From positions 81,431,910-81,495,909 of the forward strand of contig NC_073745.1 in the NCBI RefSeq assembly GCF_029784135.1: a DNA stretch of 64,000 bases, given 5' to 3'. The notes beneath the pieces were generated by a model that saw only the letters and a program-made list of their open reading frames with translations, had not been told where the DNA came from and ran no database searches. A program made the position numbers and the translations under genes. This document shows, piece by piece, positions 1-64,000 of the stretch. The number at the start of each line of letters is the position of its first letter. The stretch's first letter is position 1. This DNA is from Toxorhynchites rutilus septentrionalis (taxonomy: Eukaryota; Arthropoda; Insecta; Diptera; Culicidae).

Positions 1-18
1 TCCCTAGAAACAGTAGGC

Positions 19-192
19 GTGTTTGGTTTTGCTAGTTTGAATTTAGTCAAAGCAGGGATGGCGTCGAAACAGCACGTGTTCCGCGAACGCATTGTACGAT
101 TCTACGAAACGCATTTCCAGCAAGGAAAAAAGTTCACGGTGGCACATTTTAAGGAAGAAAATGTACCTGTCGGTACGGTAAATCGTATAAAT
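19..192 (+). pseudogene. IS630-Tc1-mariner (ITmD37-like) transposase, N-terminal fragment
   Basis: An ATG at position 58 begins a basic stretch (MASKQHVFRERIVRFYETH, then a KKFTVAHF segment) that reads like the first helix-turn-helix of the DNA-binding region of mosquito DD37E-type transposases. About 44 residues are recognisable. Homology stops near position 190, where the sequence turns into unrelated AT-rich DNA, so the catalytic domain is absent. The open frame also runs upstream of this methionine, but the first 15 or so residues look unlike the family. The window starts here, so the left terminal inverted repeat cannot be seen. A catalytic-domain fragment of a related transposase lies 25 kb away at 25.5 kb; whether both come from one disrupted copy cannot be decided. 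Confidence 0.55.
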
Positions 193-202
193 TTTTTTAT
201 AT

Positions 203-1260
203 GTGATTGAAAAAATTCTCATTTTTTATTTAACACCCGTTATGTTCATCTCTATCTATGAAGATAAGAAAGTTATATATTTTATTTCATCGACAGTTTT
301 GGTCACCTTATGTTTACAACATAGAAATGAACTCTCTATCATATGTAACAATTTTGTCGAAGACAGTTTTTGTCTAGAGAATAAATATATCCCACATAGT
401 TGTTTATAGCGCTTTCTATCTATGTTGCATTAGGGTATCCATGAAAAAACGTGTTTTTTTATTCTAACTTTTGTATTTTAAATTCTACATCAAAATTGTG
501 TTCGTTCGATAGAGCTTATTAATACCAACATTTTGCGATGCAGAACTTTTCAGTATCTTAATTCTGCTCAGAGTTATTGATGGGTTTTCACCAAAAACTT
601 ATGATTCCAATTTCAATTTACTCAAACACAAAAAATAACACAGGTTTGAAATTCACATTATGTAGAGTGAAACTCATTCTTTCAAGTTCCGGCAACAAAC
701 ATTTTTGATGTTTGCCCAGAAATAATGACAAACAAATGAAGAGAACGTATTTTTGGGAAGACATATCAATAACTTTGAGTGCAGTTGAGATATTGACAAA
801 TTCTGCATCGCAAAATGTTTGTATTAGTATGCTCTAAAAATCTTTCGTAGACAGTTTGTATGTAGAATTTGAAATATAAAAGTTAGATAAAAAAATATAT
901 TTTTTTCATGGTGACCCCAACGCAACCTTAAAAAAGCGCTGTATCGATTATTTCAAGAGATAAAAAAAACTTTGTTCAACAAAGATGTCTCAAATAACTG
1001 AGACTACAACATTGTGGAACTATGTTTACCTCTATCTATACAGATAAGAAAGCTACATTTTTATTTCATCGACAATTTTGGTACCCTATTTTTGATAACA
1101 TAAAAATGAGCGCTCTATCATGTATATGTAACAACTTTGTCAAAGACAGTTCTTGTGTAGAGAATAACTGTCGAGCTCTAAATGCATATTTCCACTTTAA
1201 TGCACCTCCTGGACCATTGTGCATTGGAAGACTTTACAGGGAATTTTTTTTCTAACAACA
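203..1260. repeat. Fold-back repeat with flanking direct repeats
   Basis: Positions about 407-600 and 760-945 are diverged inverted copies of each other. Each arm contains the CATGAAAAAA edge, an ATTCTACAT block and the segment ending TTTTGCGATGCAGAA. They are separated by a spacer of about 160 bp. Outside the arms, 230-400 and 1013-1180 are direct copies sharing CTCTATCTAT, TTATTTCATCGACA and TAGAGAATAA. The short open frames here match nothing. This looks like an old non-autonomous DNA element, but no clean target-site duplication was seen. Confidence 0.5.
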
Positions 1261-2120
1261 AACTTTTCATGTCTTCTTTGAACTAATCCTAATTTTGTTT
1301 AAAGTCAAGGTAGCGGTATGGTGTATTCGACAAAATTTTAGCTCTTATTAAAATATGAATTTTCGTTTAAGACGTCAACTTTCTATCTTTTGTAGTTTCT
1401 GGAATATAACGAATTCTTGTATGAAGACTCCTGAACAATAATGTTTTATTCGTAACATTTTTTTGTGTGAAGTCTGGCGTTTGACGTGTCTCTAAATAGA
1501 AAAAAAGTTAGCAGAGTATGTAAAATGTAAAAAAATGTTACAAATTAAACATTAATTGTAATTTCCAAAGAAAAATATGAAACAGTCGTTATTCGAAAAA
1601 AAATTTCCCTGTCAAAGTGCCCATCTTTCGATGCATGGATGACTTGTTAGAAATTGTATGGGCTATTCATATCTCTTTATTCAGAATTTGAAAAAATCTG
1701 TTTTCGAGAAAAATGAATTTTAATTTTCTTTTTTTTTTCAAAAATGATTTTTTTTCAAAAATTTGTTTGATATTTTTTTATGAAAACATAAGTAATATTC
1801 TACATTTCATTCATCGACTAAAATTTTGTAGGTCTAATAGATTTTGTGTCAGAAAATTTTTGAAATTTTGAGTTTTTTTTCCAACATTTTTCCGAAAAAT
1901 CCTAATTTAAAAACAATAAGATCTACAAAATATTGATTAGAGAATAAAATAAAGGAAAATATTTAGGTTTTCTTTAAAAAATATCGAACAAAAATTGAAA
2001 ACAAATTTCATTGAAAAAAAATGTTCTGAAAATTGAGAAACATTTTTCTCGAAAACGTTTTTTTTTTATTCTGAAAAAATAGACATGAATGGCCCATACA
2101 ATTTCCAACAAGTCATTATT
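1261..2120. repeat. AT-rich repeat with inverted arms
   Basis: The block around GACTTGTTAGAAATTGTATG (1640-1760) recurs in inverted orientation at 2030-2115, with the shared TTTTCGAGAAAAATG string, so 1636-2115 is another fold-back structure. A further copy of the forward arm lies at 10080-10190. No coding potential was recognised in 1261-2120. Confidence 0.5.
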
Positions 2121-2124
2121 TTTT

Positions 2125-2400
2125 GACGTAGGACTACATCTAACCGGGAGATATAGGGGGTGAAATGGAAATCTAGGCACTGAACAAGTAAGAAAAAATG
2201 CAAGAGTTGGAACGCTTATAACTCGAGCATTTCTCAATAGATCGCAAAGGTTTTTGCATCAATTGATAGGAAATATATCTACGCATCTATCATAACGAAT
2301 AACATTTCATTTTTCTTGAGATAAATAATTGAATAATAGTGAAATATCAAGCATTGTCCAAATGCACTATGTGCCCATTTTTGATTGGTCCATTTTGTGC
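2125..2400 (-). repeat. Conserved 3' module of the E1 family, copy 1
   Basis: About 270 bp running from the palindrome through TCTAACCGGGAGATATAGGG, AACGCTTATAACTCGAGC and GATAGGAAATATATCTACGC to a CCAATCAAAAATGGGC-type block (as read on the opposite strand). Six more copies lie at 15870-16144, 17611-17880, 19775-20015, 52555-52705 (lacking its end), 54395-54657 and 55121-55375. Confidence 0.75.
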
Positions 2401-2543
2401 TCCTCAAATCGTACCGACCAAAACGGGCAACCAGAGCAGCAGCGAAATAGAATGAAGCACGATTGGAAAGGAAAAAGAACAAAAATGAACGAAACATTGG
2501 TCGCAGTCTCACACATGCGTAATTCTCGAGCCAGCCAGTCTGC

Positions 2544-2580
2544 TTTAAAATCCCCGCTCCGATGCCGTAACGATCATTCT
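2544..2580 (+). promoter_or_regulatory. TATA/initiator-like promoter module P1
   Basis: TTTAAAA at 2544 lies 30 bp upstream of TCATTCT at 2574, the spacing expected for a TATA box and start site. The downstream block (ACAACATCGTTGCTGGACGA, then TGCCTTTCTCAAGGCA) is conserved at 15600-15700, 18590-18700 and 46670-46750. No open coding region follows. It may be the promoter and leader of another captured gene, perhaps histone-related; that is inference. Confidence 0.35.
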
Positions 2581-2755
2581 TTGTGTGGACACCGACTGGA
2601 CAACATCGTTGCTGGACGAGCTGGACGGCGAGGAATCGAGTGCCTTTCTCAAGGCAAGAGGGTGGAGGTGGTAGTGTTGGAGTAGAGTAGAGTAGAGTTT
2701 TCAAAGGGCCTTTCTCAAGGCTAGAGGCGAATGAACTGAAAAACTTTAAAGTCTC

Positions 2756-2794
2756 TATAATACAATACCTTCCTTCCTTCCGTAACGATCATTC
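2756..2794 (+). promoter_or_regulatory. Core promoter of H2A pseudogene 1
   Basis: TATAATA at 2756-2762 is followed at about 30 bp by GATCATTC (TCATTC at 2789-2794), a plausible insect initiator. A leader of about 70 bp then leads to the H2A ATG at 2859 within GCAGCCATG. The same arrangement is kept in the inverted copy at 15420-15515. A promoter upstream of the transcription start argues that the gene was copied as DNA. Confidence 0.5.
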
Positions 2795-2858
2795 TCATTC
2801 AAACCGTACACCACATCAGTTCGCATCACAACACATCAACAAACCAACCCAAGCAGCC

Positions 2859-3236
2859 ATGTCTGGACATGGTAAAGGAGGAAAAGTGAAGGGAAAGGCA
2901 AAACCCGCTCGAACCGTGTCGGTCTGGAGTTCCCCGCAAGGGTAGCTAGGCCGGGCGCGTTAGTACCAGTGCACCAGTCCACCTAGCCGGCGTTATATAG
3001 TTTCGGCCGTCTAAGTGATCCAGTTAGCTGGCAAAGCTGCTCGCGACGATAAGAAAACCCGCATTCGGAACAGAACACATTCGGTTCGGTGGACATCAAG
3101 ACAACAGGCAGTTGCAGCGAGTGGCAAACGCAATCGCAAAACGGCAGCTGGTAGCAGAAGAAAAAAGTTTGTTCTTTATACAATCTGCTTTGGTGGCAGA
3201 ACAATCCAGAACAAGGCGGCATCGAGGGCGTTCGAA
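2859..3236 (+). pseudogene. H2A: Histone H2A pseudogene 1
   Basis: The reading starts MSGHGKGGKVKGKAK, almost the invariant H2A N-terminus. After a deletion that removes the PVGRIHRLL region it continues as degraded KGNYAERVGA and APVYLA coding sequence, then clear H2A (VIQLAGKAARDDKKTRI) from the alpha-3 region. The frame is broken by the deletion and by stops (for example TAG within the KGNYAE codons), and the C-terminal third is not recognisable. H2A is normally about 124 residues. A histone 3' stem-loop and purine-rich downstream element follow at 3298-3334, so this is a decayed replication-dependent gene and not a polyadenylated retrocopy. The same deletion is present in the copy at 15.4 kb, showing common descent. 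Confidence 0.85.
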
Positions 3237-3297
3237 ATGGATTTTTTCAAAACCACGAGTACAAAGTTTTCTAAATTGGAACCATTCCATAAAACAA

Positions 3298-3334
3298 GGC
3301 GCTTGTCAGGGCCATTGAACCTTTCAAAAAAGAG
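3298..3334 (+). promoter_or_regulatory. Histone mRNA 3' stem-loop and downstream element (H2A 1)
   Basis: GGCGCT-TGTC-AGGGCC at 3298-3313 is one mismatch from a perfect six-base stem with a four-base loop (canonical loop TTTC). It is followed after about 11 bases by CAAAAAAGAG at 3325-3334, matching the purine-rich site that pairs with U7 snRNA. The downstream element is removed from mature mRNA, so its presence indicates DNA-level copying. Confidence 0.75.
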
Positions 3335-3531
3335 TTTATGAAAAACAGTTCAATGCTTTCTAAAATAATATCCAAAATAATAATAAAACACAAATTGATT
3401 TTTTCATAAATTGTTTGCCAGGATCTGATGAGTATGTGAATTTGGCAGTTGTTCTGAGCTTATTGATAGTTGGGGACTTTCCTGATTATTCAATTTTCAT
3501 CAATTCTTAAATTGTTTCCAGATTGAAAGTA

Positions 3532-3751
3532 CAGTAATTTACAATTAGTTCGACATTTAGCTAATTGGACGGACATATAATGCGACTTATTTAGTTGGAC
3601 ATTTTTGTAAACATAGAGATCCAAATTATGACCCCACATTGAAAGTCGACACTGTACCACTGTCATCGCAAATTTTCAATTACAGGTTAAAATCGCCTCT
3701 AATGCGACACTGAGTGGTGCTTCGACACGTCGCGTTAAATGTAATTTACTG
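3532..3751. mobile_element. pogo/Tigger-like MITE, copy in E1
   Basis: Termini CAGTAATTTACAATTAG and the inverse of CAGTAAATTACATTTAA face each other and are flanked by TA on both sides (3530-3531, 3752-3753). There is no coding capacity in 220 bp. The same MITE sits at the equivalent place in the inverted copy (14534-14745), so it predates the duplication of the host element. Confidence 0.7.
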
Positions 3752-3908
3752 TACAACATGTCACAAGCAGAATGGGAAGAAATTTCCCAACTGTGAAAGC
3801 TGTGGCGAGTGGCAAACGCAATCGTTAAACAGGAAGCTTTAGCCGAACAAGATGGGGATATCGAGTGATAACCAAACAATAAACTCTTTAGATTAAAGAT
3901 AATTTTGT

Positions 3909-3924
3909 GATCCTGAAAAGGACC
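3909..3924 (-). promoter_or_regulatory. Histone-type stem-loop on the minus strand
   Basis: The minus strand reads GGTCCT-TTTC-AGGATC (five Watson-Crick pairs and one G-T), with CTAAAGAGTTTA downstream resembling the U7 site. It lies about 50 bases past the H2B-like codons that flank the Jockey insertion, where the end of a minus-strand H2B gene would be expected. Confidence 0.55.
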
Positions 3925-4201
3925 CTTTTTAGCCTGCATGTGAATCCAACAAGCGAACAAATCGTAATGAATGTATTTTTTTTTTTTGCAAAAATTCATT
4001 TATATTTCTAATACGTTTTTGGTTAATACAAAGTTCTATACATTTTAATTGGCCAGCTAACGCTTCACATCTTTGTTCATATTAATTTGCATAATAGAAT
4101 GCTAGGTACTGTTTGTATTTACTATATCTAATTTTTTTTTAATGATAAACATTTGTATTTTTTTAATTGTTATAATAAAACTACCTACTTAACCTAAGAC
4201 C

Positions 4202-6877
4202 TTAAACTACTATATACAAATTCCGTACAATTTCATGCACGGAATAGGAACACCTCTCTCCAAATTTTTGTATGACGTTGTCAAACTTTATTTCTAGGGT
4301 ATCCAGACAGGCTCTTTCATGAACCTCCGTTGTTCTCATCCAGGGTGACAAATTCAGTATGATTTTAAGAATCTTGTTTTGAACGCGTTGGAGTTTCAGT
4401 CTGTGTGTCCGGGCACAGCCCTTCCAAACAGGAACCGCATATTCATTGGCAGGATAGAATATCTGTTTATAGACAGCCATCTGATTCTTTAAACAAAGTT
4501 TCGAGTTCCTGCAAATTAAAGGATACAAGAACCGAAGTAAAATGTTACATTTGTTGACGGTTTTATCAACGTGAGATTTGAAAATTAGATGACTGTCTAA
4601 TGTGAGTCCTAAATAGGTGACTTCTTTGGACCATTCAATAAGGGAGTCTCCGAACCGAATTCTCACGTTGTCAGTGGGAACAAGTTTAGGAGACCTTGAA
4701 TGCGGGAAAAGGATAGTCTGGGTCTTCCCCGCATTGGTTACAATTTTCCAACTTGTGTAATATTCTGTTAAAGCATCCAGACCGCACTGTAGTTTGCGAG
4801 TCAGAGCGCTGATTATACGACCCTTAAACATAATCGCGGTGTCATCAGCAAATTGAGACAGTGTTCCATCACCGGGAAGCGGTGGAATGTCTGCAGTGTA
4901 TATGTTATATAAAATGGGCCCAAGGATACTTCCTTGGGGCACACCTGCATTTATGTTGAATTGCTCTGAACACACATTATACAGGGACACCCGGAATGAT
5001 CTATCAGAGAGATAATTTTTAATTATCTTTATCAAATACATCGGAAAATTGTATTGATGTAGCTTGAACACCAGACCATCATGCCATACGTTGTCGAAGG
5101 CCTTTTCAATGTCCAAGAGCGCCATTGCTGTCGTCTTGGATACCGACTTGTTCCGCTGAATGATGTTAACAACTCTAGTGAGTTGATGTATGGTGGATCT
5201 TCCCTTACGGAACCCAAACTGTTCCTCAGGAAAGATACCATGTTCATCTGCGAAAGAAAGAATTCGGGATTGAATACACTTCTCGAAAAGCTTGGAGAGG
5301 GCAGAGAGTAAACTGATGGGTCGGTAACTCTTGGGGACAGAAGGATCTTTTCCCGGTTTCAGGACTGGGATGACTTTTGCTAACTTCCACACAGAAGGGA
5401 AGTAGCTAAGCTCCCAGCATCTATTTAAAATTTTTGCTACAAAAGCAAATGAGCCGTTGCTCAAATGCTTGAGCTCGATGTTAAAAGTGTTGTCAAAACC
5501 GGGGGCCTTCATGTTCTTTGATCCTCTGATAAGACCAATCAGCTCATCAGCAGTGACTTCTGACCCCTCCGGAATAAAACTTTCTGATCGTTCGACCACA
5601 GAGACTCCCTCAATGACGTCATGCTCGTGAGGACTGATGATGTTATGCCCGAGGTTGTGAGACGACACAAACTATTGCCCCAACGCATTCGTTTTTTCTA
5701 TGGGTGTTAATAAAATGTTACCTTCATGTGGACCTCCAGATGAGAAAAGCGGAGGCACAGGCTTTGGTTTCTTTTTTAGAACTTTAGTCAAAGACCAGAA
5801 GGGTTTCGAATGAGGAGGAATTTGACGGAGTTTATCACGAAATTCTCTATTTCGAAGCTCTCGAATTCTATCCTGGATTACCCTAGTCAGATTGGTATAC
5901 GTTATCTTTTTGTTCCGATCGCCAGTACGCTGGTACTGACATCGATACATATTTCGTAAACGAATAATGTGTTTGGTTGTGCTATCTATTTGGAGAGAGA
6001 TACTCACCTGATGTTGTTGAAGCGGAACCGCCCTGTCACGAGCTGTGGTAATCGCTCGTTGAAAGGATTCCAGCGCCAGGTCAATATTCTCCGGAGAATC
6101 TAAAGGCTGATTGGGAGTGATGTTGTTATCAACAACATGTTGGAACTCGCCCCAATTTGCTCGGTGATAGTTTCGTCGGGAATGATTGGCCACCGTATCA
6201 GCAGAGGCACCCAACTTAAGCACCGCCGGGAAGTGGTCGGATGACAGTTCCTCGAAGACGAGTGGATCCTCGGAAATGGCCATATTGGTCAGGAAAATGT
6301 CCAGAATAAAGTGAACTCCCGATCTGGAAATTCTTGTTGGACTGTTCGGCGCCAAGATATTGTAATAACCACTCTCCAAGTCCTCCGCAAGGATGATCCC
6401 GTTCCGGTTTTGCCTTCGGTTACCCCAAATCGCATGCCGAGCATTCAGGTCTCCTGCGATGATGTATTTCGCCCGCCGCCGTGTAAGCTTGGGCAAGTCG
6501 TTCCGTAGCAGTGCGGCTGAACCGTCCCTGATGTTGACTTGCTTAGGACAGTATGCCGCAATGATGATGATTGGCCCAATCGATGTACGAGCCTCGATAC
6601 CGATGGCTTCGATGGTTTTGAGCTGAATGTTCGGTAGCAGGCGGCAGTCGATGTTTCGTCTCACAGCAACGGCCACTCCCCCTTTATCTGCACTGGTTCT
6701 GTCGAGTCTTAGGAGCCGAAACTCCGGAAGAAAGATGTTGATTTCCGGTTTAAGGTGCGTCTCGGTGATGACAGCAACATCGATCTCCTTGTTATTGAGG
6801 AAATCTAGTAGCTCGATATGCTTGCTTCTCAGCGAGCAAGCGTTCCAATTTGCAATGCTGACAGCTTCACGGGACAT
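4202..6877 (-). pseudogene. Jockey-clade ORF2 (endonuclease-reverse transcriptase), one in-frame stop
   Basis: The frame opens at ATG 6877 with an APE-type endonuclease (start SIANWNACSLRS, then GDLNARH and SSDHFP motifs). It runs to a TAG at 5674-5672 and continues in the same frame from 5671 as reverse transcriptase: fingers with SYRPISLLSALSKLFEK, FGFRKGRST, AGVPQGSILGP, and the catalytic FADD at about residue 275 of the downstream part. The total is about 891 codons, the usual Jockey ORF2 length, with no frameshift seen. The stop follows a GQ, where related elements commonly have a second glutamine, so CAG to TAG is a likely cause. ORF2 overlaps the end of ORF1 by 11 bases (ATGTCCCGTGA), as expected for reinitiation after ORF1. 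The protein normally nicks target DNA and reverse-transcribes its own mRNA. Confidence 0.92.
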
Positions 6878-8129
6878 ATTTGCTAATCAGTGAATAAGCC
6901 GCTTGCAGCTGCTCAGGTATAGTTTTGCAGGTACGCATTATTGTGATGACTTCTGACACGAGAGTTAGCATCTCCTGTGTGGTGAATAGCGTACTGTCCG
7001 TGGTTGCACCAGCGGCCACATCAGCGTATGACATACGAGGGGTGGAGGAGTGCCCTTGATTCGGTTGAGTGGCAGCAGCTGCGAGGCGGGGCTGTGCTGA
7101 ACGACGATTGCGGACTGCTTCATCGATTTGATTAGTAGCAGGAGATGTATTGGTGTTACGCTGACTGTTGAGGGGAAGCGGGTGTAAATTTGGGACCTGA
7201 TGGCGTTGCTGGAAAGCTGGATACTCCGCATCCGAGGTAATCGGTGGGGGACGAACGTTACGCTTGCGTCTACCAGGCTGGTTGGATGTTGTCGCCTTTT
7301 GTCGGATGGTGATGAATTCAGCTCGCTTAGGGCAGGATCGGTTGGATGCTTGGTGTTCACCGTCACAATTAGCACACTTCGAATTTTGGTCATCAGCCAG
7401 ACCACAGGACGCCGTGGAATGATTCCCAGCACATTTACCACAGCGAGCCTGCATGTAGCAATTTTTGGTACCGTGTCCGAACCTTTGGCAGTTCGTGCAC
7501 AGTGTGACATCTCGGTGCTGGGGACGATACAGCTCCCATGATATAATGACGCGGAATAAATCACTGATGTTTTTGAGCGAGTTGATGTTGGTGGTGCCCT
7601 TGGCGAAGTGTACTAGGAACAGCTGGTTCCACGTGTTGTTGTTTGGGCGACGAGTCATCGCGAAGACGTTCTCCGGTTTCAAACCAAGATTGGACAGCTC
7701 AGTTTTAACTTCCTCCGGGCCGACAGGCGGTAGTCCACGTAAAACCACCTTCAGAGGTTTCGCCGCTTGCATATCATGTGTGTAAAACTGCACGCCTTCG
7801 GTTTTCAGGTAGGCCCCGACTTGTTGATACTCCTTTAGGCTGGAGCATACGATTTTGATGCCCACGCTACACAGCTTAAATCGCGGCTTGAGATGTTGTT
7901 GGGAAAGCTCAAACTCGAGTTTCACTAAGTCCATCCTAGATGTGAACAGCGGGGGAACGCGCTCCTTTTTGATGACGGCATCGTTGCTTCCAGTGTCCTC
8001 TGGGAGCACCGAATATTGGTTGGTCTGTAGCAGCTGATTTGTTTCTGCATCCGCTGGGGCAGCGGACTTAGTTCGGACCTTTTTCGAAGGGCCGTCCGTG
8101 GCTGAAGTACTGGAACGCTGACGCCCCAT
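6867..8129 (-). CDS. Jockey-clade ORF1, nucleic-acid-binding Gag-like protein
   Basis: The likely start is the ATG at 8129 (MGRQRSSTS), giving about 420 residues. The frame stays open upstream to 8225, but that stretch is F/P-rich leader sequence. The N-terminal part is basic and S/T-rich. The middle holds an RRM-like fold region (LRGLPPVGPEEVKTEL), then three CCHC knuckles in a row beginning CTNCQRFGHGTKNC, CGKCAGNHSTASC and CANCDGEHQASNRSC. The C-terminus is Q/N/P-rich. Gag-like ORF1 proteins package the element RNA into ribonucleoprotein particles. It is uninterrupted and overlaps ORF2 by 11 bases in a different frame. Confidence 0.88.
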   Translation of the reverse strand: MGRQRSSTSATDGPSKKVRTKSAAPADAETNQLLQTNQYSVLPEDTGSNDAVIKKERVPPLFTSRMDLVKLEFELSQQHLKPRFKLCSVGIKIVCSSLKEYQQVGAYLKTEGVQFYTHDMQAAKPLKVVLRGLPPVGPEEVKTELSNLGLKPENVFAMTRRPNNNTWNQLFLVHFAKGTTNINSLKNISDLFRVIISWELYRPQHRDVTLCTNCQRFGHGTKNCYMQARCGKCAGNHSTASCGLADDQNSKCANCDGEHQASNRSCPKRAEFITIRQKATTSNQPGRRKRNVRPPPITSDAEYPAFQQRHQVPNLHPLPLNSQRNTNTSPATNQIDEAVRNRRSAQPRLAAAATQPNQGHSSTPRMSYADVAAGATTDSTLFTTQEMLTLVSEVITIMRTCKTIPEQLQAAYSLISKYVP

Positions 8130-8309
8130 ATTCCTTTTCTTGGCGATATCCACCAAGCACGCCAAAGCGTGTGACGACGATTCCACCTCCAATGCGGGTA
8201 AAAAAAAGAATGGAAAAAAAACCAAAAATTAAAAACTACCTGTCTTTAGCTATAAGCGAGAGTGGAAAAAATCACGTGTTGTCGAAACGAATGACATACA
8301 CAAAATGGG

Positions 8310-8475
8310 AATGAATGTATTTTTTTTGCCATCGCTGCCTTTTAACGCTCATTCGTTCGTCTCGTTGGACTCGCCCCTCTGGCTGAGTCTGCCGATTTGT
8401 CTCTATCCTGTGAGCGTGTACCGCTAAAGTACAAAACGCGCGGATCCCAAAAAAATATCTCATTTACTTTCAAAC
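8310..8475 (-). pseudogene. H2B: Histone H2B pseudogene (C-terminal half)
   Basis: On the minus strand from about 8470, GTAAATGAGATATTTTTTTG resembles codons for VNDIFER. It is followed by degraded sequence reading [13 protein letters not shown] in the place of IAAEASRLAHYNKR, then a CAGACT...GGGGCGAG stretch like QT...PGE and AAAGGCAGCGATGGC-AAA like KAVTK. The last codons (KYTSSK region) coincide with the Jockey target site, and a minus-strand histone stem-loop lies across the insertion at 3909-3924. A head-to-head H2B/H2A pair (H2A starts at about 8555 on the plus strand) is the normal insect histone arrangement. The similarity is by eye, with many substitutions and frame breaks; the N-terminal half is missing. 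Confidence 0.5.
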
Positions 8476-8552
8476 CGTAAACCAGTGTGGTTGTACGGCA
8501 TCGTTTAACATCGCATCGCATCACATCATAATAAGAAAACAAGCTGCAACGT

Positions 8553-8937
8553 GGACGTGTGGACGTAACAAAGGAGGACAAGTTAAGGGAAAGGCAAAGT
8601 CTCACTCGAACCGTGCAGGTCTCCAGTTCCCTGTTGGTCGCATTCACTGATTGCTCCGCAAGGGTAACTAGGCCGAACAGATTGGTGCCGGAGCACCAGT
8701 ATACCTAACAGCAATTATAGAGTTTAGACCGTCGGAGTGCTCGAGTTGGCTTGCAAAGCTGCTCACGACAATCAGAAAACCCGCATCAAGAACAGAGCAG
8801 TTTCGGTTCGGTGCTCATCAAGGCAACAACTAGTTTCAGCGAGTGGCAATCGCAATCGCGACGGCAGCAGGTAGAAGAAAGAAAAAGGTTTGTTTATACA
8901 GACTGCTTTGGTGGCAAAACCAGCCACCGTAAAACAC
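8553..8937 (+). pseudogene. H2A: Histone H2A pseudogene 2
   Basis: The ATG is lost, but the sequence reads as H2A in order: [26 protein letters not shown], a stop, LLRKGN, a stop, AEQIGAGAPVYL, then degraded VMEYLAAEVLELA, NAARDNKKTRI-like codons around 8750, and loss of similarity after that. Unlike copies 1 and 3 it retains the PVGRIH segment, so it is a separate gene copy and not a simple duplicate. It lies head-to-head with the H2B-like remnant and keeps a stem-loop and an apparently intact downstream element. Confidence 0.85.
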
Positions 8938-8974
8938 GGCGCTTTTCAGGGCCATTAAACCATTCAAAGAAGAG
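8938..8974 (+). promoter_or_regulatory. Histone stem-loop and canonical downstream element (H2A 2)
   Basis: GGCGCT-TTTC-AGGGCC at 8938-8953 has the canonical TTTC loop and one stem mismatch. CAAAGAAGAG at 8965-8974 agrees with the consensus U7 snRNA target. Together they show replication-dependent histone 3' processing signals. Confidence 0.8.
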
Positions 8975-9439
8975 TTATTAAAAGTTTTTCACAATACCAA
9001 TGCATTCTAAAGTGACATAATATGACATATAATATAAACCGATTTATTTTGTTTATGCTTGTTCTTGAGCTTATTGGTGGCTGAGGTCTTTCAAATTGAT
9101 CATTCAGTTTTCACAAACCCATACATGGTTTCCGAATTAAAAGTGGCTTCAAATTACAACACATTGTATGCAGGACGGCATTAACGAATTTTCTCGGTGA
9201 CTGACGTTACATCTGCATTGCATAGAGAAATAACTAAGGAGCAACACGATGAGCTATGTATTTCCTGCTGCTCTGTTCTTATTTTAAAGGACTATAATCC
9301 GAAGGTCATTTACTGTTGGTTTTTTAGAACGCTTATAGCTCGTTTATTTTTCGACAGATCGTAGAGTTCATCTCCAAAACCTCAGTTCTTTTTCATTTTT
9401 ATTTACTTTGTTTGCGGAGACTACAAATCTTACAGTTCA

Positions 9440-9600
9440 TTCGTCTCCGAAACCACAGCTTAAGGTACGGTAATGTGCTCAATAGTGAAATATATGCTAG
9501 TGAACGAGCTGATGACCACCTGTGCATTCCCTATCGCAGCCATCATTTTGATTGTACGATATGTGTATACGCCGAAAGATGCCCGGCGTTAAACATTTCA
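9440..9600 (+). pseudogene. Possible histone H3 C-terminal remnant
   Basis: CGGTAATGTGCTC...GTGAAATATAT resembles codons for AVMAL...SEAY, the following GATGACCACCTGTGC resembles EDTNLC, and GTGTATACGCCGAAAGATGC then CCGGCG resembles VTIMPKD...ARR with a nine-base gap before a TAA. A perfect histone stem-loop follows 76 bases later. Each match is short and interrupted, so this could be chance; the position before a canonical stem-loop is the main support. No upstream H3 half was recognised. The stretch 9000-9440 shows nothing else. Confidence 0.35.
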
Positions 9601-9672
9601 TAAGTACAAAGCCTTCAGAAAAAAATCAAGAATCAAGTTTGTAAAAAAAAAACGCAAAAACACAACACCAAA

Positions 9673-9710
9673 GGTTCTTTTCAGAACCCCCAACATGTTC
9701 ATAAAGAGTA
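9673..9710 (+). promoter_or_regulatory. Perfect histone 3' stem-loop
   Basis: GGTTCT-TTTC-AGAACC at 9673-9688 is a perfect six-base stem with the canonical loop. It has CCAAA directly before it and CCCAAC after it, as in true histone mRNAs, and ATAAAGAGTA as a possible U7 site about 13 bases further on. Confidence 0.8.
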
Positions 9711-9814
9711 AACAGTAAACTAATCCGTTTTTCAGGTAGATAGGTAGGAATTCACGTAGGAGAAGATAATAAAACAATATATTTAAAATATATATTTAGC
9801 AAAAGCTGTCCCCT

Positions 9815-9864
9815 TTGTATAGTCCTACGTCACTCCGGTTATGTCACCGACATTACCCACCCGT
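9815..9864 (-). repeat. 5' terminal hairpin of E1
   Basis: On the minus strand: GGGTGGGTAATGTC, then GGTGACATAACC, then GGAGTGACGTAGGACTATAC. Equivalent ends lie at 14262-14310, 17974-18022, 53697-53745 and, partly, 61436-61460. Confidence 0.7.
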
Positions 9865-10536
9865 CTTTTTTTCAGGAGATACAAAAATGCCTTATATTCC
9901 AGAAACTAAAAAAGATAGAAAGATGACGTATTCGACAAAAGTCTATATTTAAATAAGATCTAGAACTTTGTCGAATACACTATGTTACTATCTTTACTTT
10001 TACGATTTACGAAAATTACGATTAGTGGTAATTTTTCCAAATAAAACATGAAGAAGTTGTCGTTAGAAAACTTTTTCCCTGTAAAAGTACCCATCTTCCG
10101 ATGTATAGACGACTTGTTGGAAATTGTAAGGGCTATTCATATAATTTTTTTTGAGAATTTTAAAAAATACGTTTTCGAGAAAAATGAGTTATTTTTTAAA
10201 ATATTTTTTTCCAGCGAGTTTTTATTAAATTTTGGTATTTTTTTTATAAAAATTTGAGCAATTCTACATTTCATCCTCTGACCAGAGTTTTGTAGGTATC
10301 ATAGTTTTTGAGTTAGTTTTTTTTTGTAAAAAAAACAAGAACAATTTTTTACTTTTTCCAAAAAGTAGTCTAATTCTTTTTTGAATGAAATGAAAACTGA
10401 ACCCAGAACACGCAGAAAATGAAAAAACGTCCGGTTGAATTAACGAGGTGTATTCGTGTTGTTGAGGTTTCCATTGTACTTTGAAAACTGTTCGTGTTTT
10501 GATTGTGCAACACGAATAATATGCTAAACGTTTGTA
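9865..10536. repeat. AT-rich repeat related to the 1.6 kb fold-back arm
   Basis: Positions 10060-10190 match 1610-1740 (CCCATCTTCCGATGTATAGA, GACTTGTTGGAAATTGTA). The rest is AT-rich with no recognised gene. Confidence 0.45.
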
Positions 10537-10539
10537 TTA

Positions 10540-11173
10540 AGGTAGTAGCCCGGTGTGACGGGTTCACAAAATCGATTTTTTTACATTTTTCGGAAGAAAA
10601 ACATCTTAAAAATATACTATGCATATACTGCTCTATGCACCAAGCATAGCTGATTAATGTGAGTATAGTTTTTGCATAAAAAATCTGTTGTCAAAACTTT
10701 AAACGCGTTTTCATGTTTTCGAAACTCCGGGGAAGCACTGACTCAAAACCGATTCGACTAAAAATGTTACCCGTTGTTCTAGACACACATATCTAAATAT
10801 GTAACCTTTAAAACATTTAAATTAAAAATTATTTTTATCAAGAAAAAAAAATAGATTCACGCGTCCGCCATTTTGTTTCAGTTTTTTAATGTATATTATA
10901 GGTTAGTTCATTGAAAAAAATTCTGCAGAATACTAATCTTTTTGAATTTTTTATTTCAAATGACTTCGGAAGGCTGTGTGCTTCCCCGAACCAGCTCAAA
11001 TCTTAAAATATTAAACACAAATTTATGTAAAATATACTAAAAGAGTATTTTTTCTATATTTTAAAACACTAATAAAAACATGTAAAAATTTTAAAACCAT
11101 CGCATTTTATTTTCTTGTTAAAAAAATTATGAAAAAACGTCGAAATTTCGGTCGTCACACCGGGCTACTACCT
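10540..11173. mobile_element. 634-bp TIR element, TTA target duplication
   Basis: The ends are inverted copies beginning AGGTAGTAGCCCGGTGTGAC, flanked by TTA at 10537-10539 and 11174-11176. No transposase frame is present. A three-base TTA duplication suggests PIF/Harbinger-type mobilisation, but the terminal sequence was not recognised. Confidence 0.8.
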
Positions 11174-11221
11174 TTAGAAAAAAAAATTAATATCGCTACG
11201 TTTTTTATTAACCCACATGTC

Positions 11222-11328
11222 GGGCCTGATCACGAACATTACTTCACGGTGAAAACGGAATGAAATGCATACAAATCGCATACAATTCTTTTCGTTTTCA
11301 CCGTGAAGTGACGTTCGTGATCAGGCCC
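11222..11328. mobile_element. 107-bp hairpin MITE
   Basis: Two arms of about 36 bases starting GGGCCTGATCACGAACATTA are nearly perfect inverted copies around a spacer of about 35 bases. No clear target-site duplication flanks it. Confidence 0.75.
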
Positions 11329-11339
11329 ATCTTCAACTG

Positions 11340-13140
11340 TTTTTCAACGTAACTCCTAAACATACAGTTTTACCATAATGATGTATTTGGAAGAGTTGTT
11401 GGAAATTATAAACAAATCCATAAAATTTCATGAACATGACGGTATAACACGACAAACATATTAAAAGGGCCTATTGACTATTAAAAAGACACTAAATTAG
11501 AAATATTTTTTAAAATATCTCGAGAATGGTTGCGTTTAGAAGGAGATTGATAATAAACTTTTTTGTTTTAAATCCTATCAGGATTCATAATTCGTGGCTA
11601 AAATTGATTGTTAACATACAAAATTCGAAGTTTCCAAATTGAATAAAAATTCGATATTCCACAAAGTTCGTCAAAAATAGTTGTTGGCCTACCCATTAGG
11701 CCAGCGCGCTCACCTTTCACCTGTATCGACCTTGACAGCCGACAGCATCGATGTAACAGGTTTGTCGTTCTGTCACTGCTGGTGAGTAAAAAAAAACAGA
11801 ACGTAAACATAAGACAAGATAAGCTCCCACATTTTGTACGGTTTCCATTACAAGATATTAAGAACGATCCAAACTGTTTAATACTCGATTCAATCAAGTT
11901 GTGAGCATTCGCGTGTGAGTGGTTGCATTCCACCAAAGTTTGTGGCAAGTTATCTTTCGCGATATAAAGAGGTAAATAGCGAGAAATTTCACAGCAATAC
12001 TGAATTGCTTTTAGGCGCATATTTTTTAACCTTTTTCCTTGTTTAGCTGCGAATCAATTTCTAAACGTAGACACAGTGTGAAATTCGACCTATCAGTTTA
12101 CGCAGTAAATGGTCGCAAATCTGTGTTCTAAAGGTTAAACAGGAATTACTTTTAAGCCCAAACTTAAGGAGAACCGGTGAGAAAATAACGTGGAGTAATT
12201 ATAAACATACATATCTAAACTAAATTACATGCTTCTGTTTAGGATTAAAATCTCTAAAATCACAGTGCCCTAGAACTGAACACGAGAAATATCAAAGGGG
12301 AATTAAACATGAGTAACATAGTTATCATTGAGAAACAAACAACGCATAGGAAGTAAATCGAATGAGGAAAGGCCAATTTTTATCAATGATTTGATCGAAT
12401 GAATGGATTAAGTCCATAGAGAGAAAAAAATTGCCCGGAGGACAAAGAATGAATTATCACCATGAAATTATTATTACCTTGAATGAAATATCATTATTAT
12501 TGTAAATATGAATTATATACTGTTATTATCAACAATGTTGCACCTATCATTATTGTTGTGCTTCATTAGGTTCATGTGAATTGTAGTAAATTTACTGTTA
12601 CTATTATTATTATCATTATTCGTATTATGATTATTATTGTCATCGATCTTTATCATTAATACCAACATAACTCTGTAATTCAACAAGAAAATTATATTCT
12701 CCATTTGACTAAACGGATCAAGTGTATTTAATTCATTTCCGCGGCGGAGAATTATAATTTTGGAATCCCGTTGGAATATATCCAACAATAGTTTTACCAC
12801 CTTGTACTAATTTTTGGAACTTTCTACTGACTTCTATTTTATACGAATCTTTTTTTTATAAAAATTAAAAAAATACATATTTAAGATATCGCAAATTGAA
12901 ATGTTTCTCGTAAATAAAAAAAGAGTAGTTTTTTTTCTCAGTGTATTTTTTTCACCGCTACTCTATAACTCTTTCTAACACACTATTTCGGTACGACTCA
13001 TAGTTTTTGCGATATAAATTATCAAAGTTTTTTTCTTACAAAATCGATATTTTTCAAAAGCTACAATTGAGTCAAAAAATTCCCAATTTCTATGGGAAAC
13101 TCATATTTCCTCCAACCCAAACGGAATACAAACTTTCATC
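11340..13140 (-). repeat. AT-rich repeat F, copy 1, split by an insertion
   Basis: The segments 11345-11682 and 12787-13135 are the two halves, in reverse, of the repeat seen at 24480-25130 (shared strings include TATGAGTCGTACCGAAATAG, AGAAAGAGTTATAGAG and CATGAACATGACGGTATAAC on one strand or the other). The 1.1 kb between them is a separate insertion. Confidence 0.7.
11683..12786. mobile_element. 1.1-kb insertion in repeat F
   Basis: AATAGTT is found at both edges (11676-11682 and 12787-12793), and the uninterrupted site is visible at about 24827 (ACTAATTTTGACG) and 25436 (ACTATTTTTGTCG). The ends begin GTTGG on one side and, inverted, GTTGGATAT on the other. It contains no recognised gene; 12480-12680 is ATT-rich simple sequence. 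A duplication of 7-8 bases would fit a hAT-type element, but this is not proven. Confidence 0.6.
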
Positions 13141-14260
13141 CGAATCATTGCCGATTTCATTTGGAATTGCTCTTCTGTTGTCAATTTCCAGGCGTCAGCT
13201 GTCGAATCCGAGCAAATCAAAAACAGAACGTTCGTGAGATGAATCTCAGAGAGCAAGTGCCACATTACTTTCCTAGGTATTCAAACATTCCATTCACGAA
13301 AAGGTCTGTCTTTCTAAGAAAGATGGTGAAACAAGGGTAGCGAAACACGAGCGTGTAAAATACTCTGTTCGCACTTCTTGCGGTATCTCATATAGCTCCC
13401 GATCAGCATCAGTTGATTTCGGAACTCCTAAACAAGCCTCGAATCATATCTCAACGTAATTGCATGTATATGGAATGGATTTTTTTCCCCGAAGAGCAAA
13501 TTTTCTTTTCGTCAGTTCACTCAGTACATGACGGAATACTGCGGATCATATCGATGATGTTTATCTTGACTTCCAAGGAAGCGGGAAAACACGCCGGAAG
13601 CTCTTCATGTTTTCCACGTTTCTGTTCGCCGCAGACACAAACTCGGCTCTGTGCTGACAGGAGGATTCAAATCGTTGCGATCTCGCTGAGTGTCACTTCC
13701 TGAGATTCGATGTTTTTTTTTTTTGCTCGTTCTTCGGATAAATTAACTTTTATTTTTTGTTTCCCCTGGAGACTGGCATCGTGACGAAACCGTGCTTTTT
13801 CCCTGATGCAGGGGGGGTGTTTCGTGTTCTCTTTTTCTACTCGTTATGAATAAGGAAGAAACACGGAAATCTGATAACGACGTTACCGTCAGTTGCTTTC
13901 TATCGGAATAATCCGACGAAGGCATGCTGAGCGGTAGCATCATCACGATTGCCCAGTTCTTGCCCGGATTTGCACGGATTTTGTTTCGAGTGAATTGAAA
14001 AAACGGGTTGCTTTCCGTTGAGTCATCCCCGCAAAATGCCGGTAGCATTGGGTATAAAAAGTCGAATGTTCGCCAAACCATTTTTAAACTCTGTTCACTC
14101 GATTGAGGAACATTTTAAGCCATTTAGGTGGGTGGAATCTATAAACAAAATTGACCCTTAAACATACCCCGGAATGTTCCAGATGGTGGTCACCTCTACT
14201 GTCTATACATAATTCTGTTATCGTATGATGGAATGAGGTGAAATTTCTCTATATAAAAGA
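13141..14260. other. Non-repetitive stretch, nothing recognised
   Basis: The base composition is more balanced than in its surroundings and no transposon similarity was seen. Several open frames of about 75-110 codons overlap on both strands without recognisable domains. A TATAAAAA box lies near its right end. It could be host unique sequence or cargo. Confidence 0.3.
14053..14095 (+). promoter_or_regulatory. TATA box, possible core promoter
   Basis: TATAAAAA at 14053-14060 lies in a GC-richer context (CATTGGGTATAAAAAGTCG), with a start site expected near 14083-14095 (TCTGTTCACTC). No open reading frame of note follows before the E1-family element starts at 14261. Confidence 0.3.
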
Positions 14261-14533
14261 CGGGTGGGTTATGTCGGGGACATAACCGGAGTGACGTAGG
14301 ACTATACAAAGGGGACAGCTTTTGTTAAATATATATTTTAAATATATTGTTTTATTTTCTTCTCCTACGTGAATACCTACCTATCTACCTGAAAAATGGA
14401 TTAGTTTACTGTTTAATCACTCGATATTCCCATCTTGTTCGGTTAAACCTTCCTGTTTAGCTTTTGCGTTTGCCACTCGCCACAGCTTTAACAGTTGGGA
14501 AATTTCTTCCCATCCAGCTTGTGACATGTTGTT

Positions 14534-14745
14534 CAGTAAATTACATTTAATGCGACGTGCCGGAGAAACACTCAGTGTCGTATTTGAGGCAATTGAAACC
14601 TGTAATTGAACATTTCCGATGACAGTGGTACAGTGTCGACTTTCAATGTGGGGTCATAATTTGGACCCCGAACTCTATGTTTACAAAAATGTCGCATTAC
14701 AGATCCATCCAATTAGCTCAATGTCGAGCTAAATATAAATTACTG
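14534..14745. mobile_element. pogo/Tigger-like MITE, copy in the 14-16 kb element
   Basis: Inverted equivalent of the MITE at 3532-3751, with CAGTAAATTACATTTAA at one end and TAAATTACTG at the other. Confidence 0.65.
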
Positions 14746-14942
14746 TACTTTCAATCTAGAAGCAATTTAAGAATTGGTGAAAATTGAATAATCGGGAAAG
14801 TCCCCAACCATCAATAAGCTCAGAACAACTGCCAAATTCACATACTCATCATATCCTGGCAAACAAATTATGAAAAAATCAATTTGTGTTTTATTATTAT
14901 TTTGGATATTGTTTTAGAAAGCATTGAACTGTATTTCGTAAA

Positions 14943-14979
14943 CTCTTTTTTGAAAGGTTTAATGGCCCTGATAAGCGCC
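14943..14979 (-). promoter_or_regulatory. Histone stem-loop and downstream element (H2A 3)
   Basis: On the minus strand: GGCGCT-TATC-AGGGCC (14979-14964) followed by CAAAAAAGAG (14952-14943). TATC is an accepted variant of the loop, and one stem pair is mismatched. Confidence 0.7.
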
Positions 14980-14989
14980 GTGTTTTTTG

Positions 14990-15414
14990 GAATGGTTCCA
15001 ATTTAGAAAACTTAGTACTCGTGGTTTTGAAAAAAACCATTTCGAACGCCCTCGATGCCGCCTTGTTCTGGTTTTGCCACCAAAGCAGATTGTATAAAGA
15101 ACAAACTTTTTTCTTCTGCTACCTGATGCCGTTTTGCGATTGCGTTTGCCACTCGCCACTCGCTGCAACTGCCTGTTGTGTTGTCTTGATGTCCACCGAA
15201 CCGAATGTGGTCTGTTCTGAATGCGGGTTTTCTTATCGTCGCGAGCAGCTTTTCCACTTCGGCGGCCGAAACTATATAACGCCGGCTAGGTGGACTGATT
15301 CACTGGTACTAACGCGCTCGGCCTAGCTACCCTTGCGTGGAACTCCAGACTAACACGGTTCGGGCGGGATTTTTCCTTTCCCTTCACTTTTCCTCCTTTG
15401 CCATATCCAACCAT
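14990..15414 (-). pseudogene. H2A: Histone H2A pseudogene 3
   Basis: It starts at the ATG at 15414 (within GCAGCCATGG) and reads MVGYGKGGKVKGK, then the same GLQF/RKG deletion as copy 1, a TAG, degraded AERVGA and VYLA codons, and KAARDDKKT-like sequence. The C-terminal third is replaced by the same unrecognised sequence found after copy 1, including an added segment of about 90 bp absent from copy 2. It shares the promoter (15435-15515) and 3' signals with copy 1. It is not translatable as a histone. Confidence 0.82.
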
Positions 15415-15720
15415 GGCTGCTTGTGTTGGTTTGTTGATGTGATGTCATGCGAAACGATGTGGTGTACGGTTCAGATGAGAATGATCGTTACGGTGGTGGT
15501 GGTGGTGGTTTTGTATTATAGAGACTTTAAACTTTTTAGTTCATTCGTCTCTAGCCTTGAGAAAGGCCCTTAAAACTCTACTCTAACTCCTTCATTACAC
15601 CTCCGCCCCCATTGCCTTGAGAAAGGCACTCGATCCCTAGCCATCCAGCTCGTCCAGCAACGATGTTGTCCAGTCGGTGTCCACACAAAGAATGATCGCT
15701 ACGGCAGCGGAGCGGGGATT
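15415..15720 (-). promoter_or_regulatory. Promoter region of H2A 3 with paired hairpins
   Basis: Reverse copy of 2540-2858: the TATAATA promoter near 15510, a (GGT)n stretch at 15493-15511, the hairpins AGCCTTGAGAAAGGC at 15554 and TGCCTTGAGAAAGGCA at 15613, and module P1 at 15620-15720. Confidence 0.5.
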
Positions 15721-16144
15721 TTTAAGCTGACTGGCTGGCTCGAGAATTACTCATGTGTGAGACTGCGACCAATGTTTCGTTCATATTTTTTCTTTTTCCT
15801 TTCCAATCGTGCTTCATTGTATTTCGCTGCTGCTCTGGTTGACCGTTTTGGTCGGTACGATTTGAGGAGCACAAAATGGACCAATCAAAAATGGGCACAT
15901 AGTGCATTTGGACAATGCTTGATATTTCACAATTATTCAATTATTTATCTCAAGAAAAATGAAATGTTATTCGTTATGATAGATGCGTAGATATGTTTCC
16001 TATCAATTGATGCAAAAACCTTTGCGATCTATTGAGAAATGCTCGAGTTATAAGCGTTCCAAATCTTGCATTTTTTCCTACTTGTTCAGTGCCTAGATTT
16101 TCATTTCACCCCCTATATCTTCCGGTTAGACGTAGTCCTACGTC

Positions 16145-16799
16145 AAAATTGTGACATCATATACTGCATTTCCTTTTTCGTGTATCATAACACCATGAAA
16201 TAGGGCAACTGGAGGATGCCTAGAGATGATGTTAATATTTGCGCTCTTCCTTGTTCGGACAACTTTGGCCCGTTGCACTCTGCAAAGTCCTGTCCTGTCC
16301 TTGTACTGCTGGGTGTGTTTCTGTCTGATATACAACACCGCTGCGCTGGGGCCATTGTGGTTTGCTAGTGGAGCATAAGAGAATTAAAATTTCGGCTATT
16401 CCACGGGACCGTTCGGTGAATATGCAAAAGCGCCCCTCGTTTGCGATACCGTAAATTGTCATTTATTTTGCACTACATAATCCAGCGAGATGAGAATGTC
16501 TGAGATATAATCTCACTATACGTTTCCGAGTTTGTTTATATGAGAGCACTCACGTGGGAATAGATACACGCCTTCCTGAAATGCTCCGGAAATGGAGTTC
16601 AGTTGAAAAATGTTATTAAATGTTTCTTTCCTATCACTAATGTTAGCATTTGCTAGCACACAGAAAGACAACCAAAGATGTGAGATACGTATCATGACTT
16701 TAGTGGGGACATTGGTTTTGGGGTTTGAAAATTCCATCATGGAACACGATATTTACACCAACCTGTAGAGATGGTTGGCTTACTAGTCGAAGTTTTTTT
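16145..16799. other. No recognised feature
   Basis: Moderately GC-rich. Open frames of 65-76 codons on the minus strand have no recognisable domain. No repeat copy was found elsewhere in the window. Confidence 0.3.
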
Positions 16800-17485
16800 G
16801 ACGTAGGATTACGTCTTTCGGGAACGTATTGGGGTACAAATTGAAAATCGAAAATCGAGCAGATCGTGAAAATTGTCCCATTTCCAATTTCTCAGTCATT
16901 TAATGATGAATTGATGAGATTATTGCGTCAGTCAATTTCGACACTCCATAACAATTTTTTACATTGAATCAAATAATATATGTCATGACTAACTATCGAA
17001 CAATTGAAAAATCTCAACCCCTATCCTAACGGAAATGCCCACCTCTGATTGGTCGAAATTGACAATACATGCGGCGGCTCGTGTACTTACAATTATTGGT
17101 CAGTTATTTCCTGATGGATTTACGAGATATTTGCATCAATCGATCTGAGCACTCCATAACAATTCATCACAATGGATAAAATAATATATCATATGAAAAT
17201 AGCTATCAAACAATCAAAAAATCTCCAAACGAAATACCTCGTTCTGATTGGTCGAAATTGAAGATACGGAGAAATCGGCATTGCAAATACATCAAAGTAA
17301 AGGGAACTTTTGTTCCTACCGAAGTGTGTTCCCTAACAAAGACATTAAAACCACGCTGCCTGGGGGAAATCGGCATTGCAAACACATGAACGAAGGGGGA
17401 GCTTTTGTTTTCTCCGACATATATTTCCTAACAGAGATTTAAAATTCAAGGTACTTGAGGGAAATCAGCATATAAATAACAGTTT
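16800..17485 (-). mobile_element. Fragment of an E1-related subfamily
   Basis: It begins with the palindrome GACGTAGGATTACGTC (16800-16815) after a T run and continues TTTCGGGAACGTATTGGGG. Two similar blocks with CTGATTGGTCGAAATTGA lie at about 17044 and 17247. From 17265 to 17480 it contains two inverted units of the 95-bp tandem repeat (AAATCGGCATTGCAAA, TTTCCTAACA). Confidence 0.5.
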
Positions 17486-17610
17486 AACAAACAGCGATAG
17501 TTTAACAAACGACGCGCACAAATATATAGTGCTCATTGTAACTAGCGTGGATATTGCTGATTGCATACGTGCTGGCGAATAAGTTGGGAGCGATGAACGA
17601 GTGTTTTTTT

Positions 17611-17972
17611 GACGTAGGACTACGTCTAACCGGAAGATATAGGGGGTGAAATGAAAATGTAGGCACTGAACAAGTAGGAAAAAATGCAAGATTTGGAACG
17701 CTTATAACTCGAGCATTTCTCGATAGATCGCAAAGGTTTTTGCATCAATTGATAGGAAATATATCTACGCATCTATCATAACCAATTACATTTTATTTTT
17801 CTTGAGATAAATAATTGAATAATTGTGAAATATCAAGCATTGTCCAAATGCACTATGTGCTCATTTTTGATTGGTCCATTTTGTGCTCCTCAAATCGTAC
17901 CGACCAAAACGGGCAACCAGAGCAGCAGCGAAATACAATGAAGCACGATTGGAAAGAAAAAAGAAAAACAGG
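17611..17972 (-). mobile_element. Truncated E1-family 3' end
   Basis: It carries a perfect palindrome GACGTAGGACTACGTC at 17611-17626 after seven T, then the conserved 3' module as far as GGGCAACCAGAGCAGCAGCG and CACGATTGGAAAG. It stops abruptly at about 17972, where the 5' hairpin of another element begins. Confidence 0.65.
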
Positions 17973-17973
17973 A

Positions 17974-20015
17974 AGTGGGTTATATCTATGATATAACCAC
18001 AAGGGTGACGTAGGACTATCGTTGATTTAGAGATCATTTGTTTGAAGTTGAATCTAAATCCATTCTGAATGAATGAATAAATGAATATTTGGGGGACTTC
18101 GAAAACGAGAGCGTTACGTTGGAGGCACAAGGTTTTGTGCATCCAATATAGGATACGAAAAACCTTGTTCTGAAGAATAATCTTCAGAAGCTAACCTGCT
18201 AACTGTACTTGATTGACAAATCACAAACCCAAATGTATTATATGGATATTTTATGGATAGAAAACATTAAAATAAACTCTTTCGCTTGAATGAAATTTTC
18301 AATTCCAAGGGGAACTGGCAGATTATTTTCCAGCAACGATTAGATATTTCCACATTTTCCTCGATACTGGAAGCCCACCAGTGGTTAATACTAACTCGAT
18401 AACCACCTGTTAATAGTACTTGATTGAAAAATATTTGGTCACAGTGTTACATGGATAGAAAACATTCAAATAAACTCTTTCACATGAATGTATTTTTAAA
18501 TTCCCAGAGGAACTGGCAGATTATTTTCCAGCAATGATTAGATCTTTCCGGAACTTTCTCGATGCTGAATGGCATCCTAACGGAAAGAGTTCTGCGCGTG
18601 TATGTGTCGATCCTTCGCCGTCCATCTCCTCCAGCACGTTAGGCAACGATGTTGTCTTGTCGATGTCCTCACGAAAAATGAATGTGTCTCACCACCAGAA
18701 TATTGCTTAAGTATGCTTTTTGTGTGTGATTGAATCGAGAGAAGGTGTGGTTTACGATGGCAATTTGGAAGGCAAACTAGAGGGGAATGAAATCTCTGAG
18801 CTCGGAACTTTCGGCGACTGAGCAATAATCGATTGCGGGCGCATACAATATTGGATACGGAAATATCCTACTGATGGGGAAGAATAATCTTCAGAAGCTA
18901 TCCTGTTAATTGCGATTGATTGAAAAATCACAAAACCAAATATATTTGGTCACAGTGTTACATGGATAGAAAACATTCAAGTAAACTCTTTCACATGAAT
19001 GTATTTTTAAATTCCCAGAGGAACTGGCAGATTATTTTCAGTAACGATTAGATCTTTCCGGAACTTTCTCGATGCTGAATGACATCCAAACGGAAAGAAT
19101 TCCGCGCGTGTATGTGTGTGTAGCGATGTCTTACCGGGGAGCCGTTTGTGGCATCACTCTCCTCCTGATGGATTCCCTTCTGGCCTAGGGTGCACAAACA
19201 GGCTCTTGGTGACACCGTTCATCCACGCTTTCATGATAAACGAAGAGCTTCACCACAACAGCGACAACATGCTCCAATCGCTGTTCAATTAGAACTGAGT
19301 GGATTTCCGAGCGGCGCTCGCTTATATACCGATTGGTGATTTTAAAAGCCTGTTTTGAAGGCAATTTTAAGACTATTGGAACAAATTTCCGGATCAAAAA
19401 GTAACAAGTATATAACATAGACATTTTATCTTTCGAATGAAGTGTTTATCATACCATTTCGTTCAGTTGTTTAGGAGCTATTAACGCTCAAAATCTCGGT
19501 CTCCGGCGTAACGCTTTCGTTTTCGAAACTTTGATTTTACACCCCGGTATAGAAATGAAAGACGTAGTCCTACGTCAAAATACCCCCGGCTTACATGAAC
19601 TTGCAATGCCAATTTCCCAACGCTCCATGGATTTGAACTCTGTGTTAGGGAAACATATTTCAGTCGGAACAACAATACCCCCGACTTTCATGTATTTGCA
19701 ATGCCGATTTCCCCAAGGCTGCTTGGTTATGATGGCTGTGTTGGGGAAGCCGTAAATTGGGCCAATCAAAACGAGGGCGTTTAGATAACGCTTAACATTT
19801 TACAGTTATTCAATTGGTTAATTAAATGAAAAATAACATTTTATTAATTACAATAGACGCGTAGAAAATTCCCTATCAATTGATGCAAACATCTTTCCGA
19901 ACTAGTAAGGAATGTTCGAGTTATAAGCATTCGGAATCTTTCATTTTCTCCTGCATGTTCTGTGTTTAGGTTTTCATTTTACCCCCCATATACTCTGGTT
20001 AGACGTAGTCCCACG
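17974..20015 (+). mobile_element. E1-family element with repeat and promoter cargo
   Basis: The 5' end has GTGGGTTATATC...GATATAACC and GGGTGACGTAGGACTA (17974-18020). Cargo: three copies of a segment containing AGAAAACATT...AAACTCTTTC and GGAACTGGCAGATTATTTTC (18250, 18450 and 18965), a P1-like module (18590-18700, minus), a TATA/initiator module (minus, 19292-19328) and two 95-bp units (19577-19755). The 3' module at 19775-20015 ends in GACGTAGTCCCACG, cut short by the next repeat. Several insertions may be nested, including a subfamily end at 19561-19576. Confidence 0.5.
19292..19328 (-). promoter_or_regulatory. TATA/initiator pair on the minus strand
   Basis: TATATAAG (19328-19321) in CGGTATATAAGCGAGCGCC lies about 29 bases upstream of CACTCAGTTC, an arthropod-type TCAGT initiator. 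The following minus-strand sequence resembles neither a transposase nor a clear histone gene. A weak resemblance to H3 codons (ARKSTGG, KAPR) near 19145-19180 is too short to call. Confidence 0.4.
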
Positions 20016-21057
20016 GGGGGGGATAGTCTGCCATACAAATGAAATACGAATTTCTGCATTACACGAGAATGAATCAAGCAAATAAAACCAAATTAGGCAT
20101 ATTGTGGTTTTAGGGTGCAATAAATGTTTCTATGGTGGTTGGACTATCCACACCCCTCTCTTAGGGGGGAAAAGGGGGGGGTTGTTGCTGCCATACAAAT
20201 GAAACACAAATTTCTGCATAACTCGAGAACTTATCAAGCAAATGGAAACAATGGTTAAACACTCCATCCCCCTCTCTAAGGGGGGACTGCCATACAAATG
20301 AAACACAAATTACAGAAGGCACACAAACACAAAGTTCTGCATAACTCGAGAACTAATCAAGCCCAATTTGGGATGTGAGGATTTTTGGGTATGAGAAATG
20401 TTTCTATGATGGTATGACAACCCTCCTTCCTCTGGAATGGAGAGGGGGTCTCATAGAAATATTACACATATTTCAACCAAAAATAATCCAACCAAACATG
20501 ACAATTGAAAATTTACGGAAAATTCTGAAGGAAAAAGGGAAAGTTCGGAAAATTTAATTCCCATATGTTCTACAATTACATAGTAACAAGTGCTGTTATT
20601 CCATTTGATGTTTGCGCTAGTGAAAATGATCTTTGTTCGAAAGTGGAAATGAATTTTAATGTGATGAAACGCACTCCTATATCTTCTTCTATCTATACCA
20701 ATAAAAAAGTATCTCCGAATGTGTTGATAAGAGCAAAACTCGAGGAAGGAATAGTCCGATTTAGGGCTGTCTTTATTCTATCATATTCCTGTATGTATTC
20801 TATTTTTATTCCATGTAACGGAGAAACTTGTTATTTGTAAGTGATTGAAACATCTTGAACGAGAATTGTGTCTGAAAATAATCTGATATTTTAATGACGA
20901 GTTTTGGTAGAAGTACTAGGAATTTTATAGTAAAAGGTAATTTTAAAGGTTAGATTAGAAAATCAATCAACGAACAGTTCTGCGCTTAGTAAAAAATCGT
21001 GAATGTGATAACGAAAAATAAGTTTTGGGTGGGACAAAGTTTGCCGGGGCAGCTAGT
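20016..21057 (-). mobile_element. Repeat R (copy 1) with internal tandem units
   Basis: The minus-strand 5' end is ACTAGCTGCCCCGGCAAAC (21057-21039). The inner part carries at least three tandem units with GCCATACAAATGAAACAC and CTGCATAACTCGAGAAC (20025, 20193, 20290). It abuts the broken palindrome at 20015. Copy 2 is at 43249. The open frames inside have no recognised domain. Confidence 0.6.
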
Positions 21058-21900
21058 CTCTATATATATTTTCTAAGAACACTTTACACCTCACTAATCA
21101 AAAATACTTCTTTCTTTCTTTTTTGAAGAACTCTAATGGAATTCATAAAGCAATTTAAGTTGCAGATACAGCATCTCCTCAAACATGGACAATAAATGTT
21201 CGGAAATTCACTAATCGTTGTACATCAGAACAGAATTACAAATGTTTTTTTCTTCATACTCAAAAAACAGTACAAATTGATAAAAAGACGGTACAATTAA
21301 AAATGGCCTATCCATGAGGTCATAAGCTAGTAACTATCTAGAATCATAACAATGTTATCGGATACCCAGTCGAGTCTAAAACGAAGAAAGTTTCTAAAGT
21401 TTCAACTTGAGAAAGTATTTTGTTTGATGAAATTCCTAAACGTGATTCGAAACCATCGCAAACTCCTCGTCGTGGAAGGGAGCCTAAAATAGCAGTTCTT
21501 TGAATTAATTCGTTTCCGTGTTGTCCGGAGTTATTCAGTTTGATTGTTAAATGAGTGTTAAATTCAATTGATTTTATGTGAACAAAAATTTTATTTCTCC
21601 GAAAAACTGTTACATACAAATTCGCGTTAAATATTTGTTAAAAGTCACGATGATATATCAAGGAAAAAAATCTGAGTGGAAAAAAAACCGAAGTAGCCTC
21701 ATATAATTTTTTAACATTATTTTTTTTTATTCAAATTAAATGTACAAATCCGCAACGCAGTAAGTTTATTAATACATGGTTTCATATCGTTGAAAAACTA
21801 TCACTTACTTCACTATGAACAAACAGGAGTCGCAAAGAAGTTTCTTTTAACAAAAAACTTGCATCGATCCATGTTCTATGGAAACTATTTTCGTGGATAA
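21058..21900. other. AT-rich stretch, nothing recognised
   Basis: No repeat partner, TIR or protein domain was seen. The short frames look random. Confidence 0.3.
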
Positions 21901-23400
21901 TTACCTTAACCTAAAACATGATTCGAGTGATTCGGAAATGGCCCCCAAAACCACCAAATATTGATCCAGAAATGACTCGTCTGAAACATTTGGGATTGCC
22001 TGGTTCTTTTCCTCTCTCTTTTTATATGCAAATTCAATTCCCTCCCCAGAATGGGTGGTAATATCATGACCATCATTTAGCCTTCCTTCCATTATTTCGC
22101 CCTGCGACGCACATAAACATTCCTTCCACAGAACAACAGCACCTCTGGCAGCTATTTCCCGAACGCAACAACGGTGTTTGGTGTGAAGATAAAGTTTTAC
22201 TACCGCATGGCAATGGTAGGGTTTTCGTTTTTTTTTCTGGTTTTTGGTTTGTTTGGTTGGCCACAAACAATCGTGCGCACCCATACCGCGCGGCAGGATG
22301 CCAAACGCGCGAATGGAGACGCCACAGTCAGCTTCCCCGGTTCCCCCCGGGCTGGCTGATAGCGCCAAACAACGGCCAAAGGACTGATAGCGTGGCGGAA
22401 AATGATTAACTGCGCGGCGCCGTAAGACTCAATCAGGATGGCTTACGGGGAAGGCAAAAATTATTACGGAGCCCCATAAATTTAATGCGCAGCAATAAAG
22501 TGTCAATCCTTTCTAAGAATAGATATTTTGTGCCCCTATTTTTTTTCGTCTCTCTGTGCGCGGCTGTTGCTATGGGTGGGATGGTTGCCCTGGGGAGAGA
22601 GAGGGTGTCTAAGGGAGGTGAAGTCTTCGGGGAGTGGAGTGGCGTAATAAGAGAGCAAACGAGCAGCCGTGTGATGTGCCATTAATCAGGAGACCGGGTG
22701 ATACTGAGCCGCCTCGTGGCATCCAAAGGGTTGTGTTTCACTTCAACTGCGAGCAGGAAAAACTTGTGCTGTGGAAACTGATGTAAATCATCGATTAGCA
22801 TAAATTGAAAGTACTTAAATTAAGTCTCTCTTATCCGGATGGGTGCAATGAGTGGTTTTGCCGCAGGTGAAAATAAATTGGGTTTTTTTTTCTCCACAAA
22901 AGAATCAGAGCAGCGGGAAGGATAGGGTGATAAGAGGGGTAAAAGTTTCCGGTTTGTTGGTTTTTGATGCATTGTTGGGGCTAGGGGATGGATGGATGGG
23001 TCCGTTTATGTTGCGAACGGCTATCATAAACTGACTTCTTTTTCAAAAAGGGGTTTCTCCCCGGCGGGGCTTAACGAGGAGAGCGGTATTTACGATCGGT
23101 TTGAACTGTGAGAAGATTTTTATTTATGAGAACCCTTTTGCCTTCTTTTAATATCTTCAGCTCAAAGTCGTGTTGTAATTGAGTTTGGAATGTAACTTCT
23201 GATCCCAAAATATAATGAAATTGATGAGAGGAGGTGGATTTTTAAATGAGGTACATTTTACCTTCCAGAAATTTGGGTAAAAATATAAGAGGTGATTTCT
23301 ACAATAAGATATTGGTGCTGTTAAGGGATGTTAGCTCATTAATTTCTACTCACCTTTTAGTGTCGGAATGGTAACTGCTACTATATTTTACTGTTTCTTC
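21901..23400. other. GC-richer non-repetitive stretch
   Basis: Between about 22080 and 22700 the sequence is clearly less AT-rich (for example CATACCGCGCGGCAGGATGC) and shows no transposon similarity. Open frames of 60-155 codons occur on both strands but lack domains, and the longest (21901-22368, minus) is rich in low-complexity K/E. This may be host unique DNA such as intron or regulatory sequence. Confidence 0.3.
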
Positions 23401-23469
23401 CTAGGTTGAAGTACTTTAAACGGTGGCCTTCCCACCACAATCCAATTTATAATAGCGAATAGTTCATTA

Positions 23470-24330
23470 CTCTTTCTGATATTCGCTCTGGACACAGGAA
23501 TAGCTCTTTGAATAAACAATGCACACGAGCATCAACGGTTTCACTAGAATATTTACACCGGAACAGAATCAATTTCATAACGCACGACCATTCAATTCGA
23601 ACTGGAGATCCTGAAACAATAACACACTACCTGCACCGTAATGAACCTTTTCGCTTCACTTGTCGATCACTCGCGCAATTTTCTCACAATTAGAAACACC
23701 TGTTCCGGCGTTTGCCAAGATGAGAAGCTACACCGATATCGAACCGCTCGCCGGGAGTCGTAAATAATTTTAGTACAATATTTACTTTCGCAGCGCTATC
23801 GAACTTGATCCAGCGTTTCTATTTTCGTTAGGTTTTTGTTTTCATTCCTCCAACTGCCGCGAGTGAGTTTGATTTTTTTCTGTATTCAACTCTCTGATTC
23901 TGATACAGCGCTTTAATGCCTAATTATAACTCTAACAGTGTTTTCCTTTTACCTTCTTCTTTTTCTCTGATTCTGACACCGGGAAATTGTTTGCTTCGCT
24001 TCGTTTCTCAGGATGTATACTTCGGGGGTTCGTTTTCGCACCAAACGTTCCTTTTTTTTGTGGGTCGGCGCGCGAAAGGTAATTTTATTTTCCGGCCAAA
24101 GTTTCTTCACACTTACTCGTGGTGGTGCTAACAGTGGATGGCTATTTGATACTGTTTGAAGGTAGGCGGGCAACAACAAAAAGAACAACAACAACAACAG
24201 CAACTTTTTTTTGTATCTTTCTTGGTATGTATTATAATTCTTATGCTTAATTAGAACGCTAAACCTACAACATTCCCTAGGTTTTGCTTGAGTTAACAAC
24301 TCTCACACTCATGAATTCGGTTGTTCGACC
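23470..24330 (-). other. Duplicated promoter/5'-exon-like segment, copy a
   Basis: Homologous over most of its length to 38970-39710. The best conserved block contains GAACTTGATCCAGCGTTTCT, ATTTTCGTTAG and AATATTTACTTT. The minus strand reads like an untranslated leader without long open frames, with a conserved GTGTAAATAT that could be a splice donor. The direction of transcription and the gene identity are inferences. Confidence 0.4.
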
Positions 24331-24479
24331 TGAAATGGGAAAACAGGGAACCAATTAATACTAGTAGAGTAAATTGAAATAATTTAGGCTAAAATTCATT
24401 TAACAGAGCAGCAATTCCAAATGAAATCGTCCTAAAAATGAAGATTTTAAAAACTTGTATTTTTGATTCCAATGAAAAT

Positions 24480-25478
24480 GTGTATTTCGTTTGGGTTGGA
24501 GGAAATATGAGTTTTTCACAGCAATTTTGAATTTTTTAACTCAAGCGTAACTTTTGAAAAGGGTGTATCGATTTTAGTAAGATAATTTATATCTCAAAAA
24601 CTATGAGTCGTACCGAAATAGTGTCTTAGAAAGAGTTATAGAGTGTTGATGGTTGAATATGAAAAAAATGTACACTGAGAAAAAAAATAGTACTCTTTTT
24701 TTTATTTACAAAATAAAAATTCAATTTGCAATATCCAAAATACATAGTTTTTAATTTTTTTTAAATTTTTTCATACAAAATAGAAGTCATGCAGAAAATT
24801 TAAAAAATGGACCCAAGATGGTAAAACTAATTTTGACGAACTTTGTGGAACATCGAATTTTTAGGTATTTTCGAAAATTTTTGTATGTTAACAATCATTT
24901 TTAGCCACAAATTATGAATCCTGATGTGATTTAAAACAAAAAAGGTTATTATCAATCTCCTTCTAAATGTAGCCATTCTCGAAATATTTAAAAAAATATT
25001 TCTAATTTATTGTCTTTTTTATAGTAAATAATCCCTTTTAATATGTTTGTCGTGTTATACCGTCATGTTCATGAAATTTTATGAATTTGCTTATAATTTC
25101 CAACAACTTTTCCAATCATCATGGTTCATTTTTTGACTCAAGCGTAACTTTTGAAAAGGCCGTATCGATTTGAGTAAGAGAAATCTTTGATAGTTTATAT
25201 CTCAAAAAATATGAGTCGTACCAAAATAGTGTGTTAGAAAGAGTTATAGAGTATTTTTGGCTTAATTTGGAAAAAATATACACTGAGAAGATAAATCAGT
25301 ACTCTTTTTTTTATTTACAAAATAAAATTTTAATTTGCGATATCAAAAAATATGTATTTTTTATATTTTTTTAATTTTTTTCATATAGAATAGAAGTCAT
25401 GTAGAAAATTTAAAAAATGGGCCCAAGATGGTAAAACTATTTTTGTCGAAATTTGTGGAACATCGATTTTTTAGGAAT
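24480..25478 (+). repeat. AT-rich repeat F, copies 2 and 3
   Basis: Two direct copies of the same block: ACTCAAGCGTAACTTTTGAAA at 24540 and 25139, TATGAGTCGTACC, AGAAAGAGTTATAGAG, GTACTCTTTTTTTTATTTAC and GTGGAACATCGA. The second copy breaks at about 25478, where transposase coding sequence begins. No protein is encoded. Confidence 0.65.
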
Positions 25479-25479
25479 T

Positions 25480-25950
25480 TCCAAGTTTGCTAAAAAGTAC
25501 ATGGTGTGGCAAGCGATCTGCTCTTGCGGAAAGCGGAGCGCCCCCTTCGTGATGACCGGCACGGTAAACGGGCAGGTTTATCTTAAGGAGTGCCTACAGA
25601 AGCGCTTACTACCACTATTGAAGCAGCACGAGGGCCCGACTATCTTCTGGCCGGATCTCGCTTCGTGCCACTATTCAAAGGACGTGTTAGAGTGGTACGA
25701 AGCCAACGGGGTCACCTTCGTGACAAAGGAAATGAACCCGCCCAACGCGCCGGAGCTTCGCCCAATAGAGAAATATTGGGCGATTATGAAGCAGGCCCTC
25801 CGGAAGAACCCAAAAGTTATCAATTCGGAGGCGGACTTCAAGAGAAAATGGATTTCTGTTCAAAAAAAACTACAACCTGACGTTGTACAGAACCTTATGG
25901 ACGGGGTAAAGAGGAAGGTGCGAGCATACGGGCTTGGGCTCGAAGTATGA
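25480..25950 (+). pseudogene. DD37E transposase, catalytic-domain fragment
   Basis: From about KFAKKYMVWQAICSCGKRS onward this is the C-terminal part of an ITmD37E-type transposase. The second catalytic aspartate is in WPDLASCHY and the final glutamate in RPIEKYWA, with exactly 37 residues between them; ITmD37E elements are known from mosquitoes. The first aspartate and the DNA-binding half are missing, since the frame begins inside repeat F at 25453. The ending ...RKVRAYGLGLEV plus stop is natural, and a 3' flank of about 130 bp leads to a terminal repeat, so the 3' half of the element is whole. Functional transposase would be about 350 residues. Confidence 0.85.
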
Positions 25951-26039
25951 ATAAAAAGAAAATACCAAAAGTTGTTTAATAGTTTTTATTTTACTGTCTA
26001 AAATTTTCAAAATGATCGGTCTACTGGGCGTATTTCTAC

Positions 26040-26081
26040 AGCGTTTTTTCCGTGATGCAATTTTATGTGACACACCCTTTA
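26040..26081 (-). repeat. Right terminal inverted repeat of the DD37E element
   Basis: The sequence TTTTTTCCGTGATGCAATTT, TATGTGACACACCCTT, then TA reads on the other strand as AAGGGTGTGTCACATAAAAT, the form expected for an ITm terminal repeat beside its TA duplication. No matching left repeat was found upstream. Confidence 0.65.
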
Positions 26082-26129
26082 CGAGAAGGGAATGTCCAAA
26101 CCGCTCTTCTTTCGCTTGGCGGAAGTTGC

Positions 26130-26320
26130 GAAGGTGATGTGGTATTTATGCTGAACCTGTGACCAGCCCATTATGCCAAAAGATCACTGCAGGATGGATC
26201 GGCTGGAGATAAACATTGTCGCAAAGACCGCCAACCTTCCCAACATCCCCCAGCTGCGACCGATAGAAAACTTTTGGGCGAATGGCCAAAATGGGGAGAC
26301 AGTCGACCACCAAAGCTAGG
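26130..26320 (+). pseudogene. Second degraded DD37-type transposase fragment
   Basis: INIVAKTANLPNIPQLRPIE then NFWANG matches the PPN...RPIENFWA box that carries the third catalytic residue. A stop follows shortly, and upstream codons are broken by stops and frameshifts. It is more diverged than the fragment at 25480-25950 and belongs to a different copy or relative. Confidence 0.65.
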
Positions 26321-26419
26321 AAAAGGTAAAAGAACACGGCGACATGCATCTTTTCATCGGCCATAGTTGAAGTTCCGGTCAACTTTCGTAAAGCTGCCAA
26401 GCGCTTCATTTACGATACT

Positions 26420-26765
26420 TCATCAAACAACCCTGCCTCTCCCTGTCCCGTATACACTAGTTCTTCCGGCTTATTTAACACGTTAAGCCCCGATCGAGCT
26501 AGGGGACCAAAGATGAACTTTTCGTCTGACTCACGTTGGTCCCTGCAGATCAATAGGGGACTTTTATAAAAATCAATTATCCGATTTTGTTGCTGTCGTT
26601 TCCTGTTGACACTCTCTAAACAAAAAGTCCACTGTCGGTGCGATGAAACCAGCTCAACGCATTAATCTTTGGAAGCATTGGAAGCTCTCTTGAACAGTCT
26701 GCCAAATAAAAGTTTTTTTTTGAGTTTCATCCATTTAATAAAATCAACATGATCAAATTGTAATA
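26420..26765. other. No recognised feature
   Basis: Unique-looking sequence between transposase remnants. No domain or repeat partner was seen. Confidence 0.3.
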
Positions 26766-26769
26766 TTGA

Positions 26770-26895
26770 AATATATTGATATCGCGGGACATTTTCGTTT
26801 CTTTTGCCAAATGCGGGACGTTTCGCGGGACGTAATCTTACGCGGGACATTTTGTTGAAATGCGGGAATGTCCCGCGTAAAGCGGGACGTCTGGT
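26770..26895. repeat. Cluster of CGCGGGAC motifs
   Basis: GCGGGAC or its complement occurs six times in about 110 bp (for example ATATCGCGGGACATTTTCG, TTTCGCGGGACGTAA, AATGTCCCGCGTAAAGCGGG), ending in GACGTCTGGTCAG. Such a repeated-motif edge is typical of a DNA transposon terminus (hAT-like is a guess). Confidence 0.45.
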
Positions 26896-27580
26896 CAGTT
26901 CACCTTAGTAAGATGTATTTTCAGTATTTTTTTCATATTTTTATCTCAAAACTATTGAGAATGGCGTGAAAAAAAACGAAAAGGTGCATTTTCCACCATA
27001 GATCCTATGTTGTACCATATAAGAACTCGAATACATGGTACTACTGTCAACATTTTATATTTAGTACCCTATACAATATTTTCCATACAGCTGGTGATTT
27101 GGTTTGGGAGCACTTTTTATTCCCTTACTCGGCTAGGCCTTTTGGAAATATAAAAAATATATTTTTTGTACCGCGCAACACTGAAAAAAATCGGACAAAA
27201 TCAAACATATCTAGAAAATCCATAGGAACCCATTAAAATATGAATTAGAATAGTACTGAATCCGTAAACCCAAAAAAAATGTTAGTGCTTCAATTTTTGA
27301 TATATATTTTTTTTATGGTTTTTCTTGATGCACCGTAGTAAGATACACATTCAGTACTTCTTCAAATTTTTATCTCGAAGCTTATGAGGATGGCGTGAAA
27401 TAAACGAAAAAATACGTTTTTCTCTATAGATCCTATGTTAAACCACATAGGGGTTCAAAAAACCGCCAAAATTTCTTATTTAATATCCTATACAATATTT
27501 GCCATAGAGTTGGTGATTTGGTTTGGGGGAACTTTTTACGCCCTTACCAGTCCAGGCCTTTTGTGAGAAAATTATACTAT
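26896..27580 (+). repeat. Two diverged direct repeats of about 280 bp
   Basis: Units at 26896-27180 and 27330-27575 share TAGTAAGATRYAYATTCAGTA-like starts, AGATCCTATGTT, CCTATACAATATTT and GGTGATTTGGTTTGGG, with a period of about 435 bp. No coding capacity. Confidence 0.55.
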
Positions 27581-27677
27581 ACATGGAGGTAACAGTATTG
27601 TTCTAAGTAGCGTACTTTTTGAATCAGAACCATATGAAGGTAAGCAGTCTGGGTTCAAGAAAAGTTTAATAACTTTG

Positions 27678-27797
27678 TCATAGATGAGATTTGACCATAT
27701 ACATAGAATTTTTTTCGATTTTTTCCTTCGTTGGTCGTATTGCTTTCACATATTCACGTTGGAGAGCCTTAACTCTTCTCTTCGTTGGCCGAGACAT
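27678..27797 (-). pseudogene. Basic N-terminal coding fragment, copy 1, in repeat X1
   Basis: The minus-strand ATG at 27797 reads MSRPTKRRVKALQREYVKAI, continues RPTKEKIEKN and stops after 39 codons. The first 25 residues recur in copy 2 (28818-28931), differing by one conservative change before the two sequences diverge. The surrounding repeat X1 (27716-28116) is also shared. It could be the start of a transposase or of a host gene multiplied with the repeat; I do not recognise the family. Confidence 0.4.
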
Positions 27798-28116
27798 TTT
27801 GATTGAATGTAGTACTTTTCCGTTTATTGTTTTTGAAAGCATAGGCAGCCGTGGCAGTGTTCCGAGCTCTGCAATACAATTTTCTTACCCAATGTTGAAG
27901 TTGCTAAAACTTACATTATAGACCCATTAAACGTAAAAATAATGATTGTATTGATATCAACACTATTTTATTCTATTGATTTTCATTACATGAAAGGCTA
28001 TGACTCAGGAATAACATTTTATTGAGTGGTTTTGATAGCTGTTTCGATGATGTTGTCTGGCATCAGTGTCGAAAAAATAACGATGCTTTCACCAATACAA
28101 ACAAAACCATTGTCGA
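27716..28116. repeat. Repeat X1 (uninterrupted copy)
   Basis: Matches 28855-29085 joined to 35201-35371. It contains the unfilled integration site AATGATTGTATTGATATC near 27940-27957. Confidence 0.75.
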
Positions 28117-28600
28117 TGATTGAGGGGTAACGAAAATGTCCACGCTTGTCCACGGTGAGGAGGGAGCGGGTTTAGATAATGTTCACGTGGACACGTTAAA
28201 TGAATACTTCTGTATTTAACAATACGTGAAACCTATTCTGCATTTCCAAGAAAAGCCATATTGATCAATAAAACTTCTTTTCTAAATGTGTATTCTGGAA
28301 ATGACGTACATGAACAGAAAGCGATCGACTCACTTTCATTTGTTTTAGAGCCATTGAAGAAAATGAAAGATGAAGACGCCACTAAAGTAAAAATTACGTT
28401 TATATTTTTTTTAAACTCTCAAGTTTTGCGAAAATGGAGCACGAAAAACAATTTCTTTCATGGATGCACAGACCGTATTTCTGGATAAGTGTCCCTAGTA
28501 ATGTTTGTTTAAGAATGAGCGAGTTTTTCAGATGAGAAATTGGTTCTTGCGAAATGTTCTTGCTAAAGTCATTCACATTGAATTACGAATCTTCGCGAAC
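28117..28600 (+). repeat. Fragment of the Harbinger-like element
   Basis: Nearly identical to 40212-40740 apart from small gaps (GGGGTAACGAAAATGTCCAC through TCATTCACATTGAATTACG). The left TIR and the right part are missing. Confidence 0.65.
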
Positions 28601-28817
28601 CTTAAGGTGAAGGTGGAAGCTAGCCATTGTAGTAGTATAGGTAAACCCACGTGTAAAAATGGGGTAATAGTGTTTGTGAGAGAAGAGCGAAGCACATGTA
28701 AATAGATCAATTCACTTATCAGACTGTGTGGCGCTTCATTGACACTGACAATACTGATTATACGCGAGCGTAACATGAGCAAATTTATAACACATGCGAA
28801 ATGGGCCTCTTTTGATA
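28601..28817. other. Short stretch with partial match to 35590-35650
   Basis: GGCTAGCTTCCACCTTCACCTTAA (complement present here near 28600-28625) also occurs at 35617-35640. Otherwise nothing was recognised. Confidence 0.35.
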
Positions 28818-28931
28818 TTAACAAGTTCTTCCGCATGCTGATAATTCCTTCATATTTTCCTTCGTTGGTCGTATTGTTTTCACATATTCACGTTGGAGAG
28901 CCTTAACTCTTCTCTTCGTTGGCCGAGACAT
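28818..28931 (-). pseudogene. Basic N-terminal coding fragment, copy 2, in repeat X2
   Basis: MSRPTKRRVKALQREYVKTI then RPTKEN, after which the sequence departs from copy 1 and stops after 37 codons. It has the same ATG context (GTCTCGG...) and the same upstream 150 bp as copy 1. The conservation of the N-terminal reading across two copies, with divergence only after the RPTKE, suggests a once-coding exon. Confidence 0.4.
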
Positions 28932-29452
28932 TTTGATTGAATGTAGTACTTTTCCGTTTATTGTTTTTGAAAGCATAGGCAGCCGTGGCAGTGTTCCGAG
29001 CTCGGCAATACAATTTTCTTACCCAATGTTGAAGTTGCTAAAACTTACATTATAGACCCATTAAACGTAAAAATAATGATTGTATTTTTTTTTTTTATTT
29101 AAATCGTTTATTTTTACAGGCTCAGTTACATAGGTTTAAAGGAGCCGAACTCCTTACTGTATTGTTACTAGTATATATACATTTTTCCTTAATTCTAATG
29201 TTAATAATATAGGAAACCGATTACTCGCGGTCAACTCGAGTTTAGAAGGGTGACATATTTTCTTCAGGAAAAGGAGGGGATATGAGGATATGTTGACAAT
29301 GATCACACTCACACTCTCAATCACACTCATCACACTCAATTCTTAAACCTATCTTATATCTAATATGTATTTACATTTCATCTTATTCTTAAGAAGGGAT
29401 CCGATCTCTCACAAAGGAAAAGGAAAAGGAAAAACTAAGGGTATAAGGACAA

Positions 29453-32400
29453 TCACACACGAAGATCGATAGCTTTAAGGAATACATATATTTGGGACAT
29501 GTAATCAAGGTCTAACCGAGCCAACACGTCTCTCACCGGCACCATAGGCTGCCTTCCTCGGGCCCGAAGGGTGTCTTCTAAATTCGATCTGGCGACAAGA
29601 TACAGCTCGCACGACCAAACTACGTGCTCGATGTCGTGGTAACCTTGGCCACAAACACAAAGATTGTTGTCGGCAAGATTAATACGAAAGAGTAGCGCAT
29701 CTAACGAACAGTGATTGGACATGAGTCGGGAGAAGGTGCGAATAAAGTCCCGACTCAAGTCCAGACTTTTGAACCATGGTTTGAGGCTAACCTTAGGGAT
29801 AATCGAGTGGAGCCACCGGCCCAATTCATCTTCGTTCCATTTGCGTTGCCAGTTAACTATGGTATTTTTGCGGACTAAAGAATAAAATTCATTGAAGGCG
29901 ATTTGACGCTGATAAATATCGCCTTCAATTGCACCTACCTTTGCTAATGAGTCAGCCCTCTCATTACCCAGAATTGAGCAATGTGAAGGGACCCAGACAA
30001 AGGTAATGACATAACAGCGTCTGGATAAAGCACTCAAAATTTCTCGTATTCTCTCAAGGAAGTACGGCGAGTGCTTTTCCGGCCTCACTGAACGGATAGC
30101 TTCGACAGAGCTAAGACTATCCGTTACAATGTAATAGTGTTCAACAGGTCGTGAGGCGACGCTGTCCAGCGCCCAGTGTATCGCTGCCAATTCAGCAATA
30201 TACACTGAGCAAGGATTCTGAAGACTGTGTGAGGTGCTAAAAAATTCGTTGAACATTCCAAATCCTGTGGACTCATTCATAGAGGACCCATCAGTAAAGT
30301 ACATATTATCACAATTGATATCCCCATACTTTGCATCGAAGATCGTTGGAACGATCCTCGATCGAAGATAATCTGATGTTCCATGGATATCCTGCTTCAT
30401 GGACAGATCAAAATGCACAGAGGAATTGATGTAGTCAGGAAAGCAAACACGGTTGGGAATATACGAAGAAGGATCAACCTGCATGGAGACGAATTCATGA
30501 TATGAGCTCATGAATCCAGAATGAAAATTTAGCTCGATCAGCTGCTCAAAATTTCCGATCACCAATGGGTTCATAACCTTACACCGGATGAGGAACCGAA
30601 GAGATAATAAATTGAAGCGATCTTTTAGTGGGAGTAGGCCTGCCAAAACCTCGAGACTCATGGTATGCGTTGAGGGCATACATCCCAACGCGATACGGAG
30701 ACAAAGATACTGAATTCGCTCGAGTTTAATGAGGTGTGTTTTGGCAGCTGATTGAAAACAGAAACTGCCATACTCCATCACTGAGAGAATAGTTGTTCGA
30801 TACAACATTATAAGATCTTCGGGATGGGCTCCCCACCAGGTGCCGGTAATTGTACGGAGAAAGTTTATTCTTTGTTGACATTTTTTACTCAGATACCTAA
30901 TATGGGCCCCCCAAGTACATTTAGAGTCGAACCAGACCCCAAGATACTTGAATGACATAGCATGAGTGATCGTCTTACCCAAAAGTTGAAGCTTTGGTTT
31001 TGCTGGTTTATGCTTCCTAGAAAAAACCACCATCTCTGTTTTCTCCGTGGAGAATTCGATCCCTAGCCCAATGGCCCAAGTTGAAAAATTGTTCAATGTA
31101 TCTTGTAAGGATTCTTGCAGGTCGGATTCGTTTGATCCTACGACAGACACCACTCCATCATCTGCAAGTTGTCTTAGGCTGCAATTTTGTGTAAGGCAAT
31201 TGTCAATGTCGCTTACGTAGAAGTTGTACAAAAGGGGGCTTAAACATGAGCCCTGGGGGAGTCCCATGTAAGAGACCCGACTTACTGCCGAATCTCCGTG
31301 AGAAAAGTTCAAATGTTTCTCACAAAGCAAGTTATATAACATATTATTCAATAGAGGCGGCAGACCCCGAGAGTGTAATTTGTCTGACAAAACCTCTATT
31401 GAAACAGAATCAAAGGCCCCCTTTATGTCCAAGAATACCGACGCCATTTGTTTTTTTTCGGCGTAAGCCATTTGAATTTCTGAAGAAAGCAACGCAAGAC
31501 AATCATTCGTCCCCTTGCCCCTGCGGAACCCATATTGTGTATCTGAGAGTAGGCCATTCGTTTCAACCCATCGATCAAGGCGAAACAAGATAATTTTCTC
31601 CAACAATTTCCGTATACAAGACAGCATTGCTATTGGGCGGTACGAATTGAAGTCGGACGCGGGTTTTCCGGGTTTTTGAATAGCTATAACTCGTACTTGT
31701 CTCCAATCATCTGGAACAATATTATGCTCCAGAAACCGATTGAATAAGTTCAACAAGCGATGTTTCGCCACATCAGGGAGATTTTTCAGCAAGTTGAACT
31801 TAATTCTATCCGATCCCGGAGCAGAATTGTTACATGAAAGGAGAGCAAGAGAGAATTCTACCATCGAAAACTCGGAATCAAGATCGCACCTATCTTGTGG
31901 TATATCTCGAATAATTCTTTGCACTGGAGCGGAATCGGGACAAACCTTTCGTGCAAAATTAAAAATCCATCGATGTGAATATTCTTCGCTTTCATTGGAT
32001 GAAGAGCGATTTCTCATGTTTCGAGCCACTTTCCATAATTTTTTCATTGACGTTTCTCGTGATAAACCTCCCACGAAATTTCGCCAATAAGCACGTTTTT
32101 TCCCTTTGATCAAGTTTTTAAATTGATTTTCAAGGTCCAAATACTTCTGAAAATTTTCAGGGGTTCCACGTTTCCGAAAAGCTTTAAATGCATTCGATTT
32201 ATCTCCATAAAGCTTGGAACACTGGCCATCCCACCATGGATTGGGAGGCCTTCGACGAATAGTGGAACCTGGGATGGGTTTCGTTTGAGCGCGAACCGCG
32301 CTGTCATAGATCAAACGAGAAATGAAGTTATACTCCTCCAATGGAGGCAAACCATCTCTGGAATTGATGGCTAGAGCAATCGCGTCCGCATATTTTTTCC

Positions 32401-33136
32401 AGTCAATGTGTCTTGTGAGGTCGTATGCCATGTTTATTGATTCAGAAGAATTCAACCCATTGGTGATAGAAATTTTGATTGGCAAGTGGTCACTACCGTT
32501 GGGATCCTGGATTACATTCCACTTGCAATCTAACGATAGTGAATTCGAGCAAAGCGAGAGGTCAAGAGCACTTGGGTTAGCAGGAGGTTTAGGTACACGT
32601 GTTGTTTCCCCAGTGTTCAAAACGGTCATATTGAAGCTGTTACAAAGGTCATATATCAACGATGAACGATTGTCGTCGTACTGTTCCCCCCAGGCAGTTC
32701 CGTGAGAGTTGAAGTCTCCCAAGATTAATCGTGGCTCAGGAAGGAGTGAGCACATGTCAACAAGTTGCTTGCGGCTAACCGCAGCTCTCGGAGGCCAATA
32801 CAAGCTGACTATACAGAGGTCTTTGCCTCTGATGTTTGCATGACAAGCAACAGCTTCAATCCCTCCAATAGGTGGAAGGTCAATTCTAAAAAATGAGTGA
32901 CACTTATTGATCCCCAATAGTACCCCTCCGTATCTGTCATCACGGTCCAAGCGTATTATATTAAAATCGTGGAAAGAGAGATCATTTTGAGAAGAGAGCC
33001 AGGTTTCGGATAGAGCAAAAACATCACAATTGAGTTTATGAATTAGAAATTTGAATGTATCCAATTTAGGCATAAGACTACGACAATTCCACTGTAAAAC
33101 AGAGATATCTCCGACCTCTCTATTTAAATTAGACAT
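29453..33136 (-). CDS. I-clade ORF2: endonuclease, reverse transcriptase, RNase H
   Basis: The true ATG is 33136 (MSNLNREVGDIS). It overlaps the ORF1 stop by eight bases (ATGTCTAA), so reinitiation is likely. About 1227 residues. N-terminal APE endonuclease: WNCRS at 17-21, GDFNSHG near 141, GSDHLP near 215. Reverse transcriptase: SYRPIAMLSCIRKLLEK near 499, YGFRRGKGTND near 536, LPQGSCLSPLLYN near 627, catalytic LADD near 658. RNase H with all four acidic residues: TDGSS (D950), AELAAIHWAL (E983), TDSLSS (D1008), NERAD (D1063), plus H1053. C-terminal knuckle C-V-C-G-Q...H...C at 1161-1177. No stop or frameshift. It would carry out target-primed reverse transcription in the nucleus. Confidence 0.93.
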   Translation of the reverse strand: MSNLNREVGDISVLQWNCRSLMPKLDTFKFLIHKLNCDVFALSETWLSSQNDLSFHDFNIIRLDRDDRYGGVLLGINKCHSFFRIDLPPIGGIEAVACHANIRGKDLCIVSLYWPPRAAVSRKQLVDMCSLLPEPRLILGDFNSHGTAWGEQYDDNRSSLIYDLCNSFNMTVLNTGETTRVPKPPANPSALDLSLCSNSLSLDCKWNVIQDPNGSDHLPIKISITNGLNSSESINMAYDLTRHIDWKKYADAIALAINSRDGLPPLEEYNFISRLIYDSAVRAQTKPIPGSTIRRRPPNPWWDGQCSKLYGDKSNAFKAFRKRGTPENFQKYLDLENQFKNLIKGKKRAYWRNFVGGLSRETSMKKLWKVARNMRNRSSSNESEEYSHRWIFNFARKVCPDSAPVQRIIRDIPQDRCDLDSEFSMVEFSLALLSCNNSAPGSDRIKFNLLKNLPDVAKHRLLNLFNRFLEHNIVPDDWRQVRVIAIQKPGKPASDFNSYRPIAMLSCIRKLLEKIILFRLDRWVETNGLLSDTQYGFRRGKGTNDCLALLSSEIQMAYAEKKQMASVFLDIKGAFDSVSIEVLSDKLHSRGLPPLLNNMLYNLLCEKHLNFSHGDSAVSRVSYMGLPQGSCLSPLLYNFYVSDIDNCLTQNCSLRQLADDGVVSVVGSNESDLQESLQDTLNNFSTWAIGLGIEFSTEKTEMVVFSRKHKPAKPKLQLLGKTITHAMSFKYLGVWFDSKCTWGAHIRYLSKKCQQRINFLRTITGTWWGAHPEDLIMLYRTTILSVMEYGSFCFQSAAKTHLIKLERIQYLCLRIALGCMPSTHTMSLEVLAGLLPLKDRFNLLSLRFLIRCKVMNPLVIGNFEQLIELNFHSGFMSSYHEFVSMQVDPSSYIPNRVCFPDYINSSVHFDLSMKQDIHGTSDYLRSRIVPTIFDAKYGDINCDNMYFTDGSSMNESTGFGMFNEFFSTSHSLQNPCSVYIAELAAIHWALDSVASRPVEHYYIVTDSLSSVEAIRSVRPEKHSPYFLERIREILSALSRRCYVITFVWVPSHCSILGNERADSLAKVGAIEGDIYQRQIAFNEFYSLVRKNTIVNWQRKWNEDELGRWLHSIIPKVSLKPWFKSLDLSRDFIRTFSRLMSNHCSLDALLFRINLADNNLCVCGQGYHDIEHVVWSCELYLVARSNLEDTLRARGRQPMVPVRDVLARLDLDYMSQIYVFLKAIDLRV

Positions 33137-34700
33137 CAAGAGAGATAATCATTGCAAGGAGGGGCCATGTTTGCATCAATTGCTGCAAAATTGTCTTTAG
33201 TACTGGAAGCATTGCGGTGACAATGGTTCTGATGGAGTCGGAAACATTAAAACACGTGAAGATTTGATCCACAAGGTCAGACAACTTTATAAATCCCGAT
33301 TGAGAAGTTGAACTTGACGGAAAAACAGGGACAGTTGGGGTTTTTGATATCCCCTCGAGTGCTGGCTCGTTCGAAGGTGAACTATTACCACGGAGGCCAG
33401 GAGGGACCTGATTTTGCTTATCCGCTGCACTCGATTTTTTGGGTAAGCTAACAGGGGGTATCACCGGAGGGACTTGTCCTTGAACTTTGGGAGTGGTCAC
33501 ATTTTTGCGCCGGGGATTCCCTTGAGAAATAAACGGCGTGCCCCCGTTAGCTGTATCCGCTTCCATTTCGTCAACTGGCAACGTAGCGGAGACATTGTGT
33601 GTATTGATTGGTTGTTGTTCTTGAGCCAGTGGAGAAGCGCCCTTCAAAATTTCTGCGAAAGTGCGTTTAGAGCGTTCCCTCAAAGAGCGCTTCTGTTTCT
33701 CCCAGCGAGCCTTGTATGTTTCACAAGCTGAGAGCACGTGTGGGGATCCCCCGCAATATGGACACTTATGCTCAGTCGCACTGCAGGATTTCCCCTCATG
33801 TTGTTCTCCGCAAGTGGCACATCGTTCTTTATTGACACAATAAGCAGCCGTGTGACCAACTGACTTGCACTTTAGACAAGTCATTGGCTTTGGAATAAAA
33901 AGTCGCACGGCTAACCTCAATTTATCTACCATCACGTAGTCAGGGAGAGCTTAACCAGCGAAGGTGACTCGAAACGAGTTGGACGGCGTAAATTTCTTTT
34001 CTTCTCCTTCATGGGAGACTGTTCCGAGCTGGCGGCAACCCAAGATCTTAACAGTCGTCGAGGGCAGTTTTTAAAAACGGCCGGTACCTTCACTCGTAAT
34101 GTATTCGCACGTCAAGCCCGTTTCGGTTATCACACCCTCAATTTCGACTATGTGAGAGGGTATGTAGACCCGATACTCAATTGTAAAATGCTGATCGACA
34201 ACAATCTTGTTTGCGTCTTTTCGATCATTCACGACAACTCGCAATTTGTTTGGTCTAACCTTCGAAATTTCCGAAACGGAGGTATACCTTGCCAGATCTT
34301 TCGCGATCTGCATGACTCTCAACGCCTTTCCATTTGGCTTAGGCCTGAAGAAAACAACCCAGGGACCAGTTCCGGGCGCATCTTCTGGATAGACCTTTAC
34401 ACGGAGAGTGGGAATAACAGGGGGGGAAGGCGAGGACGGGGATTGAGAGTGGGAAGGCGAAGGTTGAGAAGGAGCGGGAAGAACAGAGGGAGAAGACGAG
34501 GTTGAAGGTAGAGTGGGATCGTTAAGGGCAGATGGGAGATTCGCTAGTTTTTTGGAGGGAGGCTTGGTAGGGTTAGCTGACTCGTCCCCAGAAGAAGTAT
34601 CTTCCGTATTTGGAACACGTTTGAGTGACTTTTTTTTATCCGTTAGGAGGGAACTAGAGTCAGAGACCTCCATATCCGAAGGTCCCCCACTCTCTGCCAT
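33129..34700 (-). pseudogene. I-clade ORF1 (Gag-like), two in-frame stops
   Basis: One frame runs from ATG 34700 (MAESGGPSDMEVSD) to 33129, about 523 codons, broken by TAA at 34073-34071 and TAA at 33953-33951 with no frameshift. The N-terminal third is S/P-rich and disordered. Next is a conserved region (WVVFFRPKPNGKALRVMQIA) as in I-element Gag, then zinc knuckles starting CLKCKSVGHTAAYC, CATCGEQHEGKSC and CPYCGGSPHVLSAC, and a P/S-rich C-terminus. The second stop could come from TCA by one change. Because ORF2 is intact, ORF1 decay is the visible reason this copy could not move on its own. Confidence 0.88.
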
Positions 34701-35191
34701 TTTAAATTTTCACTTATATTCTAAGTATTTTTTTAAACAATATTCTCAATAAAATAATTCACAAAAACAAAAAAAAAAAAACTTATAATTATTAAATATT
34801 TTCTCTCAGTATATTTAATGTTATTCACCTATGAACGCACTCCAGTGCAGATGAACGGGAGCGTGCTGAAAGCTCGTTGGTGGTGGGAATGTGCCTACGA
34901 CACCACTACACACAGTCGTCGGTGAAAGCTTACCCGCACTGTCACTGTTGGCACGATGACTCGGCGAAATCTCCAATGTCGGCGAAGCAGCGACAAAACA
35001 AAAACCAATGCTTGGCTCTCCGAGGATGAAAGCCTTTATCCACTTGCAGGCAGGGCACTTCACTCACTATCCAGATAGCGAAATGAACTCTTCAGCGGCA
35101 AAAAACCAACAATCACGCGGTAACCGATAACGGAACTTGGACGCGACTTTCCTTCGTCTGGTTACTTCGGGCAATCGGCGAAGAATGCATG
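34701..35191 (-). promoter_or_regulatory. 5' UTR of the I-clade element
   Basis: GC-richer leader of 490 bp. I elements use an internal promoter at the start of the transcript; the minus strand starts CATGCATTCTTCGCCGATTG. No TATA box is seen upstream. The promoter location is inferred from the family. Confidence 0.5.
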
Positions 35192-36100
35192 TGATTGTAT
35201 TGATATCAACACAATTTTATTCTATTGATTTTCATGATATGAAACGCTATGACTCAGGAATAACATTTTATTGAGTGGTTTTGATAGATGTTTCGATGAT
35301 GTTGTCTGGCATCAGTGTCGAAAAAATAACGATGCTTTCACCAATACAAACAAAACCATTGTCGAAGATTGAAAAATGAAAATTTAACTTTCAGAGCACT
35401 TGCTCGAGTTTTCCGAAGTTGTTCACTATACAGTGCGACAGCAGATGAAAATTTAATATCTTGTGAGTAATCGATTAGAGTTTGGTTGATATTACTTCAT
35501 GGGAAGTGTGCGAAAATGATCATTTTCTCCACACTGTTTCGCAAAATTATAGACTTTCGGGCGAAGGGTGAGGGAGGGAGATGAAAGAAATGAGCGCCAT
35601 TGTGGCAGCCATTTGTGGCTAGCTTCCACCTTCACCTTAATGTCGTGTAAGCATCGTAATCGCAAATCGGGCAAACAGATGTTTTGGTTTGCGAGTGCGA
35701 GGTGGGTGCTTCAGTGTAAATATCACCCTTCAAAATCGCCGGCATGACACCGGGCTGAGTGGACAGCAGCCCAAGCTAAGTATCCTCTGTTTTGAATCCT
35801 TTCTCTTATTCTCTTATTTTACCCCACACACATCTTTTGCATTCTTCCTACATTATATCTCACTGGCATTCGATTATGGTTATGGGTAACATTTTCGAAT
35901 TGGCGAATGGTATATTTTGAACTTATAATTTTTAGATTTTTAGTTTTCGAATAAATTCCACTTGTGTTTCAAAAATCAAGTTTAACATATAACTGCTAAG
36001 ATGAAGAGGTGTAGAGGTTTGTATCTGCGGGAGAAGATATAGTTGAAGCATTCTCCCTTCCGCGGGGTTTCCTCCATATTAATGTAAATCATCAGTATCA
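35192..36100. other. Remainder of repeat X2, then unassigned sequence
   Basis: Positions 35201-35371 complete repeat X2. Positions 35372-36100 hold a partial match to 28600 (the GGCTAGCTTCC stretch) and otherwise nothing recognised. Confidence 0.4.
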
Positions 36101-36822
36101 ATTTTTTTTTTTTAATTCAATGGGGAGACCCTCGTCTGGAGGGCGAAAAATAATTAATTTTCATGATTTTATTATCGAATGTTGGAAATTGAGCGAAGTG
36201 TTCGGGTGTTTTGGGTGTTGTTTGAAGTATATTTGAAGATGTATGAAGATGAAGATGTTTCCATTTTTTGAGTGCAGGAATGGTTATTATTAAGCTGTTA
36301 CTGGATTCGTAGATGCTATCTGAAAATCGGTTCTTTGCTGGTGGTATCGGTTCTGATGCGGTGGAGTGTCGCGGAGCGAATTCCAATGAATTTGAAATCT
36401 TGGAACAAGTCCTGAAGCGTTACATAGGGTTCTTTGAAAGTTCGAATGATTGCCAAAATGGCACCCATTGTTGTTGGAAATGAGATGTTTTTCATGAAGG
36501 ATCGCTGTTTGGAGGCTCATAGGAAATCGAAGGGGTTGTATTTCAAAAAACGGTTATGATAATTCATTTTTGCATGCTGATGTAGATTGTCTGCCAAATC
36601 GGTAGAGATATCGATGGCACTAGCTGAAAAAACATCGTTTCGAATGAAACGCCTATGAAGGCTCGCACAGCAATAGTATGTTCCTTGAGGTGACCTCATA
36701 CTTTTGGCTGTAATTTTCCAACGAATTCATGTATCGCAGTGGGCATGGGCTTCCCAGGAATGCAAATATAATTATTTTTTTTTCGATTTCCAGCCCAGGA
36801 TCCCCCCTTAAAGGTTTCAGTT

Positions 36823-36823
<1 letters not shown>
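36101..36823 (-). pseudogene. Possible retrotransposon ORF1 fragment with A tail
   Basis: A 12-base T run at 36101-36112 may mark a minus-strand A tail. On the minus strand an open stretch near 36510-36295 reads SFMKNISFPTTMGAILAIIR and later FKFIGIRSATLHRIRTDTT, similar in style to LINE ORF1 regions before zinc knuckles. Another frame upstream (36699-36517) starts [18 protein letters not shown]. No RT motif was seen. The family is not established. Confidence 0.3.
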
Positions 36824-37090
<267 letters not shown>

Positions 37091-37138
37091 TTTTATTTTT
37101 TATTTTAATGTTATATTATATAACAATATTTCTATATA

Positions 37139-37482
37139 CAGTAGAACCCCGATTATCCGCGAAATAGTCGGGCTAGCTCACCGCCGATCACGAAAATCGC
37201 GGATAAAACAACAAATGATTAAAAATGAGGTGCAAACACAAAAAAACAGATATTTCAGCATGAAAACAATGTTTTATCAATACAAGAATCATTGAACTAC
37301 CCATCTGTAAGGTCATGTATACCAGTTGTCTAATAATGTGAAAGTCATGACCAAAACAAAAGAACAAAAACCTACCACTCATTGACAAATTTAGGGTAGG
37401 TTTATAGAATTAGTATGGAACTCGCTTTCGCGGATAAACCGCACCGCGGATAATCCGCTCGCGGATAATGGGGGTTCTACTG
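37139..37482. mobile_element. pogo-type MITE, 344 bp
   Basis: Ends CAGTAGAACCCCGATTATCC and, inverted, CAGTAGAACCCCCATTATCC, with TA on each side (37137-37138, 37483-37484). The CAGTAGAACC...ATTATCCGCG form resembles Tigger/pogo terminal repeats. It sits just beyond the TA array. There is no transposase. Confidence 0.82.
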
Positions 37483-37639
37483 TATTGTACTTTTTTATTC
37501 ATTATATACTAACATTTATTCACAATATAACTTTATTTCAAGATAGCATTTCCTCCTTCATGTGGAGCATGTTCCTTGTTGAGTGTTGATAATTTTTTTC
37601 GAGAAGAATGAGACTGACTGGATTCTCTTTTCTGTTTCT

Positions 37640-38700
37640 AGGTGATTAGTCCCCATACTCTGTATTGTATCTAGTTTCTAGATTGATTTATTTTCACACA
37701 CCCATTAACCGCAATTTACCGATAAATTTGCATAATTTTACTACTCAATTTTTATTTTTATTTTCTTTTTGGTATTACCCTTATATCTGGGGCATTTTAC
37801 TCAATCTTGAGGTAATTCTTTATTATAATTTAAACATCAGTTGGAGTATATAATTATTATGATGAAGATATAGAGAGGGTTACAGGAAAAGAGACTCCCT
37901 TACTCCCGCGGATTTTTCCTTTATCAATGTCAAAATTAAACTAACTGATTCTTATCATAAAGCTTCTATTAAGACAACGATTGAAAGGCCAGGCGCATTC
38001 GTAACATTCTACAATACATATTATTTTACTAACCATTTCCTTCAGCAGATACATTTTATGCGATAGTTACACCGACTGATTGTATCCGCAAAGTTTTGTA
38101 TTAAGATTCCTTTCTAATAGTTGGAGCACTGTCATTCCCGCTGATTCCCCTTTTATCAATAAATAACTTTAATCACAATTTCCCAAAACATTTCCTTCTA
38201 GGCAGCTACTAATGTGACAACGATCGGAAGGCCAGAATACATTAACAACATCCTACAATTCATTAACAAATTCCTTCAACAGATACCACAAGTAATAGTA
38301 ATAGTAATAGTAATAGTAATAGTAATAGTAATAGTAATAGTAATAGTAATAGTAATAGTAATAGTAATAGTAATAGTAATAGTAATAGTAATAGTAATAG
38401 TAATAGTAATAGTAATAGTAATAGTAATAGTAATAGTAATAGTAATAGTAATAGTAATAGTAATAGTAATAGTAATAGTAATAGTAATAGTAATAGTAAT
38501 AGTAATAGTAATAGTAATAGTAATAGTAATAGTAATAGTAATAGTAATAGTAATAGTAATAGTAATAGTAATAGTAATAGTAATAGTAATAACAAGTTAA
38601 GCCAGTAACTCCGGCTGAGTGTATCCTATGGCTTACCTACCCTACTAACACATTCCTAATTTCCCGAGACATTTATGAGAAGTCGTAGAGTTCTCTGCAT
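37640..38700 (+). repeat. Diverged tandem array of about 240 bp
   Basis: GACAACGATTGAAAGGCCAG at 37975 and GACAACGATCGGAAGGCCAG at 38217 begin similar units ending CCTTCAGCAGATAC and CCTTCAACAGATAC. Segments with TTTCCCRA-ACATTT recur at 38183 and 38660. The second unit ends where the hexamer array starts. Confidence 0.5.
38291..38590. repeat. Perfect (AGTAAT)50 hexanucleotide array
   Basis: Exactly 300 bases without a single interruption. It produces a Val-Ile open frame on the plus strand and a poly-Leu frame on the minus strand; neither is credible as a gene. Confidence 0.98.
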
Positions 38701-38969
38701 CTCTATTAAGTAAATGTCGAACTAACATTCCTTCCCTTTCCTTAGCAGTTGCAAGGACGTGGCCAGGACAATTCTTTACTGTTGGAGAAAGCATGCCTTC
38801 ATCTAAGAGATATTACCAATCATCAGCAACGGATGGAGGCTAGTTTTTAACTTAACAGTTCTGAATTCGTACCACCTACGATATTGTGCAACTTGCTCAA
38901 TGCTAATGCTAAATAGGGCTTCAATCGATGAATTCAACACCCCAGTTTTATCTGTTATCGTTATGGGAC

Positions 38970-39710
38970 GTCAGTCCTGCCTACGCTTGGCTCGATATAT
39001 GAACCTCTCCCATTGAACCAACAATGCCTGAGTGGATCAACGGTAGTACTATAATATTTACACTTGAACAAAATCTATTTCACAGCACGCGACTTGTACG
39101 ACGCGAACTTGCGACCGGAAAAACACACCAACCTCGAGCGTAGTGAACCATTCTTCGACACTTGTCGACCAGAGTCTCGCTATTTTCTCGCCATTGAAAA
39201 CACCTGTTCCAGACCTCCAGCTCCGAAGATGAGAAGGAACGCCGAAATCGATCCACTCGCCGAGGCAGTCGTAAACAATTTTAGTGCAATATTTACTTTA
39301 GCCGTGCGCTATTGAACTTGATCCAGCGTTTCTATTTTCGTTAGATTTTTGTTCTCTATCCGCCAACTGCCTCGAGCCAGAGAAAATCTTCTTTCTTTTC
39401 TTCTTTTTCAACGGTGATTCAGATCAAACGCTTTAATACTTTAATACCTAATTTTAACACCGAGCGCATTTTGCATTCGCATTCGCAAAGATTATGTGGG
39501 TAGGCGAAAAGAGATTTTATCCCCAGGGGAAAGTTTGTTTCCAGATAGCAATCTGATGCCGTTTTGAGGTGGGCAAGACCCACCAAAACGGAACAACAAC
39601 AGACACGTTTTCAATTCTTTTTAAGCAAGGACTATTTTGTTTGTATTTAATTAAAATGCTAAAACTACAAAATTTCCCATGTTTCAATTGAATGAGCAAA
39701 TCCCTTACTC
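38970..39710 (-). other. Duplicated promoter/5'-exon-like segment, copy b
   Basis: Homologue of 23470-24330: GAACTTGATCCAGCGTTTCT, TTTTCGTTAG, GAAAACACCTGTTCC and AATATTTACTTT occur in the same order. It is considerably diverged but still alignable, and there is no transposon terminus at its edges. Confidence 0.4.
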
Positions 39711-40173
39711 AAGAATCCAATCCTACCACCGGCAGTGAGTAAAAATGAAGGCAATTAAAACTTGAAAGAAAAAAACCTCAATAACCCAAACACGAGCTTC
39801 AAAATAGCGCAATAGTTTGTTTACAGATCGTACGTAAGCCGCACCATAATCCAAACTAAGCAAAAAGCAATGGACAAATGTCTAGAGGCTGGCAATGTTT
39901 GGATGGGATTTGATTGAGTGAAAACAAACATTCTCATCCACACGTCAAAAAGTCGGATTAAATTCGCATCAAAATAGTGTGATAGATGAATGCGCGAAAA
40001 AATGAAAACCTGCTAATCTACAGCTGGGCTTTTTTTGTGGAAATTTGTCATAAGGTATTTATAGAACCCTCAGCAAAATAGACGAGAGGTTACAATCGGT
40101 CGTAGACCCGGGAAGTTAGTAAGCCAATTGTTATCAATCATGCTTATGCTTCAACATAATTGAATATTCATTA
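39711..40173. other. No recognised feature
   Basis: AT-rich, non-coding by appearance. It ends with the TTA target duplicate of the next element. Confidence 0.3.
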
Positions 40174-43028
40174 GGGGCTGTCCACATACCACGTGGACAA
40201 CTTTAGGGGGGGGTAGGGGTAACGAAAATGTCCACGCTTGTCCACGGTGAGGAGGGAGGGGGTTTAGATAATGTTCACGTGGACACATTAAATGAATTTG
40301 TAAAAAAAAAATACTTCTGTATTCAACAATACGTGAAACCTATTCTGCATTTCCAAGAAAAGCCATATTGATCAATAAAAGGTTGGGCTTTCTGATAGTC
40401 TGGTAGTCGTTTCTGATATCGTTGAACTTCTTTCCTAAATGTGTATTCTGGAAATGACGTAATGAACAGAAAGCGATCGACTCACTTTCATTTGTTTTAG
40501 AGCCATTGAAGAAAATGAAAGATGAAGACGCCACTAAAGTAAAAATTACGTTTATATTTTTTTTAAACTCTCAAGTTTTGCGAAAATGGAGCACGAAAAA
40601 CAATTTCTTTCATGGATGCACAGACCGTATTTCTGGATAAGTGTCCCTAGTAATGTTTGTTTAAGAATGAGCGAGTTTTTCAGATGAGAAATTGGTTCTT
40701 GCGAAATGTTCTTGCTAAAGTCATTCACATTGAATTACGAAATCATACGAATCGGTCAAACTATCGTCCTTACAACGAAAACAAGTTGTACGAGTCTGGT
40801 GAAAGAAATTCATATAAATCACAAATGTGATTTAAAGTATTTCTCGGACTCGACACAATTCAAAATTAGAAAATTCAGTGGAATATAAATTGAAATTTGA
40901 AAAAATTATTTATTATCCTGCAGTAAGCTTGAATATTGCATACATAGTTCAATCGATGTGAAACTGAGCGAAATTTTTCATGTCTTGCTGCACCCATCTT
41001 GATTGTCTGGTTCCAACTTTCTGATGTGGGCAGAGGCAAATGTTTGGGAAGTTCTATCTTTTTTCACTCTTTCACAAGAGATCCCGCGCTTCATTCGGAT
41101 TGGCTGGCGGAAAAAAGCTCACAAAAACACTCCTATTGGCCTGCCCGGGAAGTTTGTATCACCACTCATGATAATCAAATCGAGATGCAGATCAAGATTT
41201 GTCCTCAGTACACAACACATGGAATAGCAGATTCCTTACAAATATTCATATTAATGAGTGAACCTAGAACCTGGAAGCTAGTGAACCCTGCTTACATGAA
41301 ACGCTGCAATGCATGGCTCTACACTTTTTTTTCGAAAGTTAAATGAATGGATCGTGTCTCTATCAGCGACTCGCTTTATAAACGCAATGAAAATTTGCAG
41401 TTTTCGAACAAATCGCGATGGACGATGAAAAGTTTAATTATTTATAACATTGTTGATTGGAAAAAATTGGAAAAAATCTTTAGGGCAAGCGAAATGCATC
41501 CCTATTAGTTATCCCTAAAGCCGATCTTCACTTGGAGGAAGTCGTCATTGAGTCTGGTGGAATTGGGAATTCTGCTTTATGAATTTAGAAACAATCGACA
41601 ACACGTGGAGATTGTAGTCTTAAATCTTGAGAAGACATACAACCGAACAACCGAACGGCAATCTGCTGCACTTTGTGCAAAACCTGGCGTCAAATCGAAC
41701 CTTCGAGGTAAATGTTTGGTAAACCAGTTTTAGGCGCCTCCACGAAGAAACTCAAGATTCCATCCAGATTCTAAGATTCCAGTGTTCGCATCAACCTATA
41801 CGACGACAACCTGAGGATGAACTGCGTCTCTCGGTTTTTTTAACCATTACCAAACCTCACCGGAGTAATACATGATGATCCGTTTACAGGTGGCCAGAGA
41901 TGGTCTCTAACTGACGTGCCTGGCCAGAGGTAAACTTCACTGCGGATTATCTTTGGCTTGCTACATTCCATACCAACAGGTCCGGTATGCGTAGGGGAAC
42001 CACCGTTTGGCATCTTCGTGGACGCGGCGAAAATCTCCAGAACTGCGAGCTTCCTTACAACTTACAACAGGTGACATGATGTTGGTGGTCCGAGTGGACC
42101 AGGTTACCTTCAGAAACATCTTCAGAGCTGGGACGAGCTCAGTGGGCCTAAAACGAACTTTTGTGAATTCATCTCACGAAAATTGTTCGTTGAAACTGCT
42201 TGAAGCGGTCCGAAAAATCAAAAGCTCCATAATCAGAATCGAAGACGTGAAGGCGATCAGGAAGCAACGAAAATCCAACCGAATTGCGAGATCCGCAATT
42301 CGGTCGAACAAATCGTTTGTTTTTGCCTGAAATACGAGAACCACCGGAAGTTTGACGGGATCAACGGGAGTATTTGTGGTCATCCTTGAAGATGAACCTT
42401 CATAAACTGCTACACTGCTTTATTTTCTAAAAAATGGCAACTTGTATTTGAAAATTTGAATAAGAAATTGTGATCCGAAGATCCTCGTTTTTTCCCCTCC
42501 ATGATTCGTCGCCATTGGTCTGGGGTCTTGGTAATCGGACATCTTTGCCAAACTACCAATGAAAAGAACTCAATGTGTAAATGTGTAGAAATTATCGTGA
42601 TATAAACATTTTAAATTGTTTATCCGTATCTGTATGTAAAATCAATAATGTTGGAAATAAGTAAACACACCTCGTGGCACTCATTAGGTCGTTCTTGCTG
42701 GGACGAACCAGCTTAGGAGTTTCATAAGAGGAGAGGATAGCTGAAAATCTAAAAAAAAATAAGAATAAAAAACGTAATACAACTTAATAATAACGTTAAT
42801 GGAATTTTGGAGAAACTAAACAGCTATACAATAATTCCAAGGGAAATGTTAGGGAACAAATTGAGAACAAACCGGAAATTATTTTCCAAATTTGTTGTCA
42901 AAAAATGGAGAAATGTCCACGAGGCCAACAGGGGGAGGGGTATAGATAATGTCCACGCTTGTCCACGGAGGGGGAGGGGGGTGTCTAAAATCGTGCTTTT
43001 TCTGTCCACGTGGTATGTGGACAGCCCC
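40174..43028. mobile_element. PIF/Harbinger-like element, 2.85 kb
   Basis: 25-base perfect terminal repeats starting GGGGCTGTCCACATACCACG at 40174-40198 and 43004-43028, flanked by TTA at 40171-40173 and 43029-43031. Subterminal G-rich blocks with TGTCCACGCTTGTCCACGG lie just inside both ends. A TTA duplication and a GGGG start fit PIF/Harbinger. No transposase or Myb-like protein could be read in the interior: several frames of about 60-115 codons at 40999-42330 have no recognisable motif. A fragment of the left part is also present at 28117-28600. Confidence 0.8.
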
Positions 43029-43248
43029 TTATTTGAAATAATCAAAGGAAAATTTTTATTAGAAAGACGCGTGATAATTGCCAAATCTTTCCGATCGCAA
43101 AATTTCTTCATGAGTTTCGTCTTGTCTCGTGGTCGTCTGTGAAATACAATTTCAGAAAAACCTCCAAATAAGCATTCACGTTAGGGGAATGACCATCCCA
43201 TTCCACATGAATCGTTTTCCGTCAGTTCACGCATTACCTTTATAGGAT

Positions 43249-43902
43249 ACTAGCTAACCCGGCAGACTTCGTCCCGCCCATTTACTTGATTAATTCTCGA
43301 GTAATGCAGAAATTTGTGTTTTATTTGTATGGCAGCCACCCCTAAGAGAGGGGGGAGGGGTACCTAACCACCATAGAAACATTCATTGCAACCCTAAAGT
43401 TTCCATTTGCCTAATTTGGTTTAATTTGCTTGATTAATTCTCGGGTAATGCAAAAATTTGTGTTTCATTTGTACGGCAGCCCCCTCTAAGAGAGGGGGAA
43501 GGAGTATCTTAACACCATAGAAACATTTATTGCATCCTAAAACCTCCACATGCCAAATTTGGTTTCATTTGCTTGATTAATTCTCGAGTAATGCAGAAAT
43601 TTGTGTTTCATTTGTATGGCAGCCCCCCCTTTGAGTGGGGGAAGGACTGTCTAACCATCATAGAAACATTTATTGCACCCTAAAACTTTCACATGCCAAC
43701 TTTGGTTTCGTTTGCTTGGTTAATTTCCGAGTAATGCATAAATTTGTGTTTCATTTGTATGGCAGCCCTCCCTTAGAGAGGGGGGAGGGGTCTCAAAATA
43801 TCACGAAAACCTTCCCCGGCCCCAAAAACCCCTACATCCCAATTTTCATGTCGATCGGTTCAGTAGTTTCCGAGTCTATAAGAATCAGACAGACAGACAG
43901 AC
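43249..43902 (+). mobile_element. Repeat R (copy 2), GACA-tailed
   Basis: Begins ACTAGCTAACCCGGCAGAC and holds four tandem units of about 144 bp (TTGCTTGATTAATTCTCG near 43280, 43425, 43567 and 43713, each with TTTGTATGGCAGCC and a G-rich run). It ends GATCGGTTCAGTAGTTTCC and (GACA)n. Its tail resumes after an insertion at 45881-45921 (GACAGACAGACAGAC, then CTCCATTTTTATATATATAG). No open frame of significance. Confidence 0.65.
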
Positions 43903-45880
43903 CTTACCCAATGAGGCAAAGACAGCAACAAGCCTTCGAATGTTTCGTAGTATTTGTAAAGAGTTTTTGAAACATGATTTAAATTTTTGACCTGGTGTGT
44001 AATCAATGTTAGTATGTAAGATGACGAAGCTATAACGGATTAATTTTTTTTTTGTTGTGCTTTTGTCTTTTTTATCATTAGACTATGATGATGGTGGTAT
44101 TTTATTTGTTTGTACTCGTTTTTAATTAATTAATTTTTTTTTACACATTTCGAGTAGTCTACAACAGTTTGAGCATCGTGCACGTGAAACGGCATAGAGA
44201 AGCTTAACATTGAGCATTGGCTAAAAAAATTATTCTGTTTTTAAGAAAATCATATTCTAAGGGATTGAAAGTGGAAATTGCGAATAAGCTAGGGATAGCT
44301 CAACCGGAATTCTTGTAAATTTTTCTTTTTTTTACAGATGATTGACGAGATCTTTCTGTGTTGTGGCAGATCTCATTGCAGATTCTGATTGAAGCGATTA
44401 TACCCCAATTTGAATGAAGGGCCTGAAGTATCGGCTGGAATTAGGCTTAGGTTTGCTCAGCTGTCTGGTCTCGAAAACGATTAACAGATCGTTGTCGGGT
44501 ATCCAGTAAAGCGGGATTTCCTTTGTAAATTCAAAGCTGGTATGGATATAGGTATTAGGTTCGATTCCTGATCGGTCAAGGGTCTTGCCGGATTGGAAAT
44601 TCTCTTGACATGCCTTGGAATATCTAGCGTTCATATAATGCCTTTACTTGCTCTTTCGAGTGACAATCTATGTATATGCTCTTAACTAATATATTGGTTT
44701 TGTTTGTATTATAAAAGAAATCCATATATATATATATATATATATAGTTATCAAAGAAAATTCGTCCAGCTCAAATCGTTGTAGGAAAATAAAGTGGGAC
44801 CGTCATCATTATTACATTATTACATTATGAGTAGAGTTTTAGGTGTAGGTGCAAGTGTGTGTGTTTTTTTTATCTTTAGACTATGATGATGATGGTATGT
44901 TGTTTTTATTATTTTTTTTTCTTCAATTTTTAATAATTTTAGTTATTAGATTAGTTTAAAAATAATTGTGAAGTCTACAAGAGTTTGAGCATCGCGCGCG
45001 TGAACCGGCATAGTAAAATTTGAAATTGAACATTGGCAAAAGTGATTTTTTTCTTTGTTTTTGTTTTGTTTAATAAGATCGATCCATTCCAAGGGATTGA
45101 AAGTGGAAACTGAAAAGAAGCTAGGGATAGCTCAACCGGAATACTTGTAAATTTATCCTTTTGACAGATGATTGACGAGATCTTTCTGTGTTGTGGCAGA
45201 TCTCATTGCAGATTCAGATTGACGCGATTATACCCCAGGTTGAATGAAGGGCCTGAAGTATCGGCTGGAATTAGGCTTAGGTTTGCTCAGCTGTCTGGTC
45301 TCGAAAACGATTAACAGATCGTTGTCGGGTATCCAGTAAAGCGGGATTTCCTTTGTAAATTCAAGGCTGGTACTGACATAGGTATTAGGTTCAATTCCTG
45401 ATCGGTCAAGGGTCTTCCCGGGTTGGAAATTCTCTTGACATGCCTTGGGAGAGTTACTGGGCCTGAAGTGTCGGCTAGAATTAGGCTCGGGGTTGCTCAG
45501 CTGTCTGGACTCGAAAGCGATCGCATTAGTAGATCATTCTCGGGAATCTAGTAAAGCGGGAAATCCCTTGTAAATTCATGGCTAATGCTGATATAGGCAT
45601 TGGGTTCGATTCCCGATCGGTCAAGTGTCTTCCCGGATTGGAAATTCTCTTGACATGCCATGGAATATTTAGCGTTTAGATAATGCCCTTACTTGTTCTT
45701 TTGATAAACAATCTATGCCAGTGGTACAACCGGACCGTTTTTTGTTTTTAACTAGCTTACTGGTTGATTTGATATTACAAAGAAACTCCTCCATATAATT
45801 ATCCACAAGATAACTCGTCCAGCTCAAACCTATGTAGGGGAAAGAGGTGGGACCATCATCATTTAAAAAAAAAAAAAAAA
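43903..45880 (+). mobile_element. SINE-like composite inserted in the GACA tail of repeat R
   Basis: Flanked by GACAGACAGACAGAC on both sides (43888-43902, 45881-45895) and ending in a 17-base A run. The inside holds two long units about 800 bp apart (44050-44825, 44870-45440) and one partial unit (45448-45850). Each has GGATAGCTCAACCGG, close to a Pol III A box, GCTCAGCTGTCTGG, and GGTTCGATTCC, an exact B box match, although A and B boxes are farther apart than in a tRNA. An inverted, more degraded relative lies at 57590-57905. It is not coding. Confidence 0.6.
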
Positions 45881-45921
45881 GACAGACAGACAGACATCAC
45901 TCCATTTTTATATATATAGAT

Positions 45922-46228
45922 AGATCATTTCATAGGATGTACCCTTGTCACTGTCACTTGTTTTCTCTTCGGGAGCAACATCGGATCTAAATCTCCGGTG
46001 TTCCTCTTCGAAAAAAACTTCCTCATCAAAACAAAAACAAGGACTTCAAATCTAGCAATATCCATCCATCGCTTAGTGGTTTTTTTTCAATCCAATACCT
46101 TCGATTTATGTTTTCATCTTGATTTTTCTGATGCCAAATAGAGGAAAACCATGATTAAAACAATCACAGTTTCTTGTGGGGCAACTTCTGAATATTCATT
46201 TACGTTCATATGGACGATGTGTTTTTTT
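45922..46228. other. No recognised feature
   Basis: Flank between repeat R's tail and the next palindrome-ended repeat. Confidence 0.3.
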
Positions 46229-46640
46229 GACGTAGAACTACGTCTTTCATTAAGGGTGCCAAATCAGAAAACAAGTTACGTTTTTATGGAATAAAGTTAA
46301 CGTTAATAACTAATTTTGCCGCAACCGGATACATACCAAACGAATCGGAAATTCCCTAAGATTCGTTTGATATGCTACACATTACAGTCCCATAGTTTGT
46401 ATATGGTTTGAATTGATGAAAATTGGAAGCATTCCCATTTCCTCATACATTTGTTCTGTCCGTTTGTGTGCTTTCCCGAACAGAGCTGTCAATAACGAGC
46501 AACTTATCGACAAGCAACGAAGGGGAAAAGTCTCCATAAACAAGGGAAAAGAAGAAGAAGAACGAGGGGGAAATCGTAAGAGTAAAGTCTCCGTGAACAA
46601 AGGAAAAAGAAGAAGAACGAAGGGGAATATTTGCCTAGAG

Positions 46641-46750
46641 TATAAACAGTGGATCTCACTGAGGCAAACTTTCATTCTTCGTGAGAAAATCGACTGAACA
46701 ACATCGCTGTTGGTCGAGCTGGATGGCAAGGGATCGAATGCCTTTCTCAA
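46641..46750 (+). promoter_or_regulatory. P1-like TATA promoter module
   Basis: TATAAACAG at 46641 lies 31 bases before TCATTCTTCGTGAG at 46672, followed by ACAACATCGCTGTTGG...GCCTTTCTCAAGG, as in module P1 at 2544. Confidence 0.4.
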
Positions 46751-47545
46751 GGTAATGAGGGTTGAGGAGTAATATGATGGATGAAGTAAAGTTTTCCAGT
46801 GGTCTTTTTAGAGTTTAGAGTCTGTATTCTGTATTCAAAGCAATGAATATCACTTGTTCTTCCTTGTTATGGTCATCACATGTCTTCGTTTCGGATTGAG
46901 CTGTGGACGCGACCAAATTACTCACTCGATGATGTCTCTGACATTGCAATCATTGCATCGAACTTACTCCATTGCATTGAGGTTCTGAACTACACAATTG
47001 TGTGGAGAATCATCAAGCTAGGCTATCGTCAGCTCACCAAGAAAATAAATGTTCTAGAATTTTGTAAGTACCGAAGGCGCGAATACCTACGTGAATTTGT
47101 TACCCGGTGGCCATCCACTGCTCAGGCGATAAGTTTCATAAATATTCTCCATATGCGTGATCGCACGCAGCGAAAAAAAGTAGTATGCACACACCCAATG
47201 ATAATTATGATAGTAGCAATCATTAAGATGGCTTTATGTTTATGACGACATTCCTGATCGACAAAGGTTGGAACGATCCGTGCACATAAAATACATATAT
47301 CGTCAGAGGACATGGTGTAACGGTGGTGAAATTTGAATTCTAGCCCCCGGGGCTCACTGCTCGGCAAGCAGCATAATTTATGCAAGGAATTCCAAAATGT
47401 GGCGAAGCTCGTAAAATTATCAGAAAAAAATGAATGATTTATTATTATGATATGAAATGAGAAGGAAGGTAAGAGTCGTCAAATTTGGGATATCTGAAGT
47501 GAAACGATATGGGCGATGTCCTGAACAGAAGGAGGATGGCTTGCG

Positions 47546-47812
47546 TTAATGTGTTCTCCTGCATTCCTCGATTGTGAGCTTAATTCGATCAGTGCTCCAA
47601 TTCAGGACCCAGCTGGGGACACCCCAGAAGATCATGCCGATGCTGGAAAAAATGCCATAATGGTTTCGCATGACGGTATGAAAACTCTCTCCACAAAGGA
47701 TGACAGCTAGGCAAGTAAATTCTTGGTGACAAATGTGATTTGTGATTTGGTTTCTTTTGCCAGTAGCAAAACTTTCTCCACTAAGGATGACAGCTGCGCT
47801 TATCTCGAGCAT
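47546..47812 (-). CDS. Unrecognised open frame with internal duplication
   Basis: 88 codons. The peptide segments AAVILSGESFATGKRNQ and LAVILCGESFHTVMRNH are repeats of each other, caused by a DNA duplication of about 90 bp. No family was recognised and there is no promoter evidence, so it may be spurious. Confidence 0.2.
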   Translation of the reverse strand: MLEISAAVILSGESFATGKRNQITNHICHQEFTCLAVILCGESFHTVMRNHYGIFSSIGMIFWGVPSWVLNWSTDRIKLTIEECRRTH

Positions 47813-47994
47813 ATATTGTTCTGCGAGTACATGAATGAATCATCAAACAATTATCGTCGAATGATTCTACAATAAAAAAAAACATTTCTGGGCGACCAAC
47901 CTGGTAGAATGGCTATTTCAAAATGTTCGTACCATTATAAAATAATATCCGCAGTTATAAACAAGCGAATTCTACTACAGCGTAGTTCTACGTC

Positions 47995-49283
47995 AACAAT
48001 GCGGTCGTGTCTTGAACACAACCTCCTATATATTTTTTTTCATAATCTAACGTTTTCTGGCTGTAAAAAAACATAAAAATGACAACTAAATTATGTGCCA
48101 TATACAAATGAAGCTGTCCTAACGATAATTACCAGAAAATTGCTTGTTAAAAGCCATACAACACAGTTCCAAGCCAATTCAGATTGCGGCATTCAGTACC
48201 AAACCTTTGTCAACAACAACCCAACTTCCAAGAAATACCGGCGAAACCCAAAGAGGTCATTTGCTTGGTCAATATTCTAACACCGTCACACGATTTCACC
48301 GGTTCAGTTGTTTGTCTTTTTTATGTCCCTAAATATAGTAACGAATATTTCACGCTTAGCATCTCTTTCAAACTGTTTCCTAAATTGCTGCTCCCAATTA
48401 TTTCATTCTCGTTACCAAAGAACGACAATAGTTCTGCAATTTCGGGATAAATATCCGACGATTACCTTTCAAACATCAAGTATTCGGTTCGAATGCGAAG
48501 TACGCAAGGAAATAAATAATCTCAATTCAGAAGTAAACATATAACAAATTCCGCAGTGCTATCAAACAGATCTCTCATCACTGCTTGCTCACAGTCTAAA
48601 CATAAACGCTAGCCATGTATATAAACCATCCCCTTTTAGATTATTATTGACGCTTAAATCAACTGGCCGCCAGGTCAGAATAGGAACCTCTTATTGGTAT
48701 TGACTTAGGATTACTACTTATGCGAGGTGCTCCATGAAGGTTAAAATTCTGTGTACTCATGGTAATATTATTTGACTAAATTTATGTATGAAACGAAACT
48801 CATACTGTGAGCAAATGTTGAGGTAAACCAATCCACCACCAAACGACTCACAAATTCAATCGCAAAATGTATTTCTTCATTGGAACTCATGAGACGATCC
48901 AAGGAGAATGTAATTGCAGAGAACGAAAAAAGCCGCACCGAGAAGACTATAACCAGACACAGTATATTCGTAGTGCGACTTTGAGCTACGGTTTGTTGAC
49001 TCATCAATAAGACATAATTCATGTGCAATATGTAACTCACAAAGCGATTCTAGTAGCCGAATAGCGAGGGGCGCCAACGATTATTGAATCTGAAATCATA
49101 GGGGAAGTCCGTGTAAGGCTAAAAGTGGAGTAAAATGGACGAACGATTGGCTTGTATAGTTCGATGTTGAATTTCATATAATTTTCAAAAATCTGAAAGA
49201 ATGATAATAAAAATCAGGAAGAAAACGGGATAGCTTGATTGGGTTGTCTGGAAAGCTCGAGCCGATTTTTTGGGGAAAAAGTA
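47995..49283. other. No recognised feature
   Basis: Overlapping frames of 60-90 codons (for example 48095-48544) lack domains. No repeat partner was detected. Confidence 0.3.
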
Positions 49284-50202
49284 GAGGAACTAGTACAAAT
49301 TCGATAATCCGTGGGTAATTTGGTACCCAGCCAGATCTCTGGCGGTAATGAGCGCACTCTGGTGGTGAATAAAAAAAAAGTGTTCTAGTATTGTAGTAAA
49401 AAACGTCAGATGCCAAAAACCCAAAATATCTGTGTTTTTTAAAAAGAAAATCAAGTTTTGTTGTTTTTGAAATCTTGAAATTTTTTCATGTGCGTCTATT
49501 GAAAAATCATTGAAAATCAAATAGTGAGCCGATTTTAAATATTAAAGCTGATTTGGATCAAGAAATTGATGTTCTTCAATGAATTCGAGTAAGTGTATCG
49601 AGATTTTAATCACAAATTTCATAGATTTCATTCCAGAGTGAAAATTCGGTATGCGGGTAATTTGGCACCCCAATGTAAACATAGTGTTGATGATACACTA
49701 TGCTAAGTATTGCATGCCCATGCAGCAACTACGCTTGCGACTTTTGTAAAGGCTTTTACATTTTTAGTAAGAAATAAATCGAGATGAAATTTGTTCACCT
49801 TTTTTTGAAAAAAATGTTTTTTGTTCCTCTTTGTTTTGTAAAATTGCATGCTTTTACGTCAAAGTTGAGTTAATGTACGTAAGATAGTGTACTTCACTTC
49901 TATTTTGTATGAAAATGTCAAAAAATACATTTTTCAGTGATTTCAGGATTATTCTTTTAGTTTGAAAAAATGAAAAATGGGGTATCAAATTTATACCAAG
50001 GCATCTCGGGTACTCGAATTTGAGTTGTTTCACTTCTATGCTCAAAGCTCCGAGGAATATCAAGATTTTTGAAATCGGTTTGCGGGGAAATGTCCGCAAT
50101 AGATCCCTTCATAAACTGACGTAATTTGAAGAAATTCCGAACATTGGCCAATAGCTAAGTCCAAAAAAACAAAATGGGGTACCCAATTTGTACCAGTTCC
50201 TC
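49284..50202. mobile_element. 919-bp TIR element with TA target duplication
   Basis: The ends are inverted copies starting GAGGAACTRGTACAAATTSG, flanked by TA at 49282-49283 and 50203-50204. The interior is AT-rich and non-coding, with repeated phrases about GGTACCC...AATTTG. Probably a Tc1/mariner-type MITE. Confidence 0.65.
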
Positions 50203-50329
50203 TAGCATTTTTATAGGTAGACATACATTTACTAAATTTTATATGCGCAGTTTTGATTCACAAGCTTTCGTCATGTTACACGCAGCTTAAAATTTTTATC
50301 CTCCCAGAACATGTTTGCTCTCTTGTCGA

Positions 50330-50960
50330 AAACTGTTGAAGGTAGTGATGAAACGGATAATAGTATCTGGATAACGGATACCGGAAGCTTCGAGGATATT
50401 TGGCTCTGTTTGGCTCAAGCCGGACATTTGGCTCTTTTTTGAGCATACGAAATTGGGAAAAACAGCATGTGTGCATGAAACAAATGAAGGATTTCATTTT
50501 AAGAAGAAATGAATACAAATTCACATAAACATAATGCACGATGATCATGTTTTCTATTTAGATTAATATCCTTAAATAAATAATAATGGTTTTCTGTAAA
50601 GAATCTGGAATAGATTTGTTTTCTGATACTTAACGATGTTCTATTACAATGATGAGATTTTCGTGAATATATTGGAATAATATTAAGACTGGAAGAGTAA
50701 GAGTAAGAGGAGAGGAGTACAAATTTAAATATGCAAAGATCATCGATCAATTATTTACATTCAGTATTAAAAAAACTGAGATCTGTCTTCAGAGATGATA
50801 ATATGAAAGAGGGTACACTTACTTCACTACAAGTGAAAAAGAAGTAACAAAAATAACAAGTTCCGGCTTCTCCGAAGCAAATTTTGAACCGCATAAAAAT
50901 ATTACATTGCCAAATGTAAATCTGTCATCTGTCATTAAATAAGATTCTGAAGTGAGAAGA
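50330..50960. repeat. Repeat G, copy 1
   Basis: Shares with 56480-56740 the phrases AAATATGCAAA, GATGATAAT.TGA.AGAGGGTA and ATAACAAG.....AAGTTCCGG. Both are next to GGATACCGGAAG or ATCCGGTATCCGGCCGGATA blocks. No protein. Confidence 0.5.
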
Positions 50961-51780
50961 AAACAATTATTTATGATCTACTGTGTTCTACTGGTCAAGC
51001 CGTTTCATTTGATACCCATATTGATGAGCTTTTGAAAAAGCCAAACCGATATAGTGGTTCACAGATTTTCGTTAAATTTTTTTTTCTCCATTTTTTCCTA
51101 AAATTACTTTTTTTTTAAACTTTTGAATTACTGGGCCGCTTTAGATTATCGACATATCAAATTAAATTCAATTAGCTAATCTTTTTTGAAAAAATATTAT
51201 AACCGCAAAATGTTTGAATTTTATTTTCGCAATTATTGATTGTATTTATTTTTTGTTGTTTTCATGACTTTAGACTAGAGGGCGCTATATATTTTATATA
51301 TATATTTTTTTTTCTTGAAAGCTGAGCTTTTTTTACATAAAATATCCAAAAATCAGAGATGTAATTTTTTTTCATTTTAAAGTTATGATTTTTGAAAGTC
51401 AACCGATGGTCCGAAAAATATTTGTTTGCCTTTTTTTTTTCCAAAAATGACTTTATCAAAAAATCATTACTTTTGAACTACTGGACCAATTCAAAAAATC
51501 GACAAATAAAATTGAAGAACCGAGAACCGAGAATCTTTATTGAGCCAAAGATTTTTAAACAGCGGCTCTTTTTTGAACCGTGGAACCGCATTTGTAAAAA
51601 AAAACTGTGGATCGTACGCTTCATCTGACGAACCGACTCAAACCAATGTACTAAACCGACACTGAGTCCCTGAAGTTCATCAAGTCAAGCAAATTTCGGT
51701 TCAGAACTTGAGAGATGCAATATGTTCATAGGAAATCTAAAATACGATATTTGTTTTACAATTCTTCCGTTTACCTATTT
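50961..51780. other. AT-rich stretch with diverged internal direct repeats
   Basis: CTTTTGAATTACTGGGCCGC (51120) and CTTTTGAACTACTGGACCAA (51471) begin similar blocks. Nothing coding was recognised. Confidence 0.35.
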
Positions 51781-51784
51781 TGGA

Positions 51785-52080
51785 AATAGTCTTTCTCAAG
51801 GCGATATATTAGGTTTGTTTTCTAAATTGGCCTTATTCAAGGCTAGAATGAACTAAGAAGTTGTAAAGCCTCTATAATTCAAGCCATGTTCATTATTGTT
51901 CAAGTCACAGTCCGGCTTCATCTAGCAGACAGCAGTCTTTCTCAATGGTACTGTCAGATACAGCAGGAAGAATGTAATCGCATACAGTGCCGGCTGGTGG
52001 AGAGTGCTTCTATATTTTGCACCAAATAATGACGCAGAACTACGCAATTATATTATGTAATCCACTTGTTTTTTAGAGCA
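51785..52080 (+). repeat. Degraded copy of the paired-hairpin module
   Basis: GTCTTTCTCAAGGC (51790), GGCCTTATTCAAGGC (51827) and GAATGAACTAAGAAGTTGTA then AAGCCTCTATAA (51850-51885), as in 2640-2765. A degraded palindrome, GACGCAGAACTACGCA, is at 52031-52046. Confidence 0.45.
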
Positions 52081-52094
52081 TTATTTTAGAATGC

Positions 52095-52969
52095 GTCGAA
52101 ATTTTCGTAATAGATTACGTTCTTCGTTACAAATAAATTTGATGAACGTCCTTTTACGATTGATATGATGCCTAGGACTACTAAAATATGTGACCGAAAA
52201 AATTGTCAAACGATCATTGTATTTTACACTTCTCTCTGAAATTATTGCACATCTCATGTTTACGTAGTTCTCGAACCGCGAAAGTTCATTCACCTCTTGT
52301 ATCTGAAATGACGATTTTCCCAGGCTTCTCAGTTTAAAAGTACTTTTTAGGGAAACATATTCCGGCCTGCACAACGACAAGCGAGTACAAAAGTAATCAA
52401 CACCAAAAATAATACCCCCGACTTGCATGTATTTGCAAAACGGATTCCCCCAGGCACATTCATTTTGAAGTCCGTGTTAGGGAAACACAGCTCAGTGGGG
52501 AAAAAATACCCCCGATTTGCATGTGTTGACAAAACTTGGCAGTTCGGGCTTTGACGCTTGACGTTTTATAGTTATTCAATTGTTCATCTCATGAAGAATA
52601 ACATTTTATTAATTGTGATAGATGCGTAGAAATATTTCCTATCAATTGATGCAAACATCTTTCCGGTCGATCTGTTAAGAAATCGAGACTCGAGCATTCG
52701 AAATATGGGTAGGGTTAGCACACAAATCGGCGGAACAAACGTGTGGGAAACAAGGAAGTTCTTCCAGTTTTCATGAATTTAAGCCGTTTAGAGATTAGTA
52801 AATTGTGATGTACAGCATATCAAACAAATCTTAGAGAATTTTCGATTCGATTGGTATGCAAATCATGAGAATTCTTCCACAGTGAAAATAGTTAAAGTTA
52901 ACTTTCTTTCATAAAAACGTGACCTGTTTTCTGATTTGGCACTCTTCCTGAAAGACGTAGTTCTACGTC
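52095..52969 (+). mobile_element. Degraded E1-family element(s) with 95-bp units
   Basis: 52095-52180 matches 53865-53930. 52345-52540 contains two 95-bp units (AATACCCCCGACTTGCATG, TTAGGGAAACA). 52555-52705 is the family 3' module without its end. 52815-52969 belongs to the second subfamily and ends in the perfect palindrome GACGTAGTTCTACGTC (52954-52969) before AAAAAAG. Confidence 0.5.
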
Positions 52970-53696
52970 AAAAAAGATTTTTTGAACCTCCCTAAAATGG
53001 GGCACCCCAATGATAAGATAAAAAAATACTCTAATATTTTGCTTTCCACGAAAATCTCAGAACCACTCTAGCTGTTTCCCATGGAATGGCTGAATGTATA
53101 CCGGGTGGCAAAGGTTGCCTGTCAGTGATTTTTGCCATAACGTTTCTATTGTACAGTTGTATTTACCGATATTTGCGTGTTTTTAATTGAACCTGTAATT
53201 ATCCGGTATTTAAACGATACGATTTGTTTTGGAAGATTGTTTGTTTTGTTTACACTATAATCATGGACGCAAAACGAGAGCTGGTAGTAGATTTACATTT
53301 GTAGAAATTTAAACCGTGTGAGATCGTGAAACGGCTCAAACACATAGGTGTGCACGAGAGATTCATCTACCGCACTAGTGTCATAAAGTAAATAATTGAC
53401 AACAAAATCTTCAAGATAACAATAAATGTCGACGTTTCATGCAATTTCAAGACATTGGCATTAACAACCTCGATTTCTGATACCTTGGCTGATTTTTCAG
53501 TTTCCAAAAAACTCAAACTTTGACGTCTGTAACACTTGTAAATGAAGTCCGATTGAGATGAAATTTTCGTAGGATATGTTCTTGTATGAAAAATCGAGAT
53601 GACTATTTTCATTAGCACCCCAAATCCTACATACGACATACGTCCTCATATTCCGAAAAAACGGTCCCTGAGAGTCGATTTTCGATGAAAAAAATG
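52970..53696. other. No recognised feature
   Basis: Includes short frames up to 90 codons without domains. A few codons near 53260-53320 (ATGGACGCAAAACGAGAGCT, AAACCGTGTGAGATC) might be the start of an old transposase, but this is too short to call. Confidence 0.25.
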
Positions 53697-54657
53697 GGTG
53701 GGTTACATCTATGATATAACCGCAAGGTTGACGTGGTACTAACTTAGCTTAGCAATCATTTGTTTGTACTGATTAAATTTTTGATTGAATGAAACAATTT
53801 CCGAATTCAATTTGTATAAAAAGATTATATAATGCCATGTGAGATCAATTCATGCATTGTGATAGATTATGTTCTTCGTTGCAAGAAAATTTAATGACAG
53901 TCCTTTTACGTATGGTATGATGACATCTTGGTATTGAAGTCTGTGTTAGACAAACACATTTCAGTCGGAACAAAAATGTCCCCGATTTGCATGTATTTGC
54001 AATTCCGAGTTCCCCAGACACCTTCGTTTAGAAGTCTGTAATAGGTAAACACATTTCAGCCGGAACAAAAATGGCCCCGAGTTGCATGTACTTGCAATGC
54101 CAATTCTCCCACACTCCATGGATATGAAGTCTGTGTTAGGGAAACACAATTTCACCACGCTCCTTGGATTTGAAGTCTATGTTAGGGAAACACATTTCAG
54201 TCGGAAGAAAAATACACCCGACTTTCATGTATTTGCAAAGCGGATTCCCTCAGGCACATCGATTAGAAGTCCGTGTTAGGGAAACACAGCTTGGTTGGAA
54301 CAAAAATACCCCCTACTTGCATGTATATTTGTTAAGCGGATTCTCATGAGTACATTGATTTTGAAGTCTGTGTTCGGGAAACCGTAAATCGGGCCAATCA
54401 AAACTAGGCAGTTAGAGCGTTTAGATATCGCTTGACATTTCACAGTTATTCAATTGTTTATCTAATGAAAAATAACATTTTATTAATTGCGATAGAAGCG
54501 TAGAAATATTCCGTAGAAATTGATGCAAACTTCTTTCCGATTCAGTAAGAAATGTTCTAGTTATAAGCATTTGGAATCTTTCATTTTTTCCTGCATGCTC
54601 TGTGTTTAGGTTTTCATTTTACCCCCCATATACTCCGGTTAGACGTAGTCCCACGTC
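53697..54657 (+). mobile_element. Complete short E1-family element with tandem repeats
   Basis: It has the 5' hairpin end (GGGTGGGTTACATC...GATATAACC, then GCAAGGTTGACGTGGTACTA), about five units of the 95-bp repeat between 53935 and 54385, the conserved 3' module, and the terminal palindrome GACGTAGTCCCACGTC (54642-54657) followed by AAAATA and seven T. At 961 bp it is the cleanest example of the family with both ends in the expected orientation. Confidence 0.7.
53935..54385 (+). repeat. 95-bp tandem repeat array
   Basis: GAAGTCYGTGTTAG-type starts at about 53937, 54030, 54127, 54172, 54266 and 54363, spaced 93-97 bp except one unit shortened to 45 bp. Each unit continues with AAACACATTTCAGTCGGAAC, a run of C, and TGCATGTATTTGCAA. 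Confidence 0.8.
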
Positions 54658-55120
54658 AAAATATTTTTTTAGATGACAGTAGATTTCGAAAATACATGCA
54701 ATTTGAAGACATAAATGCAAGCTGCATCATCTTTTATGAGATTATTGATTATGATCTAATAAAAATCCACTTCCGCTTCGCATAGAATGTTGGTGCAAGT
54801 TTACGACCTGCTTTCGGCAAATCCCAATGTTAGTAGTGATTCGAAAGGTTTAGAGTGATAATGTTGATATGAGGAAACAGGAAAAGCCACCGGGGATATT
54901 TGAAAACACCGAATTGCAAACTTTGTAGAACGACGACGCTACCTGTGAAAGTTGCCGAAAACAAAAGATTACATTTAACCGTGCTCTGTTCCAAAGACGA
55001 TCGGGATCGCAGAAAAACGGTTTAACCTTCTGTCTCGAAGAATAAATTTTGATTTTAATTTTGTTCCAGAAATAAAGCCATACATTCCATCTCACCCTCA
55101 ACTATCTCAATGTTTTTTTT
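54658..55120. other. No recognised feature
   Basis: Spacer between two outward-facing family ends. No gene. Confidence 0.3.
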
Positions 55121-55375
55121 AACTTAGGACTACGTCTAACCAGAATATATAGGGGGTAAAATGAACGCCTAAACACAGAACATGCAGAAAAAAATGAAAG
55201 ATTTCGAATGCTTATAACTTGAACATTTATTAATAGATCGGAAAGATGTTTGCATCAATTGATAGGAAATATTTGTACGCATCTATCACAATTAATAAAA
55301 TGTTATTTTTCCTGAGATAAGCAATTATTCAGTAAAATGTCAAGCGCTGTCTAAACGCCTTGATTCCTGTAGCGA
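55121..55375 (-). mobile_element. E1-family 3' module, minus orientation
   Basis: AACTTAGGACTACGTC at 55121-55136 after eight T, then TCTAACCAGAATATATAGGG and the rest of the module up to about 55375, where it stops without cargo or 5' end. Confidence 0.6.
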
Positions 55376-56479
55376 TTCTGTTATGCCTTTCCTTTTTAAT
55401 ACAATTTTAGCTTCAAGAATGGCAGGCCTGTTATCTTCTATTTGTATCTTTATTCCTATTGTAAAATTAATGTAGTTGTGTGTCAAGCACTGTTATCACT
55501 ATTTATAAAATGTGATATGAAAAACGTATAATTTTTTCTAGTCAGAGTAGTCACAGTAATTCCGTTGAGTTCACTTTGAAATTATCAAAATATGCGCGTT
55601 TTCAATAAGGGTAAGTGACCCAATTATGAAGGAGATATGTCACCTAACAATTTGCAGAAATTTGCGAATAAATACTCTATTTTAGATTAAAGGTATACAA
55701 AAGTATACTTTTTCTAGCAGCTTGAACTCTGTTTTTGAAGATTTTCACTTATATTTGGATGATTAATTGACTAAATTGTATAAAAACATGTTTGAAAATG
55801 TGACTTCCATGTATCCATTATGGTAATAGTGTTCCTGGAGTTTCGTAATAAGTGTACCTATTATGGTAATAGTCGGTGTCACATGGAAAAAGTATTGATA
55901 GGATTCAAATAATACTTCGGTAATAATTTTTAAATAAAACTATGACTCTAAATCTTATTCCTAGTATACAATACTATGTCGTTGATTCTACACTCGACCA
56001 AAATTATGGGAACGGAGCGCGAAGCCGAAGTTTTTAAGTGATTCTAGAAACGCTGTGACTTTGTGAAAAACCAACGCAAGACCTTCATTTGAAGCTTCAA
56101 TTTTTTGAAGTGTGATACTTGAATGCTTTTATTTTTTGTGTGTAGGTGTAGTGGATAACAATACTGGAAAGAAAAAAAATCGTTTTTTTCTGTTTTTTTA
56201 AAAAAATTGTGGATTAACGCAGTGTTTTATTAACCAAGTCAATAGAAAATCCAATTAACCTTATCCATCAGCATTCATTTGATTCCAAAAACTCTCCTGT
56301 AGGTTATTTTACTATAGGAAAATATTTTGATAGAATGAAAAATTTCCCTTTTTATATTGAATACTTTTTCAATAATACGATTATTCCCAAATCTGAATGC
56401 AGTTTTGAAAATTCAATAAATTCTGTACAAGGCTAATTATTTATTATACATTATTCGGCAATTTTTGCCTAATTTGACT
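55376..56479. other. AT-rich, no gene recognised
   Basis: Contains CCCAATTATGAAG and CCTATTATGGTAATAG phrases that recur, partly inverted, near 57130-57165, possibly ends of an old element. Confidence 0.3.
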
Positions 56480-56740
56480 CAATTGACGTTCTCTTTCGAT
56501 AACCATGGTTTTCCAGACAAAATTCAAATATGCAAATAACATAAACCAATTATTTGTATTCAAAATTGAAAAAAAAACAAGATCTTCCGGGATGATAATC
56601 TGAGAGAGGGTATACTTAATTAACCACAAATCAAAAAAAAATAACAAGCATTACAAGTTCCGGTTATGATTTATCTTCTGTTAATGAGAAATTACTGTTT
56701 TTTTTCTAAGATCCGGTATCCGGCCGGATAGGCAGCTCAG
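56480..56740. repeat. Repeat G, copy 2
   Basis: Counterpart of 50700-50880; ends next to GATCCGGTATCCGGCCGGAT. Confidence 0.5.
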
Positions 56741-57589
56741 CTTTGCAGTGATTTTCTACAACCATAATAGGAACATGCATCTTTGGATATTGCGATAATT
56801 GGCACGTAGATGTGAAATCACATGATGGCCGTAGATGGCCGAATCACAACATCAAGAAGGTTGTAATGCATACGTCAACACCGTATTTGCATCAAAACAG
56901 CCACATCACAGCATAAAAATATCATTATTTTGATCGCATATTCCTTAGCAAAATGCTAAGAAGCAAGCATCAATAGGACACACTATTTTCAAACTAAATT
57001 TTTCAACGAAAGAACAATGTTTCGCATGGAATCAAGTACCAGAATCGACAAAGAAGAGATTTCTGATGTTTAAAAATCGTATTAGAGCCTTTAAAAATAA
57101 GATATGCTTTCTAAACTAACAAACCACTCACTCGTATTACCATAATTGGTACTATTGCGATGATAGGTACTTCAACTCTAATTCGTTTCGGTTGCTTTTT
57201 CTACCATAAAATTAAGTTTATCAGTTGTGAATTCTCAGATTAATTGAGATTATACATTAATTTTTCCTGTTTAATTCAATTGATTTTTAAAGTATTAAAC
57301 GTAAACCCAAGCTTGTACAAATAACCAACGTTTAATAACTACATGAAAGAATAACAAATGTTTCATAATGATTTCAGCCCACGTTATATAATAATCTACA
57401 ATTTATAATTCAATGCGGTTCTTGAGGTATCGAGACAAAGGAATTGGTATCGGTTTTCGAAGTATCGAGACCCTGTTTGTTTGATTTGAGAAAAGGTTTT
57501 TTACCACATCATATCAAAAATTCAAAAAGGTATTTTTTTGCTTTTTTTGGAATGGTAGTATCCTAAGAATAGAATATTAATTCTAATAA
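56741..57589. other. AT-rich, no gene recognised
   Basis: No long frame, no TIR pair that I could close. Confidence 0.3.
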
Positions 57590-57905
57590 TAAATGAAAGC
57601 TGAATAAACATGGAATGTCAAGAGAGTTTTCAACCCGGCAAAACTCTTGAACGATAGGGAATTTAGTTCAATACCCATATCATCATGAAGTTACAAAAAG
57701 ATTCCCGCTTTACTAGATTTCCGATAACTGTTTGCTAGTGTGACCGTTTTCAAGTACAAACCGCTGAGCTAGCTTCCAGCCAAAATCTCTGGTCCGTCGT
57801 TCAACCCTAGGTTGTATATTCGTGTCAATCTACATTGAAATCTGCCACAACATAGAAAAACCTCGTCATAATTATCGGTTGAGAAGATCCATTTACAAGT
57901 ATTCC
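57590..57905 (-). mobile_element. Degraded SINE-like copy
   Basis: The minus strand follows the unit at 44290-44620: CTAGGAATACTTGTAAA, ATGTTGTGGCAGAT, GGTTGAA, AGCTCAGCGG, ATCTAGTAAAGCGGGA, GTCAAGAG-type tail phrases, in the same order with many substitutions. The B-box region is degraded. Confidence 0.55.
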
Positions 57906-58623
57906 TAGCTTCATTCAGTACTCACTTTGAACCCCTTTGTAAGATCCAATTTAATTCAAAAAACAAACTGCTTATGCATATTTTCAATGTCAAGCTTGTC
58001 AACGCCTGTTTGTTTGTAGTGTCGTTTTCAAAAATTCAATCAAATGATATATACTGTAATCAAATAATAGAAAGAGGAACAATTATATTGTATCGGATAA
58101 TCGCGTTTTCTTTCAAAAGATTATTTCAAACAACAATATCATTTGGTGCATGTTTCAAAGCAAAATTCTCCTTCATAACGTAGCATTGCTTGTGTCAGTT
58201 CTATCAGTGCTAAGAATCCGTTGCCAAAAATATAGCGTGATGCATTTTCAATTATTCTAAATACAAATGTACAAATGTATATACCACTACAAGTTTGTCG
58301 AATTCTCGTCGCTGAAAAATTCTCACCCGAACACAAAACTCAAATTTACAGGCAAATTCATTTTTTTTTATTTCATTCAGACAAATCGCCTGAATTATAA
58401 CGTCACTGTGGAAGCGTGGATTTTTGTGGAATTTTTTTTGAATCCAATAAACCGATATTTCACACTCTGTCGCGCGCTGAAGACGATGAGCACAATTGCA
58501 CAAATTTGTTGGCGACACTACCTACCTCTAATAGTAGTTTTTTCAAATGATGGTTTGTACAGCGTGATAAATTTTCTAGCAAGTTCTGTTACGATAATTG
58601 CATTTAATTTATTTCTACACCAA
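57906..58623. other. No recognised feature
   Basis: Frames of 65-130 codons on both strands without domains. Possibly intron of the candidate gene to the right. Confidence 0.25.
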
Positions 58624-58858
58624 TTATTTCACAGTATTTGCACTTCCACTGCCGTGTAATAATTCCACACTCACGTCCCGATCGTCTCGAATGGCTAATG
58701 ACGAACTTGGATTGGCCGTTCCTTCATTCTGTTTGCGCTCATTACGCGGCTTATTCCACTTCTCACCGTCAGCACCCTCTCTGCGATTATTTGATTCCAC
58801 CCGGTTGATCCTTTGCTGAATAGCCGTAATCATACATAATCAATTGAGCATTCGCTAC
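58624..58858 (-). CDS. Candidate first coding exon of a host gene
   Basis: The minus-strand ATG at 58833 reads MITAIQQRINRVESNNRREG and continues hydrophilic and charged (KWNKPRNERKQNEG) to SGSANTVK and a stop. It lacks transposon similarity and has non-repetitive, codon-like composition. A good acceptor (TGTTTTCTGTGTGTAG) ends at 58859 just upstream. Potential donors within the last ten codons (AAGTGCAA, CTGTGAAA) are weak, so the real end is uncertain. An upstream out-of-frame ATG overlaps by four bases. The product is unknown. Confidence 0.3.
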
Positions 58859-60100
58859 ACACAGAAAACACTGTGAGAAGAGCCCATAATTAGTAGCACT
58901 TTGGCACATGGAGCCGCATCCCGTTCACATACTCACACCCACACTTCTGGTAATGATTCACGCTTTTCCGACGGCTCAGCATCGGCAGATCGGAGACGAT
59001 ACATAATTACAGATGGCTTTGCCACCCATATAGAACACACAACATCCTCCCCCACAACAGCATGAGCACAAGTGTGTGATAGTATCATCTCACGCACGTA
59101 CAACACATGGCGATCCCGCGGAAGTTCATGGTTCTAACAGATGAACGGAACGGATATCAAAACACAGCGCCTCTCGATGCCACGCGTGTACGACCTTCAC
59201 GACGTTCAGCTAGCGATTGATTCCGGTACGGTCTGCGAGTTCGTGTTTAAGGATAACGCAAAACTTTTTCACTTCCTCTCCCCCTCTACTCTCCCGGGCA
59301 ACTCCACCGGCCAGCCTTCCGGCGTCTCCTTCGACGAAACACTACCGCCACCGACAACAACCACCACCACCAACTCCACTACCACTTCCGGGGAGCAGCA
59401 GTCCTTTTTCGCACCGTTCGCCACCTATTCCCCCGGCTTCTGTCCATGTCTATCGGTTGAAATTCAATTCACTACGAAAAGGCAAACTCACACCCGACTA
59501 TTTTCCTGGATTGACCTCCACCCGTCTCGTGCTCGCTCACAGGACTCTTCTCAGTCTCCGAGACAGGGTGGAACCGTCCGTGCGGAGGGAAAAATCCTGC
59601 CCGGTGTACCGTACATACACATATATACAACACGCACACACACTCCCAAACGTCCACCGTGTCAGATCAGCGGATGGTTTGTCCTGCTACACTCCAATCG
59701 TACAAGTCCGTTCCGCTCCAGCGTGCTGCGATGACTGAGCAGCGAGAAAATCCGCCGACCGGATCCAACCGACCGACCGACCACGATTGGGAGCAGCCAA
59801 TCCGTCCAGCTCCGCGAGAACACTCACGCGCGCGAGAATACGCAGCTGATAACAACTTGTTGGAAGCTGTGGAAACGCGCCAGGATATCAGTCGATGGGA
59901 TACTTGTTGGATTCGCACGGCAAGTGAGCGAAACGCGACCCGAAAAGAGTTCGAATCATATGAAAACAGAGAGCCGACTATCAGTGCGAGAGTGAGAGCT
60001 GGTGTGTTCGTTTTCCCGGATGTGCGCATGTGGATGGACTTCCTCACGAACGAGCAGATCCATCTCTTCTGATGAGGGTTTCCAGAGAGTGAGAAACGAT
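58859..60100 (-). promoter_or_regulatory. GC-richer promoter or leader-like region
   Basis: The least AT-rich part of the window. It contains overlapping open frames on both strands (for example 59141-59734, 59659-60072, 60314-59667) that do not resemble proteins, which is common for GC-rich leaders. It contains (CCA)n and (CA)n-like tracts and no repeats from elsewhere in the window. Its position upstream of the candidate exon suggests promoter plus 5' UTR. No clear TATA box; CTCACTCTCGCACTGATAGT near 59980-60000 (minus) might be a start region. Confidence 0.3.
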
Positions 60101-61069
60101 AAAAATACAGATGAAACGATAAGTTGTACGAACGTTTGCCAAGGGGTGTATTTACAACATTCCAATTGAGGGAAAAATCAGAATTTCTGATTTGATCAAT
60201 TATCCCTGTGATAAAAACAGACTGTCTTCCCAGTTGTATAAGATATCTAAAGAAGAGGAGTATGACTATATAGACCAATTCCACCTCAAATAAGCCAGCC
60301 GCTGACCCGATCAATTTTCTTTATAGTTTTTTACCGGGATTTTTTTTTGTGAATTTAGGAGTGTTTTCGGCAAAAGTTAAAAGGAAGGTTTATTTTCATT
60401 TTGAATTTATTTTCCTTATTTGTGGTTTGTGAAAGTCGTATCAATACAACAAAATAAATATAAAAAAATTGATGGGTTTGGGCCTAGGGGCACGGACGGG
60501 ATCTTGACATAGGACTGTCATTGTGTATAGTAACTGCATTTGAATTGAGTTTTTTCATTGTTAAAATCTGTCGTTTTTTCTTATTTGATACATCAGATGA
60601 AAGCCCTGACAAAAACCATTTCCTGTATGAACATCACAAGCCTTACTCCTTAGTGATTCATTAGCCAGCTAGAAATATAGAAATGCAGAAGAAGACAAAT
60701 TTGTTCTTCATTGCCATGTTGTTTGTAAAAACTTTATAGCCCGGTGATGGATATTGAGTATTCTATGGCCATGAGTGCTATCTTGGTAAGTTCGTGTAGC
60801 TGCTGTAATGAATTGATCTCATTGCGTGCTAAGTTCTGCTCATGTATAGGGATGGGAATAGAGAATGGACATGTGCATTTGAGGAAGTGAAGCGGGATTC
60901 TTAGGAAGATAAATATGGGGAGCATAATATTAAAATCGCGACTACTCAAGCTATCATTATATGATATGCGTGAGTATATCCTTTCGATCATCTAAATTAG
61001 CAACTAATTAAATTCATTAATGGCGTTTCTTAAATAACCAAACAACATCCGAACACGTTCACGAGAGGT
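60101..61069. other. No recognised feature
   Basis: AT-rich unique sequence with small frames only. Confidence 0.3.
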
Positions 61070-61460
61070 CTAAACCACCCTTAACACGGACTTCAAAACC
61101 AAGATGCCTGAGAAGATCCGCTTTGCAAATACATACGAACGGCGAGTACTTTTGTACTCGCTTGCCTTTTTGCAGACCGGAACATGTTTCTCTAACACGT
61201 ACTTTTAAACTGAGGAGCCTGGGAAAATCGTCATCTCAGATACTAGAGGCGAATGAACTTTTAAGTTCAAAGCCTCTATAACATAAAAATGCAAGCCGTG
61301 GGTACTTCTGTACTCGAAAGGTTTTAATTTTTGCACTCCGGAATGTGTGTCTAACACGGACTACAAAAAAGAGGGTACAAAAAGGGTCAATAATTCAATC
61401 AATGCAATCAAATGATTACTTAGCCAACGGTAGTCCCACGTCAACCTTGCGGTTAGAAAA
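61070..61460 (-). mobile_element. E1-family fragment with 95-bp-type units
   Basis: Minus-strand 5' end TAACCGCAAGGTTGACGTGG then GACTACC at 61460-61436, followed by inverted units with TAACACGGACTTC..AA and TTTGCAAATACAT..GAACGG. A 37-base hairpin (AGAGGCGAATGAACTT, AAGTTCAAAGCCTCT) interrupts one unit at 61245-61281. Confidence 0.5.
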
Positions 61461-61813
61461 AAAAATGCTGGCTGAGATTTCTAGACTGGAACCCAAACCA
61501 TTCGAACCTGTGGTTACATCTGCAGCGAGAGTTATCAATAAGCCATCAGCTGCCGTAATCTCCCAAAGTGACGCAAGCGCCAAAGTTGACGTTTCTCGTT
61601 CTTTGTTATAGATCAATGAAGAATACCAAATACTTTAATAAAAACTGCAGAAATGTGAAAAAATTACCCCGAAAAAGCTTGAAAACGGATTGGCGTAAGC
61701 GCCATTTCCACTATGATGAGATCAAGTTGATTGTAATGCGATTTTTGATCTGATCAGATGGCATAGAATGAACGAGCTGGGACAGTAAATTTCACACAAC
61801 ATTTTGCGTAATA
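61461..61813. other. No recognised feature
   Basis: An 88-codon frame overlaps 61345-61611 (ending with LGAKVDVSRSLL-like codons); no domain was recognised. Confidence 0.25.
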
Positions 61814-62659
61814 CAGGGTGGGCCATTTAAAGTGGAAGCATCTGGCAACCCCATAACTTTTGACAGAGATGCCAGATTAACAAATGTGATACCGCGTTGG
61901 AAGCGTCATTTCAGTACAATTTTAACCATGGAACAATACACACCTAAACAACGCGCTGAAATTGTTCAGCTGTACATTCAAAATAACTTCTCAATTGTGT
62001 TAACTAAATGTGTGTGGAAAAATAAAAATAAAGTTAAAACATCGCCTGGAGACAACACTATACGTCGATTATATGCCAAATTTATATCGTCTGGTAGTGT
62101 TGGTAATGCCAGTCATCTGTCCAGACAACGACCAAGACGTTTCGACGAGAATATTGATGCCGTTCGAGCCATTGTTGCAGAGACTCCATCGACATCAGGT
62201 CGCCATCGTTCGCAAGAGTTAGGCATCTTTTTATTGCCATTTATTCGTGAAAATGAATTGGACAATTACTGGTTCCAACAGGACGGCGCTACATGCCATA
62301 CAGCGGCTGCCACGACCAAATTTTTGCGCGAAATGTTCCCCGGAAGATTAATATCGAAAAACGGCGATTATGACTGGCCACCGAGATCACCTGATTTGAC
62401 GCCTCCTGACTTTTTTTTTATGGGGATATTTAAAATCCAAGGTATACACTGGTAAACCAAGGACCCTGGCTGCGCTGAAAGACAATATCCGACAAGAAAT
62501 TGCTGCCATATCGGCCGAAACATTGGGCAAAGTGATGGAAAATGCCGAAAAAAGGGCACATTTTGCGGTCAAGGCCAGAGGCGGTCATTTACGAGATATC
62601 ATAATCAAAAAGTAGTTAGAACAAATCTCCTTGGACCAAAATAAATGAATTTCACCCTG
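61814..62659 (+). mobile_element. DD41D (rosa-type) mariner, internally deleted
   Basis: Terminal repeats CAGGGTGGGCCATTTAAAG and, inverted, CAGGGTGAAATTCATTTA, with TA at 61812-61813 and 62660-62661. 846 bp against about 1.2-1.3 kb expected for a full element. Confidence 0.82.
61928..62615 (+). pseudogene. DD41D mariner transposase, deleted and frameshifted
   Basis: Start MEQYTPKQRAEIVQLYIQN, then the helix-turn-helix region and the RRLYAKFISSGSV...RQRPRR linker. At about 62222 (SQELGI) the frame jumps to FLLPFIRENELDNYWFQQDG, so roughly 120-130 residues including the first catalytic aspartate are missing. The second aspartate (QQDGATCHTA) and third aspartate (SPDLTPPDFF) are separated by 41 residues, diagnostic of the DD41D group. 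An extra T in a run of nine at 62411-62419 shifts the frame; the C-terminus (KPRTLAALKDNIRQEIAA to IIIKK) is readable in another frame to the stop at 62613. Confidence 0.87.
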
Positions 62660-63080
62660 TAGATGTTCAGCATAATGAGAGCCACATGTCTTCTTTCTTG
62701 TGAGAAACCACTTTTTCGAAAAGGTTTGTCATGCCAAATGTTTTAATGAAAAACAAACCATTCCCATGCTGTGCTACATTTATAAAACCATCTTCTATTA
62801 GAACTGCAAACCATGCATTTAGAAACTCTCTTTGAAAATCTGGTTAAATATTCAAATTCATAAAATCAAAGTCAGCTTAAAGGAATAATTTATGCTAGAT
62901 TGAAGTGTATTTCTATTATCATATTGCACATTACAATCTTTATTGTAATTGAATAATTATACGTCATCAATGTCATTAAGACCTCATCCAAATAGTGTCG
63001 TTTATTTTCAGGCATCAAGGGACAAAACTGCGCAACTCCTCGCTCGGAAGAATGGATGCTATGTGTTGATAGAAGGGTAG
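62660..63080. other. No recognised feature
   Basis: AT-rich flank; the 77-codon minus frame at 62890-63123 has no domain. Confidence 0.3.
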
Positions 63081-63086
63081 GGTAAC

Positions 63087-63846
63087 ACGGGGTGATTTGG
63101 TCATATGGGGTGATTTGGACCACCCTTCTATCTCAAGAATTACGGCTCAACTTGGATTTTTTATAATTTTATAACTTCCTTCTATTGTTGAACCGTATGT
63201 ACCTAAAATAAAAAAAACTTTGGTAAAACTTCACAAGTAGAGGAAAAGGGTAGCATGATCACAGCAAGCACTTTGATCGTTAAAAAATGTGAGTTTTCCG
63301 ATCAGGGTTTTGAGGTTTTTCCCGCTAATTAAACAAACTTTCCGTGTATTGTGCATTAAAGTTCTGTTCGCCTATAGAAGAGGAACAATTTGATGTAGCG
63401 AAACTGTAAGTTTGACAACAATAAATGAAATTAATTGCATTTTAATTTTTGCATGTTGTGTGGGGTGACATGGACACGTTTCTGTGGGGTGAATTGGTCC
63501 TACAGGTTTGTTACTTTTCTTTGGTCTAATTGATTCCAGATGCCACTGAATTACAAAAAGAGGATGGACAGAAGAAGGAGGAGCTTGAAAGAGCAACGTA
63601 GGCCATCGAGAACGGATTCTCTTTGACCAAGCATCAAAAGTGTTTGAAAATACTCGACCAACAGTGAAAAGATTCATGCAGAATTCGAGATGGTGTCAAT
63701 CCAACTTTTCTGGTCTGGAATCTGGCCAAGACACCTGGTATCGATCCAAAAACATTGTTACAGATTGTAACATTATCCCAAAATACTTTACATAAACATA
63801 AGTATGTTTTTTCGATGAAACACGCACTGGACCAAATCACCCCGCA
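63087..63846 (+). mobile_element. pogo-like element remnant
   Basis: Repeated GGGGTGATTTGGTC at 63090 and GGGGTGATTTGGACC at 63108, GGGGTGAATTGGTCC at 63486, and the complement GGACCAAATCACCCC at 63828-63842 suggest terminal and subterminal repeats. Between them lies the start of a Psq-type transposase. Most of the transposase is deleted. Confidence 0.6.
63540..63692 (+). pseudogene. pogo-type transposase N-terminus (HTH-psq), frameshifted
   Basis: ATG 63540 reads MPLNYKKRMDRRRRS. After a frame break, AIENGFSLTK appears; after a further one-base loss, ASKVFENTRPTVKRFMQ. Together these give the order of a Psq helix-turn-helix as in pogo/Tigger transposases (basic start, then I..G.S...A...F..P..T). 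Two frameshifts and a stop inactivate it, and the DDE domain is absent. Confidence 0.6.
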
Positions 63847-64000
63847 TCAAATTTTAATGTCCAAAAATCATCTCTTTTATTTTATGCTATATTTGGTAGA
63901 TTGAAGCTTTATATAATGATTAAACATTATTTATTGAGAGAAAACAAGTGTAGCTCAGTATACAATGTGACATTTTTTATTTAGACCGTATTGATTTGGA
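63847..64000. other. No recognised feature
   Basis: AT-rich end of the window. Confidence 0.3.

Follow-up and report, generated by a model that had tools for sequence, protein, structure and literature searches.

Histone-carrying Helentrons and their derivatives in the mosquito Toxorhynchites rutilus septentrionalis

The repeats in the window, that is the whole 64,000-nucleotide stretch of contig NC_073745.1 (positions 81,431,910 to 81,495,909) that was analysed, are very probably Helentrons and, for the most part, their non-autonomous derivatives (HINEs), which jointly provide the best explanation. Helentrons are endonuclease-bearing relatives of Helitrons and have been described as rolling-circle elements. 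A sequence-only reading had placed them in a Helentron-like family of non-autonomous carriers, a view supported by the existence of Rep/PIF1 partners, by insertion into T-runs and by asymmetric subterminal repeats. A very abundant repeat family is now tied to Rep-bearing Helentrons through common 3' ends. The elements in the window, with the parts of element A, are as follows.

2125..9865, + strand: element A, subfamily 1, carrying a pair of H2A fragments between the 5' palindrome at 2125 and the 3' subterminal inverted repeat (subTIR) and hairpin at 9820-9857
2858..3208, + strand: H2A fragment, copy 1 in A, with stops and frameshifts
3966..8309, - strand: non-LTR retrotransposon (RVT_1) within A, ~4.3 kb, an insertion foreign to the Helentron
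8561..8832, + strand: H2A fragment, copy 2 in A, matching at 76% identity across 59 aa (tblastn E=1.4e-25) and interrupted by two in-frame stops
9668..9712, + strand: histone 3' UTR stem-loop in A, Rfam RF00032, 35 bits against a gathering score of 34
14259..16144, - strand: element B, subfamily 1, with both ends and one weakly recognisable H2A fragment (E=0.004)
16800..17604, + strand: element E, 5' part, of subfamily 3 type; positions 17271-17471 are occupied by 95-bp tandem repeats
17611..17968, + strand: element C, 5' part, subfamily 1, interrupted at the 3' end of D, 95% identity to A
17969..19576, - strand: element D, subfamily 2, with duplicated non-coding blocks and a hairpin at 17978-17998
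19577..20015, - strand: element G, 5' part, F-like HINE with tandem repeats and a truncated 5' end
46229..48032, + strand: element H, end variant GACGTAGAACTACGTC, containing a TATA-like and leader module
52031..52969, - strand: element I, whose interior includes a piece of F-like HINE
53695..54657, - strand: element F, a complete 963-bp HINE with 95-bp tandem repeats
55121..55358, + strand: element K, the 5' module alone
61387..61455, + strand: truncated copy of the 3' end that retains the subTIR and the first arm of the hairpin

Structure of the element ends

The general layout is, on the 5' side, a T-run followed directly by a 16-bp palindromic subterminal repeat and, on the 3' side, an inverted copy of the first 12 bases, a hairpin, 6-10 further bases and a T-run. 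The 5' end is a ~260-bp palindromic module and the 3' end is the hairpin, which reverses the orientation originally proposed, with the hairpin as 5' end and the module as 3' end. The end motifs themselves were found where they had been reported and above chance: GACGTAGGACTA with up to two mismatches matched 24 times in the window against 2.09 expected, and GACGTAGNNCTACGTC with up to three mismatches 12 times against 0.70. Hairpins lie at 14267, 17978 and 53701 and, on the opposite strand, beside 9820. It also held that the same two ends enclose different interiors, which are H2A fragments in A and B, duplicated non-coding blocks in D and 95-bp repeats in F. The variant GACGTAGAACTACGTC likewise flanks differing interiors at 46229-48032 and 52031-52969; both ends are common to I and H, with 74% identity over 258 and 69% over 88 bases. 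By comparison, the stretch at 18-20 kb, previously read as a single copy, belongs to a nest of several elements at 17.6-20.0 kb, where the 5' end of D sits inside a T-run of the repeats of G.

Helentrons and HINEs are recognised by subterminal inverted repeats of 12-15 bp, often palindromic, near the 5' end and ~38-60 bp from the 3' end, and by a short 3' palindrome; both features were found here. The 12-bp inverted copy starts 46-50 and stops 34-38 bases ahead of the 3' T-run in A, B, D, F and H, a spacing at or slightly below the published range of ~38-60 bp. Stems of the 3' hairpins are 9-10 bp long in A, B, D and F, with folding z-scores of -2.2 to -4.6 relative to shuffles, and the hairpin of H is weaker (z -1.5). 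The 3' terminus is CACCCGTC followed by TTTTTTT in A and CACTTCCTG followed by TTTTT in D.

Insertion sites and abundance

The 5' ends of the long partners would be expected to show GACGTAGGACTACGTC with TCTAACCGG (subfamily 1) or with TCTTTCATTTC (subfamily 2), after a T-run. Among 48 sampled 5' ends, at sites most of which were picked for holding the palindrome, 43 were preceded by at least four Ts (background 1.8%) and five were not. At the other end, in sampled copies where the hairpin fitted within 2-3 mismatches, the terminal base before the T-run was the same in 8/8 cases of subfamily 1 and 14/14 of subfamily 2, so that copies with random ends, named beforehand as the outcome that would speak against a family, were not seen. 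A differing tail was present in four of the nine sampled 3' ends of subfamily-3 type. The search for empty sites, proposed at the same time, gave one paralogous two-sided site (L038a), the empty counterpart of which is the 3' part of element F. No duplication beyond the Ts was present, and the site supports insertion into a T-run, with gaps of 7 and 19 bases immediately to the right of the junction.

Throughout the culicine-like genome (902.6 Mb) exact 5'-type palindromes occur 32,321 times, compared with two for the reversed control, and exact subfamily-1 3' ends 7,260 times.

Histone cargo

What had been described as histone genes at 2.1-9.9 and 14.3-16.1 kb is indeed histone-derived, but consists of H2A fragments, plus stem-loops; the fragments in A and B have stops and frameshifts and no full-length ORF. 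The interior of A, taken as cargo in its entirety, does include H2A, but ~4.3 kb of it is the inserted retrotransposon, flanked by the target duplication AATGAATGTATTTTTTT at 3966 and 8310; with this removed, A is 94% identical to B over 1,863 aligned columns. The identity of the window H2A fragment comes from tblastn and PDB H2A chains, copy 2 in A matching the Histone H2A chain 2pyo_C at E=1e-25, and a Pfam scan of the window fragment gave no family at E<=0.001. Within the window tblastn for H2B, H3 and H4 produced nothing better than E=0.26, and the sole window-element ORF scanned (46847-47242) matched no Pfam family. A possible H3 end in 9180-9670 scored 23.4 with a codon profile, against 40 shuffles with a mean of 18.7, standard deviation of 2.5 and maximum of 25.0; the alignment stopped at 9329, away from the stem-loop, and H3 in the window was dropped.

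The genome search for H2A scored 150 matches of 20,767 candidates. Counted individually, 64 of the 150 were full-length and stop-free, and stops were present in 82 of the remaining 86, mostly one TGA and one TAG; in five copies that were read both stops occupied identical places. The 32 sampled sequences gave 35 core-histone matches at E<=0.001, every one of them inside an element except for two in locus L052. H2A was found behind the same 5' end in 5/5 subfamily-1 elements sampled outside the window, locus L049 excepted, H3 in one sampled subfamily-2 copy, and H2B also among sampled relatives; other HINEs have tandem repeats inside. The histone cargo amounts to a damaged stretch of H2A that has been multiplied to many copies.

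Long Rep-bearing partners

Using the PF14214 profile at least 132 matches at E<=0.001 were obtained in the genome (150 scored of 1,313 candidates), and none in 14 control genomes. The expected autonomous partner sharing the ends is represented by two candidates, L049 and L050, with common 3' ends; such sharing was seen at one end only, as the stretches read of L052, L049 and L050 contain no 5' end. Their ORFs of 1,674 aa (L049) and 1,564 aa (L050) both have Helitron_like_N and PIF1 above cut-off, followed by a C-terminal Exo_endo_phos at 31.0 and 24.2 bits respectively (cut-off 24.5). The 3' terminus is of subfamily 1 in L049, to which positions 9647-9875 of the window, at the end of element A, are 96% identical, and of subfamily 2 in L050. 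L050 may be non-intact, because it is split into two ORFs, with the N-terminal part in a different frame, and its endonuclease scores fall slightly short of the Pfam cut-offs. Immediately upstream of L049 is L052, which is 96-98% identical to the H2A cargo of a sampled copy, L042, and between this cargo and the L049 Rep there is no end palindrome within four mismatches. The order, the strand and the absence of a visible boundary suggest that the two form one element, the 5' end of L049 lying outside the stretches read, and the position of H2A cargo upstream of the Rep gene gives the copies in the window the appearance of deletion derivatives.

Judging from the family, the Rep/PIF1-helicase/endonuclease protein encoded by L049, L050 and similar long copies would nick the element ends, after which one strand would be copied and placed between Ts. 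An ancestor of subfamily 1 may have captured a piece of a histone cluster comprising H2A, promoter-side sequence and histone 3' stem-loops; the H2A coding copy would have been broken early and then spread as a passenger, frequently as tandem copies inside elements, and the copies read suggest that most have lost the Rep region.

Classification and alternative explanations

Canonical Helitrons insert between A and T and have neither subTIRs nor an endonuclease, whereas autonomous Helentrons combine Rep and PIF1 helicase with a C-terminal AP-type endonuclease. Helentrons are further distinguished at Rep motif 2 by F/Y-x-R nearby and S between G and P, as described in PMC4067079. The motif FKRIEFQHRGSPHAH in both L049 and L050 has the Helentron-type residues. 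A canonical element with Rep/helicase does exist in the genome (L051, with Helitron_like_N, PIF1, the Rep motif GMPHLH and no endonuclease match), but it is very improbable that the window repeats are of this kind, given that insertion is seen in T-runs, subTIRs are present, and the long copies whose 3' ends match have an endonuclease-like domain as well as the Rep motif typical of Helentrons. Cut-and-paste transposons or MITEs with palindromic terminal repeats, moved by a DDE transposase, might be suspected from the palindromic inverted repeats close to both ends and from a DDE_3 fragment in the window (25435-25947). Such transposons have matching terminal repeats at both ends and a fixed target site duplication; here the ends are asymmetric with a hairpin at the 3' one, the empty site is without duplication beyond the Ts, and the 3' ends are common to Rep/helicase copies, which leaves this explanation with scarcely any credibility. 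The Helentron class is also consistent with the empty site, the hairpin at the 3' end, the asymmetry of the subterminal repeats and the insertion into T-runs.

The histone stretches could in principle be remnants of a resident histone cluster hit by unrelated repeats by chance, since the cargo combines H2A fragments with several histone-type 3' stem-loops, most of them under the Rfam gathering score. This is highly unlikely in view of the intact H2A clusters located elsewhere in the genome, the H2A behind the same 5' end in every subfamily-1 element sampled outside the window apart from L049, and the stops common to dispersed copies. Pattern searches were also made outside the mosquito: five in a viral contig collection matched 11, 0, 1, 0 and 0 stretches and one in a genome contig collection matched seven, all prokaryotic, and these were taken as chance because blastn at E<=0.001 aligned none of the 19 loci with the window.

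Relationship to known systems

Histone capture by a Culex Helentron has already been published (PMC4067079) and the present family is a further mosquito case, extending the phenomenon past Culex. According to that paper (Thomas et al. 2014, PMC4067079), Helentron-Cq-32A/HINE-Cq-32A of Culex quinquefasciatus contain H4 and H15 fragments, in eight copies; palindromic subTIRs, a 3' stem-loop, T-runs with a variable number of Ts, HINEs with tandem repeats, and broken captured histone fragments multiplied with the element are common to both. Compared by description, the present family differs in its H2A, with H2B and H3 in sampled relatives, its 7,260 exact subfamily-1 3' ends and the adjoining histone 3' stem-loop. 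Membership of the Cq-32A family itself would call for a subTIR identical over at least 11 bp. HINE-Mo of the mite Metaseiulus occidentalis is similar in its palindromic 12-15 bp subTIRs and in having non-autonomous copies that are deletion derivatives of Rep/helicase/endonuclease elements, but captured histones are not reported for it in the available text (PMC4067079). Cg_HINE of the Pacific oyster belongs to the same non-autonomous Helentron class and has satellite-like central tandem repeats bounded by element-specific flanks, as in F and E, although gene cargo is not mentioned in the available portion of the source (PMC7492417). DINE-1/INE-1 of Drosophila shares the superfamily, subTIRs, 3' stem-loop and TT preference; its subTIRs are described in the same account as non-palindromic, whereas the 5' subTIR here is palindromic (PMC4067079).

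The histone 3' stem-loop

One histone-type 3' stem-loop in the window exceeds the Rfam gathering score and others are weaker. The core of the former, at 9673, is 147 bases ahead of the 3' subTIR of element A, and the loop is also present in L049. Genome-wide there are 4,780 exact combinations of the stem-loop adjoining subfamily-1 3' ends and none of the control. At least 75 matches to RF00032, at least 66 of them over cut-off, were found in the genome, with 75 scored of 199,592 candidates, and hence do not constitute a census.

It is conceivable, if unlikely, that histone parts have been kept as functional, a Helentron gene being expressed like a replication-dependent histone gene through the 3' stem-loop and perhaps a leader module. 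L049 has an RF00032 match of 40.5 bits 471 bases past the Rep stop, and L050 one of 22.9 bits (gathering 34; E 0.021) 287 bases past the stop, even though the 3' regions of the two otherwise align over the last ~120 bases only. Three end subfamilies include copies with a CATTC/CATTT leader, which in some of them follows a TATA-like box. Against this, the L050 loop is under the family threshold, both loops are hundreds of bases past the stop, and AATAAA occurs both before and after the loop in L049. Furthermore the intact stem-loop 16-mer was counted 4,780 times and a neighbouring control 16-mer 5,054 times, so the stem-loop is preserved no better than this control and extra constraint is not visible. 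Ahead of the L050 stem-loop a short spliced frame was also considered, but it is not in phase with the Rep ORF and was set aside.

The further proposal that an autonomous Helentron ends its Rep/helicase/endonuclease mRNA at a captured histone 3' stem-loop, tying rolling-circle transposition to S phase, is less likely again. If it were true, S-phase coupling would have left its trace in the recurrent association with histones, namely H4 and H15 in Culex and H2A, H2B and H3 in the present genome. A literature search, with most subscription papers outside its range, found no paper on a histone stem-loop and a transposable element. The copy-level data lean towards the histone sequences being passengers, and the choice between S-phase expression and passengers is now a testable question. 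Annotation of histone genes could go wrong because of the many H2A fragments and the thousands of dispersed histone-type 3' signals.

Element ends and interiors

Two shared ends flanking different interiors had been proposed in the sequence-only reading, and both ends are real, their motifs occurring in the window far more often than expected by chance (24 matches against 2.09 and 12 against 0.70), but the orientation given there was inverted: when copies are ordered by sequence the palindrome is the 5' end and the hairpin the 3' end. At the 5' end stands the 16-bp palindrome GACGTAG-NN-CTACGTC; nine of ten window copies have a T-run immediately before it. Behind it comes a module of ~260 bp that is 76-97% identical among six of the copies (A, B, C, F, G and K). 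The 3' end consists of TAGTCCTACGTC, 4-8 bases, the hairpin, a further 6-10 bases and a T-run. The differing interiors were borne out, as follows (window positions).

2125-9865, element A: H2A fragments, and a ~4.3-kb retrotransposon that has a target duplication of its own
14259-16144, element B: one weakly recognisable H2A fragment
17969-19576, element D: duplicated non-coding blocks
53695-54657, element F: 95-bp tandem repeats
46229-48032, element H: second end variant, with a TATA/leader module
52031-52969, element I: second end variant, with an F-like piece

Related AT-rich repeats, partly inverted, lie on either side of element A (1233-2114 and 9868-10331), as if A had inserted into one such repeat. 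The 5' ends of F and K (54657 and 55121) stand head to head 464 bases apart, a possible case of nesting or of composite elements.

Termini and insertion site

Ends were analysed in 32 sequences (351 kb) comprising the window, sites chosen by the palindrome and three regions chosen by Helitron_like_N, drawn from a 902.6-Mb assembly of 514 contigs in which the window is C2:81431910-81495909. Among the 48 5' ends in this sample that could be oriented from sequence alone, 43 are preceded by at least four Ts, compared with 1.8% of positions as background. At the 3' terminus, among sampled ends with a hairpin fit within 2-3 mismatches, the last base before a run of four or more Ts is constant in all eight of subfamily 1 and all 14 of subfamily 2, and also in five of nine subfamily-3-type ends, the other four (including element H) having another tail. 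An empty site was found for L038a, which lies inside an F-like HINE (a non-autonomous Helentron derivative) at a position vacant in F. The joined flanks are 82.5% identical over 240 bases. Where the empty copy has five Ts, the filled copy has five on either side of the insert, and no other duplication is seen; the comparison is imperfect in that 26 bases, in gaps of 7 and 19, are missing from F immediately to the right of the junction. The 3' end of element D meets a T-run of element C and its 5' end a T-run in the tandem repeat of element G, thus giving one-sided support for T-run insertion on both flanks.

Rep-bearing copies

With 150 of 1,313 candidates scored, the genome has at least 132 matches to Pfam Helitron_like_N; 14 control genomes gave none. 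Three of the long copies were examined, and two of them, L049 and L050, supply the longer Rep/helicase copy that had been suggested as a check, the sharing of ends being seen at the 3' ends (subfamilies 1 and 2). L049 has a 1,674-aa ORF with DUF6570, Helitron_like_N, PIF1 and a C-terminal Exo_endo_phos, all above the Pfam cut-off, and its last 229 bases share 96% identity with the 3' terminus of element A, through CACCCGTC|TTTTTTT. L050 has a 1,564-aa ORF with the same domains, the endonuclease scoring 24.2 bits (cut-off 24.5); the N-terminal part lies in another frame, and the element terminates with the subfamily-2 end CACTTCCTG|TTTTTT. The two proteins share 67% of 1,542 aligned residues, and both carry the Rep motif by which PMC4067079 distinguishes Helentrons from Helitrons. 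The third copy, L051 (C1:176382000-176391900), has a 1,169-aa Rep/helicase ORF with a Rep motif unlike that of L049 and L050 and shows neither an endonuclease match nor a matching 3' end; close by, on the opposite strand, is an H-type 5' end. From its sequence L051 looks like an ordinary Helitron coexisting with Helentrons in the same genome.

L052, the 3-kb stretch directly upstream of L049, starts with H2A cargo 96-98% identical to that of L042, and a search allowing 4 mismatches found no end palindrome between this cargo and the L049 Rep. On the simplest reading the H2A carriers, A and B among them, would be an L049-type element minus the Rep region, L049 and L050 being matched at their 3' ends.

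The present elements belong to the kind described in PMC4067079, and differ from the histone-bearing Helentrons of that paper in carrying other histones, in their high copy number and in having Rep-bearing copies linked to them. Tandem-repeat interiors, as described for the oyster Cg_HINE in PMC7492417, are also present here.

Histone cargo

The cargo was identified as H2A by tblastn (59 aa, 76% identity, E=1.4e-25) and by PDB H2A chains (E=1e-25). It lies behind seven of the eight 5' modules of subfamily 1 sampled at 95% identity or more (six at E<=0.001, B at E=0.004); the eighth, element C, is cut after ~360 bases. In addition, L029 carries a fragment of H2B, and three of H3 lie in L038b, a subfamily-2 element of 4.86 kb; the other eight two-ended subfamily-2 elements compared gave no core-histone match. 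Among 150 genome H2A matches scored from 20,767 candidates and counted by hand, 64 were full-length and stop-free; 59 of these match the query at 100% identity, and many of the 59 form evenly spaced clusters. Stops occurred in 82 of the remaining 86, mostly one TGA and one TAG. In the five copies compared, the two stops stand at identical positions. One broken H2A copy, later multiplied, would explain this best.

Histone stem-loop and leader-like module

An intact histone stem-loop lies 147 bases before the subterminal inverted repeat (subTIR) at the subfamily-1 3' ends of A, L024, L042 and L049 (Rfam scores 35.0, 41.8, 41.0 and 40.5 bits; gathering 34); its 16-mer pattern was sought in B, L029, L037 and L039 and not found.

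window 9668-9712: stem-loop
L049 7939-7983: stem-loop
window 2570-2680: leader-like module of element A
window 15586-15735: leader-like module
window 46672-46773: leader-like module
window 18607-18681: leader-like module

Exact matches to loop plus 3' subTIR number 4,780 genome-wide, and none for the reversed control; exact subfamily-1 3' ends number 7,260, a pattern that overlaps the former and is not nested with it. A neighbouring 16-mer at the same setting occurs 5,054 times, so there is no special constraint on the loop among copies. The loop after the L050 stop is weaker (22.9 bits, below gathering), and it is unlikely that the autonomous gene uses the candidate histone stem-loop. Such dispersed histone-type stem-loops beside Helentron 3' ends could confuse histone gene annotation.

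The leader-like module turns up in members of three end subfamilies, and some copies have a TATA-like sequence ahead of it; in A a 15-bp direct repeat (2566 and 2781) flanks the module.

Other features nearby

An I-type retrotransposon at 29456-34709 has an open 1,231-aa ORF (endonuclease, RT and RNase H) adjoined by further long frames; its closest proteins from named organisms come from Aedes albopictus, at 70% over 64% of the query, and from Topomyia yanbarensis, at 64% over 57%. On the strength of these relatives the host is regarded as a culicine-like mosquito. An array of 143-bp tandem repeats lies at 43279-43788, and related repeats at 20028-20474 abut element G at its truncated 5' end. 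A large-subunit ribosomal RNA fragment (Rfam 409 bits) lies at 2197-2933 of L024, ~1.2 kb from a Helentron, and 50 copies of the hexamer AGTAAT form a perfect array (100% matches) at window 38291-38591.
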